A stretch of DNA of 64,000 nt from Closterium sp. NIES-65. Lineage: Eukaryota; Streptophyta; Zygnematophyceae; Desmidiales; Closteriaceae. The notes under the pieces are model-generated. The model did not search any database. It was not told where the DNA came from and was given only the letters and a program-made list of their open reading frames with translations. This document shows, one piece after another, positions 1-64,000 of the stretch (the first letter of the stretch is position 1; each line of letters opens with the position of its first letter). The DNA lies in assembly GCA_948144175.1 (NCBI GenBank), contig CANXME010002096.1, positions 930,001 to 994,000 on the forward strand, written 5' to 3'. A program made the translations under genes and the position numbers.

Positions 1-1460
1 GGGGTGTAGGCTGCTATTGGCACATGATGGTACATGGCATGGGGTGTAGGCTGCTATTGTCACATGATGGTACATGGCATGGGGTGTAGGCTGCTATTGT
101 CACATGATGGTACATGGCATGGGGTGTAGGCTGCTATTGTCACATGATGGTACATGGCATGGGGTGTAGGCTGCTATTGTCACATGATGGTACATGGCAT
201 GGGGTGTAGGTTGCTATTGTCACATGATGGTACATGACATGGGGTGTAGGCTGCTATTGTCACATGATGGTACATGGCATGGGGTGTAGGCTGCTAATGT
301 CACATGATGGTACATGGCATGGGGTGTAGGCTGCTATTGTCACATGATGGTACATGGCATGGGGTGTAGGCTGCTATTGTCACATGATGGTACATGGCAT
401 GGGGTGTAGGCTGCTATTGTCACATGATGGTACATGGCATGGGGTGTAGGCTGCTATTGTCACATGATGGTACATGGCATGGGGTATAGGCTGCTATTGG
501 CACATGATGGTACATTGCATGGGGTGTAGGCTGCTATTGTCACATGATGGTACATGGCATGGGGTGTAGGCTGCTATTGTCACATGATGGTACATGGCAT
601 GGGGTGTAGGCTGCTATTGTCACATGATGGTACATGGCATGGGGTGTAGGCTGCTATTGTCACATGATGGTACATGGCATGGGGTGTAGGCTGCTATTGG
701 CACATGATGGTACATTGCATGGGGTGTAGGCTGCTATTGTCACATGATGGTACATGGCATGGGGTGTAGGCTGCTATTGTCACATGATGGTACATGGCAT
801 GCGGTGTAGGCTGCTATTGTCACATGATGGTACATGGCATGGGGTGTAGGCTGCTATTGTCACATGATGGTACATGGCATGGGGTGTAGGCTGCTATTGT
901 CACATGATGGTACATGGCATGGGGTGTAGGCTGCTATTGTCACATGATGGTACATGACATGGGGTGTAGGCTGCTATTGTCACATGATGGTACATGGCAT
1001 GGGGTGTAGGCTGCTATTGGCACATGATGGTACATGGCATGGGGTGTAGGCTGCTATTGTCACATGATGGTACATGGCATGGGGTGTAGGCTGCTATTGT
1101 CACATGATGGTACATGGCATGGGGTGTAGGCTGCTATTGTCACATGATGGTACATGGCATGGGGTGTAGGCTGCTATTGTCACATGATGGTACATGGCAT
1201 GGGGTGTAGGCTGCTATTGGCACATGATGGTACATTGCATGGGGTGTAGGCTGCTATTGTCACATGATGGTACATGGCATGGGGTGTAGGCTGCTAATGT
1301 CACATGATGGTACATGGCATGGGGTGTAGGCTGCTATTGTCACATGATGGTACATGGCATGGGGTGTAGGCTGCTATTGTCACATGATGGTACATGGCAT
1401 GGGGTGTAGGCTGCTATTGTTACATGATGGTACATGGCATGGGGTGTAGGCTGCTATTGT
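1..1460. repeat. 40-bp minisatellite, about 36.5 copies
   Basis: The unit reads GGGGTGTAGGCTGCTATTGT followed by CACATGATGGTACATGGCAT and repeats head to tail from the first base of the window. Most copies are identical. Recurrent variants include ATTGG for ATTGT, TACATTGCAT, CTGCTAATGT and TACATGACAT. It probably continues to the left. No reading frame is meaningful in it. It lies upstream of the kinase exon at 2619, so it is probably intronic. Confidence 0.97.
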
Positions 1461-2618
1461 CCCACGTCGCAACAGCAAGCCGGGTGTGCACCGACTGCCC
1501 ACGCATGTGTGTACCACTGACCCGGCTAGCCCCCGTTTCCTTGGCACAGACAGTGGGCGTTGGGCAGCCTGCTCCACGCAGCCACGGCCGTCGGCGAGCC
1601 ATCACCCTCCGCTCACTTCAATGGCCATCCACGAGCCGCGCCCCTTCTCCTTCCATCCCTTTCATGACCGTTCCTCCCCCTCTTCCGTCCCATCCCCCAC
1701 CCTCGCCCCCCCTCCCATGACCCTCCCTTCCAGACATTCGGGCGCTGGGCTGCGTGCTCCACGCAGCCATGGCCGCCAGCGAGTCATGCCTCCCCGCCAC
1801 GTCTACTGAGGCGCCGCAAGAGCCGTCAACGAGCCATCATCAACCCCCACCCACGTCCATCCACGAGCTCGTCTCCTTCGTGCTGTCCGGCTGCCATGAC
1901 TCCTTGCCCCAATGGTATGTGCGGTGGTCTGCTGTGCAGTGCTGTGCTGTGCGGTGCTCTGCTTTCCTGTGCTATGCGGCGCTGTGCTGTGCGGTGCTCT
2001 CTGGCGTTTGTTCCCCGTGACCCTGACTTCTCAGATGTCTCACACACTGGTCAAAGTTTGTGAGATGTCAGAGACCCCATGTATGATTCACCTCTCTGTC
2101 GCCGCCTCTGAAGCCATCCCAGTGAAAGCATTGTGCTCGACTGTCGTTTGCTCACCAGTTCCCTGCACACTTTCTAATCGACTTCTGAGCATTGTCAAAA
2201 GTGACACAAGCATGAAAGGTCCTTGGGTCACCAAGTCCCTACACACCTTCATATGCTGATTGAGTTCTGAGGACGTTTCAACCCGCATGCTAACACTTCC
2301 TCCCGTGTCCAACCTCACCCTCCCGTGTCCAACCTCACCCTCCCGTGTCCAACCTCACCCTCCCGTGTCCAACCTCACCCTCCCGTGTCCAACCTCACCC
2401 TCCCGTGTCCAACCTCACCCTCTCTTCTTCCACACTCCTTCTCTCCCCCCCCCCCAACTTCGTCAGCCTGCTCTTCCACCCATCACTTGCCTATCCCACA
2501 CCCACTTCCCCACTCTCTCCCACCTATCCACTATCTCCCACTCCTTCTGTCCCACGCTCCCACCCACTCTTCCCTTCTCGCCCTGCCCTTGTCTCTTTTG
2601 TCCTCTACCCGCTGGCAG
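1461..2618. other. non-coding stretch upstream of the kinase exon
   Basis: No convincing exon is visible. It contains diverged repeats of CCACGCAGCCACGGCCGTC (near 1574 and 1759), a GCTGTGC/GCGGTGCT-rich run at 1918-2008, a 20-bp tandem array (2301-2420) and a C/T-rich stretch before the acceptor at 2618. Most likely intron of the kinase gene. Confidence 0.5.
2301..2420. repeat. 20-bp tandem repeat, 6 copies
   Basis: Six identical head-to-tail copies of TCCCGTGTCCAACCTCACCC. Confidence 0.95.
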
Positions 2619-5318
2619 TTACTCTCTTGAACTCCGTGCACTTGTCAGACGCATGCTTTCTCAGGTGAACTCAACAATCCCAGGTGAATTCAACAAGCCC
2701 AGGTGAATGTAAACCTCTCAGGTGAGGTCAATTCTGTCGGAAGTGCCCACTAATGACCCCTTGTCAACGTGTGTGTTGACTTGTGTGGATTCCTGGGTGC
2801 AGGTTCGCTTGCATACGTGTGCTTGCATATGCATATGCATGTGAATGTGCATGTGCATGTGAATGTGCATGTGCATGTGCATGTGAATGTGCATGTGCAT
2901 GTGCATGTGCATGTGTATGTGCATGTGAATGTGCGGGTTCATGCGCATGTGTAATATTAGCATGTGCGTTCGAGTGTTCATATATGAATGCGTACATGCG
3001 TCTGCATGAGCATGTGCACATATGCGTGCGTGTGCATGTGTGGGTGCATGCGCACGGTTCAGGTGCATATCTGCATGCCTAAACCGCCCATGGTTGGTCC
3101 CACATGGTTGACGGAAGCACAACGTAGTGACTCGGATAAAACCCGTCGTATCCTATAAGGAACCCCTTCCAATGCATCTACCTTATCTGCCAATATCTAC
3201 TTCCCCATACATCATTCTCTCACCATACCCTCGTTTCTTCCAGTCCCGTCCTTTTCCTCTCACACACTCTCAAGTCCCCCTCTGGCCGCCCCACACATCC
3301 CCTTCTCCCCTCTCCTTCATCATGATGCCTCCTCCTTGCCGTCTTAATAACATTCAAGTTGATGGACATCAGACCTTCGCAGCCCACCTGTTTACTAATA
3401 ACAGCACCCCCCTCTGGCCGCCCCACACATCCCCTTCTCCCCTCTCCTTCATCATGATGCCTCCTCCTTGCCGTGTTCGTTTTTGAGAATTCTCAAAAGT
3501 GATTTCATCATAATGCCTCCTCTCTGCCGTGTTCGTTTCCCATTCTTCTCCCTCTGCCTCTGTCCCTCAACGCGTATCCCCCGTTCTCCCATGCAGGCCC
3601 CTTCTCACCGACCCACAGCAGCAGACGTCCTCGCCTCGCCTCTCCTCCACCAACGCGCCTCTGCCTTCCTGCACGCCTGCCTGCACGCCAGTGAACATGC
3701 CCTTGAGAGTGCCCCTCTGAACGACTTAGGGAATGCCGCCACTGTTGGTGGTGCCGCTGCTGTGGCAAGGGCAGTGGCGATGCAGCGGGCAGTAAGAGAG
3801 CAGATGGGGCGACTGGGGATTGTGACAGCCCCATGTGCTAGCATCAACTCGCGTATGGCTTGCAGTGGCAGCAGCAGCAGCAGCAGCAGTGGCGGCAGCG
3901 ATCCTGCTGCTGCTGACGATGATTTGCAAGCTGGTGAGCGGACAGGGGGACTGGCTGCTGTGCAAGATGCTGGTTCTGAGGGAGGCACATCCTGTGCAGG
4001 TATACCTGGGTCAGGGCTATCTGCCACACGAGCATGTAAGGCATGTGACATGCCATCGTTGGGTATGGCTGGTGGGGAGGAGGAAGAGGAAGAGGAAGAG
4101 GAAGGGGTGGAGGAGGAAGAAGGGGGTGGGGAGGAGTGTGTGATGGTTGAGGAGGAAGGGGCAGGGAGAGCGGAGGAAGAAGAGGAGGTAATACAGGAGG
4201 CTCAAGGGATAGACCATGTGGAAGGGGAGGAGGAGGAGGAGGAGGAGGAGGAGGAGGAGGAGGAGGAGGAGGAGGAGGAGGAGGAGGAGGAGGAGGAGGA
4301 ACAACGCGAGTGGGAGGATGAGGACGAGTGGGGGTGGTGGGGGTTGGGAAAAGAGGACGAGCAAGAGGGAGAGGAGACGGATGAGGCGGAGTGGAGGCGA
4401 ATGGAGGAGGAGGATGAGGGTCGGCGGGAGTGGGAGCGAGAGCAGGAGTTGAGAGAGGAGTTTGTGCGAGAGAAGGAGGAGGAAGAGAATGAATGGGGGG
4501 AGGAGAGACGGAATGAGGAGCATGTAAAAGATGGTGGGTGGGAGGAGAGAGAGAATGGGTGGGATGAGAGGGAGGATAAATGGGGAGGGGAAGAAGAGCG
4601 AGAAGGGCATGGGACAGGACAAGTTACCTGTTGGAGTATGACGAGTCACCTGTTGGATCCAGGTCGAAACTTTATACGTATGCGAGAAGAGCATGGGACA
4701 GGTGGTGGTTGGGAGAAGGGAGAGGTTGGGTGGAGAGAAGGAGAGAATGAGGAGGTGGAACGAGATAATAAGTGGGAGGAGGGAGAGATTAGGTGGGGAG
4801 AGGGAGAGGATGGGCGGGAAGGGGAAGAGAGGCGAGAAGAGCACAAGACAGGTGGTGGATGGGAGGAGAATGGGTGGGAAGAAGGAGAGGAGGAGGAGGC
4901 GGAACGAGATGATGGATGGGAGGAAGGAGAGGTTAGGTGGGGAGAGGGAGAGGATGGGTGGGAAGGGGAAGAAGAGCGGGAAGAGCATGGGACAGATGGT
5001 TGGGAGCAGGGAGAGGATGGGTGGAGAGGAGTTAACGAGAGGATGGAACGAGATGATGAATGGGAGGAAGGAGAGATTAGGTTGAGAGATGGAGAGGATG
5101 GGCGGGAAGGTGGAGGAGAGCGGGAGGAGTGCGATAGAGGTGATGGATGGGAGGACGGAAGGACTGGGTGGGAAGAGGAGGGATATGAGCCAAAGGAGCA
5201 GCCGCAGCAAAAGCAGCTTTGGCTGCAGCAGCAGCAGCGGTGGGGAGAGAGAGAGCAGAAGGAACAGCACGAAGCAGTGAGAGAGCTGCTGACAAAGAGG
5301 CAGCAGAAGGAGCAGCAG

Positions 5319-5391
<73 letters not shown>

Positions 5392-8300
5392 GTGATTCAG
5401 AATGGCGGAAGCGGTTCGGGAACCGTGGCACGGATGTCCCCAGCACAGGGGGGCGCAGCAGGGGCAGGAGCAACTATAATGAGGAGGTGGTGCGGCATCG
5501 GTGGGCGCAGCATGGTCACGGCAGTGATATGTTAAGCTGTAGCAATCGTAGAAGCAGCAGCAGCAGCAGCAGCAGCAGGGTGGGAGGGTACGTGCATGGT
5601 CATCTGAGTGGGCACAAAGCAACACGGTGCAGCACTGGCAGCAGTTGCACCAGTACCTGTAGCAGCTGTAGCACTGACACGCTACGATGCAACACTGTGA
5701 GTAGCTGTAGCAGCTGTAGCAGCCGTAGCCGTAGCTGCCTTGGCTACCGCAGCAAGCACTCTACCGGCTGTAGCAGCGGCAGCAGCAGGTTACGATACAG
5801 TCTAGGCAGCAGCTGCTGTGACACGTCAGAGCATGGCAGTGACACGTCATCACCATCATCGTCACTAAATGTGTTGCCTCCCATCCCTTGTCCGCTGGAC
5901 CCTGCATTTATTGAGGGCCACCTGCACAAGGTTAAGGCACGGCTGGAACGGTTTGGCGTGCCTCTCAGAGACAAGCCTGTGGGAGCTGCTGCTTGCATGA
6001 AGGAGAACCTGGAGAGGATTCAGGAGCTGCTGCTGCACGTGCTGGGAGTGAAGGAGGTGCCGCAGGTCGCAAAGAGGCAGGAGCTGCTGCTGCACGTGCC
6101 GGGAGTGAAGGATGTGCCGCAGGTCGCAAAGAGGCAGGAGCTGCTGCTGCACGTGCCGGGAGTGAAGGAGGTGCCGCAGGTCGCAAAGAGGCAGGAGCTG
6201 CTGCTGCACGTGCCGGGAGTGAAGGAGGTGCTGCGGCTGACATCTGAGTCGACTCAAAAGTCACGAATGCTGGAATGGTGTGACGTGCCTCTCAGCGACC
6301 AGCCTGTGCCAGCTGCTGCTTGCATGCAGGCGAACCTGGCGAGGATTCAGGAGCTGCTGCAGGTGGGGGGGCCGAAGGAGGGGAAGAGGCCGGAGGTGGT
6401 GCAGGTGCAAGGGGGAAAAGAGCCGTCAAAAATGGCGACGAGGCAGGAGGTGGGGAAGGAGGGCGAGATGTGGGATATGCACTCCGAGACAGGTCATACC
6501 ACACCTGATAAGGCTGTGCCGGGTTATGCTGCAGCTGGTGAGGTGGCAGCAGGTGACGTCATGTCTGAGAGGGTTCGGAAGCTTCTGCAGAAGCTGCGGG
6601 AACTGAAGGAGATGGCTGGCGTGCCAAGGAAGCAGGTGGCACACACGATGCAATCAGTGCAGTCAATGCAGTCAATGCAGTCAACGCAGTCAACGCAGTC
6701 AATGCAGTCAATGATGTCAACGCAGTCCACGCAGTCAATGCAGTCAAGGATGTCAATGCAGTCAACGCAGACAACACAGTCAACCCAGTCAACGGAAGTG
6801 ACACCAAAGGTGCAGAAGCTGCGGGCAGTGGGGACACCGGAGGCACTGCGGGCCCTGCTCCGGCTGCGTAAGCTGAAGGAGGGAGCGAAGCAAGGTGGAA
6901 AGCCGGACGGAAGTTTCCAGGCGCAGGAGTCACAGGAGTTGCAGAAAGTGCGGGGGGCAGTGAGGACACCGGAGGCACTGCAGGCCCTGCTCCGGCTGCA
7001 CAAGCTGAAGGAGGGAGCAGCGGAGTGCAGGAAGGCTGGTAGGAGCTCCCCCTCACAAGAGGCTGCTGGCTGCTGCGCTGCTTGTTCACTGGCCAAGGAG
7101 CCCGGGCAGGCGCAGGGCAGGCATGGGGAGGACTGTGGGGAGGACTGTGGAGTGGGGTATGGAGATGACTGCGCAGTGGGGGCCGAACATTCCTATGGAG
7201 ATGCGCCTGGGGCGGGCTGGAGTGATGGCTGCGGAGTGGGGTGTGGAGGTGATGGTTTGGGCCAGACGTGCGGTTGGAGTGATGGCTTGGATGGCATGGG
7301 GAGTTGGCACGGAGGGGTGGGGGAAGACGTGGGTCTGACTGAAGGGGAGGAGTGTTTGGAAGGGGAGTGGTATGTAGAAGGAGAGGGGTATGGTGAAGGA
7401 GAGGGGTATGGTGAAGGAGAGGGGTATGGTGAAGGAGAGGGGTATGGTGAAGGAGAGGGGTATGGTGAAGGAGAGGGGTATGGTGAAGGACAGGGGTATG
7501 GTGAAGGACAGGGGTATGGTGAAGGAGAGGGGTATGGTGAAGGAGAGGGGTATGGTGAAGGAGAGGGGTATGGTGAAGGAGAGGGGTATGGTGAAGGACA
7601 GGGGTATGGTGAAGGACAGGGGTATGGTGAAGGACAGGGGTATGGTGAAGGAGAGGGGTATGGTGAAGGACAGGGGTATGCAGAAGAAAATGATGAGGAG
7701 ATTTCAGAAGGAGAGGGATGCATGGAGGTCAAGGGGTGTTCAGACGGGGAGACGAAGTGGGTGGGAGTTTGGCTCAGGACCGATAGAGGCTGGATCGAAA
7801 GAAAAATGTTGTCAGAGGAAGAGGAGTATACAGACGACGAGGTGACTTCTCAGTCGACTCAAAAGCCACCTCGAAACATGTCGTCAGAGGAAGAGGAGTA
7901 TAAAGACGACGAGGGGTTTAGTGATGGAGATAGTTTTGAGAAAGAAAAAGGAGAGGGAAATGCTGATGACAAGTGTGAGGAATCGGAGGCGGGTGCAGAA
8001 GCAGAGCGGTTCATTCATGGCGGTGCATTGTGCGGACGGGGCGAGGTGGGAAGCGGGGCGCATGAGGCAAGAGGAGCGGCGTTGGGAGGCATGCTGGAGC
8101 GGGTGGGCGCGCTCCTCAGGAGAGCCTGTGGGGGTGCCTGTGAGGGTGCCTGTGAGGGTGCCTGTGGGGGTGCCTGTGGGGGTGCCTGTGGGGGTGCCTG
8201 TGGGGGTGCCTGTGGGGGTGCCTGTGGGGGTGCCTGTGGGGGTGCCTGTGGGGGTGCCTGTGGGGGTGCCTGTGGGGGTGCCTGTGGGGGTGCCTGTGGG

Positions 8301-10392
8301 GGTGCCTGTGGGGGTGCCTGTGGGGGTGCCTGTGGGGGTGCCTGTGGGGGTGCCTGTGGGGGTGCCTGTGGGGGTGCCTGTGGGCCGAGCCATTGCGTGC
8401 TCTCCCAGGGTGGCTTTAAAGATTCTCACAAGTACCGTGCTGCATGTGAGCAGGGTCACTGCGTGGTGGGCACGCAGACTCACGCCATGCGCCACTCACA
8501 CCCCTGCCGCCCTGCACCTGAAGCAGCCAAAGCGGTAGGAGCAGCAGGGGCGGCAGGGGTGGCAGGGGCAGCAGGGGCGGCAGGGGGGGCAGGTGTGGCA
8601 GGGGGGGCAGGGGTGGCAGGGGCGGCAGGGGTGGCAGGGGCAGCAGGGGTGGCAGGGGCGGCAGGGGGGGCAGGGGTGGCAGGGGTGGCAGGGGTGGCAG
8701 GGGCGGCAGGAGCAACGTGCATCAAGACAGGCCTTCCAGCAAACTCTTCAGTTCACCGCATCACTCTTCCTCGAGACTGTTTGCTCCACAGGAGAAGCTG
8801 CAGGGCCGCTGACGTGGCCTGTTCACGTGGCGTGGCAGCTGTCAGTCCATATGGACACGTGGCATGTTCCCTGGCCTCTTGGAGAAGGGACAGCTGGCAA
8901 TGCAGCTGCTATGGGAGCAGCACTAGTCATGCCCACAAAAACGGATGCATCACCAGCAGATGCTATGTCAGGAGCGGATGCCATGTCAGCAACGGCTGCC
9001 ACGTCAGCAGCAGATGCCTGTTTCAAGCAAATGGGGTGGACGGTGGTAGGCCAACTCGTCACTTTGACCTTGACTGTAACAGCTCGTGTGACTGTGTAGG
9101 GGGCAGCAGCTGTGGTGGCAGCTACCATCTCCTCAACTGTGACTGTAATGAATGCTACAGATGTGACAAAAACGCGTACGAGAGTGGCTGTTGCAGGTCA
9201 CACCACCACTGTGAAACCATCCATCACTGTGTGCGCGGGCGTGGCTGTCACTCTGCATCCTGTGCTGATAGCACCTGTGGGTCTGGTGGCTCTGACAAGG
9301 GCGACCGGCATTCACGGGCCAGCCCGTGGCGGCTTCCCTCTGATGCTTTTGGCTCTTCTGGTGGGGAGGTGGCTTTTGAGTCAACTCAAAAGCACTCTGC
9401 ATCCTGTGCTGATAACACGTGTGGTTCTGCTGGCACTGAGGACGGCGACAGGCATTCACGGGCCAGCCCGTGGCGGCTTCCCTCTGATGCTTCTGGCTCT
9501 GCTGGTGGGGAGGTGGCATGGCAGCAGCAGCTTCAGCAGGAGCAGCAGCGACAGCGGCGGCAGTGGGAACGGCGGCGGGAGCAGCAGCAACAGTGGGGGC
9601 AGCACGAGCCGCAGTGGGGGCAGAGACAGGAGCAGAAACAGCAGCATCAGCAGCAGTGGGGCCAGCAACGAGAGAAGCAGCAGCGGTGGGGGCAGCAGCA
9701 GGAGCAGGAAAGGAGTCATCTGTCCCTGGTGCACTGTAAGGAGGAGGAGGAGGAGGGCGCTTTTGAGTCGACTCAAAAGGAGGAGGAGGAGGGCGCTTTT
9801 GAGTCGACTTGTAAGGAGGAGGAGGGCGCTTTTGAGTCGACTTGTAAGGAGGAGGAGGGCGCTTTTGAGTCGACTTGTAAGGAGGAGGAGGGCGCTTTTG
9901 AGTCGACTTGTAAGGAGGAGGAGGGCGCTTTTGAGTCGACTTGTAAGGAGGAGGAGGGCGTGATAGGGGCTCATATTCACACCTGCATGCAGGAACACGC
10001 GAGAGGCGGACGACAGACGCAGGAATGGGCGGGGGGCGAGAGGTGCGGCGCAAACCACCTGCTTCCCACACATTTGACTGCAGAGCGTGCAGAGCATGCA
10101 GAGCGTACAGAGTGGGCAGAACGGGCAGAGCGTGCAGAGCGTGGCAGGAGGAGGTGGAGTACTGGGGGGCAGACTCGTTATGATGACATTCACCGGCGCC
10201 CACTGCTGGGTGGGACGGACTACAGTAGTGAAACCGGGGAGCTCAATAGCGAGGATGAGGAGTCGGACTACGAGGTGGTGCGCCAGGTGGCGATGTATGA
10301 GTGGCTGCGTGCATCTTCACAGCAAGCAGCAACTCTCGAAGCAGCATGTGTCCCCACTCCTCCCAGCAACCCCTTCCCCCACCAGCAGCATG

Positions 10393-10427
<35 letters not shown>

Positions 10428-11147
10428 TGCAGCTGTCTGTCTGACAGCCAGGCTGGCACGTGGATGGGACAAAGCAGCAGTCATGTGAGTGTGGGGGCTA
10501 GAGGGGATGGCTGTGCTAAGGTGTGGCTGAGAAGCGGCAGTGGGACCTTCCCGATGAGCCAGGCTGTAGTGAGAGGTACTCATGCTGGCATGCACAAGGG
10601 TCGTCGACCGAGCTCAGAGCCGGGTCGAAGCAAGGGTTTCAGGGGGCACAAGGCACTGCCTGGTTCCACCAGGTTCATGTGTGAAGCAGAAGCTAATCGG
10701 CAGGGCATGGCTGCTGCGGTTGCACTGGCAACACCTGTCGTTGCACCGGCAGCACCAGCAGGAGCAGGGGTAATGGCCGTAGCAGAAAGTGCGCTCGAAG
10801 GGACAAAGAAGGCAATTGCAACGGAAGGGGCAACAGCCCGTCTCGTCAGTCCATTGCAGGAGAGGAATGCGGTGACTACAGAGCCACCCTCGTTACAGAG
10901 TTCCCCAGTAAGAGGTTCAGATGGGGATGTGGCTGGAACAGGAGGCTGCTTGGTGCATGAGTGGTATGAAGCAGTGAAGAGTGGTGATGAGAGTGACCAG
11001 TCATTGGGAATGGATCTGCCGTACTGCCTTGACTCGAAGGGGAGAAACTTGCTGTCTTCCCCTATAAACTCGCTCTTTGTTAGCCAGCATACACATGCTC
11101 GAATGCAACGTCGCTTGCATCGAAAGAGAATACAAGATCTTCGCTAA
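2619..11147 (+). CDS. protein kinase, C-terminal part (NEK-like) with giant low-complexity tail; partial
   Basis: Only the 3' end is in the window. Exon 2619-2664 (after GGCAG, before GTGAAC) and final exon 3597-11147 (after ATGCAG) join in phase to give SYSLELRALVRRMLSQ, then APSHRPTAADVL. This is the last helix pair of a Ser/Thr kinase domain with the subdomain XI arginine (HRPTAADVL), closest in style to NIMA-related kinases. ATP-binding and catalytic loops must lie upstream, to the left. The last exon is open for 2517 codons and is almost all low complexity: poly-Glu, acidic WEEGE repeats, poly-Gln, four copies of a 19-residue ELLLHVPGVKEV repeat, QSM/QST repeats, GEGYGEGE, GGAC and GAAGVA repeats, and EEEGAFESTCK repeats. 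It contains five FESTQK-type palindrome insertions. Substrate and role are unknown. Open frame through 7.5 kb of repeats argues that it is translated, but hidden introns are possible. Confidence 0.6.
2661..2735. repeat. tandem copies of a splice-donor junction
   Basis: The end of the kinase exon (CTCAG/GTGAACTCAACAA) is followed by three diverged copies, each of the form CAGGTGAAT or CAGGTGAGG plus a few bases. It is a short example of the exon-junction shards seen throughout the window. Confidence 0.75.
2825..2940. repeat. GCATGT/GAATGT hexamer repeat
   Basis: Alternating GTGCAT and GTGAAT hexamers in the kinase intron. Long frames on both strands here (HMHMHIHMHM-type) are repeat artefacts. 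Confidence 0.95.
3276..3538. repeat. intronic direct duplications around a palindrome
   Basis: A block of about 65 bp (CCCCTCTGGCCGCCCC... to CTCCTTGCCG) occurs at 3276-3341 and 3407-3475. Its end (ATCATGATGCCTCC...GTTCGT) occurs a third time at 3507-3538, after the palindrome at 3481-3498. Confidence 0.85.
3481..3498. repeat. junction palindrome, GAATTC core
   Basis: Perfect 18-bp palindrome TTTTGAGAATTCTCAAAA. The left flank, a block of about 30 bp ending GTTCGT, is repeated with substitutions directly to the right. Confidence 0.95.
4227..4300 (+). repeat. (GAG)n coding poly-Glu tract
   Basis: About 24 GAG triplets in the kinase tail, read as poly-glutamate. Confidence 0.95.
5321..5387 (+). 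repeat. (CAG)n coding poly-Gln tract
   Basis: About 22 uninterrupted CAG/GCA triplets in the kinase tail, read as poly-glutamine. Likely polymorphic. Confidence 0.95.
6017..6236 (+). repeat. 57-bp coding repeat, 4 copies
   Basis: Encodes about four copies of a 19-residue unit containing QELLLHVPGVKEVPQVAKR. A larger duplication overlaps it: the segment near 5943-6035 (GVPLRDKPVGAAACM) recurs near 6279-6358 (DVPLSDQPVPAAACM). Confidence 0.9.
6242..6259. repeat. junction palindrome (degenerate left arm), GTCGAC core
   Basis: ATCTGAGTCGACTCAAAA, encoding SESTQK within the kinase tail. It separates two copies of a larger coding duplication (5943-6035 and 6279-6358). Confidence 0.85.
6649..6797 (+). 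repeat. 9-bp-family coding repeat (CAGTCAATG/CAGTCAACG)
   Basis: Encodes runs of QSM and QST. Confidence 0.9.
7378..7680 (+). repeat. 18-bp coding repeat, about 17 copies
   Basis: The unit GGTATGGTGAAGGAGAGG encodes GYGEGE or GYGEGQ. Copies differ mainly at the E/Q codon (GAG or CAG). Confidence 0.95.
7847..7864. repeat. junction palindrome (degenerate left arm), GTCGAC core
   Basis: TTCTCAGTCGACTCAAAA, encoding SQSTQK. It lies between two copies of a segment of about 45 bp encoding MLSEEEEYTDDE (near 7805) and MSSEEEEYKDDE (near 7878). Confidence 0.85.
8124..8384 (+). repeat. 12-bp coding repeat, about 22 copies
   Basis: The unit GCCTGTGGGGGT is read as ACGG in the kinase frame. Confidence 0.95.
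8540..8712 (+). repeat. GGCAGGGGC/GGCAGGGGT coding repeat
   Basis: Encodes alternating GAAGVAGAAG. Units of 9-12 bp. Confidence 0.9.
9374..9391. repeat. junction palindrome in coding sequence
   Basis: TTTTGAGTCAACTCAAAA, one mismatch in the centre, encoding FESTQK. It lies exactly between two copies of a roughly 125-bp coding duplication (about 9247-9373 and 9392-9519; both start CACTCTGCATCCTGTGCTGA and end GGTGGGGAGGTGGC). Confidence 0.93.
9740..9960 (+). repeat. 33-bp coding array built on a half palindrome
   Basis: One complete palindrome (9761-9778) is followed by about six 33-bp units. Each contains GCTTTTGAGTCGACTTGTAA and encodes EEEGAFESTCK. The right half of the palindrome has been replaced in each later unit. 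Confidence 0.93.
9761..9778. repeat. junction palindrome in coding sequence, GTCGAC core
   Basis: Perfect 18-bp TTTTGAGTCGACTCAAAA, encoding FESTQK and flanked on both sides by GGAGGAGGAGGAGGG-type sequence. Confidence 0.95.
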
Positions 11148-11850
11148 AATTAGTGGTCGATACATGATTTGAAAAAAAAAAGTGATTTTAGAGGGGGGAC
11201 ATGTTTTTGAGTTCGATTCCTAGTCATGTAATTTATTGTGGCCTATATACCGACTTGCACTGTAGAAGATATTGTGGTTATTTTTTTCACCCTTGGTTTT
11301 CTGAGGTAGGATTATCACATGTCATCAACACAATTTTCATATGTTCATCACATGTGATTGAAGTGGCCAGTGTATTGAGTTTCCAGTCGGCAACACTGGC
11401 CAGGTGGCAGCACGACAAGCTCCAAAAATTTGAGTCAATCTCTAGAACAAACCCGCCCAAAACCCAGGCGGACATTACGCCAGCACCACACCCCCCATCA
11501 GCCACCCTTGGGGACATCGAACTGGTTACCACGTTCGCCAATAATCGCCTGGTACCTTGATCCTATCCGTTGCATGGCATCTCGTCTTCTCCTCCCTCTC
11601 TGCCTTCGAATGGTGGAACACATCACTTCCTCACCCCCCTTGGTTTCCTTCCTTTCTGGTCAGAAGCCTGATCGAGCGGGGGATCAGAGGTAGTCTGGCC
11701 GCCATTGTCGCTAACTTCACGGCATCTCTTGCGAGTGGAACCCTAATCCAGCAGAGCCTGGATCAAATATCTTTGTCCTCTCGCTCTCTCTAATCTGACT
11801 GCATAGTATACGAAACTTCTTAACCTGTCCATCACCCTTGTCAGAAGACA
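11148..11850. other. intergenic, kinase 3' end to Toc75 start
   Basis: No exon seen. A poly-A run (11171-11180) follows the kinase stop. The stretch before the Toc75 ATG is the presumed promoter and 5' leader; no clear TATA box was recognised. Confidence 0.5.
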
Positions 11851-14800
11851 ATGGCGACAGCAGCTAGCACCGTCGCTGCTAGTTATGCGAGTATCAAGTA
11901 CGTCCTTAGTTTAACGATCTCGTGGTGTGGTGCGTTCGACCTTCGTTCTGTCTTGTTCAACTGTTCGCTTTTAGGTAGAGTCGCAAACAATCTAAGACTT
12001 TTTTTTTTTCTTCTTTTTTTCCCTTCATCGTATAAGTGTACTATTCAGCATAATCGCCGACATTCTATCAACGGGCACTTGACATAGTCGAGTTTCTCAG
12101 CTTCATCTCATACTTCCGCCTTGCATTTCACTCCGCATTCCACTCCCGATCAGATCGCTCGTCGCAACACAATCCCCGGCGACCACACCCGACGCTCACT
12201 CTCAACCAGCAGCTCTCCACGCTCCTCCGCCGCATCTCACCGCCTCACACTCCTCCTCCAGACGGCGACCCATCCAGATCGTCGCTCTCAGCAGCAGCAG
12301 CAGCCATAACCGGAGCCGATCAGTCCCCTTCGGAGACTCCGGATGGCTTAGGAAAGCCGCTTTAACCGGCGCGGGTCTAGCAGCCGGCAGCGGCATTGGC
12401 TGCGTCTTAATGCGTCAAGATGGTCTTGATATTCTTAACAGTCTTATAGGAGGGGGAGGAGGTGGGGGGCGAGACGGTAGCGGCGGCGGGGGAGGCGGAG
12501 GAGGGGGTGGCGGAGGGGGGAAGGGGCGAGGCGGGGGAAAGCGGAACTGGTGGGAGTGGGACGCGGCTGTAGCGGCGGAGGATGACGAGGAATCGGAATC
12601 GGAGGACGAGGAGAGCGACGACGAGGAGGAGTCGGATGAGGAGGAGGAGGACGAGGAGGAGGAGGAGGAAGAGGAGGAGGGCGATGCGAAGGCGAAGGAG
12701 GTGGCGGGGAAGAAGGAAGCAGAGGAGAAGGCGAAGAAGGAGAAGGAGAAGAAAGCGGCGGCTGCGGCGGTTAAAGCGGAGGAGTTCGACCCTCACGGCA
12801 TGCGGGTGAGACTGGGTTCAGCCCTTATAGCATGCTTGTGAGGTTGAGTTCAGCCTTTATAACATGCGGGTGAGATTGGGTTCAACCCTTATCATTAGCG
12901 GAATAAATTGAGTCGGCACACAGCATGCGTGTGACGATCGACTGGAACGCGCCTCGTCTTAGGTCAGCGGAATAAGTTGCGCGAGGAGGTGACACCTTTA
13001 AAAAATCCTGAGGGCAATCGAAAACACTCTGGCCTGCGAACACACCCCAGTGCCGTCCCCACTCCGCATTGCGATTATTTACTCGACTCACTAGCCATGT
13101 CGCCTCAATCATAGCACAATGCCCGCCCCTCACTCTGCACTCCCCTCTTTCCTCGTTCCACTCTCCACGCTCCATTCCCCGCGCCCCACACCGCATACCA
13201 AAGTCCCCGACCCCCGCATTGCGCGTGCGTGCAGCGGAGCCAGCGGACATGCGGGGGTTGAGAACTCCGCGTTCTCCCCGCATCCCCAGGCTGCGCGTGC
13301 GTGTCAGCGCGCACGCGGAACGCAGAGACGAGCTGAGCACGACGAAGCCCTTCTTGCCTCAATATCTTCCTTCCTCCCTCCCTACTTCTCGCCCTCCTCC
13401 CTTCCGCGCTCCCCCCCCACCTCCCCCCCACGCTGGCACGCGCGTGGCGGTAGACAAGGCAGCAAAATAAAGCCCTCTGTTGCCTCATATTTTTGCCCCT
13501 CCCCCTCCCCCTCCCCCTCCCCCTCTCCCTTCCCCCCCACACCAGGCGGGCACGCGCGTGGCGGTGGACAAGCTGAGCACGACGAAGCGGTACCGCGTGG
13601 CGGACGTTGACCTGGTTGACCAGCGCAGCGACCGCGTCATTCCCAAGGCGGACGGGTTCTACGAGATGGTGTCGGTGGGCAAGGGCACCGTGTGCACGCG
13701 CGCGCAGCTCGAGGCCGAGGTGGCCAACATGGCGTCGAGTGGAATGTTCCAGATGGTGGAGGCCGACACTGTTGCCAATCCGGACGGGTCCATAAAGGTG
13801 CGTGTAGTGAAGCAGGAGTTACAACGAGTCGAGTCATGCTTAACAACGAAGATGAGGTGGGGTGGGTTTTAGAGGCGGAGGTGGCGAAAATGGCGTCCAG
13901 CGGCATGTTCCAAATGGTGGAGGCCGATACCGTTGCCAACCCGGACGGATCGATAAAGGTACTTATGGCAAAGCCGGGTTCGCTTATAACGGGGATGGGA
14001 TGAGGTGGGGTGGAGGTCGAGAGGCAGAGGTGGCGATCATGGCGTCGAGTGGCATGTTCCATATGGTGGAGGCCGATACCGTCGCCAATCTGGATGGATC
14101 CATCAAGGTGCGTGCAACGAAGGAGGACTTGCTTAAAACGGGGATGAGATGAGGTGTGTTGGTTGGAGCGTGAGCGGCGGAGGTGGGCCACATGGCATCC
14201 AGCGTCGTGTTCCAGGTGGTGGAGCACTCACAGCAGCCGCCCTGCCGTGACTGCGGTACCGTAACCTACCCCTGCCTGCCCTCCTTCGCCCCTTCCGCCA
14301 CCTTAAACCCACCCCGTTCGCCCCATCCCCCACTTCCCGTTCCCCACCGCAACCCTGCACTCCCCCTTCCTCCCGCTCCCCCGCAATCCCTGTGTGTCCC
14401 ACAGCTGGAGGTGAAGGTTCTAGAAGCGCAGTGGCAGGCGGAGAAGACGGTGCGGTGTGTGAACATGGGGCTCGTGCAGCCCAACGCCGCATGTGCGGAA
14501 TGGCTGTTGCTCACCCCTGCCTTTCCCTGCCCCTGCTGCCGCTTCCCCACGCCCTGTTCCCCCGTCCCCGCCCCCCGTTTCCCCAACCCAACAACCACTC
14601 ATTCCATATGCGGGTTGCAGCTGGAGGTGAAGGTGCTGGAGGCGCAGTGGCAAGCGGCCAAGACGGTGCGCTGCGTGAACATGGGGCTCGTGCAGCCGGA
14701 CGCCTCAGGGCAGGAGGCGTCAGAGGACGCGGCGAAGCAGGAGGCTGCGTATGCGGAGCGGCTGAGGCAGGCGCCCTTGCCACCGTAACTGATCCCTGAC

Positions 14801-14864
14801 TGCCTTCCCTCGCCCCTTCCCACCTCCCCTTGCCCCGGTTCCCACATCCCCCACTCCCCGTTCC

Positions 14865-14896
<32 letters not shown>

Positions 14897-17800
14897 CTCT
14901 TCTGCACTCCGCAGCTGGAGGTGAAGGTTCTTGAAGCGCAGTGGCAGGCGGCGAAGACGGTGCGGTGTGTGAACATGGGGCTCGTGCAGCCGGACGCCTC
15001 AGGGCAGGAGGCGTCGGAGGACGCGGCGAAGCAGGAGGCTGCGTACGCGGAGCGGCTGAGGCAGGCGCGGCAGTGCCTGCTGCCGCGCAAGGTGGAGAAC
15101 GAGCTGAGCGCCATGGTGCAGCGCGAGGGCCGCCTCACTGCCCGCATGCTGCAGAAGATCCGGGATCGTATCCTCAAGTGGTACCACGACAAGGGCTACG
15201 CCTGTGCCAATGTGAGTGCGGCTTGTGTGTGGGAATGTGCGTGATAGGTGGGTGGGTGGGTTGGTGGATGGTCAGTATGTGGGTGAGTGACATTGCAGCC
15301 TGCTGCAGAAAATCAGAGATTGCATTCTCAAGTAATACCCTCTCCCCTTACACACGCATGCTTACAGGTGATCAACTTCGGCAATCTGAACACGCCTGAC
15401 ATCGTGTGCGAGGTGGTGGAGGGCGATGTGACGGGCGTGGAGGTGCAGTTTCTCGACAAGATGGGGCAGCGCTGCGAAGGCATCACTGACGAGCGCGTTG
15501 TGATGCGAGAACTGCCCATTGAGGTGAGGGGGGATAGAGGAGAGAGGGGGAGAGGGGAGAGGGGGGGAGACGACAAGTGGGGTGGGGATAGAGGGAAGTG
15601 CTTGTTTGTGTTTCCTGGACAACGCTGCACGTGCGAAGGCATCACTGATGAGCGCGTTGTGATGCGAGAGCTTCCCGTGATGGGGAAGAGAGGGAGGAGT
15701 GGGTGGGGAGAATGGGGAAGGTGGGGGAAGAAGGTTCGAGGAGGAGATTGAAGGGTGAAGGAAGAGAGCGGGGAGGAAGAGTGAGGGGGGGAGGTTTCAA
15801 CATCAACGTTGAACCCACCTTCCGCACTCCCCCCTTCCCCGCTTTTCGTCTCACAAAGATTCAGCCAAGCAACGTAATCATATTCACCAACCACTCTTCC
15901 CCCTTCCCCCCTGCCCGCGCAGATCAAGCCGGGCAACGTGTTCAACATCGAGGCGGGGCGCAAGGCGCTGCAGAGCATCTCGTCGCTGCAGCTGTTCGCC
16001 AACATGGAGGTCAACCCGCGCCCCGATGACCAGCTGGAGGGCGGCATCGTGATGGAGGTGAAGGTCCGCGAGCAGGAGCCCACGTCCGCTGAGGTGCAGA
16101 CGGAGTGGAGCATCCAGCCTGGGGATACCGGCAAACCCACGGTAAGCTGGCAGGGTGTTGGGTAGGGTGCATGGTGAAGTTTGGGGTGTGCAGTGCGGTG
16201 TAGTTGTTGGGAGGTCAACCCGCGCCCCGACGACCAGCTGGAGGGCGGCATCGTGATGGAGGTGAAGGTCCGCGAGCAGGAGCCCACTTCTGCGGAAGTG
16301 CAGACCAAGTGAAGCATTCAGTCTGGGGACACTGGCAAGCCCACGGTAAGCTGGCAGGATGAGGGGTACGGACCGTACGGTGTTGAGTAGGGTGTGGGGT
16401 AGTGTGTGGAGTTTGCAGTGCGGGGTAGTTGTCGGGACGGGAGGTCAACCGACGCCCCGAGGACCAGCTGGAGGGTGGAATTGTGATGGAGGCGAAGGTG
16501 GGGGGCAGATGGAGTGAGCGTTCAGCCTTGCAACGCCTGAAGGCATTGTCACTTGTCTCCCTTCCCGTGCTCCTCATGGGAATCCTCTCACATGCACCGC
16601 TGTCACTCCCATCTCCACCCACCCGCTCCCCCGGTCCCAATGCCAGGTGTCCATCCTGCCAGGTGGCAGCGTGTCATTCGAGCATCGCAACATCAACGGC
16701 CTCAATCGCTCCGTCACCGGCTCTGTCAGCGCCGGCAACCTGCTCTCGCCGCAGGTACTGCATTTGTTATGTGCGAGGGGTCACAGCAGATGATTTACTA
16801 GTTATTTGCGTTCAAAATATATTTCGTATACATGTAATGTGAGATGTACATCTGCATATGCATGTAGAATCATGGTTGTGGTAGTGGCGAGGCAGGCACT
16901 CCTCTGGCCAAACTGCCTCTCCATTCTGAGAGCGTTATTGCTGTAGCTTCATGGTGTATTTTGAGGCGCCTCGTGTTATAGTAGAAAGGACGACCATAAT
17001 TCCCTCTCTCACCCGACCTAACTCCCGCCTCCTTTATCCCCCCCAACCTCCTCGCCACAGGACGATCTGGTGTTCAAGCTGGAGTATGTGCATCCCTACA
17101 TCGACGGTGTGGATGACACGAGCCCTTAGTGAGGACAACCATAACCCCTCTCCCACCCAATCCCCACTACCCCGTTTAACCCCCTCGCCACAGGACGATC
17201 TGGTGTTCAAGCTGGAGTACGTGCATCCGTACATCGACGGGGTGGACGACACGAGCCGCAACAGAGTGGGGCGAGTGACGTGCTTCAACCACCGCAAGGT
17301 GTCGGCCGTCTTCACGGGCGGGCCGTCTCTTGACGAGGTGCCGGCCATTTGGGTGGACCGTGCCGGCATCAAGGCCACTGTTAGTGAGGTGAGATGCTGG
17401 GGGAGGAGGGATGGGTAGCAAAACGTGGGGGACAGGATGGAAAGCAGTGAGAAAATGGTTTAAGAATGGTGAAAACCGGTGCGAAGGGGTGACAACGAGG
17501 CTGGGAAGGGTGGCGTGCTTCAACCACCGCAAGGTGTCGGCTGTGTTCACGGGCGGGCCGTCGCTGGACGAGGTGCTGGCCATCTGGGTGGACTGTGCCG
17601 GCATGAAGGCCACTGTCAGTGAGGTGAGGTCGAGGGGGAGCAGGGGCGATGTGAGACAGGACTAGAAGCTGTGAAAACAGGGGCTAAGAATAATAAAAAC
17701 CGGTGCACAGAGGTGAAGTTGAGGTGGGGATGCAGGAGTGACGTGCTTCAACCACCGCAAGGTGTCAGCTGTCTTCACGGGCGGGCCGTCGCTGGATGAG

Positions 17801-20237
17801 GTGCTGGCCATCTGGGTGGACCGTGCCGGCATCAAGGCCACTGTCAGTGAGGTGAGATGCTGGGGGGGATAGGGTAGGGATGGGTAGCAACTCTGCTTAT
17901 CCTTGAGCATCGCCGACCCCTCTGCCTCTCAACTTCCCGCCATCCCCATCGTTCCTCCCCCTCTCTCTCTCTCTCTCTCTGTCCCTTTCCCTCGCTCCCA
18001 TCCCCGTCCACTCACAGAACTTCACCCGTCAGAGCCGCATCACCTATGGCGCAGTGATAGAGGAGGTGACAACGCGCGATGAGAACACGAGCATCTGCAC
18101 ACACGGCTTCAAGATGCTGCCCTCCGGCCTGCCCACGCCCGACGGCCCGCCCACCACGCTCAGTGGCACCGGTGTTGACCGCGTGGCATTCCTTCAGGCA
18201 AACGTGACGCGTGATAACACCAACTTTGTCAACGGCACGCCTGTTGGCGACCGTACCATTTTCCAGGTGAGAAGGCCAGGAAACAGGCACAGGTCATGAG
18301 GTGCTGCCCCCGATGGCCCGCCCACCACACTCAGCGACGCTGGTGTGGATCGCGTGGCGTTCCTGCAGGCCGGTGTCAAGTGCAACAACACCACGTTTGT
18401 CGTCAATGGCACGCCTGTTGTTGTCAATGTCAATGTCTGGGCATCGGGTCAGCCTTCCCATTCTTCAACCGCCATCAGCTGACGCACACGCGCTTCATGC
18501 AGCTCAGCGAGGAGGACGTGGACCGAGTGGAGCCCCTTGACCGCCTTGACTTCCTTGACCCCTCCTTATCTGCAGCTGCTGGTGCCCGTTCGATGTGTTT
18601 CAACTCCCGTTTCCCAACCCCCCTCTCCCCTTTCCGGCTCCTGTTGGCGCCACAGGTGGACCAGGGTCTGGGCATCGGGTCAGCCTTCCCATTCTTCAAC
18701 CGACATCAGCTCACGCACACGTGGTTCATGCAGCTCAGCGAGGAGGACGTGGACCATGCGGACCGCTCTTCACCGGCTTCACTGCCTTGACCCCACCCTA
18801 ACTGCCGCTGCCGGTGTCAGTTCGATGTGCTTCAACTCCCATTTCCTTACCCCTCTCTCTTCATTCCGGCTCCCCCTCGCCCCACAGGTGGACCAGGGTC
18901 TGGGCATCGGTTCGGCCTTCCCCTTTTTCAACCGGCATCAGCTGACGCACACGCGCTTCATGCAGCTGAGTGAGGAGGACGTGGACCATGCGGACCGCCC
19001 GCCCATGGTGGGGGTGCTGCACGCGCGCTACGGGGGGTGCATGGGCGACCTGCCGTCGTATGAAGCGTATGCGCTGGGCGGGCCTTATTCCGTCCGCGGG
19101 TACAACATGGGCGAGATTGGAGCTGCCAGGCGCTTCCTTGAGGTGAGTGCTTTGAGGGGGGAGAGGGGGTCAGGGGGGAAGGATGGAGCTAGTGTGTGTG
19201 TGTGGTTGTGTGTCTGGGAGTGTTGACCGCCCGCCCATGGTGGGGGTGCTGCACGCGCGCTACGGGGGGTGCCTGGGCGACCTCCCATCCTACGAGGCGG
19301 TATGCGCTGGGCGGGCCGTATTCGGTCCGCGGGTACAACATGGGCGAGATTGGCGCCGCCAGGCGCTTCCTTGAGGTAAGTGTATTGGGTGGGGAGAGAG
19401 GGATGGGTGGAGAAAGTGTGTGCGCCTTGGGGTGCCTGGGCGACCTGCCGTCGTACGAGGCGTATGCACTGGGCGGGCCGTATTCGGTCCGCGGGTACAA
19501 CATGGGCGAGATTGGAGCCGCCAGGCGCTTCCTTGAGGTGCGTGGCTGGGTTGGCCTATGGTGGTGTTGATGTGCCTCAGGGGCTGTCTGGGTGCTCGAG
19601 GTGCTTGGGGTACTTTGGGGTGTCTGCTGGGAATTTTTTGAGAATTCTTGACGTTGCTGGGAGTTTTTGAGAATTCTTGACGTTGCTGGGAATTTTTTAG
19701 AATTCTTGACGTTGCTGGGAATTTTTGAGAATTCTTGACGTTGCTGGGAGTTGGTGAGAATTCTCAAAAACTCCCTGGGCTGCCTGGGAGTTCGAGGTGC
19801 TTGGGGTACTTGGGGGTGCCTGCTTGTGTGCGTATGTGTTGTGTGTGAAAGTTGGGATCTGGGAGGAGGCCACCCACTCTCATCTTTCTCCCAGCTCGTC
19901 CTGCTTGGCCTTCCTTCCATCGTCCTCTCTCAACTCCTCATTAACGTTTCCCTTATCCCTGCCTTCTCTATTTACTTGCCCCCATTATCCCTCTCAGCTT
20001 GCGGGTGAGATCAGGGTCCCAGTCAAGACCACCCATGCCTATGCCTTTGCTGAGATGGCCTCTGACCTTGGCAGCTCCGGTATGGTTTCTGGTAACCCTA
20101 CTGAGTTCTTCCGCCGAGCCGGCTTCGGAGCCTCGGTGGGTGCTGGTGTCAGGCTCGGCACCGTGCGTGCGGAGTACGCTCGGGATTGCAACATGGGCAC
20201 TGGCTCATGGTTTGTCCGGTTCGGCGAGAGGTTCTAA
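11851..20237 (+). CDS. TOC75: Toc75, chloroplast outer-envelope protein import channel
   Basis: Omp85-family beta-barrel that forms the preprotein channel of the TOC complex in the outer plastid envelope. Eleven exons join in phase: 11851-11897, about 12262-12805, 13546-13797, 14915-15211, 15368-15523, 15923-16141, 16647-16754, 17194-17388, 18018-18266, 18888-19142, 19998-20237, giving about 853 residues (land-plant Toc75-III is slightly over 800). Seen in order: a transit region with a Gly-rich stretch and an acidic/Lys-rich linker; POTRA repeats (KRYRVADVDL, ANMASSGMFQMVEAD, KIRDRILKWYHDKGYACA, VINFGNLNTPDIVCEVVEGD, GNVFNIEAGRKAL); then barrel strands (DDLVFKLEYVHPYIDGVDD, CFNHRKVSAVFTGGP, GPPTTLSGTGVDRVAFLQAN, DQGLGIGSAFPFFNRHQLT, YALGGPYSVRGYNMGE) and the terminal FVRFGERF. 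The first two exons are uncertain: the acceptor at 12261 is chosen because it restores frame. Introns hold many exon shards. No strong alternative identity. Confidence 0.93.
12799..12895. repeat. exon-2 donor junction shards (Toc75)
   Basis: The exon end and donor (GCATGCGG/GTGAGACTGGG) is repeated twice more (from about 12830 and 12861), each followed by TTCAGCC or TTCAACC and CTTAT or TTTAT. Period about 31-38 bp. Confidence 0.85.
13309..13470. repeat. exon-3 acceptor-side shards (Toc75)
   Basis: Diverged partial copies of the exon-3 start: GCTGAGCACGACGAAGCCC near 13332 and GGCACGCGCGTGGCGGTAGA near 13434. They precede the real exon at 13546. The second reads into a stop. Confidence 0.8.
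13871..14224. repeat. exon-3 donor-side shards (Toc75), three copies
   Basis: Copies of the exon end encoding EAEVAKMASSGMFQMVEAD and the following DGSIK occur at 13871-13958 and 14021-14107. Both keep a GT donor. A shorter third copy is at 14171-14224. The real exon ends at 13797. Confidence 0.9.
14405..14774. repeat. exon-4 acceptor-side shards (Toc75), two copies
   Basis: CAG plus the exon start (LEVKVLEAQWQA) occurs at 14405 and 14621 before the complete exon at 14915. The first copy breaks off after about 90 bp, the second after about 150 bp. Confidence 0.9.
14866..14895. repeat. C30 homopolymer
   Basis: Thirty consecutive C residues 19 bp before the exon-4 acceptor of Toc75. Confidence 0.95.
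16211..16504. repeat. exon-6 shards (Toc75), one with in-frame stop
   Basis: 16211-16346 repeats the second half of exon 6 (EVNPRPDDQLEGGIVMEVKV onward) up to a GTAAGC donor, but AAG TGA replaces the GAG TGG of the real exon. A third, shorter copy starts at 16441. Confidence 0.88.
17061..17851. repeat. exon-8 shards on both sides of the real exon (Toc75)
   Basis: 17061-17129 copies the acceptor and exon start (DDLVFKLEYVHPYIDGVDD). 17505-17622 and 17739-17851 copy the exon end (CFNHRKVSAVFTGGPSLDE to KATVSE) with GTGAG donors. The complete exon is 17194-17388. Confidence 0.92.
18296..18790. repeat. exon-9 and exon-10 shards (Toc75)
   Basis: 18296-18530 is a mosaic: an exon-9-like part (PPTTLSDAGVDRVAFLQA in the best frame) runs directly into an exon-10-like part (LGIGSAFPFFNRHQLTHTR). 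18656-18790 repeats the acceptor and start of exon 10. The complete exon 10 begins at 18888. Confidence 0.88.
19226..19538. repeat. exon-10 donor-side shards (Toc75), two copies
   Basis: Both copies encode the end of exon 10 (GDLPSYEA, GGPYSVRGYNMGEIGAARRF) with GTAAGT or GTGCGT donors. The first has an extra base after GAGGCG that breaks the frame. Confidence 0.9.
19625..19790. repeat. tandem array of half palindromes, GAATTC core
   Basis: Four or five diverged units of about 29 bp (TTTTTGAGAATTCTTGACG plus TTGCTGGGAA), ending in a nearly complete palindrome at 19748-19773 (TGAGAATTCTCA with AAAACTCCC). The same architecture as the 33-bp GTCGAC-core array in the kinase gene. Confidence 0.9.
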
Positions 20238-21045
20238 ACTTGAGAATCATGCAATGCAATGCAAGATTTCTTCACACGTTTTCCTCTCTCTTCAGGGTTC
20301 GTTCACTGACGAATGCTTAGCGCTTGAAACAGTACCGGCAATGAGGTAGACTTACTAGATAGCCGTATAGTACAGCAGAATAGAAAAGCTTTCTCCACTT
20401 GATTGTTTTTGGATCATGGACGCTTGCTTTTTGGGTTTTCTCAAGTGGGCTACGATATGGTAATGTTTCTGAAGTTGACAAATTGAAATCCCAAAATGAA
20501 AAGGTTCGTCCCTATCCAGACGGCATGCATTCTTCCTGCATTTTCACACCCCTCAAGCAGCTCATCGAACCTCGTTGGTTCTCTCCCTCGCTTCCTTGTG
20601 TTTTGGATTAAATCGTTGAAACATGTGCTGCAATTCCACCTCCACCCACTAGTCAGTGTAGGGACCCCCCCAAACCTCGTGTCTCCCAGAATTCCTGCTC
20701 TTTTCATTTCTCACTTCCACCTTGCACACAGTTGTGCCCATTGAGGGTGGCGTGGCGAGACTCGGAGGCAGACCTGCGGGCTCCTGGTAAAGCCTCTAAT
20801 AATATTCCGCTACGCTCTGTCGGAAAGCCACCCTATCAAGAGATGTTGTATGCACTGATAGCTTACACGAAAGGAGGACAACTCTAGACGACAGAGGGTC
20901 ACAGAAGGGGCCTGTCACACTAACGAAAGCTAGTTTATTCATGAGTGTTTTCAACAGGTATGGATAGGGATACGTGTGCGTAAGGGTGAAGACCGTTATG
21001 GAGCAGTTACACTTACAAATGCTGAAAACAATTTCCAGTGAGAGA
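20238..21045. other. intergenic; contains a remnant of the LCIB downstream unit
   Basis: No gene recognised. From about 20925 it resembles the 3' flank of LCIB copies 2 and 3 (AACGAAAGCTAGTTT, AGGGTGAAGACCGTTATGGA, AACAATTTCCAGTGAGAG). Homology to the LCIB unit resumes only at 27307, after the transposon insertions. Confidence 0.6.
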
Positions 21046-21293
21046 GCCAATGTTAAGGGGGGATTTACTGTTCATTCCGAACAGTACTTTCCAGCTCACC
21101 CTTATCCTTATCTTCCTTGATTTCCTAGTGCCACGTGGCACTCTACCTTTCTTGCCTTCAATTCCTAGTCCCACGAAGTACTTACCGACATTCCTAGTCC
21201 CACGAAGTACTTGCATGTTATATCAACCTTGCTTGTTGTTGCTATTATAAACGAATTCTCATTCAACTCTTAGCCTATTTCGCCAATAGTTCT

Positions 21294-21350
21294 ATTGAGA
21301 AAGCTTGCTTTCTTGTCCTTATAATTTGGCATCGTTCTCATTGCAACTGG
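21294..21350. repeat. B2 repeat of the YR retrotransposon
   Basis: 57 bp starting ATTGAGAAAGCTTGCTTTCT, identical to 21651-21707. Confidence 0.9.
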
Positions 21351-21469
21351 CTTATTACAACATATGCATCGTTCGTAAACACATGCTAGTACATGCAAAT
21401 ATTACTAGCTATGGAGTCGTCCGTCCAAGCAGCTGTGGTCTTGTAGTTGGTCCGGGGTGGGTGGTGGGG

Positions 21470-21650
21470 ATGTTGATTGAGCCGTTGGAAAACGAGAAAC
21501 GTGGGTGGAGGGAATGAACTCCAACCCACGGTTTTTGTAGTTGGAGAAGGGCGTTTAGCGCGCTTCGACGCTGCCAAATATTCGGTACAGTCAGCTTCGC
21601 TTTCACAATACACAATTTTGAAAAACATCAATGTGTTTAAAAATTATAAT
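21470..21650. repeat. A2 repeat of the YR retrotransposon
   Basis: 181 bp starting ATGTTGATTGAGCCGTTGG and ending AAAAATTATAAT, identical to 27041-27221. Confidence 0.93.
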
Positions 21651-21707
21651 ATTGAGAAAGCTTGCTTTCTTGTCCTTATAATTTGGCATCGTTCTCATTG
21701 CAACTGG
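21651..21707. repeat. B1 repeat of the YR retrotransposon
   Basis: 57 bp abutting A2. It overlaps the last codons and the stop of the recombinase ORF. Confidence 0.9.
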
Positions 21708-22744
21708 GGCCTCTGAGACATGGCCAGTGGTGGCTTGCGGTTGCGTAAGAGTGCCTCTGCGTGCTGTTCTGGGGGCAGCGCGTATGTCGGGTCCTGTAGG
21801 TCGCGGGATGCCTTGATAAGATGTCCGACGTATGGTGTGACGTACATCTCTTTGGCGGTGTCACTTCGCCACCTGCCCATCCTTTTGAAGATTCTGTCCG
21901 GCACGCCGATGTTGGCGGCTACGGTTGCCGCGCCCTTTCGGAAGGAGTGCGTGCCGAGCTGCTGCTCCCCAAGTCCTACTTTGGCGAATGCTTCTTTACA
22001 CCAGTTTCGGATCGTTGTGTACGAGGGTGGCTTGGCCTGGCCCTTGTTGGCTGAAGCGTGGCTGAAAACGCGAATCAACGACCCCTCGGAATGAGGGCCA
22101 TAGCCAGCGAGTTGGAGGAAGCGTTGGGTGCAGCGCACGGGGCAACAAGGGTCCGTCGTTGCGGCGATGGGAATCCAGGTTCCACGACCAGCCTGGTCCG
22201 TTTTTGAGTGTGGGATGAGGATCCACATGACTGCATCGTCGAATTGGATGTCTTGCCACTGGATGGCAACGAGGTCGGAGTATCGCAAAAATCCGGAGTA
22301 CATGAGGATAGGGATCAACCCCTTCTGAAATTCAGCGGGATTGTCCGACTGCAAGTAGTTCGCGGACATGTCCCGAACTTGTTGGATTGATACGGGCTCC
22401 TTCAAACGACTAGGGCGAGGGCAGTGTCGTTTCGCGTAGTCCCGCACTTGGGTGGTAAACGGTCCGACAGTCGGGCATTTGCTTCCAGTCATGCGATGGG
22501 CGAAGCTGACTGCCGAGCACGTGAGCTGCACTACAGACAAGGTTGCTTTGCGTTGGATTGCATGCACCAAGTATAGCGCGAGGGTCATGTCGGATGCGGG
22601 AAGAAATGGAAGATCCACCTTTGTGCAGAAGGCCCGAAACTTGGCCCAGTACGGTTCGTATGTACGGATTGTCGAATTCGCTCGCGATTGTGTGAGCATG
22701 TTGATGAGTTGGTTGTGTAGCTTTGGGAGCGGATCTGGACACAA
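21695..22744 (-). CDS. tyrosine recombinase of the DIRS-like element
   Basis: 349 residues. It would integrate the circular cDNA of the retrotransposon. Seen: a SAM-like N-terminal part (SRANSTIRTYEPYWAKFRAFC) and all catalytic positions of the phage-integrase family: Arg in SGFLRYSDLVAI, His-x-x-Arg in THSFRKGAATVAAN, Trp in RMGRWRS and a following Tyr in EMYVTPYVG. No frame breaks. The start at 22744 lies 17 bp after the stop of the RT ORF, so the two may share a transcript. The C-terminus runs into the B1 repeat. Confidence 0.92.
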   Translation of the reverse strand: MCPDPLPKLHNQLINMLTQSRANSTIRTYEPYWAKFRAFCTKVDLPFLPASDMTLALYLVHAIQRKATLSVVQLTCSAVSFAHRMTGSKCPTVGPFTTQVRDYAKRHCPRPSRLKEPVSIQQVRDMSANYLQSDNPAEFQKGLIPILMYSGFLRYSDLVAIQWQDIQFDDAVMWILIPHSKTDQAGRGTWIPIAATTDPCCPVRCTQRFLQLAGYGPHSEGSLIRVFSHASANKGQAKPPSYTTIRNWCKEAFAKVGLGEQQLGTHSFRKGAATVAANIGVPDRIFKRMGRWRSDTAKEMYVTPYVGHLIKASRDLQDPTYALPPEQHAEALLRNRKPPLAMSQRPQLQ

Positions 22745-22761
22745 GGCGCGTACATTCTCAA

Positions 22762-24855
22762 TTAGTCAAAAACCACCCGAAGTGCGATGATTGGGCTGTG
22801 TGGTAATCCAGTGCCTGAAAAAGCAGCGGAATGTGTTCCAGCTGCCAGGCATTGGCTGCCGTGTGTCAAGGGAATGTGCGCGTGGATGTACGGTGCCCAG
22901 TTGCGTGGGGAAGGTTGTAAAAGTGGCCACCAGTTTGCACCCGGCCAGTGTGGGATGATCAATGTGAGCGATGCACGGGTGCGCTGTGCGTGATGGAGGA
23001 CGGCCGGAACTAAATGGGGCGGGGGGAACGCAAAGCTATTTTCTGATGTCCATGCGAGCGAGAATGCATCGACTGCGGTGGCTTGTGGATGAGGAATTTT
23101 AGTGCAGAAGCGTGGCAGCTGGGAGTTGCGGGAGTTTGCAAAGAGGTCGATGGAATGGGGACCCCAACGCCGTTCTAAGATGCGGAACCACGGCGTCTTC
23201 AACGAGTAGTCGTCATGATCGACTGCTTTTGAGAGCTCATCGGCGTGTGAGTTTAGCTCCCGTGGGATCCATTCGATGATTAGACGCGTGCCGTGCTCCA
23301 TGCATAGTCGAATGATGTCTTGGCAGGCCGTGGTAAGGTCGGGGCTGCGCGAGCCACCTTTGCGAAGGATGAAGAAGACGCCCTGATTGTCCACCCGCAC
23401 AAGAACATGTTTGTGCGTGATCTTGCTGGAGTATGTTTGGAGTGCCCAAAGCACACCTTCGATCTCCCTCCGTGTGCTGGACGTCGCTCGCAGCGGCTCT
23501 GGCATTGTTGCGCTAGCTTCTTCGAGGCCGCCAGGAAATGTGGTCAAAGTGGCGCCCCAACTGTGAGCGCTAGCATCCACATGGATGACAGCGTCGTAGC
23601 TGTTTCGAACGTGAAACGGTGCACCGTTGAACCTGTCAAACTCTTCGAGCCAGAAGTTTAGCTCCTCAGCCGCGTTTGGGGGGATGATCACGCTGCTTTT
23701 CCATGAAGGTGCGTCATTGATCACTTGTAGCATGGCGTGGCTGAAAGCACGAGCTGTTGCGCCCAGCGCGACGCCCATTGACGCGAGCATGCCTGTGATT
23801 CTGGCCACTTGGCGGACTGAGACGGGTCGACATGCCTTGCTTGCGCTCAACAGGTTCCAAATGGTTGCATGTAGTGAGGCTCGTCGTTCGGGACCGATGG
23901 TAAATCGGCCTGTGGCCGTGTCTAGCTCCACACCCAAGAATCGAAGGTGTTGCGATGGTGACAGCTGTGATTTCTTCGCATTTATCACCAAACCTGCTGC
24001 TTTAAGGTCCAGTATTACACGGTGGCAAGTAGCCTGCGCGTGAGCTTTTGACTGGCAAAGGAATAAGATGTCGTCCACGTATGGTACTACTCGGATGCCT
24101 TGCTCCCGCCAGCGACGGGCTAGCTGCTTGATGAGTTGCGTGAAGATGAATGGGGCTGTCGCAAGATCGAACGGCAATGAACGAAAGGAGTAAGTGCGCC
24201 CATCGAATCCAAAACCGAGAAACTTCCAGCATGAAGGATGGATATCGATGTGATGGTACCCGGATTTGAGATCAATAGAAAACATCCAATCCCCAGCGCG
24301 TGCCACGTCTGCCACACGGCTGAGTCCTTCGTACTTGAATTTTGGGACGATGAGGTTCGTGTTGACTTTTCTCAGGTCGAGGATGAGCCTGCATTTTTCT
24401 TTCTGCTCGACCACGTTAAGTGGGCTTATGCACGTAAGCTCGCTTGCGGCTGTCTCGACTGCAGCTCCGGTCTCTGTGAGTTCTTGGATGGCAGTACGTG
24501 TGAACGACGCATGCGCGTATGCACCAGCGTGGTTACGCTCCCGAAAGGCCTGTGGTGGGCCGTGGCTCCATGGAAGCCAGTAACCGTTGGCGATGATGGA
24601 TAGGACGAGGCTGCAAGGGCACCATGAGCTCCACCACGCAAAGGTCGAGCGAAGCCGACCGCACATCCGTGTGACGGTTTTGTCCGTGACGGCGAATTCG
24701 TACGGGCCATCGTCGCGAGGCACCTCGTATTGTTGTGCTCCTGTATGTACGGCAAGGAAATGAACGCGAACAATCAGATTGCACGCCTTAATTAGTTCAT
24801 GCGTGTGACATATACATGCATGCGCGAAAAATGAACCGTCAACAGTGAGGACCAT
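22762..24855 (-). CDS. reverse transcriptase-RNase H polyprotein of the DIRS-like element
   Basis: 697 residues. RT palm motifs are intact: RLILDLRKVN, then DLKSGYHHIDI, then RSLPFDLATAPFIF, then YVDDILFL (catalytic YVDD). The RNase H domain follows: HVDASAHSWGATL, the REIEGVLWAL glutamate, VRVDNQGVFFIL, and NSHADELSK near its end. A DIRS-type C-terminal part (DLFANSRNSQLPRF, IPHWPGANWWP) follows. The true N-terminus is uncertain; upstream is an 863-bp low-complexity spacer. No stop or frameshift inside. Confidence 0.93.
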   Translation of the reverse strand: MVLTVDGSFFAHACICHTHELIKACNLIVRVHFLAVHTGAQQYEVPRDDGPYEFAVTDKTVTRMCGRLRSTFAWWSSWCPCSLVLSIIANGYWLPWSHGPPQAFRERNHAGAYAHASFTRTAIQELTETGAAVETAASELTCISPLNVVEQKEKCRLILDLRKVNTNLIVPKFKYEGLSRVADVARAGDWMFSIDLKSGYHHIDIHPSCWKFLGFGFDGRTYSFRSLPFDLATAPFIFTQLIKQLARRWREQGIRVVPYVDDILFLCQSKAHAQATCHRVILDLKAAGLVINAKKSQLSPSQHLRFLGVELDTATGRFTIGPERRASLHATIWNLLSASKACRPVSVRQVARITGMLASMGVALGATARAFSHAMLQVINDAPSWKSSVIIPPNAAEELNFWLEEFDRFNGAPFHVRNSYDAVIHVDASAHSWGATLTTFPGGLEEASATMPEPLRATSSTRREIEGVLWALQTYSSKITHKHVLVRVDNQGVFFILRKGGSRSPDLTTACQDIIRLCMEHGTRLIIEWIPRELNSHADELSKAVDHDDYSLKTPWFRILERRWGPHSIDLFANSRNSQLPRFCTKIPHPQATAVDAFSLAWTSENSFAFPPPHLVPAVLHHAQRTRASLTLIIPHWPGANWWPLLQPSPRNWAPYIHAHIPLTHGSQCLAAGTHSAAFSGTGLPHSPIIALRVVFD

Positions 24856-25008
24856 ACGGACGGTTTGTCGTCATTCCATATAGGGCGTCCGATCGCACCT
24901 TGGCAAACTCTTTCTCATACTCTCTCCTTTTCCCTCCCCTCGTTTTTTTTTTTTTTTTTTTTTTCTGGAGGATTGATGCTTGGGACCATGATCATGCTTC
25001 CCTCGTGT

Positions 25009-25079
<71 letters not shown>

Positions 25080-25718
25080 CTTTCTCTCTCCCTCTCTTTT
25101 TGGATGTGTTTCCATTGTTGTTTGAGCATTTGCATGCTTCGCTTGTCATGAGCTCGTGTCTTTTCGCGCGTGCCTTTACTTGGGCTAGGCGACATCGCTA
25201 TGCCCTACTCCCCCCCCCTTGCTCCTTCTCACCCTTTTTGGGCTTCCAACGGTTGAACCAGGGCTGCTCATCCTTGCCATGCATGGTGGCGGTTTGAGTG
25301 AGGAGCGTACGTACTCTCTTTTTCTCCCTCTCCCCTTCTCCTCCTTTTTTTTTTTTTTTTTTTTTTTTTAATCCGTGACAAACAAGAGGGGCCTTTAATA
25401 AAATCCCTATCTCTCATGGTCATACATTGTCATGCCTACTAGCATGTTTCTCATCCTATCAATTGGGGCATACGGGGGACCGAGAGGCATTCTTCCTCTT
25501 CCCCAAAGCTAGACCTACGGCCATACTTTATTACCCTATCCTAGGGGACCGAGAGGCATTCTTCCTCTTCCCCAAAGCTAGGCCTATGGCCAACTTCTAC
25601 CACCCTATCCTAGGGCTGGCCATGGCCACCGCAAGCCCTACTAGGCTGCCCACGGTCTAAGCACTCAAAAGTGCACCGTGCATCGCGCCTAGAGGCGCGC
25701 TTCACCATAGCCCGAACC
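24856..25718. other. spacer between gag and RT with simple repeats
   Basis: Contains a T run of over 20 (24943-24964), a long CT dinucleotide tract (25012-25080), a second T run (about 25346-25369) and a tandem duplication of about 65 bp (GGGGACCGAGAGGCATTCTT... at 25474 and 25543). No coding signal seen. Confidence 0.75.
25012..25080. repeat. (CT)n microsatellite
   Basis: About 33 CT dinucleotides with one late interruption (CTCGCTC). It produces spurious SLSLSL/RERERE frames on both strands. Confidence 0.97.
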
Positions 25719-26927
25719 TTACACAACCGGTGCGGGTCCTTGGCCCCCATGCCCATTCCGAGGGCAGGCATTGGCGACGTGGCCTGGCTGTCCGCAGCGG
25801 AAACACGAACCACGAAAGCCTTGGAAGTTGCCCGAGGTTGGAGGGCCACGTTTTGGGGCGAACGCCTTGGCGCCGTGGTTTCCACCACGGTGGGAGCGAG
25901 CGTGAGCGCCCGCCGCTCGGTCCATGGCAGCCACGTCCGCGACGGCTTGCTTGAACGGCCGCGAGGTGAGAAGGCTTTTCTCCAGGTACATCTTGTAGCG
26001 CTTGGCAACGCGGTCGTCGGATGCGTCTTCGACTTGAAACATGTCGAAGCGCGCGGAAATGTCGTCGAGGGCGGCGACGACCATTTCGAGTCCGCCCGCC
26101 GAGTCGCCGTGCTGCAGCTTGTGCTCTGCGTGTTTCAGGTAGGCCCGCATGTCCTCCAGAATCTCCGCTTTCGCCCGCACGTGCTCGTCGTTGAACGTCG
26201 CCGCCGACCAAGTGGTGTTAGTAGTAGAGGGGAGGGGGGGAAGATGCTCCATGGAATGAAAATTTGCGGTATGGACCGGAGCCTCACCATCATCGTCGTC
26301 GGAGCCGTCGGTGTCGTTGTCGGCCGCTGGCGCAGGTGGGATGCTGGCTGGTGCTTCCTTGTTGTGCCGGTTCGCCGTTGTTCCTCGCGCTCCTTTTTCT
26401 TTTTTTGCGTTTTCCTTGTTAGCAGATGCAGACGCCGCGGGTTGTGCAATTTCCGTAGCTGTAACGCTGGCGGGTTGTTGCTGTAACAGGGACAGAAGCG
26501 CAGCGACCTGGTCCGGAGTCAACGCGTTGGTCAACGCCGGGGTCGTCGCGTCAGAAGAAGTCGATGTTCGGCGCCTCTGGCGCTGACGCGACGGTCCAGC
26601 CACAGGCGCCGGCGTGTGCTCCGCGTCAGGCGCGTGTGGCACCCCAGGTGCTGCAGGTGCCGCCGTCGCCACTTGCGCCACACGCGCCTCAGGCGCCACA
26701 GGCGCCACAGGCGCCACAGGGGCCGAGGGGTGCTGCTGCTGGGGCGGGCTCGAGTTTTTGTTGACCTCGAGCCCGCCCAACAGCACGTCCACGGCAGTTG
26801 GGGCGGGCGATCCTTCCTCTGCCCGCCGCTTGTTACGGCGATCGCCCGTCATTTCTCGGGCGTTACGGTCGGAGTCGGAAACCGGCGCAGACGAATTGAC
26901 GCGGTTAAGTGCCGGCGTAGACGCCAT
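25719..26927 (-). CDS. Gag-like protein of the DIRS-like element
   Basis: 402 residues. The N-terminal half is Pro/Ala/Val-rich (QHPSAPVAPVAPVAPEARVA). The middle resembles a helical capsid-type segment (VVAALDDISARFDMFQVEDASDDRVAKRY is within it). Near the C-terminus is a CCHC zinc knuckle, CFRCGQPGHVANAC, which fits CX2CX4HX4C nucleic-acid binding. It lies just inside A1. It would package the element RNA. Start chosen as the first ATG after A1. Confidence 0.88.
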   Translation of the reverse strand: MASTPALNRVNSSAPVSDSDRNAREMTGDRRNKRRAEEGSPAPTAVDVLLGGLEVNKNSSPPQQQHPSAPVAPVAPVAPEARVAQVATAAPAAPGVPHAPDAEHTPAPVAGPSRQRQRRRTSTSSDATTPALTNALTPDQVAALLSLLQQQPASVTATEIAQPAASASANKENAKKEKGARGTTANRHNKEAPASIPPAPAADNDTDGSDDDDGEAPVHTANFHSMEHLPPLPSTTNTTWSAATFNDEHVRAKAEILEDMRAYLKHAEHKLQHGDSAGGLEMVVAALDDISARFDMFQVEDASDDRVAKRYKMYLEKSLLTSRPFKQAVADVAAMDRAAGAHARSHRGGNHGAKAFAPKRGPPTSGNFQGFRGSCFRCGQPGHVANACPRNGHGGQGPAPVV

Positions 26928-27040
26928 TGTAGATCGATTGTGGTTGAAAATGTCTTGCAGAAGTGTTGAGGGTGACTCGCCTCTGGGAAGGGTGCGAGTT
27001 CTAGCCAGCTTGGACGGGGAAAAGAACTACTCGAACGGAA

Positions 27041-27221
27041 ATGTTGATTGAGCCGTTGGAAAACGAGAAACGTGGGTGGAGGGAATGAACTCCAACCCAC
27101 GGTTTTTGTAGTTGGAGAAGGGCGTTTAGCGCGCTTCGACGCTGCCAAATATTCGGTACAGTCAGCTTCGCTTTCACAATACACAATTTTGAAAAACATC
27201 AATGTGTTTAAAAATTATAAT
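27041..27221. repeat. A1 repeat of the YR retrotransposon
   Basis: 181 bp, same orientation and sequence as 21470-21650. It forms the 5' end of the element on the minus strand. Confidence 0.93.
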
Positions 27222-27306
27222 TTCGCCTAAGTCTTCCGCCGCGTTTCATCCTCGACTTAGTCGACCCCGCTAATTCTTTAGCGGATTTAGGCCATCGGGC
27301 CTAACA

Positions 27307-27640
27307 GCCAAGGTGGTTCACCAGACGGCGATGCAAACAGAGGTTGGGGATGGACGATTTGGTCAAAGAGCGACTAGTTAGCGTTATGAGCACGGAAGAG
27401 ATAGATGCCAAACCAGAGCAAAAGGAAACTCGGTACGGCTGAAAGAGGAATGTGGGTGAGTGGGATCAGGATCGATAGGGATAACCACATTTATTAGCGA
27501 TATAATTTACACAAGCCACTCATTCTGAGAGGAAAAAGAGACGGGATTCAGCCTAGCAACAAGCAATCCATGCTATCTGGATTTCAATAACGTTCACCCC
27601 TAAATGCTGAGGTCGGCAGGAACAACTTAGGACTCGGGCT
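27307..27640. other. 3' flank of LCIB copy 1
   Basis: Resembles the flanks of copies 2 and 3 (ACCAGACGGC, CAAACAG, GAGCG...GTTATG..GCA, GATATAATTTACACAAGCCACTCATTCTGAG). Probably 3' UTR and terminator. Confidence 0.65.
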
Positions 27641-29035
27641 TTAGGCGATCTTGGAGGCAGGAACGGATTTGATGGCGCTGATTTGGTTGATCTCGCAATG
27701 GAGAATGTGCTTCTCGCCGTTTATCACGGCGTACATGGCGTTGGGTGCAATGTAGTCGCAGAGGCGCTCCGTCTGGAACGGCTCGCCAGGGAGGTTGTTC
27801 CCGGAGTGAATCTGCACGCCGGTAATCACGGCGTAATCCGCGGTCGCGGGATCAACTGTCTGCGAAATAAGGTACTCGAGGTCGTCCGTGATCGCTTGGA
27901 GCGCGGCGCGGGTGACCTGGACCAAGTTAGGCTCGTCAGCGGTGATTCGGGCCGCGACCTTTTTCTTAAGCAGCACATATTCGGCGTTATCGGGGTCCTC
28001 AACGATGGGACCGCCCTTGCAAATGTCGCCGCGGATGGCGATGAGCGCACCGCACGCGTTGGACGGCTTCCCGCGGCCGCGACGGAGCAGCGAACCGACT
28101 TCGCCAGTCTCACCAATGGACACGTGGGGGAAGCCGAAGAAGATGTCTGGTGTGGGAAAGAAGGGAAAACGAGTCGGGAGAAAATTATTAAAACGTGTAC
28201 TTCCGAAGATCAATATCACCGTCTCAATCATATTATTATGTTGTTTTTAATTATTTTCTTTGAATGCGGGAAACAAGTTCAGCTACTTACATCGTTCCTT
28301 GGGCTTGCCGCTCTTGTCGCAGGGGAACTCAGGCGAGTGGCTCATGGCAGCCTTGAACCCCGTCTTGCCGCAGTTCACGAGCCCGCCCAGCCCGGCGATG
28401 TTGAAGCTCATGCCAAACTCGCGGTCAATCAGGTTCACGATCGGCCGGCACACCTCGTCGCGGCACGTGTTCACCAGCGCGATGCAGTTGTCGCGCTTAA
28501 ATCCCAGGTTGCGCAGCTCCTCCGCCACGGCGTGCATGAACGTCTCCTCCTGCATCGCGTTAGGGAATGTCGCCGCCATTGTTGCTAGTGCGGGGGCCGC
28601 GGCGCGCTTCGCGCGGGGAACGTATCCACCGTCGAAGGTCACCGGGGCGGGAGCAGCAGGAGCTGCGGGAGAGGAACCCTTTGAGAGAAGAGCAAGGGCC
28701 GCGCCGCCAACAATACCGGCGCCGAGAATCGACGGGACGAGCACGGCGGAGTTGGCGGCAGGAGCAGCGGGAGCGGCGACGGACTGGCTGACGCTGGCGA
28801 AGAGAGCTTGCTCGGACGCCTCGTTGGACTCAGCGGCAGCCCGCACGAAGACGGCGTGGCGCGCGCACTTGCAACCGCGCGCGCAGCTGGTCTTCTTGGC
28901 GGCCTTGACGTGAGCAGAGGCCCGGAGCCCAGAGAAGCTGGGAATGGCGGAGCTGGGGGCGGCAGACAGCCCCGACTGCGCCAGTGCGGCGACAGGGGTC
29001 TTAGCGGCGAGGGAGGAAGTGGTAACAGCAGCCAT
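27641..29035 (-). CDS. LCIB-family protein (beta-CA-like, CO2-concentrating mechanism), copy 1
   Basis: Two exons (28291-29035, 27641-28146) joined over a 144-bp GT-AG intron give 416 residues. LCIB/LCIC proteins are stromal, beta-carbonic-anhydrase-like proteins of the algal CO2-concentrating mechanism. Family motifs: TFPNAMQEETF (about 156), NTCRDEVCR (Cys191-x-Asp193), FNIAGLGGLVNCGKTGFKAAMSHSP, KERYIFFGFPHVSI across the splice (His256), and NACGAL (Cys280). Cys-His-Cys zinc ligands with an adjacent Asp fit the family site, by inference. Residues 1 to about 65 look like a plastid transit peptide. A hydrophobic segment at about 96-118 (LVPSILGAGIVGGAALALL) could be a membrane helix. First of three tandem genes; the most diverged intron. 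Confidence 0.88.
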
Positions 29036-29154
29036 CTTGCTCGTGTATGATCTAAAACAACGTCGTAACTAGCAAAGGCCTGCTGAAGTGAGAACCGTTG
29101 GAAGTGGGTGCAGAATGCAAGGACGTAGATGATAGCGGTGATCGCTGTGTTGCG

Positions 29155-29161
29155 TTTTATA
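29155..29161 (-). promoter_or_regulatory. TATA box of LCIB copy 1
   Basis: TATAAAA on the minus strand about 120 bp before the ATG, at the same place as in copy 2. Confidence 0.65.
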
Positions 29162-29227
29162 ACTGGTGGGAGTGGGCAGGTTGACAAACACAGGAAGATC
29201 AGTGAAAGCTACGGCAGAATTGTGGAG

Positions 29228-29316
29228 TCGCACCTTGGGTTCAGTTCAGGCTCTCACCGAGTCGCGCTGCTTGTTCGTCCCCCATCAGCTAGGAATCCAG
29301 CTTTCAGGGGTTCGAG
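29228..29316 (-). promoter_or_regulatory. conserved upstream block of LCIB copies
   Basis: CACCTTGGGTTCAG through TCTCACCGAGTCGCGCT, CTTGTTCGTCCCCCATCAG and GAATCCAGCTTTCAGGGGTTC is nearly identical at 32657-32743 upstream of copy 2 and partly kept at 36685-36735 upstream of copy 3 (GCGAGTCGCGC, CTTGTT..CCCC, AGAAATCCAGC). Candidate regulatory region. Confidence 0.5.
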
Positions 29317-31100
29317 GTGTGATCGCATGATTGTTGAGTCAGCCTGCTAGGGCGAAGGGCGAATGGATCTGCTGGTGGCCTCAGACGAGCCATCTGGCGA
29401 ATGCTGACGATGTGAGGTCCACGTCAGTATTTTCTGTGGTGTGATGACATTGGCGCGAAAGAGGGCCGAGTACCGAAGCTGGCGGTAACCTTCGTTAGGA
29501 GCCAATGTCGAAATTAATTAGCTCGTAGAGGAATTCTGGTGCTCTGTCCAACCAAAACCAGCCCAGTTCACACGAGAAAGGGCCTCGCTGAGGAATTTCC
29601 AAATTTCGAGGCATTGCAGGCTTCCAGAGTTCCGTCTTCTCGCACTGCAGCATCATCCTTCGATGACTAGTTTCTCCCAAAACAGCGTAAACAGCGATTG
29701 TTTTCTAAGAAGACGATTTCGCCATACTACGATGCCTCCAGATCGGTGGCTTTCCGCTGTTACGCTCCGAACCAGCACGAGACAATAGTTGTAATATATT
29801 CTTCAATTATCCGAACGCAGTTTCAATGTAGCATTACGTGGAAACGAATTACCTGCTTCATATGCAGGTGATGGGGACGCGTGGGAAGTTCTTGGAGGAT
29901 GACGAACCAATGCGACCAACGAAGCTTTAGGTGGGTTATCAGGTATGCCTTTATTAACTGCTAACACGAGGCAAGTAAGACGAGCTTTAACCGTACCTGA
30001 CGACCCGCGCACGCTCATAAGGTGGTAACTGCATTTCAGCAGGTTCCCGATGTGAGTCCAATTAAGCTGTTCCCCCTAGCGTGGCTCAGCCTATTCGGGA
30101 AGAACCGGAAATCTCAAGGCCTAACAGGTAGCCCCCTACAACTTACAGGTCAGTATTAGCAGCTTACCAATGAATGTGGTCAATATCATGGATTTTCTTT
30201 GCAGTTGAGTGAAACATGTAACTTAGACTACCGATGTGGTACCGTACTCTAAAATCTGCTTCTCTACAAATTTGAAATGTGTCGGAACTTGGTGCATTAC
30301 TTCTGACTGTGAAGCGTCTCCGCAGATCCTTCAATGTGGATTAGCACAATTACACCTATCTTTGACGACATCTATATTGTCACGTCAGCTTCACGTGACA
30401 TCGTAGAACCTCCTTTGAGAAAAGTTGCAGCACGTCTGTGCCTGAACATACTCGATGGAATGGTAGAAAAAAAGTTTCTTTTCGAAAAAGGAAGAAAACG
30501 TTTTGATGATAAACCTACACAAGCATGGTGATGTCGAAAGGAGAGAAAATACGCTCATCCAATGGGAAGTCGAAACTGGTTGGATATGGGTTCCGTTGGG
30601 AGTTGAAGTATGATGATGTTGGGTAGGTTAAGGGTAGGTGCTGAGATTGGAAACATAGCAAGCGCTTTGTAGACTCTTCACCCAAAAAGCTGCGGGAAGT
30701 TGCCAGTCGTCGCCAGAAAACTAGTTGCTGTTAGGAAGCTAGTTTCTGTTTCACTTAGAAGACAAGGAGAATTTTGTGTGGGAGGGGGGAGTCCGTTATG
30801 GATAAGCTTCTAATGACAGCTGGTGAAAGCAGTTTCCAGAGAGAGTTCCAAGGTGATATACCAGACGGCTATGCAAACAGACGGGACAGCTATCCCATTA
30901 AGCGTTATGGGCAAGAAAATAATTAGGTGCCAAGAATCACAGTAGGGCTGAAAGAGGAATATGGTTAAGTGGGACAAAGATTGATAAAATAACTTACGTT
31001 TTTTATTAGCGATACAATATACACAAACCACTCATCTTGAGTGAAAAAATAGTGAATGAAGCCTAGCAATAAGCACCAAATCCAATCTGGATTTCTCCCC

Positions 31101-32496
31101 TCATGCGAACTTGTAGGCAGGGACCGATTTGATGGCGCTGATCTGGTTGATCTCGCAGTGGAGAATGTGCTTCTCGCCGTTTATCACGGCGTACATGGCG
31201 TTGGGCGCGATGTAGTCGCAAAGGCGCTCCGTCTGGAACGGCTCGCCAGGGAGATTGTTGCCGGAGTGAATCTGCACACCGGTAATCACGGCGTAATCCG
31301 CGGTCGCGGGGTCGACGGTCTGCGAGATGAGGTACTCGAGGTCGTCCGTGATCGCTTGGAGCGCGGCGCGGGTGACCTGCACCAAGTTAGGCTCGTCGGT
31401 GGTAACTCGGGCCGCCACCTTCTTCTTAAGCAGCACGTATTCGGCGTTGTCAGGGTCCTCCACGATGGGACCGCCAGCGCAAATGTCGCCGCGGATGGCG
31501 ATCAGCGCACCGCACGCGTTACCCGGCTTACCGCGGCCGCGACGGAGCAGCGAGCCGACCTCGCCGGTCTCGCCGATGGACACGTGGGGGAAGCCGAAGA
31601 AGATGTCTGAACGAAGACAGGGAACACGAGGAAGGATAGAGTCAGAGTTCACATGATCCAACAGATAGCTATGATTCTCTTGCATTTTGTTATTTTCTCA
31701 CAACGTTTTGCAAAATTTCACGTCTGGACGCGGAGAACCCGACGAGGTACTTACATCGTTCCTTGGGCTTGCCGCTCTTGTCGCAGGGGAACTCAGGCGA
31801 GTGGCTCATGGCAGCCTTGAATCCCGTCTTGCCGCAGTTCACGAGCCCGCCCAGCCCGGCGATGTTGAAGCTCATGCCAAACTCGCGGTCAATCAGGTTC
31901 ACGATCGGCCGGCACACCTCATCGCGGCACGTGTTTACCAGCGCGATGCAGTTGTCGCGCTTAAAGCCCAGGTTGCGCAGCTCCTCCGCCACGGCGTGCA
32001 TGAACGTCTCCTCCTGCATCGCGTTGGGGAACGTCGCCGCCATTGTTGCCAGCGCGGGCGCTGCGGCGCGCTTCGCGCGGGGAACGTATCCACCGTCGAA
32101 GGTCACCGGGGCGGGAGCAGCGGGAGCGGCGGGAGCGGAGCTCTTCGAAAGAAGCGCGAGGGCGGCACCGCCGACAATTCCGGCGCCGAGAATCGACGGG
32201 ACGAGCACGCCGGAGTTGGCGGGAGCGGCGGGAGCGGCGACGGACTGGCTGACGCTGGCGAAGAGAGCTTGCTCGGACGCCTCGTTGGACTCAGCAGCGG
32301 CGCGCACGACGACGGCATGGCGCGCGCACTTGCAGCCGCGAGCGCAGCCGGTCTTCTTGGCGGCCTTGACTTGAGCGGAGGCCCGGAGTCCGGAGAAGCT
32401 GGAAATGGCGGAGCTGGAGGCGGCAGTCAACCCCGACTGTGCCAGTGCGGCGACAGGGGCCTTGGCGGCGAGGGAGGAATTGGTGACAGCAGCCAT
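31101..32496 (-). CDS. LCIB-family protein, copy 2
   Basis: Exons 31755-32496 and 31101-31606 around a 148-bp intron give 415 residues. All motifs of copy 1 are present (NTCRDEVCR, GLGGLVNCGKTG, KERYIFFGFPHVSI, NACGAL), as are the Ala/Ser-rich transit peptide and the hydrophobic helix. C-terminus SVPAYKFA instead of SVPASKIA. From the intron through most of exon 1 it is almost identical to copy 3, while the first 65 or so codons and the promoter are closer to copy 1. This mosaic suggests gene conversion. The predicted stromal or thylakoid-associated role is the same as for copy 1. Confidence 0.88.
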
Positions 32497-33112
32497 TTTG
32501 CTCTGTAGATTTACGTCCTTGCGAGCTAATGGCTGCTAGTGAGTAGCGAAAGTTATGAATGCTAAGTGAAACGCTATGGATGTCAGTGTTGACTCCAGTG
32601 TTGCATTTTATACTGGTGGGAGCGAGCAGGTGAAAGCTATGGCAGAATTGAGGAGTCGCACCTTGGGTTCAGGTCAGGCTCTCACCGAGTCGCGCTTCTT
32701 GTTCGTCCCCCATCAGCCAGGAATCCAGCTTTCAGGGGTTCGAGACTTGATTGCATGCTAGTAGAAAAGTCAACTTACCTGAGCGAAGGGCGTGTGAATC
32801 TGCTGGTGGCCTCAGACGGGCCATCTGTCAAGTGCTGACGATGTGAGGTCCATGTCAGAATTATCTGTGGCGTGGTGACATTGGCGCAAAAGAGGGCCGA
32901 GAACCGAAGCTGGCGCTAACCTGCTCACCTTCGATACGAGCCAATGCCAAAGCTGGTTAAGATAAGCTCGAAGAGGAATTCCGGTGCCCTGTCCAACCAA
33001 TCTAGCCCAATTCACATGGGAGAGAGCCTCGCAGAGGAATTTCCCAATTTCAAGGCGTCAATCTACACTTTCTGTAGGGACATCGCGGACTGCTTTCGTT
33101 TCCAATTTCCCC
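32497..33112. other. promoter region of LCIB copy 2
   Basis: Holds the TATA box (32606-32612), the conserved block 32657-32743 and a block at about 32820-32890 (TGCTGACGATGTGAGGTCCA, TCTGTGG, TGACATTGGCG) shared with copy 1 at 29395-29455 and partly with copy 3 at about 36790-36845. Confidence 0.6.
32606..32612 (-). promoter_or_regulatory. TATA box of LCIB copy 2
   Basis: TATAAAA on the minus strand, about 110 bp before the ATG, in the shared context CCAGTATAAAATGCAAC. Confidence 0.65.
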
Positions 33113-33610
33113 GGGAGAGTACATGTTAGCTCCATAGTTTCAGAACTCTCTCAAAATTACACCTAAGTTTACTCAAACAGTCCAAGTTTGTGGAATTTTG
33201 CTCACGCGAGGCCCAAATCATGTTCAAAACATGTCCTGCGGGGCTTAACTCTCGAAACGTGTCCATTTCGCACCAAGAATTTCTCGACGGGGCAAAAACA
33301 TAATATTCCTAGCGAAACCAGGACACTTTTAGGGAGGGATCAACCCTAAACACGGGAATCCGCCCGGTGTTTAGGGTTGATCCCTCCCGAAATGTGCCCC
33401 GTCACCCTAGGAGTATTATGATTTGTTTACCCTGTTAATACAATATTGGTGCGAAATAGACACGTGTCGAAATTTTGGCCCTGCAGGACCAGTTTTGAAC
33501 ATAATCTGGGCCTCGCATGAGCGAAATTCCACAAAGTTGGACTTTTTTGGGTGAACTCAGGTGTAAATTTGAGATATGTTTGAAACTAAGGACCTGGCAT
33601 GTACTTTCCC
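33113..33610. mobile_element. Mutator-like foldback/MITE element with 9-bp target duplication
   Basis: 498 bp with long imperfect terminal inverted repeats of about 230 bp each. The left arm starts GGGAGAGTACATG and the right arm ends CATGTACTTTCCC. Inner pairs include ATTACACCTAAGTT/AACTCAGGTGTAAAT, CGAGGCCCAAATCATGTTC and its complement, and GGGAGGGATCAACCCTAAAC and its complement at the centre. AATTTCCCC flanks both ends (33104-33112 and 33611-33619). Long TIRs plus a 9-bp duplication fit MULE-derived elements. No transposase inside. Confidence 0.85.
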
Positions 33611-33619
33611 AATTTCCCC

Positions 33620-35049
33620 CCTTACCATTTCACAGCAATCCCAACCTTCGTTTCTCTGCAGAGCTGCGCCCGTCAATTACGGTACCATCTTCTCCCAAGA
33701 AACCGTAAACATCGTTAGTTTTCTAAGAGGACGAAATCGTCATACTAAAATGCCTGCAGATAGGTGGTTTTCCGCTGTTATGCTCCGAACCAGCACGAGA
33801 CAGTAGTTGTAAAGCATTCTTCAATTATCCGAACGCATTTTCAATGTAGCATTACGTGGAAACGAATTACCTGCTTTATATGCAGGTGATGGGGACGCAT
33901 GGGAAGTTCTTGGAAAATGACGAGCCACGGCGACCAACTAAGCTTTAGGTGGGTAGTATGCCATCGCTAACACGAGGCAAGAAAGAAGCGGTTTTACAAG
34001 CAGTACGTGACGATCCCCAACCTAGCATATAGCGCATGCTCATAAGGTGCTAACTGCATTTCAACAGGTTCCCGATGTGAATCCAATTAAGCTGTTCCCC
34101 CTAGCGTGGCTCAGCCTGTTCGGGAAGACCCGGGAATCTCAAGGCCTAACAGGTAGCCCCCTACAACTTACAGGTCAGTATTATAGAGTTTTTGCAGATG
34201 CTTCAATGTGGATTAGCACAACCATACCTATCTGTGACGACAGCAATATTGTCATGTAAGCTTCACGTGACATCGTAAGACCTCTTTTGAAAAGAGCTGT
34301 AGCACGTCTGTGCCTGAACATGCTCGACGGAATGGTAAAGAAAAATGTCTCTTCTCGGGAATGGAAGAAAACGTTTCGACCTCTTTCAGAGCAGAGGATA
34401 ACCCTACAAGCATGGAGATGTCGAAAGGAGAGGAAATACGCTCATCCAATGGGAAGTCGAGAATGGTTGGATATGGGTTCCGTCGGGAGTTGAAGGATGA
34501 TGATGTTGGGTGGGCGAAGGGTAGCTGCTGCGATTGGAATATTAGCAAGCGCTTTAATGACGCTTTGTTGGAAAAGCATCCCTACGGACGGCAAAGCTAC
34601 GGCCAGGTACCGTACTATGTACCTCAACCCATGATTTCTTCCTTGCAACAGTAAACTGGAGTCTCAAACGTTGCTGCCAAGCTAAACGAAAGTTAGTTTT
34701 TATTGGGAAGAGCCAAATGATGCGTTTGTTTGAGGGTGAAGACCGTTGTGGACAAGTTATGAATGACAGTTGGTGAAAGCAATTTCCAGAGAGGGATTCA
34801 AGGAAATATACCAGATGGCTCAAACAGAGGGAATGGATGATTTGGCCACAGAGCGTTATGGGCAAGGAGAAAATAGGTGCCACACCAGAGTAGAAGAAAC
34901 ACAGTAGGACTGAAGAGGAATAATGATTGATAAAACTACCTTTATTGGCGATACAGTTTACACAAGCCACTCATTCTGAGTGGAAAAAGAGGGAATTCAG
35001 CCTAGCAACAAGCACCAATCTGGATTTCTCCCCTCATGCAGATGTCAAT
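33620..35049. other. intergenic between LCIB copies 2 and 3
   Basis: No gene recognised. Largely a second copy of the LCIB1-LCIB2 spacer. Short frames here (such as 34310-34654) are not conserved in the sister spacer and look like chance. Confidence 0.65.
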
Positions 35050-36445
35050 TTAAGCGAACTTGTAGGCAGGGACCGATTTGATGGCGCTGATCTGGTTGAT
35101 CTCGCAGTGGAGAATGTGCTTCTCGCCGTTTATCACGGCGTACATGGCGTTGGGCGCGATGTAGTCGCAAAGGCGCTCCGTCTGGAACGGCTCGCCAGGG
35201 AGGTTGTTGCCGGAGTGAATCTGCACACCGGTAATCACGGCGTAATCCGCGGTCGCGGGGTCGACGGTCTGCGAGATGAGGTACTCGAGGTCGTCCGTGA
35301 TCGCTTGGAGCGCGGCGCGGGTGACCTGCACCAAGTTAGGCTCGTCGGTGGTAATTCGGGCCGCGACCTTCTTCTTAAGCAGCACGTATTCGGCGTTATC
35401 AGGGTCCTCCACGATGGGACCGCCCTTGCAAATGTCGCCGCGGATGGCGATCAGCGCACCGCACGCGTTACCCGGCTTACCGCGACCGCGACGGAGCAGC
35501 GAGCCGACCTCGCCGGTCTCGCCGATGGACACGTGGGGAAAGCCGAAGAAGATGTCTGAACGAAGACAGGGAACACGAGGAAGGATAGAGTCAGAGTTCA
35601 CATGATCCAACAGATAGCTATGATTCTCTTGCATTTTGTTATTTTCTCACAACGTTTTGCAAAATTTCACGTCTGGACGCGGAGAACCCGACGAGGTACT
35701 TACATCGTTCCTTGGGCTTGCCGCTCTTGTCGCAGGGGAACTCAGGCGAGTGGCTCATGGCAGCCTTGAACCCCGTCTTGCCGCAGTTCACGAGCCCGCC
35801 CAGCCCGGCGATGTTGAAGCTCATGCCAAACTCGCGGTCAATCAGGTTCACGATCGGCCGGCACACCTCATCGCGGCACGTGTTCACCAGCGCGATGCAG
35901 TTGTCGCGCTTAAAGCCCAGGTTGCGCAGCTCCTCCGCCACGGCGTGCATGAACGTCTCCTCCTGCATCGCGTTGGGGAACGTCGCCGCCATTGTTGCCA
36001 GCGCGGGCGCTGCGGCGCGCTTCGCGCGGGGAACGTATCCACCGTCGAAGGTCACCGGGGCGGGAGCAGCGGGAGCGGCGGGATCGGAGCTCTTCGAAAG
36101 AAGCGCGAGGGCGGCACCGCCGACAATTCCGGCGCCGAGAATCGACGGGACGAGCACGCCGGAGTTGGCGGGAGCGGCGGGGGTGGCGACGGACTGGCTG
36201 ACGCTGGCGAAGAGAGCTTGCTCGGACGCCTCGTTGGACTGAGCTGCAGCGCGCACGACGACAGCATGGCGCGCGCACTTGCAGCCACGTTCACAGCTGG
36301 TCTTCTTGGTAGACTTGACGGAGGCGGAGGCGCGGAGGCCGGAGAAGCTGGGAAGAGCGGAGCTTGATGACGCAGTCAACCCTGACTGTGCCAGTGCCGC
36401 AGCAGGGGCCGTGGCGGCGAGGGAGGAAGAGGCGACAGCAGCCAT
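35050..36445 (-). CDS. LCIB-family protein, copy 3
   Basis: Exons 35704-36445 and 35050-35555 with a 148-bp intron give 415 residues and the same motifs as copies 1 and 2. The intron matches that of copy 2 base for base on visual comparison. Divergence begins abruptly near 36240: the first 68 or so codons differ (VASSSLAATAPAAALAQSG, KSTKKTSCERG), and the promoter has a different TATA context. The mature protein is therefore homogenised with copy 2 but has its own transit peptide and promoter, which could give separate expression. Confidence 0.88.
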
Positions 36446-36560
36446 TTCTTTATGGATATTAGACTAGAGGTCTAACTGTAGTTGGCAGTGGCTGCGGAAG
36501 GCGACTTGGATGGTAAGGGAGATTGAACTGCGGAGGTTGGTGCGAAACTATTTGAGCTTC

Positions 36561-36568
36561 TATTTATA
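36561..36568 (-). promoter_or_regulatory. TATA box of LCIB copy 3
   Basis: TATAAATA on the minus strand, about 116 bp before the ATG. Surrounding sequence differs from copies 1 and 2. Confidence 0.65.
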
Positions 36569-38184
36569 CTTGGTTGCGGGATGCAAGGTTGGATGTGTTT
36601 GTGAGAGAGGTCCGCTTCGAGTGGTCAGAGGGGGTCGTGCCGGGCGGGAGTCATGGAGGGGAACGAATTCCAAAATCGAGAACTAGCGAGTCGCGCGTCT
36701 TGTTGCCCCCTCATGTGGGCTAGAAATCCAGCCATTAAGCTTGCCTGGACACTCGAACCGCTTGTTAATACATATGACGCCAGGTGGCGATGCTGACGAG
36801 GAGGCCATCCACGTCAGTCCTTTCTGTGGTTAGTGGATATTGGCGGGTAACCATCGAGTACCTCGCCGAAGTCCCAAAGCTGGTGCAAAATGGTTGACCT
36901 GATCGCGAACCTGGGTCAAGGCTGGCTTGGAATGAGCCCGAAGAGGAATTTCCTCCCTCTGGCCTTCCACATCAGCCCAGTTCCGTCAGGAAAATTGGTA
37001 GGTAGAGGAATTCGGGACATTCCGGGTCGTCTTCCAACAAATGTGCTGCATCTGCTTGCTCACCCCAAATTTCCTTCTCTCACAACTCAAGAAATCGATG
37101 CCAAGTTTGCTTTGCTATGTACATTGATCATCCAGACCAGACACCTCCGGGCGTGCTCCACATTCCAAGCATGCTCTGCTTGTAAGTTTTAACGGCTATG
37201 GGTCGTCATCCGCTTACAGCTAGTGCCTAGCGGGAACTCGTAGTAGCACGGGTGAGTAGTTGGTTGCTCGTAGTGCTCGTATCACGCAACGCTTGAACGG
37301 GCCTCTGGGTTGGCGAACGGCCGTCGGTTTCTCTTGCAACCTTACCTTTTTCGCATACAATGTGGCTCATGTTTTAGTGTACTTCCTGAGGGTATCCGTG
37401 CTGGCCGAAATTGGTAATGTTTTATTCCTTCACATTTGGTAAGCATACTCCTTTTTTCCACGCAATTGAACCGAACTATTCAAGCGGCATTAACGCTTCC
37501 GCGTTGCAAGGATATCAAATTCCCAACAGCAGGGATTTCCGGCAATGGGGATTCGAACGTAGACCTGCAAGCTTGCGTCGCTGCAGTGGGTAGTAGCTGA
37601 TGGCGATTCGCTTTTGCAGTTCTCTAGGCGCCAAAGTTGCTGCTGAAGCGGCGAGAACTCTATCAAGCCGCCAAGCCGCCGCTGCCGCGTTGACTAACTC
37701 CCTCTTGTCCTGATGACTCAGTTGTGCTCATCATGCTGCGTGAAAATTTCACCACCATTCTAGCATGCGGAAGCTACCAGGATGTGGCGCGTCGACAAAC
37801 GAGTTGGATCATCTCGCGTCAGAAACAACATGCTACGAGGTCTGCTGCGCGCGCGTCTCGTTCGTGCATAGTTGTGATAGTTGAGAGATAAATCAAGAAG
37901 CCCAGAAGTCGCATGAAAGTAGCCCTTTTCACCACCGCGACTACTGAGTTCAATCTTTCCACTTGGGTGATGATCCGAGTCGCCAAGGGCCCTTGCCCAC
38001 GTCTCCGTCGACCCACGGAGACGATTTTGATGGCTACCCGAACGCAGCTAATACCAGCATGATTGCGTTCTGAAAGAATGGAGAGGAACGACCAACGGCG
38101 CGAGAGGTAGGCCATTGTGTGTCCACTATCCCCTTCTAATGACCAACAAACTGAGACACCAAGGACTCGAGAGGACAAACGAGA

Positions 38185-38505
38185 GTTCACAGCAAGCGAG
38201 AGACACAGCAAGCGAGGAATCACAGCAAGCGAGAGATCACAGCAAGTGAGAGACCACAGCACGTGAGAGATTGCAGCAATTGAACGATTACAGCAAGAGA
38301 GAGGTCGCAGCAACAGAGAGATCACATCAAGATAGATATCACAGCACGTGAGAAATTGCAGCACTCCAACGATTACAGCAAGAGAGAGGTCGCAGCAACA
38401 GAGATCACAGCAAGCATGAGATCACAACAACAACTACAACAGGTGAGAAATCACAGCACAAGCAATCATAACATGCCAGAGACCACAGCAAGTGAGATGT
38501 CAATA
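38185..38505. repeat. degenerate 14-17-bp repeat (ATCACAGCAAGCGAGAG)
   Basis: About twenty diverged units of the form GAGA-TCACAGCAA-GCGA. Some pairs form a larger repeat (GATTACAGCAAGAGAGAGGT occurs twice). Confidence 0.85.
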
Positions 38506-39735
38506 CAACCGTGAGATCAACCTCTTACAGTGGACAGCATGCAAAGTTCCTGATATTCCTCAAAGACAAACAAAAAAGGGTTGCTCGCCTCTGTCAGATC
38601 TTCTGCTGTCATGCTACTTGCCCAATTCACCATCAGTTTGAACCGTGTGGATCTTAGTGACTCGTATCAATCTTATTTGGCAGAGCACACTGACAAAAAG
38701 AGCCCTGGGCCAGTGCACATATCCAGAAGCAGTGAATTGAAGCAACACTTCTTCAAATACGGCACTGACTGCGTCACCAGCAGTGGTGCCCTCTTGGTCA
38801 TAGTCAAGGCCATTCCAGTGACCACTCCTTATGTGATCCCTGCAGTTAACACACTGCAGATTAGTGAGGCTTTGATGTGGACAAGGATACGAAGTGCAGG
38901 AGCAGTCTCACGTAGTCCTTATCACGTAGAAGCATGCACCTCTTGTTTGTTGTATATGTTATACGGTATCTCACACCTTCGGGGATGATGTGTAATGACG
39001 GGGCAGCTAGGATGTAGCATTCTTGAAATAAGAATGCTAACTACAGGCACAAAGAATTGCAGTTGTATGCAATGCATGTAAGCTTCACTAAGGTTGTTCA
39101 AGTTGGCGAAATATAGCCAATATAACGGAACTAGTCTGCCTGGTATGTAGAAGGCAGTAAAACCATCACATGGCAGGTACCGTATGGGAGTTACAGGAAT
39201 TGGTGGTTGGTTGGTAAACCCCTGGTTCAAATAAACCGTAAATGCAAACGAAAAATGGTTAATGCATTGCTTTCTAGACGCAGAGGATCCAGTTATGGTA
39301 AAAAGTAGATTTAGGTGATTTTTTTTTGGCAATTTTTGAAAAGGCATATCTGTTATTGTGTTTGCATTTCGATTTCGTACACCCTCATTGCAGAGTGAAG
39401 TTATCGAGGCACCGCCACTGTTGCTGCGGTGTCATCATCACATGGCGAATCACCCAAGTTCGTTCAGGACGGGGCACCGTCCCGCCACCGCAGCTGCTGC
39501 TTGCTGCCGCATTTCCAAATCCCGATTCCTCCTGTACTCATGAGGAGATTCCCAAGAGTGGGAGCTGGGGAGGAGGGGAATCCTAGAGAGGAGAGACCTG
39601 CAGGTCCCGAATGTTACTCCATGTGTTCCCCCTTGAGTGACAAGCATCCACGAGCAAGAAATATGCATCTCGTGCACGAGCTGGCTTGATTTCTTTGCTA
39701 TTAGCGAACGGATAGCGACGAAAGTCTTTGATTTT

Positions 39736-42700
39736 ATGGCAGCCATGACTGCTGCACTGCCTGGAACAAGAGCTGAAGCGAGGATCGTCTCGCCGCCACA
39801 AAATGGTGCATCCGAGGCGAAGGGAAGTGGTAGTAACACGGCTTTCGCGTGGGCCCATCGCACGGCGAAAGCGTCGAAAAGAACGAAGGGAACCAAGGCA
39901 GCCAAAGGAAGGAAGGAGAGCGAGAGAAAGCGAGAAGCGGTCGATAGGAAGACTGCAGTGAAGGATCACCTGGTCGTTCTCGTTAACGGCGTGGCCGGAA
40001 GGTACGGATGTTCCGAAATGCGTAGAAGGTCTGGAACCGGAAGGCATGATGGAAGCACCGGAATGTATGAAAGACTTGAGAGTTGGCTGGAAGAATTTCC
40101 TTTTCAAGGGGAAGTGGTTTGTAGTCCTTTGAACAGACTGTTGCGAATCCGTTACAAAGTGGTTTGCGTGTTGTCCGGGATCAAGGAGTTTGAAGGTCCG
40201 ACTACTTCTCCGTTTGAGTTTGTCAGTCCAGTTCTCACCCAGTCCCCATCACGACGACCTTTGAAGTCGAAATGACTTGGTGCCAGACTCACCAGTCCGA
40301 CCACGTCTGATCCCTGCCTGCCGTGGACTGTCATTCGCGCAGTCCCATGAATCGGATTGGACCTACACCAAGGCACTTTGTTCAGACACATCCGTCTCGC
40401 TACTACCCCCCACCCCTTTTGCCTGCCGTGGATTGACGTGTACGCAGTCCCATGAATTGGACGTACACCAAAGCACAACTGGAGGCGCATGGGGATCCGC
40501 ACCTACTCGTGCACAGTACGTTTCGGTTCATTGCCAGGCTAAATGGTGGACGGAGGATAGGTTGTGATAATACCAGAAAGCCTTTTTTACTTTCTTTCTT
40601 TCTCCCTTTTTCTTGTTTGTCGTGTTTTCCCCCTTTATGCTGCATAAAAGAACTGTGAATATTCGTGGGTATGTCACTGTGTTATGTTATGCCGTGCTAT
40701 CACATGCCATGCCATGACCTGTCTCATCACGGCTAGGATACACAATCTCATGCTGTGCCATACCGTTTCATGTCATGGCGTTTAGCCATGCCATGTAACC
40801 AGCCATATCCAACCGTGCCATATCACCAGTCCATGTGACCTTGCCATTCTACCACACCATCTATCCATGCCGTGCCAGGCTGCGAGTCACTGAGGCGAAC
40901 AGTGGACGGTGTTGATGTTGTCGGCAACCGCCTTGCAGACGAGGTCAGCTCTGAATGAGCCCATATCCGGAAACTACATTTTATCAGGACTTTCAAATGC
41001 ATGATTATACAAATCATACTATTCTGCATTTCCATCTGCTGTCTGCTCTTCTCACTATGACCGTTTCTTCATCCGGCTTAACCCATCCTTTCACTCTAGG
41101 TCCTTGCAATGCATTCACAATGTAGCTGCTTACCGTTCCGAGTTGACTTTTGAGTCGACTCAAAAGTCAACCCTTGCAATGCATTCACAATGTAGCTGCT
41201 TACCGTTCCCCCCTCTCCCGCTTTTCCCCACCCCACCCCACCCCCCCTCTCCCTTTTCGGCCTCTCCCAGGTGAGCCAAGTGATTCACAGGAACCCTCAG
41301 CTGCGGCGGATCTCCTTCATTGCTCACTCGCTGGGCGGCGTCCTGTCCCGCTACGCCATTGCTCAGATGTACCAACCCGCTTGCCCTCCTGCGTCAGACG
41401 AACGTCCCTCAAATGAGCCTGCATCACGTGAACCTTCCTCAAACGAGCCTGCCTCACGTGAGCGTCCCTCACATGAGCCTTCCCCACATGAGCCTCCCTC
41501 ACGCGAGAGCACAAGTGTCCCTTATGTAAGCAACCCTTCCGACAGCAACCACTCAGGTGACCACTTGCACGGGCAAGCGAGCCAACAGGCTCAATCAGAA
41601 AAAAACTGTTACTCGAGCTCCTCACGTACACCTCCGCCAGAGGAGCACTCACCAGATAACACCTTCCCCACATGCGCCTCCACCTCGTCGCTACCCTCCG
41701 ATGCATCTTCCCTGCCGCGCCATCTCATGCCGAAATCACCAAGCGTATCGGTTCTGGATGTTCTGCGGAGGCAGGAGGAGCAGTCACAGCTGGCGGATTT
41801 GGGTTTCCCTCCCATGCTGCGTCTAGATGCGGAGGAGGAGCAGCAGCAGAATGGGGAGAGGCAGAGCCAGGGGCAGGGGAAGGAGCATGGCATTCCTGAA
41901 GAAGGTGGCAGGGTGGGGGAAAGGGAGAGGGACTTTGCAGCAGCAGAGAGTGAAGGTGAACGAACGAGAGAGTCAACAAGCAGAAACATTGATGGATGTT
42001 GCAATGTGCAGGGGGGAGAGGAGGAGGACGTGGAAGAGGAGGAGGAAGGAGAAGAAGTGGAGGAGGAGAAGGACGACGAGGAAGGGGGAGGGTCGTACCA
42101 GGGCCCGCGCATAGCAGGACTGGAGCCGATGAACTTTGTCACACTCGCTTCGCCACACCTGGGCTCGCGTGGAAAAGGGCATGTAAGCTCACCAGGCTTC
42201 CTTCCTGTCGCGTGTCCGCATGTCTAGTGTTTAGGCAGCTTGTAGGCTTGAGAAGAGAAAGGTGGAGGTCTGTCTGGGTCACACGGAGCATGGCTGGTTG
42301 AATGTCAGTAGCAGGAATGATCAGATAGTCTAATTTGTTCTCGGGCAGGTGCATGGCACGGGTGGAAGTGAAAATAATGCTGCTGAAAAGTTTTTTTTTT
42401 TTTTTGGTCTTTTTTTTCTACTTCTTTTCTTTTTCCCAGCTGCCCTTTCTGCCTGAGGTGAGTCGAGGGCGCCCATCCCGCTCCCTCCTCTCTTCCTCTC
42501 CATCCCCCCTGTTCAACCCCCCCATCCCATCCTGCCTTTTGCCCGTCCATCCACCCATCCACCCATCCACCCATCCCCCATCCACCCATCCCCCCATCCC
42601 ACATGTCCAGTTGCCCTTTCTTCTCAAGGTGAGTCTCTTTGAGAAGGCGTCCGTGCCACTCGCACCGCTCTTCCTCGGCCGCTCCGCTCGCCACCTCTTC

Positions 42701-45700
42701 CTCACCGACGTCGACCCGCCTGTCAAAACAACCGACGTCGACCCTCCCGTCGAAACAACCGATGTCGGACCTCGAATTCATCCCAGTAATGTCAACCCGC
42801 AAATCAGCACCGCGGATGCTGACCCTCGCGTTGACTCTACTGGCGGCACAGAACCGCAAAGTGAAACCACCGGCACCAACGCTCGGATTGATACCACCAG
42901 TGCTGGTCGTCAACCAAGCACGTCTGGTGTTGATCCTCTCAGTGATGCCCTGGGTGCTGCTGTGGCTGGCGATATTCATGTAGACGCTGCGAAGGTTAAC
43001 CCTTCTACGGGCCGTGTCGACCCTTTAAATGCCAAGTCTGGTAAATATTTACCTCTCAACACCAACACGACTCTTTCCTCCTCCGTTGATGCTGGTCATC
43101 CCTTTGCTGAACTTTCTGCTCAGCCAGCTGCCGAAGCTCTTGCTGTGGGTGCTGAGTCCAATTTGGGCCATGCAACTGCGAAGGAAAAAAAGCACCAGCA
43201 GCCGCATGGGATGGTGCGGTTGCATCGGCTGGGAAGCAGCCTGATTGACGTGACAAGGGTGGCAGCAGCAGAAGACCATTCAGAGGAGACAGCAGAGACA
43301 GGGGTTGGGAGTCGCAAGGAGAAACACCAGCTGCCTCTGCTGCTTCGCATGACTACAGACAACGAGGAAGGCCCCTTCTTGTACGTTTGTTCGGTTTCGG
43401 CTGCTCCCTGTCCTTTTGTTTTTCTGGCAGCTATTGGCTCATCTGCCTGTCCACTGAATTGAAGCAAACTGTATGGCGCTTAAAAAATAAAAGGCTGACT
43501 CATCCAGACTCTCCTATCTGGAACCTTTCCCTCTGCTTCATCTAACATTGGTGGATGCCTAGGTTAGGTGAAGCACGAAGCTGCACTTGGTCAGGCCATC
43601 GCTTCCAAGAGTCGAAACGTTGGCCAAAAAGATGTTTTCGAGCCAAACGTTGGCCAAAAAGATGTTTTCGAGCCAAACGTTGGCCAAAAAGATGTTTTCG
43701 AGCCAAACGTTGGCCGTCAGTCCCAAGGATCACAAGCGCATTACTGCGCCTTCCGTTTCCCATCGGTTCCGTGCGCCTTTGTGTTCCCCACTTCCCCCTT
43801 CCCCCTTTTCACCCCCTCAGGTCTGCTCTCGCTGCATTCAAGTACAGAGCTGCATACGCCAATGTCTTGGGGGATCGTAAGCACTCGCTGCATTCCTTTT
43901 GCTGCGTCGGATTCACCGCTGTAGCTTTCCTGTCATCGCCTTATCCCATTTGTTGTCCAGATTCACCCTCTTTGCTACCTCTTCGTTTTTCTTTGCACTG
44001 TATCACCTTTTCGCCCACTTCTCTCTTACCTTACCGCTCTTCACCCCTCCCCTTGCGTCCATCCTCGCATGCAGAAATGGTTGGCTGGCGAACAGCCTCG
44101 ATCCGTCACCAGTGGGAGATGCCATTGGTGGGTTCGTCTCTCCTTCTTGCTCTTGCCACTTTAGCCTGCCTAATGAGTTGACTCACAACAAGCCATAAGT
44201 GTGTTCTTCCCCCCTGCTTTGTGATTTCACATTTCTGTGTTAGTGCGCCTTCCATATGTCAATCTTCGTTCCTGTCTTTTAGGTTCAGCCACGTGCTCTT
44301 CCCTGGGCATTCCACCTGCCTTCTACCCAGCCTCTTTTTCTTAGTTTTCCGTCTCCAATTTTTTAGGCGCCTAAAAAATCACCTGCTCTTCCCTGGGCAT
44401 TCCACATCCCCTCTACGCAACCTCATCTTCTTTATATTTTCGTCTCCATTTGAGACCTCTGTAACCCCACCTCTGTAACCCCACTTCTTTTCTCCTCTTT
44501 TTTTGTGTCCTGCCAACTTATTAACTCCTCCTTCAAGCAAATTTCTGAACCCCAGTTTCTTTCGATTTTCCCTTCTTCTTCCCCCTTTTTCTGGCCGTCC
44601 ACCACACCCTCCAGCCTGACGAGCTTCACGAGTTGCCAGACTATCGCTTCATTGTGAGAGTACAGCCCATGCCGTGCCAATCAGACACTCCAGTAGCGCA
44701 ACCCGAACCAAGGGCGCCAGAGCCAAGGGCCCCAGGATGTCCTCCTGACACGGGTGTGGGAGGAGAGGAGAAAGGATGCCATGCCAACACATCGTCTCTG
44801 CACTTGGCTGCTTGTGATGCTTCTTCACATGCCAGTGCTGCAGCTGCTGCTGCTGTTGCTGCTGCACGTGGGGACACCTCAGGCGCTTTTGCAGTTGAAG
44901 CTTCCAATTTCGTGACAGGGAATGCCACAAGCGAAGCTTCAGGTGCTCCTCCAGGTGCTCCTTCAGGTGGTCCGTCAGGTGCTCCTTCAGGTGGTCCGTC
45001 AGGTGCTCCTTCAGGTGGTCCGTCTGATGGACCTGCAGCAGGTGACGCCCCAGAGCCCAAAGAGCACACCAATTTCTTTGCGCGCCTGAAGGGAAGGTGG
45101 AAAGTGGGGGGGGGAACAGCAGCAACTCCCGGCTTCGGACTTGGCTTTGGGTTCGGTTCCCCGCAGCAGCAGTTCCTGCCATTCAAACAGCAGCCACTGA
45201 AGCTGAAAGAGAAGGGGCATACCGAACAGGGTGAGGAAGGAGAGCAGGCCTTTGAGAACGATAAAAAATCACCTGATGATCCACCTGAGGGTCCACCTGA
45301 GGAGGGTGAGAAGGGGCGGTTGCAGCTGGTGCGTAGCATGAGTGAGGGTATGGTTCCCAGGGGTGCAAGTGGCAGGGGCAGCGGGAGTGGGGGCAGCAGT
45401 GGGGAAGGTAGTGGCAACAGCAGAACTGGACAAGGGGCGATGAAGAACGACATTGGGCATGGGAGCGATGAGGGATGGTGTGGCGAGGAGAATAAGGCGA
45501 GGAGAGCATCTATTGGTGGTCCTGCTGCTGCTGCTGCTGCTGCCGCTGCTGGTGGTGCTGGTGGTGCTGGTGCTGCCATGCTGCCACGTACTGCAGGGAT
45601 AGCACCGAAGAAGCATAGCATTCAAATGCAGTGGGAAGGTGGGTTTCCTCTCCACGTCTCCGTTGATTGTCGAGTACAAAGCCGCCTCTTCACATCCACA

Positions 45701-46493
45701 TCTCCCTTGGTTTGACTTGCTCAGCCACCAACCATCTGTGCCACTTTTTTCTCTTCTGCACCGGTCAGGTTTCCCCCTCTGAGAATCCATCTCACACATA
45801 TCCCTGCTCTCCCGCCCCTCAGATGCCACAGTGGACAATTTCAACTCAACCGTGTCCAATGGGAGCAATGTGCTTTATAAATAAATCATGCTCCCTTGGC
45901 ATACAACTCATGCGTCCCTCTCACGCCCCTCGTGCCCCTCCTGCCCCACAGACGCCATGGTGGACAATCTCAACCGTGTCCCGTGGGCTCAATGTTTTCA
46001 GAGGTATATCATGCCCCCTTTTGCATGCAACTCATGCGTCCCTCTCACGCCCCTATGCCCCTCCTGCCCTCCAGACGCCATGGTGGACAATCTCAACCGT
46101 GTCCCGTGGGCTCGCATCGATGTCAACTTTGCATCGTCACCACTTGCCTTCCTGGCTCACATCCTCATTCAGGTATTCCTTCCCCGCTCTCTCTTCATTC
46201 TCATCCGACTGCTTCTCCTTTGAAAATAGTTACATTGGAGTTGTGTGTCTGCTGCCCACAGGATGACTCATTGTTTGTCATCTGATGAGTGCGTTTCAAT
46301 TGCATGCTGTTTGACAAAGCTCAAGGTTTTGTTCACCTGGAGGCGAGTGAAGCACAGCATGTGATGTGATTGTAAGCCCATGTTATGCCACTGGACAACC
46401 CCTCTACCCAATGGCCTCCAGGTGAACATCCCAACACTCAAGGCGCATGGAGCCAGTGTGATTCAGCATGTGATTGACAACTTTGTGGTGTAA
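39736..46493 (+). CDS. DUF676-type putative serine esterase/lipase with large low-complexity inserts
   Basis: Alpha/beta-hydrolase of the ROG1/DUF676 lipase-like family. Ten exons join in phase: 39736-40001, 40448-40515, 40879-40943, 41271-42182, 42611-43380, 43821-43876, 44075-44127, 44615-45638, 46075-46172, 46422-46493 (about 1127 residues). Order of family motifs: DHLVVLVNGVAGS, MNWTYTKAQLEAHG, TVDGVDVVGNRLADEV, RISFIAHSLGGVLSRYAI (nucleophile Ser in AHSLGG), LEPMNFVTLASPHLGSRG, FEKASVPLAP...GRSARHLFLTD, LPLLLRMTTDNEEGPFL, SALAAFKYRAAYANVLGD, MVGWRTASIRHQWEMPL, DNLNRVPWARIDVNF and AHGASVIQHVIDNFVV. Three long Ser/Pro/Glu/Thr-rich inserts (in exons 4, 5 and 8) about triple the usual core. 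Substrate unknown. The start is the first good ATG; an in-frame ATG exists at 39637. Confidence 0.88.
40338..40372. repeat. exon-2 shard (esterase gene)
   Basis: GCAGTCCCATGAATCGGATT plus GGACCTACACCAAGGCAC copies the acceptor and start of the real exon at 40448. It lacks the rest of the exon. Confidence 0.85.
41102..41209. repeat. intron duplication around a 30-bp palindrome
   Basis: A block of about 38 bp (CCTTGCAATGCATTCACAAT... to ACCGTTCC) occurs at 41102-41139 and again at 41173-41210, with the palindrome between. Confidence 0.95.
41142..41171. repeat. junction palindrome, 30 bp, GTCGAC core
   Basis: Perfect palindrome. The core TTTTGAGTCGACTCAAAA is extended on both sides by GTTGAC/GTCAAC. 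Confidence 0.96.
43613..43713. repeat. 30-bp tandem repeat, 3 copies
   Basis: The unit AACGTTGGCCAAAAAGATG plus TTTTCGAGCCA lies in the intron after exon 5 of the esterase. Confidence 0.93.
44288..44455. repeat. intron duplication of about 70 bp around a palindrome
   Basis: CACGTGCTCTTCCCTGGGCA...CGTCTCCA (from 44290) and CACCTGCTCTTCCCTGGGCA...CGTCTCCA (from 44381) flank the palindrome at 44358-44379. The copies differ at many positions. Confidence 0.9.
44358..44379. repeat. junction palindrome, GGCGCC core
   Basis: Perfect 22-bp palindrome with the inner part TTTTTTAGGCGCCTAAAAAA. A different core hexamer and TTTTTTA arms instead of TTTTGA. Confidence 0.93.
45824..46010. repeat. exon-9 shards (esterase gene), two copies
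   Basis: CAGATGCCACAGTGGACAAT (from 45821) and CAGACGCCATGGTGGACAAT (from 45949) repeat the acceptor and start of exon 9 (DAMVDNLNRVPWA). The complete exon starts at 46075. Confidence 0.9.
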
Positions 46494-47038
46494 CACTACA
46501 CTTCACTTGCAGCATCAGCAACGCCTACTGTATGACCAATGCTGCACAGAACACCATCCCTCCATTCTGTTCCATTTTCTAAACATGTAAAGTGAGAATT
46601 TGGTACCCGGGTGGCACACCACTTCTTCATGGTGTGAGACGCTCAGCTGGCTACTCACCAGCTGAGGAATGGTGGGCAATGTGGGTGTAATCAATTATGA
46701 ATTTCTTGGTTTGTCGGTTTGCTTGTGCATGTGTATGATATGTTGTGACATTGTTTGTAAGCCAGTATCACCGACATATTATAGATGCTGCTCAAGTGTT
46801 GGGGAGTACTTAGCATGGCTGAGAAGTGTGTTATGGCAAGAGTTCATGTCTGAGTCAGTTGTTATGTACCGTACTCATGTCAGGATCACCTTATGGAACA
46901 AAGCAGGTTTTACATGGTGCAACTGGCAAATTTACAAAAAGGCATGACATCACACATTTGACGTCTCATGCGAAGGGTGTTGTTGATTTTGGGAGGAATA
47001 CGGTAGTAGATGCCAAGCAGTGGCTTATATTGAGGCTT
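46494..47038. other. intergenic between convergent esterase and LIL genes
   Basis: No gene recognised. Carries the 3' ends of two convergent genes. No clear signal beyond A/T-rich stretches. Confidence 0.5.
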
Positions 47039-48586
47039 CTAGTCTTGGGAGGAGCGGAAGACACCAAAGGCAGTCAGTGCACCCGTTGCAGCCACAATCA
47101 CCAGCGCCAGGGCCGGCAGAGGCGTGGGCACTCCAATCAGCTGGGCGGGCGAATTGGGGAGGAATGAGATTGGAGCGAGGTGAAAAGCGAGAGCTGAAGG
47201 CAGTAAATACCACCATGGCAGCCACAATTACCAGCGCCAAGGCAGGCAGCTGCCTAAAACTCCAGTCAAGTGGTGGGAGAGGTGAAATGAAGAGCGGTGA
47301 GAAATGGGCGAGTTATAAATGGAACAGAGAGTAGAGAGAGAAGGGGGTCGATACCAAAAAGGGACGTGATGAGAGCAGGGGAGATGAGGAAAGGGGCACA
47401 TAATGAGATCTGCGGTTTAGAAGATATATCTCATGATCGTGCGTGTGAGTTTGATATCTACATTTCCCACAGGAACTCTTACGGCATCTTTTAGCCCGCT
47501 TTTGCAGAAGGGCTCAGATGCATTGCCTGTCTGTGTCGCCCGTCACCCACATCTGTCACATTTGAAGTGTTCATCTATTTATTACACTCATTTCAAGCAA
47601 CCCCTCAATCACCTCGAGCAGCCCCTTGCCAATGGCCACCTCCACCACCAGAGTCCCGCCAAAACCCAACGTTGCCAGCGCGACACTTCAAGCCTCCTCG
47701 AAATTTGCGAAACACGACACCCATTCGCACAACGCACAACTAACTAACAACCCCTTGCTCACCTCGAGCAGCCCCTTGCCAGTAGCCACCTCCATCACCA
47801 GAGCTCCCACGAAGCCCATCATCGCCAGCCGCCCAACCCAGATGTCCACTCCGCCTCCGCCGCCGCCGGACCCGCCCTCGGACGCCATGGAGCGCACCGC
47901 CACGCCTCCCCGGCGGCTCGCGCCGAGACTGCTGGCTCGCGAGGCCGAGGTTCGCGCGCAGGCTTGGCGGAAGGCGGAGGACTGGGAGAGGGAAGACGAC
48001 AGGCTCCTGAGCGGGAGAGCTGGAGGTGACGCGATAGTGGTGGGTGCGGGGGGAAAGGGTCGGATGAAGAGCGGGAAGCGGGACGTGGAAGGGATGAGAG
48101 GGAGGATACACTACCAGTAAGAACATGGATTCGTTTAGAGAGGAAAAAGTGCTACTGTTAATGTTGTGAGTGGAATCAAAACATTGATTCGTTTAGGAGG
48201 AAATCAAGTGATAGCAATTAAAAAGACGAGGAAAGGAAGTAGAGACAAGGCTATTCAGACACGGATCACATCACAAATGCGATCATACATCATGCCGACG
48301 GTATTGTTTCACCCTTCGACTCGTGAACGTGCGTACCTGGCACTGCTGATCGCGCTGCTTGTGACGTGGTCTCCGCCTGAAAAGGAACCAACATAACAGA
48401 AAAAATCTTGCTCAGATTTCTGAAATTGCTGAGATTTCCTGGTAACCTTTGGTAACAAGCATGCGATAACTGCCGCGGTCGTGCGGAACACGGGAAACAC
48501 GAAAGAGGTGACAATGGCGAACGGACCTGGTAAGATAGGCACGGAGACGCCACAGAGGCAGCTGTATGAAGGGCGGTAGCCGCCAT
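47039..48586 (-). CDS. light-harvesting-like (LIL/SEP/ELIP-type) thylakoid protein
   Basis: Three exons on the minus strand join in phase (48527-48586, 47763-48110, 47039-47140) into 169 residues. Residues 1 to about 95 are a Ser/Ala/Arg-rich plastid transit peptide (starts MAATALHTAASVASPCLSYQ; SSLGASRRGGVAVRSMASEG marks its likely end). The mature part has a chlorophyll-binding LHC-like helix, DIWVGRLAMMGFVGALVMEV, with the canonical E/D-x-x-x-GRLAM-x-GF pattern followed by TGKGLLE. A second hydrophobic helix is at the C-terminus (PALALVIVAATGALTAFGVF). Two helices fit SEP-type LIL proteins, which protect photosystems and bind pigments under light stress. Exact subfamily not assigned. It shares a 1.2-kb intergenic region with the divergent KAC gene. 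Confidence 0.82.
47213..47690. repeat. exon shards in the LIL intron
   Basis: 47215-47275 is a partial copy of the last exon (minus strand, LPALALVIVAAMVVFTA). 47608-47690 is a partial copy of the exon-2 end and donor (plus strand ACCTCGAGCAGCCCCTTGCC). Both lie between the real exons. Confidence 0.85.
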
Positions 48587-49784
48587 TGTGAAGTGAATGT
48601 GTTCGACGCTAAGGTTGCCTGGACAGAGTGATGCTGTGCTAGCGGAAACAACGGACTATGGAGGTGTCAGGAAACGGAAAAATGAGGCAGCCTGAACACA
48701 ATGGCAGTGTGAGGAAAATTTCTAGGCTAACGGGATGCGTGAGGATGCGAGCAGGCTCGGGCCTGGGGACCTCGAGATTGGCTGACTTCAGGTCCAGGTG
48801 TGAAGAATATGGGGCACAGAGAAGTGGGTTTCTAGGCGGGGAAAAAGGAGGGCAAATGTTCATTTGTGCAACAATATATATGCTTCCATTGCGTTTCCCT
48901 CCTTCCAGTTCAATAAAGAAATTGTATTAGGCCTGCCCACGGCCTAGGGCAGAGGATGGTGGAAGTGCCTGACGATGCTTCGTTTGGAGCAGTGTTCCAG
49001 CGTGGCACAACAGCTGGATGCTTCTGCTACTGCCACGAAGCTGGCTATGATTCGACGTGAGATTGTAACGAGTTTTCCCGTTTCAGAAGAGCTGCAATTT
49101 GGTGTCGCTGATCCGTGTGGATCTGGCGCGAATGTAAAAACAAGTAGAATTAGAGCCTATCCTCGTTCGTGTGCGAACGAGGTGTAGCTTGTAAACCAAA
49201 CGGTAACTGCTGTCATCCGATTGTCGGCTCTAGCCGATTCCAACCAATTGCGAGTTTCCCCGCCCTTCCTGGTCGTCATGTTCTTCGGGTACAGTACCTC
49301 CTCCATTCCCACTGTCAGCTGTCTTGCCTTTTCGCTTCCCTCGATCTCTCTTCGATTCTTCCAACAGGTGTGTCAAAGACTGCTGTCAGATCAGCCTGGG
49401 ACGCATCATGCCTGCTTGAACATCTTGCTGTGTGGCATGAAGTCATGCTCGGAAACAGCATGATAATGGCTGCTTGGAATCGCTCGAACACAGCTTTTTG
49501 CAGCCATTAGGAACACACGAGACTTCTCATTATGCGTGTAGCACTTCGAAATGAATTGTGGTATTTCCGTTCTAGGCCGTCTATCCACACCAATTTCCAT
49601 CGCCTAGCGTGTTCAGTGTGAAAGAATTTTCCTTCGTATCGGTATAGGAGGTTAAAGAGACAGTATCGTCCGACGTTTCGGCCATTATCAGACTAAATGG
49701 TATCACGCTGCTCGAAACCGTAGCACCAGCATTGCGGCTGTTTGACGTCTATCATTGCGTCAGTAAAACGATAAATTGGCAGCC
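48587..49784. other. shared upstream region of divergent LIL and KAC genes
   Basis: No coding exon recognised. Presumably both promoters. A short AT-rich TATATATGC motif lies near 48874. Confidence 0.45.
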
Positions 49785-52700
49785 ATGGCGGACGATCAGT
49801 GGTTCCATGGTGCCGCGCTGTCAGACATCGGTCGGCCGTCGTCAGACCCGCCATCAGCGGCGTCAAGCACGGGTCCTCCTCCGCAAACCGGCCGAATGTC
49901 GGCCGGCACTCGCCGGACCGTCAAAGGTGCCGGCTCTGGCACTCCGTCAAAAGGAGCGGCAGGCGGGATGACGGCGGGGAAGAAACGAATGGCCGCGGTA
50001 ACGGAAAAGGCCGTCGGGCTGAAGGATCGATTGCGGGTGAGTCCCAAGGCAGCTTAGGAAGGTGCACCTCCGGTTAGCCGCTTATAGAGCGGAGCTCATG
50101 AGTTTATGTGAGTTTATGGAAGCTTGTGGAATCTCGTGAAATCTATGGGACTTGATAACTCGTGGTTGGGAGCCCATTCTCCGCGCTCTGCAAGCTGTGC
50201 AACGTTCCAGCCGCTTCTTCAAACGCGAGCAATGTAGGGTTCTTTCTCCATCGGAGCGTGCTGCAGCGAACCCGCGCGTATCTTCCTGCACACCTCCTCC
50301 CCCCTCCATCCCGACCCTTTTTTCACACTTTCCGCCACTCCCCATCTCTCTCCGTCACTCGCCATCACTTCTCCGCCACTCCATGTCACTCTACGTCACT
50401 CCCAGTCACTCCTCGTTACTCTCCCGTTTCTCCCTGTCACTCCCCCGTCACTCCCCCGTCACTCCCCGTCACTTCCCCCCCACTCGTCACTCCCCGTCAC
50501 TCCTCGCGACTCCTCGTCACTAACCGCCACTCCCCGCCACTAACCGCCACTCCCCGCCACTCCCTGTGTCGTTCAAGAAGGGTGCGTCTGTGATGCGCCG
50601 ATCGCGTGTCATGTAAACTGCAACAGCGCGCCTCTGACAGGATCGCGCACCACCTTCCTCGTGTCCAACCCCCCTGTTCCCCGTTCCCATGGCCCCCCTT
50701 TCCCCCATCCGCCTTCTCCAATCTAGAAAAGGGACTTCTGAGTCGAGAATAAGTAGCCACTTATTGCCAACCCTAGCCCTCCGCTCTCCCCTCAATCTTT
50801 ACAGCCCCCCACCCCACCCCCTCGCCCCCTCCCTTCTGACGCACCGTGCGCGGACAACAAGCGAGGGAGGAGGTGTTGGAATCGTGGCAGGACGCATGCG
50901 ACGTGCAGGAGCAAGTTTCCAATTCTTCCGCCCTCCTCTCAACCACTCGAAAGCCCAACCCCCAATCCCCCACCCCCTTCCGCCCTCTCTCGTCAGCAAG
51001 CGAGGGAGGAGGTGCTGGAGCTGCGGCAGGAGCAAGTCCCCAACCCTACCGCCCTCCCCTCAACCTCTTCAAAACCCGAACCTCATTTCCCCCCCCATTC
51101 CCCCAGCAAGCGAGGGAGGAGGTGTTGGAGCTGAGGCAGGACGCGTGCGACATGCAGGAGTATGCCTCCGCCAAGCTTGCGCGCGCGCAGACGTACCTGC
51201 AGCTCCTGGCCAAGAAGGCCCACGGACTCGGTGCGTGCCCTGCATGCCTTTCCTCCCGTGCTTACACTCGGTGCTTTCCTTTCCTTTCCCCGCCACCACA
51301 TGGCTTCGTTCCCTTGTCACATCACATGCATCTTACCACGCTCTTTTGGTTTGCCATCCCCCTCAGTCTCACCTTTCTATTCAGTTTCATCCATTTCAAC
51401 TTGCCCACTATGTCCATCTTGACCTCCCCTATTCCTTACCTCCAACTGTTCTCGCTGCCTGTGCGCCATGTGTGGTGTGGTGGGAGTGCGTGCAGACCAG
51501 GTGGCACAGGAGGCGGAGTCAAAGGTAGCGCCTCTGAAGAAGGAGCGCCGGCGGCTCTTCAACAGCCTCATCCAGTCCAAAGGTCACCTCCCCCCCACCC
51601 ACCAAATTCCTCTCCTAGAATGCCGCCTATCGCTCCCCTTGAATGCACTTGAACAGCCTCATCCAGTCATCATGTGACCTCCCAGCCAGCCAATCCCTTT
51701 CGTAGAATGCTACCTGTCACTCTAAAAAAAAGGCGCGGCAACAACCTCGCTCGGTCGAAAAGGAAACCTCCCATCCCATCTGAGGCACGGCTCTCTCGTC
51801 TCCACGCAGCTAGCATGTGGCATTGTGTGAACCCAGACGTCATCCTGTGCATCCCTCCTCGCACTCTCCTTCTCACACTCTCCCCTCCCCTCCTCTCCCC
51901 TCCCCACCTCTCCTCTCCTCTCGTCTGCTCTGCTCTCCTCTCGTCTGCTCTGCTCTCCTCTCCTCTCCTCTCCTCCTCTCCTCTCATCTGCTCTCCTCTC
52001 GTCTGCTCTCGTCTCCTCTCCTCTCCTCTCGTCTGCTCTCCACTCCTCGCCTCTCCTCTCCTTGCCTCTCCCCTCTTCGCCGCTTCTTCCTCTCCTCCTC
52101 TCCTCTTCTCTCCACTTCTCTGCTCTCCTTCCTCCACCAGGCAACATCCGAGTGGTGTGTCGCGTGCGCCCGGCATTCGAGCACGAGGATTCTCTCGCGC
52201 TCTCCTTCCCAGACGAAACCACCATCCGCATCAACCCCTCTGCGTCCGTCGCTGCCACTGCTTCAGCCAGTGCGGGCAGAGCAGGGTCTCCTGGGTCCTT
52301 GGGTGGTGGGGGTGGCAGCAGCGGGCTGGCAAAGAGGGACTATGAGCTGGATCACATTTATGGACCGCATGTGGGGCAAGGTGAGGGGTGATCATTAATG
52401 GGCCACATGTGGGGCAAGGTGAGGCGGTCGTACCGCACTGAATCGCATGCAGTGTCAAGGGTGTACATGAAGCAGTGCAAACGTGCCTGTGACCGCACTG
52501 AACCACTCTGTACCTCCTTGTTGTGCAGGCGATCTATTCGTGGACGCGGTGCAGCCCATGGTGCAGGCTGTGATGGACGGCTTCAACGCCTCCATCATCG
52601 CGTACGGGCAGAGCGGCTCGGGGAAGTCACACACCATGGTACGAGCATTGGGCTGGTGGGAGAAAAAGGTACATTGCCTGATTCGAATGCAGGCCAGATA

Positions 52701-55700
52701 GGCAGTTAGGAATTTTCGGAAGTAGATAAACAGGGGGGACGGAGGCGGAAGAAGAAAATGCATTGCTGCCCCTTTGCTGTTGCCCGCCTCCTCTCTGCAT
52801 GGTTGACCTGGCGTTTGCTGAGATCTATGACCTTGCGAACATGACACAGCGGACATGCCACCCCCCACCCTCTCCCTTCCTCCCCCTTTGGCATTCCAAG
52901 AGGGCCTGTCCGACAGCAGGGGTATCTTTTACCGAGCGTTTGATGAGATCTATGGCCTCATACACTCGGGACTAATCCCCACACGACTCCTCCTTTCCTC
53001 CCCACCTCTTGTGATGAGTCGATTTTTGAGTCGACTCAAAAATCGACTCATCACACGGCTCCTCCTTTCCTCCCCACCTCACCTCTTGCGCCATTTCAGG
53101 AGGGCCCATCTCACGATCGCGGCGTCTTCTACCGAGCGTTTGATGAGATTTACGATCTTGCCAACTCAACCTACGCCCCCGCTGACAGCTACACCTTCCA
53201 CGTCAGCGTGCTCGAGATGTTCAATGAGCAGGTGAGGAGGTGTGGAGGGAAGGAGAGGGTGGGGTTGGAGGGTTGAGAACAGGTGAGGGTGGAGATTTGG
53301 TGTAGGTGGCGGCGACGGGACGGGGGAGCTGTGAGGCAGGTAGTAGAGAGATCCACGACCTCGCCTACTCAACATACATACGCCCCTACTGACAGCTACT
53401 CCTTCCATGTTAGTGTGCTCGAGATGTTCAACGAGCAGGTGAGGAGGTGTAGAGGGGAGGAGGTGGGATATTTCTGAGTGTTTTCAAGGTATTTTTTAGA
53501 ATGTTTTGAGAATTCTCAAAAATAGCCTGGGGCTCAGGGGGAACAGGGGCGGAGGGTGGTACAGATGTGCAGTGAGCAGGTGAGGAGGGGTGGGGGTGGG
53601 GTGGGGTGGGTTAGTTGAGTGGAGTGAAGAGAGCTGTGAGGCAGATAATTGAGATGTGAAACGAGCAGAGGGGTGGGCGAGCTGGATTTAGGGGCTGAGG
53701 GAACGGCTGATGCAGGAAAGTAGAGGAAGGGGACTGACAACGGAGGGGGGAGGGTTGCGTTTCATCGGTTCATCTCACCTCCGTCTTCCCCTTTTCTCCC
53801 GTTTCTCCCGTTGTGCGTGCCACAGCTGAGCGACCTGCTGGTGAACCCCTTGCAGGCCGGCCATGGGTCCTTGGGCAAGGTGGAACTCGTGCATGGGGGG
53901 CCGGGAGGAGGCAGCGGAGCAGCAGCAGGGGGAGGAGGAGCAGGCGCAGCAGGAGGAGCAGGAGTAGGAGGGGGTGTGGGGGGGGTGGGGAGAGGTGGAG
54001 GTGCGGGGAGTGAGGGAGGAGGCGGTGAGCAACCCGATGGAGTATGCCAAGGTGGTCAAGACAGCTCTGCAGCACCGGGCGGCAGGGGGAGGTGCATCTG
54101 GGGGAGGTGGGCTCGTTGGCGACAGCAAGGAGCGCAACAAGCTCTCCCACTTGTGAGTCTCTTCACTTGCCGGCTCTTGTAAGCTCTAAGCTCCTCTGCC
54201 GTGCTTATAGGCTCTTTTGCCCCTCCTCCCCGGGATAGTACTGCACGCACACCACAACTACCCGGTGTATGGCCAAGGAGCCGATTGCTAATGGCAGACC
54301 CTTTTTTTCAACCCCCCCGCCAACTCCCCCCCTTCCCCCCCTGTGACTGCACCCCAGGGTGGTGATAGTGCGAGTGCATCACGGCGACCCAGTGACAGGA
54401 GAGCAGCAGAGCAGCAAGCTGCTGCTGGCGGATCTCGCCTCCAGCGAGCGCCTCCTCCGCCTCATCCAACCCTCCGGCCATCCACCGTCCCACTGGCCGC
54501 TCTGTGTGTGGCTGCACCTCAGGGTGGTGATACTAGTGCACGTGATGGCCGAGAAGCTGATCGCAAATGGCATACCCTGCCCCCTCCACCCCGACCAACA
54601 CTCCCTCTCGCCCTCTGAATCCCCACCAGGGTGGTGATAGTGCGAGTGCATCACGACGACCTGGTGACAGGAGAGCAGCAGGACAGCAAGCTGCTGCTGG
54701 CAACTAACTACCCCATGACCCCCCATGCTCCACCACCTTCTGTTACCTCGTTTTGAACCCTCCCAGGGGTGGTGATTGTGCGAGTGCATCACGACGGCCC
54801 AGTGACAGGCGAGCAGCAGGACAGCAAGCTGCTGCTGGCGGATCACACCCACCCCTCCCCCCCTCCCCCCTTTCCCCCCTTTCCCCCTTCACTGTACACA
54901 CCAGGGTGGTGATAGTGCGAGTGCATCATGACGACCCAGTGACAGGAGAGCAGCAGGACAGCAAGCTGCTGCTGGCGGATCTCGCCTCCAGCGAGCGCCT
55001 CCTCGCCTCCTCCTCTGCCTCGGGGGACCGCCTCACCGCCTCGCTGCACGTGCAGAAATCCTTCTCAGCGTACGATAATGTTGGTTGATGGGGTGGGTTG
55101 AGGTGGGGTGGGGTGGGGTGGGGTGGGGTGGGATGGGTTGATGTGTCAAGTTCTCTGTGGTATGGTCTGTGCTGCTCATACATCCTCCTCCGCCTCGGGG
55201 GATCGCCTCACCGCCTCGCTGCACGTGCAGAAGTCCTTCTCAGCATACGGTGCTGTTACTGGGTGGGGAGTAGAGTTCTCTTTGATATGTCGTGTGCTGT
55301 TCAAGCATCCTCCTCCGCCTCGCCTCGGGGGACAGGCTCACTGCCCCGCTGCATGTGCAGAAGTCCTTCTCAGCGTACGGTGCTGCTGAGTCCTTCTTAA
55401 TTGATTGTTTGCTGTTCTGAAGTCTTTCTCAGCGTACAATGCATGCGTTCTCGGCGTGTCGTGTTGTGTTGAGTCCTTGCGCGGCTGTGCTGTTCAACCT
55501 GCAGGCTGGGCGACTGTCTGTCTGCACTCACGGGCAAGCGTCCCACCGTGCCGTACGGCAACTCCAAGCTCACCATGCTGCTCTCCGACTGCCTCGGTAC
55601 GTAGGGGGATGCCTTGGTGCATGGTCCAACCAATACTTTTTATGAGAATTCTCTGTTATATGATGCAATTGCCTCCAAGCTCACCACGGTGCTCTCTGAC

Positions 55701-58700
55701 TGCCTCAGTATGCTGTTTCAGCGTGCATTGATGCGTGACCCTGTACCTCTTGTGTTTTGAGTCGACTCAAAACACACATTGATGCGTGACCCTGTACCTC
55801 TTGAGAATCTCCAAATACAAGGTACAGGCGTGGCGTTCCAGTGCTTTTCTGGGCCGTAGTTTTTCCCAGTTCCCATGCAAGGTGTAGCGCATGCCTCTAG
55901 TGCCAGGTCCTCCCATCCCGTGCCATGCCAGCATCCTCTGTGAAAGACGCTTGGATTAGAATGTTTGTGCCTGTGCTTCTCCTCTTCCTCACGTTTTTGA
56001 GAATTCTCAAAAACCAGCTGGATTAGAATGTTTATGCCTGTGCTTCTCCTCTTCCTCACGTTCCCCCCCTTCACACTCTCCCTCTCTTTTAAACCGGCAG
56101 GCGGTGAGGCCAAGCTGCCAGGTGTAAACCCGAGTCACTACCACGGCTCTCAGGTTGAAAACACTGGCTCAGGAGGTCTACCCTCACCCTCCCGCCTCTC
56201 CCTCCCTTCCCTGTATGTACGGCCACCAGGCGGCGGGGCCAAGACGGTGGTGGTGGTGACGTGCAGCCCGTCAGTGAGGGACGCTTAGAATCAGTGCGCC
56301 CTCACGTTCCCTCTCTCCTCGCTATCCTCCCGTCTCCTTTCTCCCTTGCACCACCAGGCGGTGGGGCCAAGACGGTGGTTGTGGTGACGTGCAGCCCGTC
56401 AATGCCCGGATGTGGCAGAGTCGGTGGCTAAGCCCGTCCGCATCCCCACTTGTGTCTACCTCCTCTCTCTCCTCCTCCCTCACCTTGCCAGGAGGTGAGG
56501 CCAAGACGGTGATGGTGGTGACGTGCAGCCCGTCCGTGAAGGACGTGGCAGAGTCGGCTCTCTCGCTGGCCTTTGCTGCCCGCTCGCGCAACTCCGAGCT
56601 CAGCCTCGGCACTCGTGACACCATCAAGAAGTGGCGCGACATGGTGGGTCCGTTGGGGTTGGGCATAGTGTGTGGGTGGGTGGGTGAGTGGCCGGGCGGT
56701 TCAGCCTGTGACAGCTTTGAGAGGCTGTGACCTGAGGGAGGTGTTTGAGAGTGAGAGGCGGGTGGCATGGGCGATGGAGCGCGGAAGTGCTGTAACGCGC
56801 TGAAGAGCCGCGTTCTTGTATCCTCCCTTTCTCCCCATCCTTTCAGGCGACTGACGCATGGAGGGAGGTGTTTAAGAGCGAGAGGCAGACAGCAGAGGCG
56901 CAGCAGGAGCTGCTGCTGCTGCTGCTGCTGCCATATGTGTTGAGTTTCACCGTGATTTCCTCCCCCTCTCCCCCCCCATCTTTCCTCCCCAGGCGAATGA
57001 TGCAAGGAGGGAGGTGTTTGAGAGCGAGAGGCAGACAGCAGAGGTGCAGCAGGAGGTGCTGCGGCTGAAGGACGCCCTAAGGGCGAGCGAGCAGACGGGG
57101 TGTGTGCTGCTCACCGAGCTGCAACGCGCCTGGGCCCAGGCTGGCCTGGTGGAGGCGCAGCACCACGCTGAAGTGGAGCGGCTCATGGTGAGAACGGGAG
57201 TAGGGAGAGGGTTTGAGGGAGAATAGGGTGGGTAAGCATTCATGTGTGAGTGAAGGTATGGGCCCAGGCTGGCCTGGTGGAGCCTCAACACCACACTGAA
57301 GTGGAGCGGCTCATGGTGAGCCGGGGGGGGGGGGGGGGGCGGGGAGGAAGAGGGTGTGGATGGGTGAAAGTGAAGGACAGACAGACGTAATGTTTCGTCG
57401 TAATCCTCCTGGGCTCAGGCTGGAAAGGTGGTGGAGAAGGGGAGGGCAAGGCTGGAAAGGAGGAGAAGAGGAAGGAAGGATGTGTGTGTGAGTGTCTGGG
57501 TATGGCCCTATGCCTTGACATCCTCTCTCTAAGACCATGATGCTGCAGGGTGTTTTTGAGAATTCTCAAAAACACCCTGCAGCATCATGGCTCTGTGCCT
57601 TGACATCCTCTATCTGAGCTTGTGTTCACTTCCCCGTGTTTCCCTCCCTCTGCTTGCAGGCTGAGGTGGCAGCAGGGGTGGAGGCACAGCGGCGGATGGA
57701 GGAGGAGTGGGAGACTCGAGCAGTGCTGGAGGGGGCTAAGACCGTGAGGGAGCACGAGGAGGAGATGGAGCGCGTGCAGCAGCAACACATTGCGGAGATA
57801 GAGGCGTACAAGGTGATGCAGAGGGGTGCAAGGTGATGCAGAGGGGTGCGATGTGATGCAGAGGGGTGCAAGGTGATGCAGAGGGGTGCAAGGTGATGCA
57901 GAGGGGCGCAAGGTGACGCAGAGGGGTGCAAGGTGATGTAGAGGCGTGCAAGGTGATATAGAGGGAGGTGATATGGAGGCGTACGTGGTGATATGGAGGC
58001 GTACGTGGTGATATAGAGGCGTACGTGGTGATATGGAGGCGTACGTGGTGATATAGAGGCGTAATGGGAAGTGGCAGCCTAAATGCCAGCAGCAATGGAA
58101 AGCATCTCGCTTTCTTTTCCAAGTTCGTCCTCTTGCACCTCTCTTTCTCTAACCCCCTCCACTCCTTCCCCCCCACAGGTCCAAGTGGAGCAGCTGCACG
58201 GGCGGCTGGCAGAAGCAGCCGAAATGGCGGCGACGGTGGCGGCACTGCGCCGCCCGCAGGAGGATTCAGCGGAGGTGGCGGAGCTGCGGCAGCGGTATGA
58301 AGCAGCGGTGCAGAAGATGACAGCTTATAAGAACGAGCTGGAGAAGAGTGAAGCGCTCACCAGGGTGTGTATGGGCCACCGGGGTATGTGAGGGTGAGGA
58401 ATGCCTGTTGGGCCTTAGAGGGTTGGGGGTGGGAACCTGGAAGGCAGGCAGGCTGGACTGGATGCCTGCAGCGGGAGAGCGACTTGAGTGCGGCGGCGGT
58501 ACGAAGCAGCAGTGCAGAAAATGACGGCGTACAAGAATGATGCCACCAGAGTATGCATGGATCGGGGATGCCTGTTGAGCATTGGGAGGGGTAGAAGTTG
58601 GAAGCTTTTGAGTCGACTCAAAAGTCACCTGTTGAGCATTGGGAGGGGTGGAAGCTGGAAGCTGTGGCTCTCTCCCTGCAGTTGGAAGCTGGAAGGCGGC

Positions 58701-60759
58701 TGGATGTTTTGGTTGCGTACAGGGAGAGAGCCACTGCAGTGCAGGGAGAGAGCCACTGCAGTGCAGGGAGAGAGCCACTGCAGTGCAGGGAGAGAGCCAC
58801 TGCAGTGCAGGGAGAGAGCCACTGCAGTGCAGGGAGAGAGCCACTGCAGTGCAGGGAGAGAGCCACTGCAGTGCAGGGAGAGAGCCACTGCAGTGCAGGG
58901 AGAGAGCCACTGCAGTGCAGGGAGAGAGCCACTGCAGTGCAGGGAGAGAGCCACTGCAGTGCAGGGAGAGAGCCACTGCAGTGCAGGGAGAGAGCCACTG
59001 CAGTGCAGGGAGAGAGCCACTGCAGTGCAGCGCTGTGAGGTAGTGTTCAAGAGGGAGCTATGTTGATGCTACTTTTGAGAATTTTTCAAAAGTAGCATGA
59101 ACATAGCTGGAGAAGAACAAAGCGCTCACCAGGGTTAGTTGCTGCTGCTCACGCTGAGAGGTTGAACTTCGGAGTCTGTGGCAAGAGAACAGTTCAGCAC
59201 AGACATGCACAAGAATGTTATGCAAACTGCAAAAAGTCTTACTCATGACTGGTAGACTTTGGAGTCTGTGGGAAGAGCTAGACGTTTCTACAGAAGCTGG
59301 GGGTTGTGTGTGTTTGCAGTAGTGCATAGGTTGAGGAGCTATGGCATGGCAGCGGCTAAGTTGGAATATACGCTTAACACCTTAAGCGTACAGCGTATGT
59401 ACGCTAGCGTACACACGCTATCCACTAGCGAATACGCTATACGCTCTTAGATTTTTTTAGGGCTGCCCGAAAAAAAATTCGCAAAAAAGATGCGGATTTC
59501 CTAGGTGAGCATTTCGCCGTAGTCGAAATTCAAATCCGCGGTCCAGGCAAACGGGGATCTGACGAAGTCGTCAGGCAAATGTTGAATTTCAGATCCCATC
59601 TAGGCATTGAAATCCATCCCTTCTACCGCATTGAACCCCACTTTATCTACAAACTCCAACCTGTCAAAATTAACCCCCCAACAAATCTCGCGGTACTTAC
59701 CAGCCAGCCCTGTTGGCTAACCCTAACTCGTCATTTGGTTCCCGCTTTCACCAGAGTTCACTCACGCTACTTCGCTTTCTAGCTATTATGTCTACTCCAC
59801 CTCCCATTGCATTCGGCATTCGGATTCAGGATTATGCAAGGGCAAGCCTTAGTGAGAATAGGGAGTACTTTTATTTCACCCTGCCCGGAAAGTTTTTTCT
59901 CTGCCCGAAAAAGCGTATCTCCAAAACGAACCCCTAAGCGGATAGCGTATGTACGTTAGCGTATATACGATACGCGAATATACGCTGTACGCGTATATTC
60001 CAACTTAGGGCAGCGGTATGAGAACAAGCTGGAGAAGAGAGACGCGATCACTGGGTGGGACGGCAGAACTGGCGGCCTGCTATCTCTCGCCTGGAGATCA
60101 CAGGGTGCGTCTGAACGTCTCTTCCCAGTTCCCTCAAGTCTAACCCGTTCCCCTCCCCCACCTCCCTTCCCTCTCCTTCCTCCCCCCCACCACCCTTCTT
60201 CCCCTGTTTTTTAGGAGCTGAATGCGGAGAATGCCAGTCTGCTGTCTCGCCTCGAGGCCACCAACAGTGCACTGGTGAGCTTTCGCCCAGGCTGGATTTG
60301 TCTGAGGTTGACTAAGGTTGTCTTAGTAGAATCACTTTGTGGGCATTCCCCGAGGGGTTCTAATCCAGTATAGCTGGTGGTGAGCTTTCAGAGCGCAGGC
60401 TGAACATTCAGTTCGCGTGGTCTACTCCACTCCATAGGTCTGAGAAACTCGACTCTTCAGGTGCTTCGGAACGAGTGTGCGTCCATGCTTTGAGATGCCT
60501 CAGAACTCTCTTGACACACCCCACCATCTCCCCTGCATGTCAACACAACTCCGCATCTCCCACTGAATCCAGTGCTATCCATTGCTCACTCTGTTCCTCC
60601 TCGTCCTTCTCTTCTTCTCCCCTCCAGGCTGCTCTCGAGAATTCCGCCCTCATGAAGGTGGACGCTCACGTCCAGGCTCAGGCTCAGGCACAGGCAGTCA
60701 CTGCGAATGGCACAGCGGGACATGGGGATGGAGGCGCAGGGGCAGGCGACGGGACTGTG

Positions 60760-60796
<37 letters not shown>

Positions 60797-63700
60797 GGCA
60801 GGGGAATGGAGGGAAGCAGGGGGTTCCTGCTGCCGCTGCCGCCGCTGCTGCTGCTGTTACGAGAGTGGGTGCAGGGGGGTTGCAGTCGCAGCAGCAGGTG
60901 GGGAGCGGTGGTGGGGAGTGGGAGAGGCGGAGGGACGAGGTGGTGGGGCGGATGAATAGGGTGATGGTGGATGCGCAGAGCGATGCTGCTGCTCTGGCTG
61001 AGGAGAGCAACGCGTGCTTGAGAGAGGTGCGTGGTGGAGAGCCATGGTGAGTGGTGGAGAGCGGTGGTGACTGGTGGATAGCAGAGGTTGATTGTGCGAC
61101 CATGCCATTACGGGAGTGCACGAGCAACAGCATGCCCACACTAACTCCCACCCCCTTCCCCGATCTTGCTTCAAACCCCTCCTTCCCCCATCCGTCCACT
61201 ACACTCTTCTCCGTCCTTGGCCAATCAGATGCTCACAGCTGTCGCCGCTTTGCCAGCTGGCAGCGAGGAGGAGGGGCGGGCAGCAGAGGAGGTGCGGGCG
61301 GCGGTGGTGGCGCTGCTGGCGTGGGCGCATTCCAAGGCGCTCTCTCTTGAATGGCCGTTCGTGTCGTGCGCCCGCCTGCTGCTGCTGCGCGTGCTGCGCT
61401 CCAAGTCAGCCGATGTGCAGTCCAGTAAAGTGAGTAGGGGGAGCGAAGTGAGTGTGGGGAGTGAAGTGAGGTGAGTGCGGAGGGGGCTTTTGAGGCTCCT
61501 CAAAAGCTGTCTGCTGCTGCTGCGTGTGCTGCGCTCCAAGTCAGCCAATGTGCAGTCCAGTAAAGTGAGTGTGGGGAGGAGGGGAAGAGGGGAGAGGGAT
61601 GGGGGGGATGGTTGAGGTGCTTCAATAAGCCGCCTGCTGCTGCTGCGTGTGCTGCGCTCCAAGTCGGCTGATGTGCAGTCGACTAAACTGAGTGGGGGAC
61701 AAGGGGGTAGCGGGCGGGGGGAACCAAAGGGGACTCAAATGAAGCATCAATCTCTCTCGCCTCCCCTCCCCTCCAATCCTCCCTCCCACCAGGTACCAGC
61801 AATCGAGCGGTTCCTGGAGAAAGCCCTACCGCAGCCGGCCAAGCCCGCCCTGCAGAAGAGCTCCACGTTTGCTCTCCCCACCACCGCCACCCCCGATCCT
61901 GGCTCCACCCTCCGCACGTTCCGCCTCGACCTCAAGCTGCCGGGGGGGGGGAAACAAGGGGGTCGACACGAGGACTCAAAGAAAGCATCAATCTTTCTTG
62001 CCTCTCCCTCCACTGTACCCTTCCCTCCCACCAGGTCCCGGCAATCGAGCGGTTTTTGGAGAAAGCCCTACCCCAGCCGGCCAAGCCCGCTCTGCAGAAG
62101 AGCTCCACGTTTGCTCTCCCCACCACCGCCACCCCCGATCCTGGCTCCACCCTCCGCACGTTCCGCCTCGACCTCAAGCTGCCGGGGGGGGGGGAAACAA
62201 GGGGGTCGACACGAGGACTCAAAGAAAGCATCAATCTTTCTTGCCTCTCCCTCCACTGTACCCTTCCCTCCCACCAGGTCCCGGCAATCGAGCGGTTTTT
62301 GGAGAAAGCCCTACCCCAGCCGGCCAAGCCCGCTCTGCAGAAGAGCTCCACCTTCGCACTGCCCACCACCGCCACCCCCGCGCCCGGCTCCACCCTCCGC
62401 ACGTTCCGCCTCGACCTCAAGCTGCCGGGGGGGGACAAGGGGGCAGCGGGCGCGGGCGCAGGAGGTGGGGGGAGTGCGAGCATTGCGGACCGGCGGGGCA
62501 GTGCATCGTTCCGCCTGCCGTCGTTCCGAGCCGGTGGGAAGAAGGCCGCGGGCGCAGGAGGGAACTCTGCGGTTAAGGTGTGGTGGTCGTTGCTTGCTCT
62601 CCCCAATGCACATTCGCGTTTGAATTGTGTTTCCACTTGTTGGCACAAAGCATGACTTTTGAGAGTTATATAGAAAAAAAACGCTCTTTTGAGAATTCTG
62701 GAAGTGATTCAGATATACATGCATGCTGCTACTGTGGTGCTCCCGCACCTCCTACACTTGTAATCCGCCTGTTGCTGTCACACATGGCGCACAATCCCAC
62801 GTGTCTATGCCCAACTCCTCTGAAGCACGCCTTTCTAAGGTTGAATCACACCCCGTGCACTGCTGAACCGCGCACACCACACCAGGTGTCAGAGGCACGG
62901 ATCAGGAAGATCTGGCAGGAGGCAGCAGACCATGCCAAGGGTTATAAGGAGCTTCGAATCACACTCCCCTGAATCACACTCCTCTGAATCACACTCCTCT
63001 GAATCACACTCCTCTGAATCACACTCCTCTGAATCACACTCCTCTGAATCACACTCCTCTGACTCACACTCCTCTGAATCACACTCCTCTGAATCACACT
63101 CCTCTGAATCACACTCCTCTGAATCACACTCCCCTGAATCACACTCCCCTGAATCACACTCCTCTGAATCACACTCCTCTGAATCACACTCCTCTGAATC
63201 ACACTCCTCTGAATCACACTCCTCTGAATCACACTCCTCTGAATCACACTCCTCTGAATCACACTCCTCTGAATTACACTCCTCTGACTCACACTCCTCT
63301 GCGTCACACCCCGTGCCGTGCAATGCCACACCACACACCAGGTGTCAGAGGCACGGATCAGGGAAATCCGGCAGGAGGCAGCAGACCACGCCAAGGGACA
63401 CAAGGAGCTAGCCCTAGTGTTCGCTCACGTTGCTACCGCCAAACCCACCGCCACCACCACCACCACCCCGCTCTCCCACCCCTCCTCGCTCCCCGCTGAC
63501 CTCATCGCCCGCGTCGCTGACGTCACCAGCCTGGAGCAGCGAGTGCTGCAGTGGATCGGATCGCAGTTTGGATTCTGGGCGGCGAGCGAGCCGCCCAGGG
63601 ACGCGCAGGAGGACGTGGTGGCGGTGGCGGCGGCGGTGGTGGAGGGGTGGCGGGAGGGGCTGGGCACGTTCATGAGATACAGTGAGGATGCTCTGGGGCA

Positions 63701-64000
63701 GGTGCTGGCTGATTGGAGCTTCCGGCAATACCGGTCTCAACTGGGCAACCTCAAGGTGCGTGAGTAGAGTGCACTTGGTGTTGGATTGGCTGGTGAGTTA
63801 GCGGGAGGGGACTCGGCACGTCAATGCGGTACAGCATGCGGTACATCGAGGGCGCCTTGGGACAGGTGCTGGCGGATTGGAGCTTCAGACAGTACCGGTC
63901 TCAGTTGGGCAACCTCAAGGTGCGTCAATAGTGTGCACTGGGGCTGAGCACGTTAATGCGGTACAGCGAGGATGCTCTAGGGCAGGTGCTGGCTGACTGG
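49785..64000 (+). CDS. KAC-type kinesin-14 (KIN-14A/B, chloroplast movement); 3' end outside window
   Basis: Exons: 49785-50036, 51107-51230, 51496-51582, 52141-52380, 52529-52638, 53100-53231, 53826-54152, 54905-55069, 55505-55596, 56492-56643, 56993-57187, 57660-57812, 58179-58364, 60215-60274, 60628-61026, 61229-61429, 62278-62577, 63342-63755. Matches land-plant KAC proteins along its length: LRQDACDMQEYASAKLARAQ and VAPLKKERRRLFNSLIQSKG before the motor; GNIRVVCRVRP, YGPHVGQ, AYGQSGSGKSHTM (Walker A), VSVLEMFNEQ, LLLADLASSE (switch II, canonical DLAGSE), VPYGNSKLTMLLSDCLG; LGTRDTIKKWRDM and coiled coil after it; then IERFLEKALPQP, VLQWIGSQFGFW and VVEGWREGLG from the KAC C-terminus. KACs anchor chloroplasts through short actin filaments at the plasma membrane. 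Exon 7 has a frame break in a G-rich run (53964-53992). Phases agree at every other junction. Confidence 0.9.
50857..51030. repeat. exon-2 shards (KAC gene), two copies
   Basis: AGCAAGCGAGGGAGGAGGTG is found at about 50860 and 50996, ahead of the real acceptor at 51106. The first extends through GACGCATGCGACGTGCAGGA. Confidence 0.9.
51847..52125. repeat. CTCTCCTCTCGTCTGCTCTC pyrimidine repeat before exon 4
   Basis: Long CT-rich, imperfect repeat of CTCTCCTCTCGTCTGCT units ending just before the exon-4 acceptor. Frames here are repeat artefacts. Confidence 0.9.
52797..53443. repeat. exon-6 shards around the real exon (KAC gene)
   Basis: 52797-52850 and 52900-52972 hold diverged pieces of exon 6 (FAEIYDLANMT; RGIFYRAFDEIYGLI). 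53353-53443 repeats the exon end (AYTDSYSFHVSVLEMFNEQ-like) with a GTGAGG donor. The real exon is 53100-53231. Confidence 0.88.
53011..53054. repeat. junction palindrome, 44 bp, GTCGAC core
   Basis: Perfect palindrome: the core TTTTGAGTCGACTCAAAA extended by arms GTGATGAGTCGAT and ATCGACTCATCAC. The sequence ACACGACTCCTCCTTTCCTC before it recurs after it as ACACGGCTCCTCCTTTCCTC. Confidence 0.97.
53504..53521. repeat. junction palindrome, GAATTC core
   Basis: Perfect TTTTGAGAATTCTCAAAA in the intron after exon 6. GAGCAGGTGAGGAGG occurs on both sides (near 53434 and 53574). Confidence 0.93.
54357..54842. repeat. exon-8 acceptor-side shards (KAC gene), four copies
   Basis: CAG plus GGTGGTGATAGTGCGAGTGC (or a close variant) starts at about 54355, 54518, 54627 and 54765. 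The complete exon starts at 54905. Three copies extend through GAGCAGCAGGACAGCAAGCT or a close variant. Confidence 0.93.
55185..55445. repeat. exon-8 donor-side shards (KAC gene), three copies
   Basis: GCACGTGCAGAAGTCCTTCT plus CAGC and GTACG or ATACG recurs at about 55220, 55350 and 55415. The first two include the upstream GCCTCGGGGGA segment. Confidence 0.9.
55751..55776. repeat. junction palindrome, 26 bp, GTCGAC core
   Basis: Perfect palindrome with TGTG/CACA extensions. The 26-bp flank CATTGATGCGTGACCCTGTA plus CCTCTT is present immediately left (55726-55751) and right (55777-55802), without mismatch. Confidence 0.97.
55992..56013. repeat. junction palindrome, 22 bp, GAATTC core
   Basis: Perfect palindrome. 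A flank of about 43 bp (TGGATTAGAATGTTTGTGCC... to CCTCACGTT) is repeated to the right with one visible substitution. Confidence 0.97.
56099..56410. repeat. exon-10 shards (KAC gene), three copies
   Basis: CAGGCGGTGAGGCCAAGCTG (56098), CAGGCGGCGGGGCCAAGACG (56227) and CAGGCGGTGGGGCCAAGACG (56356) precede the complete exon at 56492. The last two run on to GTGACGTGCAGCCCGTCA. Confidence 0.92.
56845..57316. repeat. exon-11 shards on both sides (KAC gene)
   Basis: 56846-56913 copies the acceptor and start (GGGAGGTGTTTAAGAGCGAG, CAGACAGCAGAGGCGCAGCA). 57256-57316 copies the end (GGGCCCAGGCTGGCCTGGTG to GGCTCATG/GTGAG). Confidence 0.9.
57535..57590. repeat. junction palindrome, 56 bp, GAATTC core
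   Basis: Perfect palindrome: the core TTTTGAGAATTCTCAAAA with long arms (CCATGATGCTGCAGGGTG and its complement). CTATGCCTTGACATCCTCT (57509) on the left recurs as CTGTGCCTTGACATCCTCT on the right (57593). Confidence 0.97.
57803..58066. repeat. donor-derived tandem repeats after exon 12 (KAC gene)
   Basis: GCAAGGTGATGCAGAGGGGT units of about 20 bp, then GAGGCGTACGTGGTGATAT units of about 20 bp. Both look derived from the exon-12 end and donor (GAGGCGTACAAG/GTGATG). Confidence 0.92.
58605..58624. repeat. junction palindrome, 20 bp, GTCGAC core
   Basis: CTTTTGAGTCGACTCAAAAG. CCTGTTGAGCATTGGGAGGG lies left (58571) and right (58628), and the following bases differ slightly (GTAGAAGTTGGAAG versus GTGGAAGCTGGAAG). 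Confidence 0.97.
58720..59027. repeat. 22-bp minisatellite, 14 copies
   Basis: The unit CAGGGAGAGAGCCACTGCAG plus TG is identical in nearly all copies. CACTGCAGTG inside it is itself palindromic. Confidence 0.96.
59056..59108. repeat. junction palindrome, imperfect, about 53 bp
   Basis: AGCTATGTTGATGCTACTTTTGAGA pairs with its near complement TTTTTCAAAAGTAGCATGAA plus CATAGCT. Three mismatches; a mutated GAATTC-type core (GAATTTTTC). Confidence 0.9.
59356..60008. mobile_element. non-autonomous DNA transposon, 653 bp, 8-bp target duplication
   Basis: The ends are inverted repeats: CTAAGTTGGAATATACGC at 59356 and GCGTATATTCCAACTTAG at 60008, with further inner similarity (AGCGTATGTACG, ACGCTATCC). 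GGCAGCGG flanks both sides (59348-59355 and 60009-60016). The 8-bp duplication fits hAT or a similar superfamily. No transposase ORF. It disrupts a shard of KAC exon 13 (CAGCGGTATGAGAACAAGCT). Confidence 0.87.
61486..61507. repeat. junction palindrome with non-palindromic centre
   Basis: GCTTTTGAGG, CT, CCTCAAAAGC: arms of 10 bp around two unpaired bases. It separates copies of the exon-16 end. Confidence 0.9.
61508..61688. repeat. exon-16 donor-side shards (KAC gene), two copies
   Basis: CTGCTGCTGCTGCGTGTGCT through AAGTCAGCCAATGTGCAGTC and AAAGTGAGTG at about 61508-61572, and a second at 61630-61692. The real exon ends at 61429. Confidence 0.93.
61794..62577. repeat. triplicated exon-17 segment, period about 242 bp (KAC gene)
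   Basis: Three copies, each with a CCACCAG acceptor and VPAIERFLEKALPQPAKPALQ at 61794, 62034 and 62278. Only the third continues to a donor in frame (62577). The first two run into a G-rich linker (GGGGGGAAACAAGGGGGTCG). Confidence 0.93.
62884..62955. repeat. exon-18 acceptor-side shard (KAC gene)
   Basis: CCAGGTGTCAGAGGCACGGA through GCCAAGGGTTATAAGGAGCT copies the start of exon 18 (VSEARIRKIWQEAADHAKG). The real exon begins at 63342. Confidence 0.92.
62956..63300. repeat. 15-bp minisatellite, 23 copies
   Basis: The unit GAATCACACTCCTCT, a few copies with GACTC or CCCCT. It lies between the exon-18 shard and the real exon 18. Confidence 0.97.
63800..64000. repeat. exon-18 donor-side shards (KAC gene)
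   Basis: GGACAGGTGCTGGCGGATTG through GGGCAACCTCAAG/GTGCGT at 63859-63925, and another copy starting near 63950 that runs off the window. The real exon ends at 63755. Confidence 0.9.

Follow-up and report, generated by a model that had tools for sequence, protein, structure and literature searches.

Results

Palindromes in the window

The window, i.e. the whole stretch of 64,000 nucleotides that was analyzed, is nuclear DNA of a desmid alga, and a 100% identical LCIB-like protein assigns it to Closterium sp. NIES-65. Besides a long open reading frame it contains a family of short palindromes (Table 1). A sequence-only reading had described 16 sites with the core TTTTGA-N6-TCAAAA. This core is exact at 12 of them, one of which (59073) has a centre of seven bases; 6242, 7847 and 19748 are mutated copies and 44358 is a relative with the sequence TTTTTTAG-GCGC-CTAAAAAA. 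The family is real: the window has 12 exact cores (TTTTGA-N6/7-TCAAAA), whereas 100 order-1 Markov resamplings gave none and 100 order-3 resamplings gave 0.01 on average. Decayed copies are present at 6242, 7847, 55640 and 2183, and the claim of an invariant core was therefore too strong. Four palindrome copies inside the long open frame keep the frame, and for three copies of the window the single strand folds into a hairpin (z -5.2 to -11.7).

Table 1. Palindromes of the window and the direct duplications (X and X') beside them. C305 is one of two homeologous contigs.
Span	X	Palindrome or insert	X'	Remarks
3448..3538	3448-3482	TTTTGAGAATTCTCAAAA, 3481-3498	3504-3538	X/X' 32/35 identical
5942..6360	5942-6033	ATCTGAGTCGACTCAAAA, mutated, 6242-6259	6269-6360	Diverged duplications; inside, tandem array of 57-bp units at 6021-6231; shift 327 = 3 x 109, within long open frame
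7801..7914	7801-7842	Insert 7843-7872 (mutated GAGGTGAC-type palindrome)	7873-7914	In-frame shift of 72
9249..9517	9249-9373 (125 bp)	TTTTGAGTCAACTCAAAA, 9374-9391	9393-9517	Shift 144, in frame
9745..9960		CTTTTGAGTCGACTCAAAAG, 9760-9779		Heads 33-bp tandem array; units hold decayed copy
19625..19769		TGGTGAGAATTCTCAAAA, near-palindrome, 19752-19769		At the end of a 29-bp tandem array with GAATTC-class units
41102..41209	41102-41139	32-bp insert 41140-41171 (palindrome 41142-41171)	41172-41209	X/X' 38/38
44290..44451		ATTTTTTAGGCGCCTAAAAAAT, 44358-44379		X and X' on either side, about 80-85% identical; related core class
52980..53080	52980-53008	46-bp perfect palindrome, 53010-53055	53052-53080	
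53504..53521		GAATTC-class palindrome		No detectable duplication
55562..55710	55562-55599	TTATGAGAATTCTCTGTT, decayed copy, 55640-55657	55673-55710	Spacer of diverged duplication
55726..55803	55726-55752	26-bp palindrome, 55751-55776	55777-55803	Filled in C305
55952..56062	55952-55995	55993-56014	56019-56062	Filled in both homeologs
57502..57618	57502-57533	53-bp insert 57534-57586 (56-bp perfect palindrome 57535-57590)	57587-57618	C305 empty
58571..58663	58571-58606	58605-58624	58628-58663	Filled in both homeologs; C305 centre TGGA
59056..59108		TTTTGAGAATTTTTCAAAA, 59073-59091, flanked by 17-bp arms with one mismatch		No duplication found; in both homeologs
61376..61594	61376-61461	CTTTTGAGGCTCCTCAAAAG, 61487-61506	61511-61594	Inside 135-bp imperfect tandem repeat

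The core is better written as TTTTGAG-N4-CTCAAAA. A motif search of the whole 874-Mb assembly bore the family out with 30,327 exact cores, array units included, versus 4 occurrences of the reversed pattern as control. The centre is TCGA in 13,080, GCGC in 5,851 and AATT in 2,601 of these cores, and in the first 50 listed sites N4 is self-complementary in 46 (TCGA 22, ACGT 12, GCGC 10, AATT 2) and one base off a self-complementary centre in the remaining 4. The subfamilies are scattered across many contigs, and the arms meet at the centre in the copies that were read, with no internal region. Outside palindromes, TTTTGAG half-sites occur at the shuffled level (22 vs. 22.4 in 200 kb of tiles); inside the window they exceed the shuffles (17 vs. 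10.2), and 8 of these 17 sit in two arrays.

A virus or prokaryote as source was rejected: the TCGA core had no match in viral contigs, the AATT core had six, of which five had arms no longer than 10-11 bases, and a 22-mer from the TCGA subfamily, ACTTTTGAGTCGACTCAAAAGT, had no exact match in GTDB genome contigs. Presence or absence in other strains was sought through proteins and nothing was found. The family could not be matched to any known kind of mobile element.

Duplication of the flanking DNA

Most copies examined are accompanied by a duplication of tens of bases of neighbouring DNA. Within the window, 10 of the 12 exact cores stand between direct X/X' duplications with a score >=20, compared with 9.5% of 1500 random centres (Fisher p 4e-9). 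Outside the window, 25 of 26 distinct TCGA sites have a duplication at a score >=13 (control 73/288) and 20 of 26 at a score >=20 (control 65/288). In the long-armed subfamily it is present at 16 of 21 distinct loci (score >=13; control 35/160), and the other five have no detectable duplication. The enrichment at duplication junctions thus held inside the window as well as outside. Control regions contain duplications at 22-25% (score >=13) because the genome is rich in tandem repeats. That the structure X-palindrome-X' occurs nearly everywhere is correct for the ten exact cores and for 7847 and 44358, which are not exact cores, but not for 53504 and 59073, where a duplication was sought and none was found; at 6242 the duplication exists only at longer range, and 19748 sits in a tandem array.

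The length of X ranges from 16 to 125 bp (median 35; 49 sites, score >=16), and this variability argues against a fixed-ruler integrase. X and X' are separated by 104 mismatches in 2033 bases, which are skewed over the thirds of X (18, 33 and 53), and we have no explanation for this skew. X-palindrome units also occur as tandem arrays, but arrays were rejected as the full account, since most sites read have a single X-palindrome-X' structure.

Arms, trimming and joints

The 56-bp palindrome at 57535 matches at least 37 other places (40 candidates scored), in most cases over 41-55 bp at 94-100% and in a few over shorter stretches or down to 82%. The arms are subfamily sequence that recurs at other places, and agreement with the local DNA is limited to 0-5 bases per joint. 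The earlier statement that the outer arms copy local sequence did not hold, and as the arms are not local and the 56-bp palindrome recurs elsewhere, a snap-back origin was rejected.

Copies are trimmed from the outer ends while the centre is kept. The ends are ragged, and left and right tails differ in length within single insertions. A one-arm search with GCAGGGTGTTTTTGAG gave 340 matches, in which copies with two long arms count twice, and 151 of the 340 carry the exact centre and the start of the second arm. Ten of the other matches were read (8 distinct loci): all ten have kept the centre, and their second arm is mutated or shortened.

At the joints there is microhomology with the element, with a mean of 1.79 bases in 39 tails compared with 0.39 +/- 0.12 for permuted joints (10,000 permutations, largest 0.92). 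It is weaker in the common subfamily (mean 1.0 in 17 tails and 1.6 in 9 tails) and stronger in the long-armed subfamily (mean 3.0 in 13 tails). With regard to an A-rich or simple 3' tail of the SINE/LINE type, the inserts read end within the palindrome, but its core itself holds an A-run, and insert L047 ends in GCAAAA.

Homeologous contigs and an empty site

The same palindromes are present in two homeologous contigs. In one of them, C305, the site of the 57535 palindrome is empty and the 32-bp target is present as a single copy, which demonstrates insertion of the palindrome at this one site: positions 1-2034 and 2088-3201 of the window query overlap by 32 bp in C305:25574-25605. This is the only empty site among the seven window sites compared with C305. 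The site at 41102..41209 is filled in C305, judged by alignment length, and the BLAST pieces at 55726..55803 suggest one extra X-palindrome unit there. Over the coding sites, C305 gave one gapped alignment of 3762 query and 3851 subject bases, which does not resolve them site by site.

Each of the two 32-base X copies at 57535 has 3 differences from the empty site, one of them common to both, whereas the 62 bases adjoining on each side differ from it at 1. The comparison over the left 300-base flank, with 90 mismatches probably due to an indel, was not usable. The excess of divergence in X is not predicted by a simple capture model. Mutation at the birth of X/X' is suggested by the 57535 site, but we do not claim it; mismatches between X and X' were also set against those in the arms, whose ends, however, are themselves located by matching. 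The interpretation of the sequence-only reading is partly supported: a mobile palindrome agrees with the 30,327 exact cores, the empty site and the subfamilies spread over many contigs, and an end-joining signature with the microhomology at the joints.

Discussion

Bacterial REP sequences and Rickettsia palindromic elements are short palindromic units in high copy number, and we know of no long target duplication for them. They are prokaryotic, and the 22-mer of the Closterium TCGA subfamily is absent as an exact match from GTDB contigs. Those of Rickettsia are also found in frame within genes, and Closterium copies are present inside an open frame. The organelle palindromes of Volvox carteri are likewise short and numerous and are regarded as selfish DNA whose mobility is unknown (PMC2670323). 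They differ from the Closterium family in sequence and have loops of 3-5 nt, mostly TAAA/TTTA, whereas the Closterium centres are TCGA, GCGC, ACGT and AATT and the TAAA/TTTA loop was not found. The nuclear copies in Volvox are judged inert transfers, and the parts of the study that deal with the palindromes describe no long flanking duplication (PMC2670323).

On balance, we lean towards a model in which staggered breaks with filled-in overhangs capture short palindromic DNA through microhomology-mediated joining. The elements would be very short, loopless palindromic insertions without coding capacity that spread in the Closterium nuclear genome, with a full length of about 36 bp in the common TCGA subfamily and about 56 bp in the ATGATGCTGCAGGGTG subfamily. 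Nicks in opposite strands some tens of bases apart would produce overhangs, and fill-in of both ends would double the interval (X and X'). Palindromic DNA, either as duplex or as hairpin, would then be joined between the ends via 0-5 bases of microhomology and trimmed at its outer ends, so that the centre would survive and the new copy would read X-palindrome-X'; repeat expansion could later convert this structure into a tandem array. A free palindromic intermediate, enzymes for fill-in and alternative end joining and a source of the breaks are putative components of this model.

Tandem duplications at staggered breaks have reportedly been described in rice and Arabidopsis by Vaughn and Bennetzen in 2014 and by Schiml et al. 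in 2016. Like those in Closterium, staggered-break tandem duplications are short and variable in length. It is established that break repair can yield small tandem duplications when overhangs are filled in, which CST-Pol alpha does in mouse and human cells, and the parts of this source on such duplications describe no conserved junction element (PMC8355091), whereas one family is found thousands of times in Closterium. With break repair involving filler DNA, Closterium shares the variable-length direct duplication at one place and the microhomology at the joints, but the filler is not unrelated from event to event and consists of cores of a single family. The capture model leaves this dominance of one family in the filler without explanation.

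Alternatively, a break end might use microhomology to prime on a palindrome already present as a hairpin or cruciform, and copy round its tip before it is rejoined with the other filled-in end; existing copies would then be the template and nothing would be physically captured. The microhomology at the joints is in line with such templated insertion, and a hairpin-shaped template would account for the retention of the centre. Short foldback insertions are known from breaks in yeast and resemble the Closterium palindromes in being short (5-34 bp) and inverted and in using microhomology; as described there, however, they copy break-adjacent sequence (PMC11724301), whereas the Closterium insert belongs to a dispersed family. 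Furthermore, a linear template should often yield pieces without the centre, but none was found among the ten one-arm copies, and templated insertion does not account for the use of this family as template. We regard templated insertion as rather unlikely.

MITEs are short, non-coding, high-copy sequences with inverted symmetry and target duplication, and they are further marked by an internal region, by defined ends and by target duplications that are short and of fixed length. The Closterium palindromes have the first five of these traits in common with them, and the conserved core, the subfamilies, the copy number and the empty site would fit a shrunken DNA transposon moved by a palindrome-binding transposase. 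However, the duplication varies in length, the ends are ragged and unequal between the two sides instead of complete, and the copies read have no internal region between terminal inverted repeats, which makes a MITE-like origin clearly improbable. It is still less probable that the palindrome came first and later provoked duplication of the adjacent DNA by fork stalling and slippage. The two window copies and five long-armed loci without detectable duplication and the arrays of X-palindrome units would agree with this order of events, but the sole empty site lacks both the palindrome and the second X copy, and 25 of 26 TCGA sites are duplicated.

Variable target duplications and microhomology at the joints are typical of target-primed reverse transcription, and retrotransposition of a short palindromic RNA with wide nick spacing could give long, variable duplications. 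Early termination should nevertheless leave copies that stop short of the centre, and no such truncated copies of the SINE/LINE type were found among the ten one-arm copies checked, so that we consider this route highly improbable. An assembly or library artefact, for which the description of the published NIES-65 assembly as Canu/Arrow from PacBio Sequel reads (PMC10407611) might speak, is hardly credible in view of the frequent substitutions between X and X', the same palindromes in two homeologous contigs and the reading frame preserved by four copies within the long open frame.

If palindromic DNA is captured at staggered breaks, the palindrome might even be a self-spreading repair scar, a parasite of double-strand-break repair without an enzyme of its own, although we put this forward tentatively. 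It would persist because hairpins or duplexes, either set free from existing copies or copied from them, would be the patch that the cell favours for staggered breaks. Each patched break would then add a copy and double its target, and the element and the tandem duplications of the host would grow together. This would be a mobile sequence that owes its spread to end joining instead of a transposase or a reverse transcriptase. It would do so in a sister lineage of the land plants and in copy numbers able to seed tandem arrays and to shape genes, given the copies inside an open frame. The palindromes would also document the formation and filling of staggered breaks in thousands of natural cases, and comparing strains would allow the origin of small tandem duplications to be tested.

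A dispersed palindrome family

The exact pattern TTTTGA-N6/7-TCAAAA occurs 12 times in the 64-kb window, compared with 0 to 0.01 occurrences in resampled sequence. In the whole assembly (874,075,685 bases in 2400 contigs, with the window at G000:C1798:930001-994000) the core TTTTGAG-N4-CTCAAAA was counted 30,327 times, array units included, and the reversed pattern only four times. Counted by centre, 13,080 of these have TCGA, 5,851 GCGC and 2,601 AATT. Among the first 50 listed sites, some of which are array members, N4 is self-complementary in 46 (TCGA 22, ACGT 12, GCGC 10, AATT 2) and one base off self-complementary in the remaining four. Core density is patchy, with 11 in the window versus 4 in 200 kb of tiles from the same contig. 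In these tiles TTTTGAG without palindrome context matches expectation (22 observed, 22.4 shuffled); in the window this half-site occurs 17 times versus 10.2 in shuffled sequence, and two arrays hold eight of the 17. Three of the window copies form hairpins when folded as single strands. On contigs C879 and C1788 long-armed copies recur at a spacing of about 10.26 kb, as if carried by a 10.3-kb tandem repeat. An IMG/VR contig (L006, 57% GC) contains a 34-bp palindrome at 12905-12938 around TTTTGAGAATTCTCAAAA, which is probably unrelated to the Closterium family.

Shared arms, ragged ends and a retained centre

The sequence-only reading held that the outer arms copy local sequence and considered a local snap-back origin, and neither idea was borne out, as the arms are common to many dispersed loci. 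The 56-bp palindrome at 57535 has at least 37 matches elsewhere, mostly of 41-55 bp at 94-100% identity. Twenty long-armed copies (L059-L078, 15 distinct loci) mostly follow one arm consensus, about ATGATGCTGCAGGGTGTTTTTGAGAA, which is cut at differing points on the left and right; the arm of the common subfamily is about CGAGGTGACTTTTGAGTC, mirrored. For 36 of 56 tabulated sites, one of the two tails forms an exact suffix of its partner; the rest include many arrays or nested copies, whose boundaries are poor. Shared arms with differing cut points indicate that the element includes the arms and that its ends are ragged. It is unlikely that the copies arose by copying of arbitrary template pieces, since the centre is retained: the single arm GCAGGGTGTTTTTGAG gave 340 matches, 151 of them with the exact centre and the start of the second arm (copies with two long arms count twice in both numbers), and in the first 10 single sites matching GCAGGGTGTTTTTGAG alone (8 distinct loci, with two near-identical pairs) the centre was kept in all 10, with the second arm mutated or shortened. 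No half-element was found among these 10 sites, in a search with this one arm sequence.

Direct duplications flank most copies examined

The claim that the palindromes lie between duplicated sequences withstood comparison with controls, both in the window and outside it. Ten of the 12 exact window cores are situated between direct-duplication copies, X and X' (duplication score >=20), compared with 9.5% of 1500 random centres (Fisher p 4e-9); no duplication was detected at cores 53504 and 59073. Outside the window, TCGA sites were taken in listing order up to C16:110170, short of the array sites that follow on C16 and C18 (24 loci, 4+20, with 26 distinct sites, of which two share an array). 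Here 25 of 26 sites scored >=13, one of them (L009) by a long poor alignment, versus 73 of 288 control centres from the same loci, and 20 of 26 scored >=20 versus 65 of 288 (Fisher p 4e-8). The 28 loci of the long-armed subfamily reduce to 21 after merging of homeologous pairs, and the corresponding values are 16/21 versus 35/160 and 11/21 versus 16/160. A duplication beside the palindrome is usual, not universal; locus L034 has an 11-bp repeat, which is within the control range. Conversely, of the 15 window duplications with a 10-60-base insert, nine contain a core, three are located in tandem arrays and three (5652, 16006, 17045) have no core, showing that the genome makes such duplications without the palindrome too. 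At the 49 sites with a score >=16, X and X' differ by 104 mismatches in 2033 bases and X ranges from 16 to 125 bp (median 35), a spread for which a fixed-ruler integrase does not account.

An empty site in a homeologous contig

The published NIES-65 genome, presumably the assembly analysed here, was assembled with Canu and Arrow from PacBio Sequel reads, and more than half of the orthogroups are duplicated in this strain (PMC10407611). Duplicated segments of this kind supplied a contig for comparison. A genome search with window positions 55500-58700 identified a homeolog on the reverse strand of contig C305, in which query 1-2034 corresponds to 25574-27666 and query 2088-3201 to 24572-25605. 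Both matches overlap on C305, and therefore 32 bases of C305 serve X and X' alike. The alignment shows this 32-bp target of 57535 as a single copy, with the palindrome absent. Against the single C305 copy, the changes in X fall at positions 10, 26 and 30 and those in X' at 6, 9 and 10; the change at position 10 is common to both and uninformative on the insertion event. Of seven window sites compared, only 57535 is empty in C305; the other six are filled, as judged by alignment (55751, 55993, 58605, 59073) or by matching lengths (41142, 44358). BLAST pieces suggest an extra X-palindrome unit in C305 at 55751. Furthermore, about 650 bp of the window (59356-60008) are missing from C305, where the flanking matches share 8 bases, and this segment looks like a transposon insertion.

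Open frame, other window features and earlier descriptions

In a mechanical open frame at 3468-11147 the shifts are 327 (6242), 72 (7847), 144 (9374) and 36 (9761), every one divisible by three. The same is true for four of eight other sites, among which 3481 (shift 56), at the very start of this frame, is counted since that part is assumed to be non-coding. These small numbers are no more than a hint of selection for frame. The region 13711-19544 contains numerous tandem duplications of about 45-230 bp in which the palindrome is absent, e.g., 14617-14774/14911-15068 and 18536-18766/18768-18998.

Further features of the window
Feature	Position	Strand	Evidence
40-bp satellite	1-1461		36.5 copies, 97% matches
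Retrotransposon, presumably DIRS-type judging from its gene set	21695-26927	-	Tyrosine recombinase (PF00589), reverse transcriptase with RNase H, zinc-knuckle protein
Three tandem LCIB/LCIC-type gene units	27641-36445		PF18599 in two frames scanned; similar frames repeated
LCIB-like protein	28283-29035		Best match a Closterium sp. NIES-65 protein, 100% identity over 99% of query

Among the matches listed for titles and abstract openings of the open-licence literature, we found no matching description under palindromes in green algal nuclear genomes, palindrome with tandem duplication or Closterium, or palindromic insertions with variable target duplications, and the word "palindrome" is absent from the main text of the NIES-65 genome paper (PMC10407611). 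The nearest known relatives each fail a tested feature, but a coding relative may exist.

Joints and a possible route of insertion

Joint microhomology was defined as flank bases that continue the consensus, for tails matching the consensus exactly. A first count of 33 tails gave a mean of 2.0 versus a null of 0.46 +/- 0.15, and a second count, of 39 tails after removal of the array locus L050 and a further four eligible tails, had a mean of 1.79 versus 0.39 +/- 0.12; the consensus strings for these counts were picked out of the very loci under test, and three loci that are homeologous or related are only partly independent. By subfamily, the mean is 3.0 for the long-armed copies (13 tails) and 1.0 (17) and 1.6 (9) for the two versions of the common one.

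In mammalian cells, fill-in of overhangs followed by end joining has been shown to yield small tandem duplications, and small tandem duplications by fill-in are also cited for plants (PMC8355091). Capture of the palindrome, with a putative free intermediate and putative enzymes, is what remains after a fixed-ruler integrase, copying from arbitrary template pieces and local snap-back are set aside. By this route, a whole palindrome would be inserted into a break with long overhangs, would be trimmed from the outside and would be joined to the break ends by microhomology.
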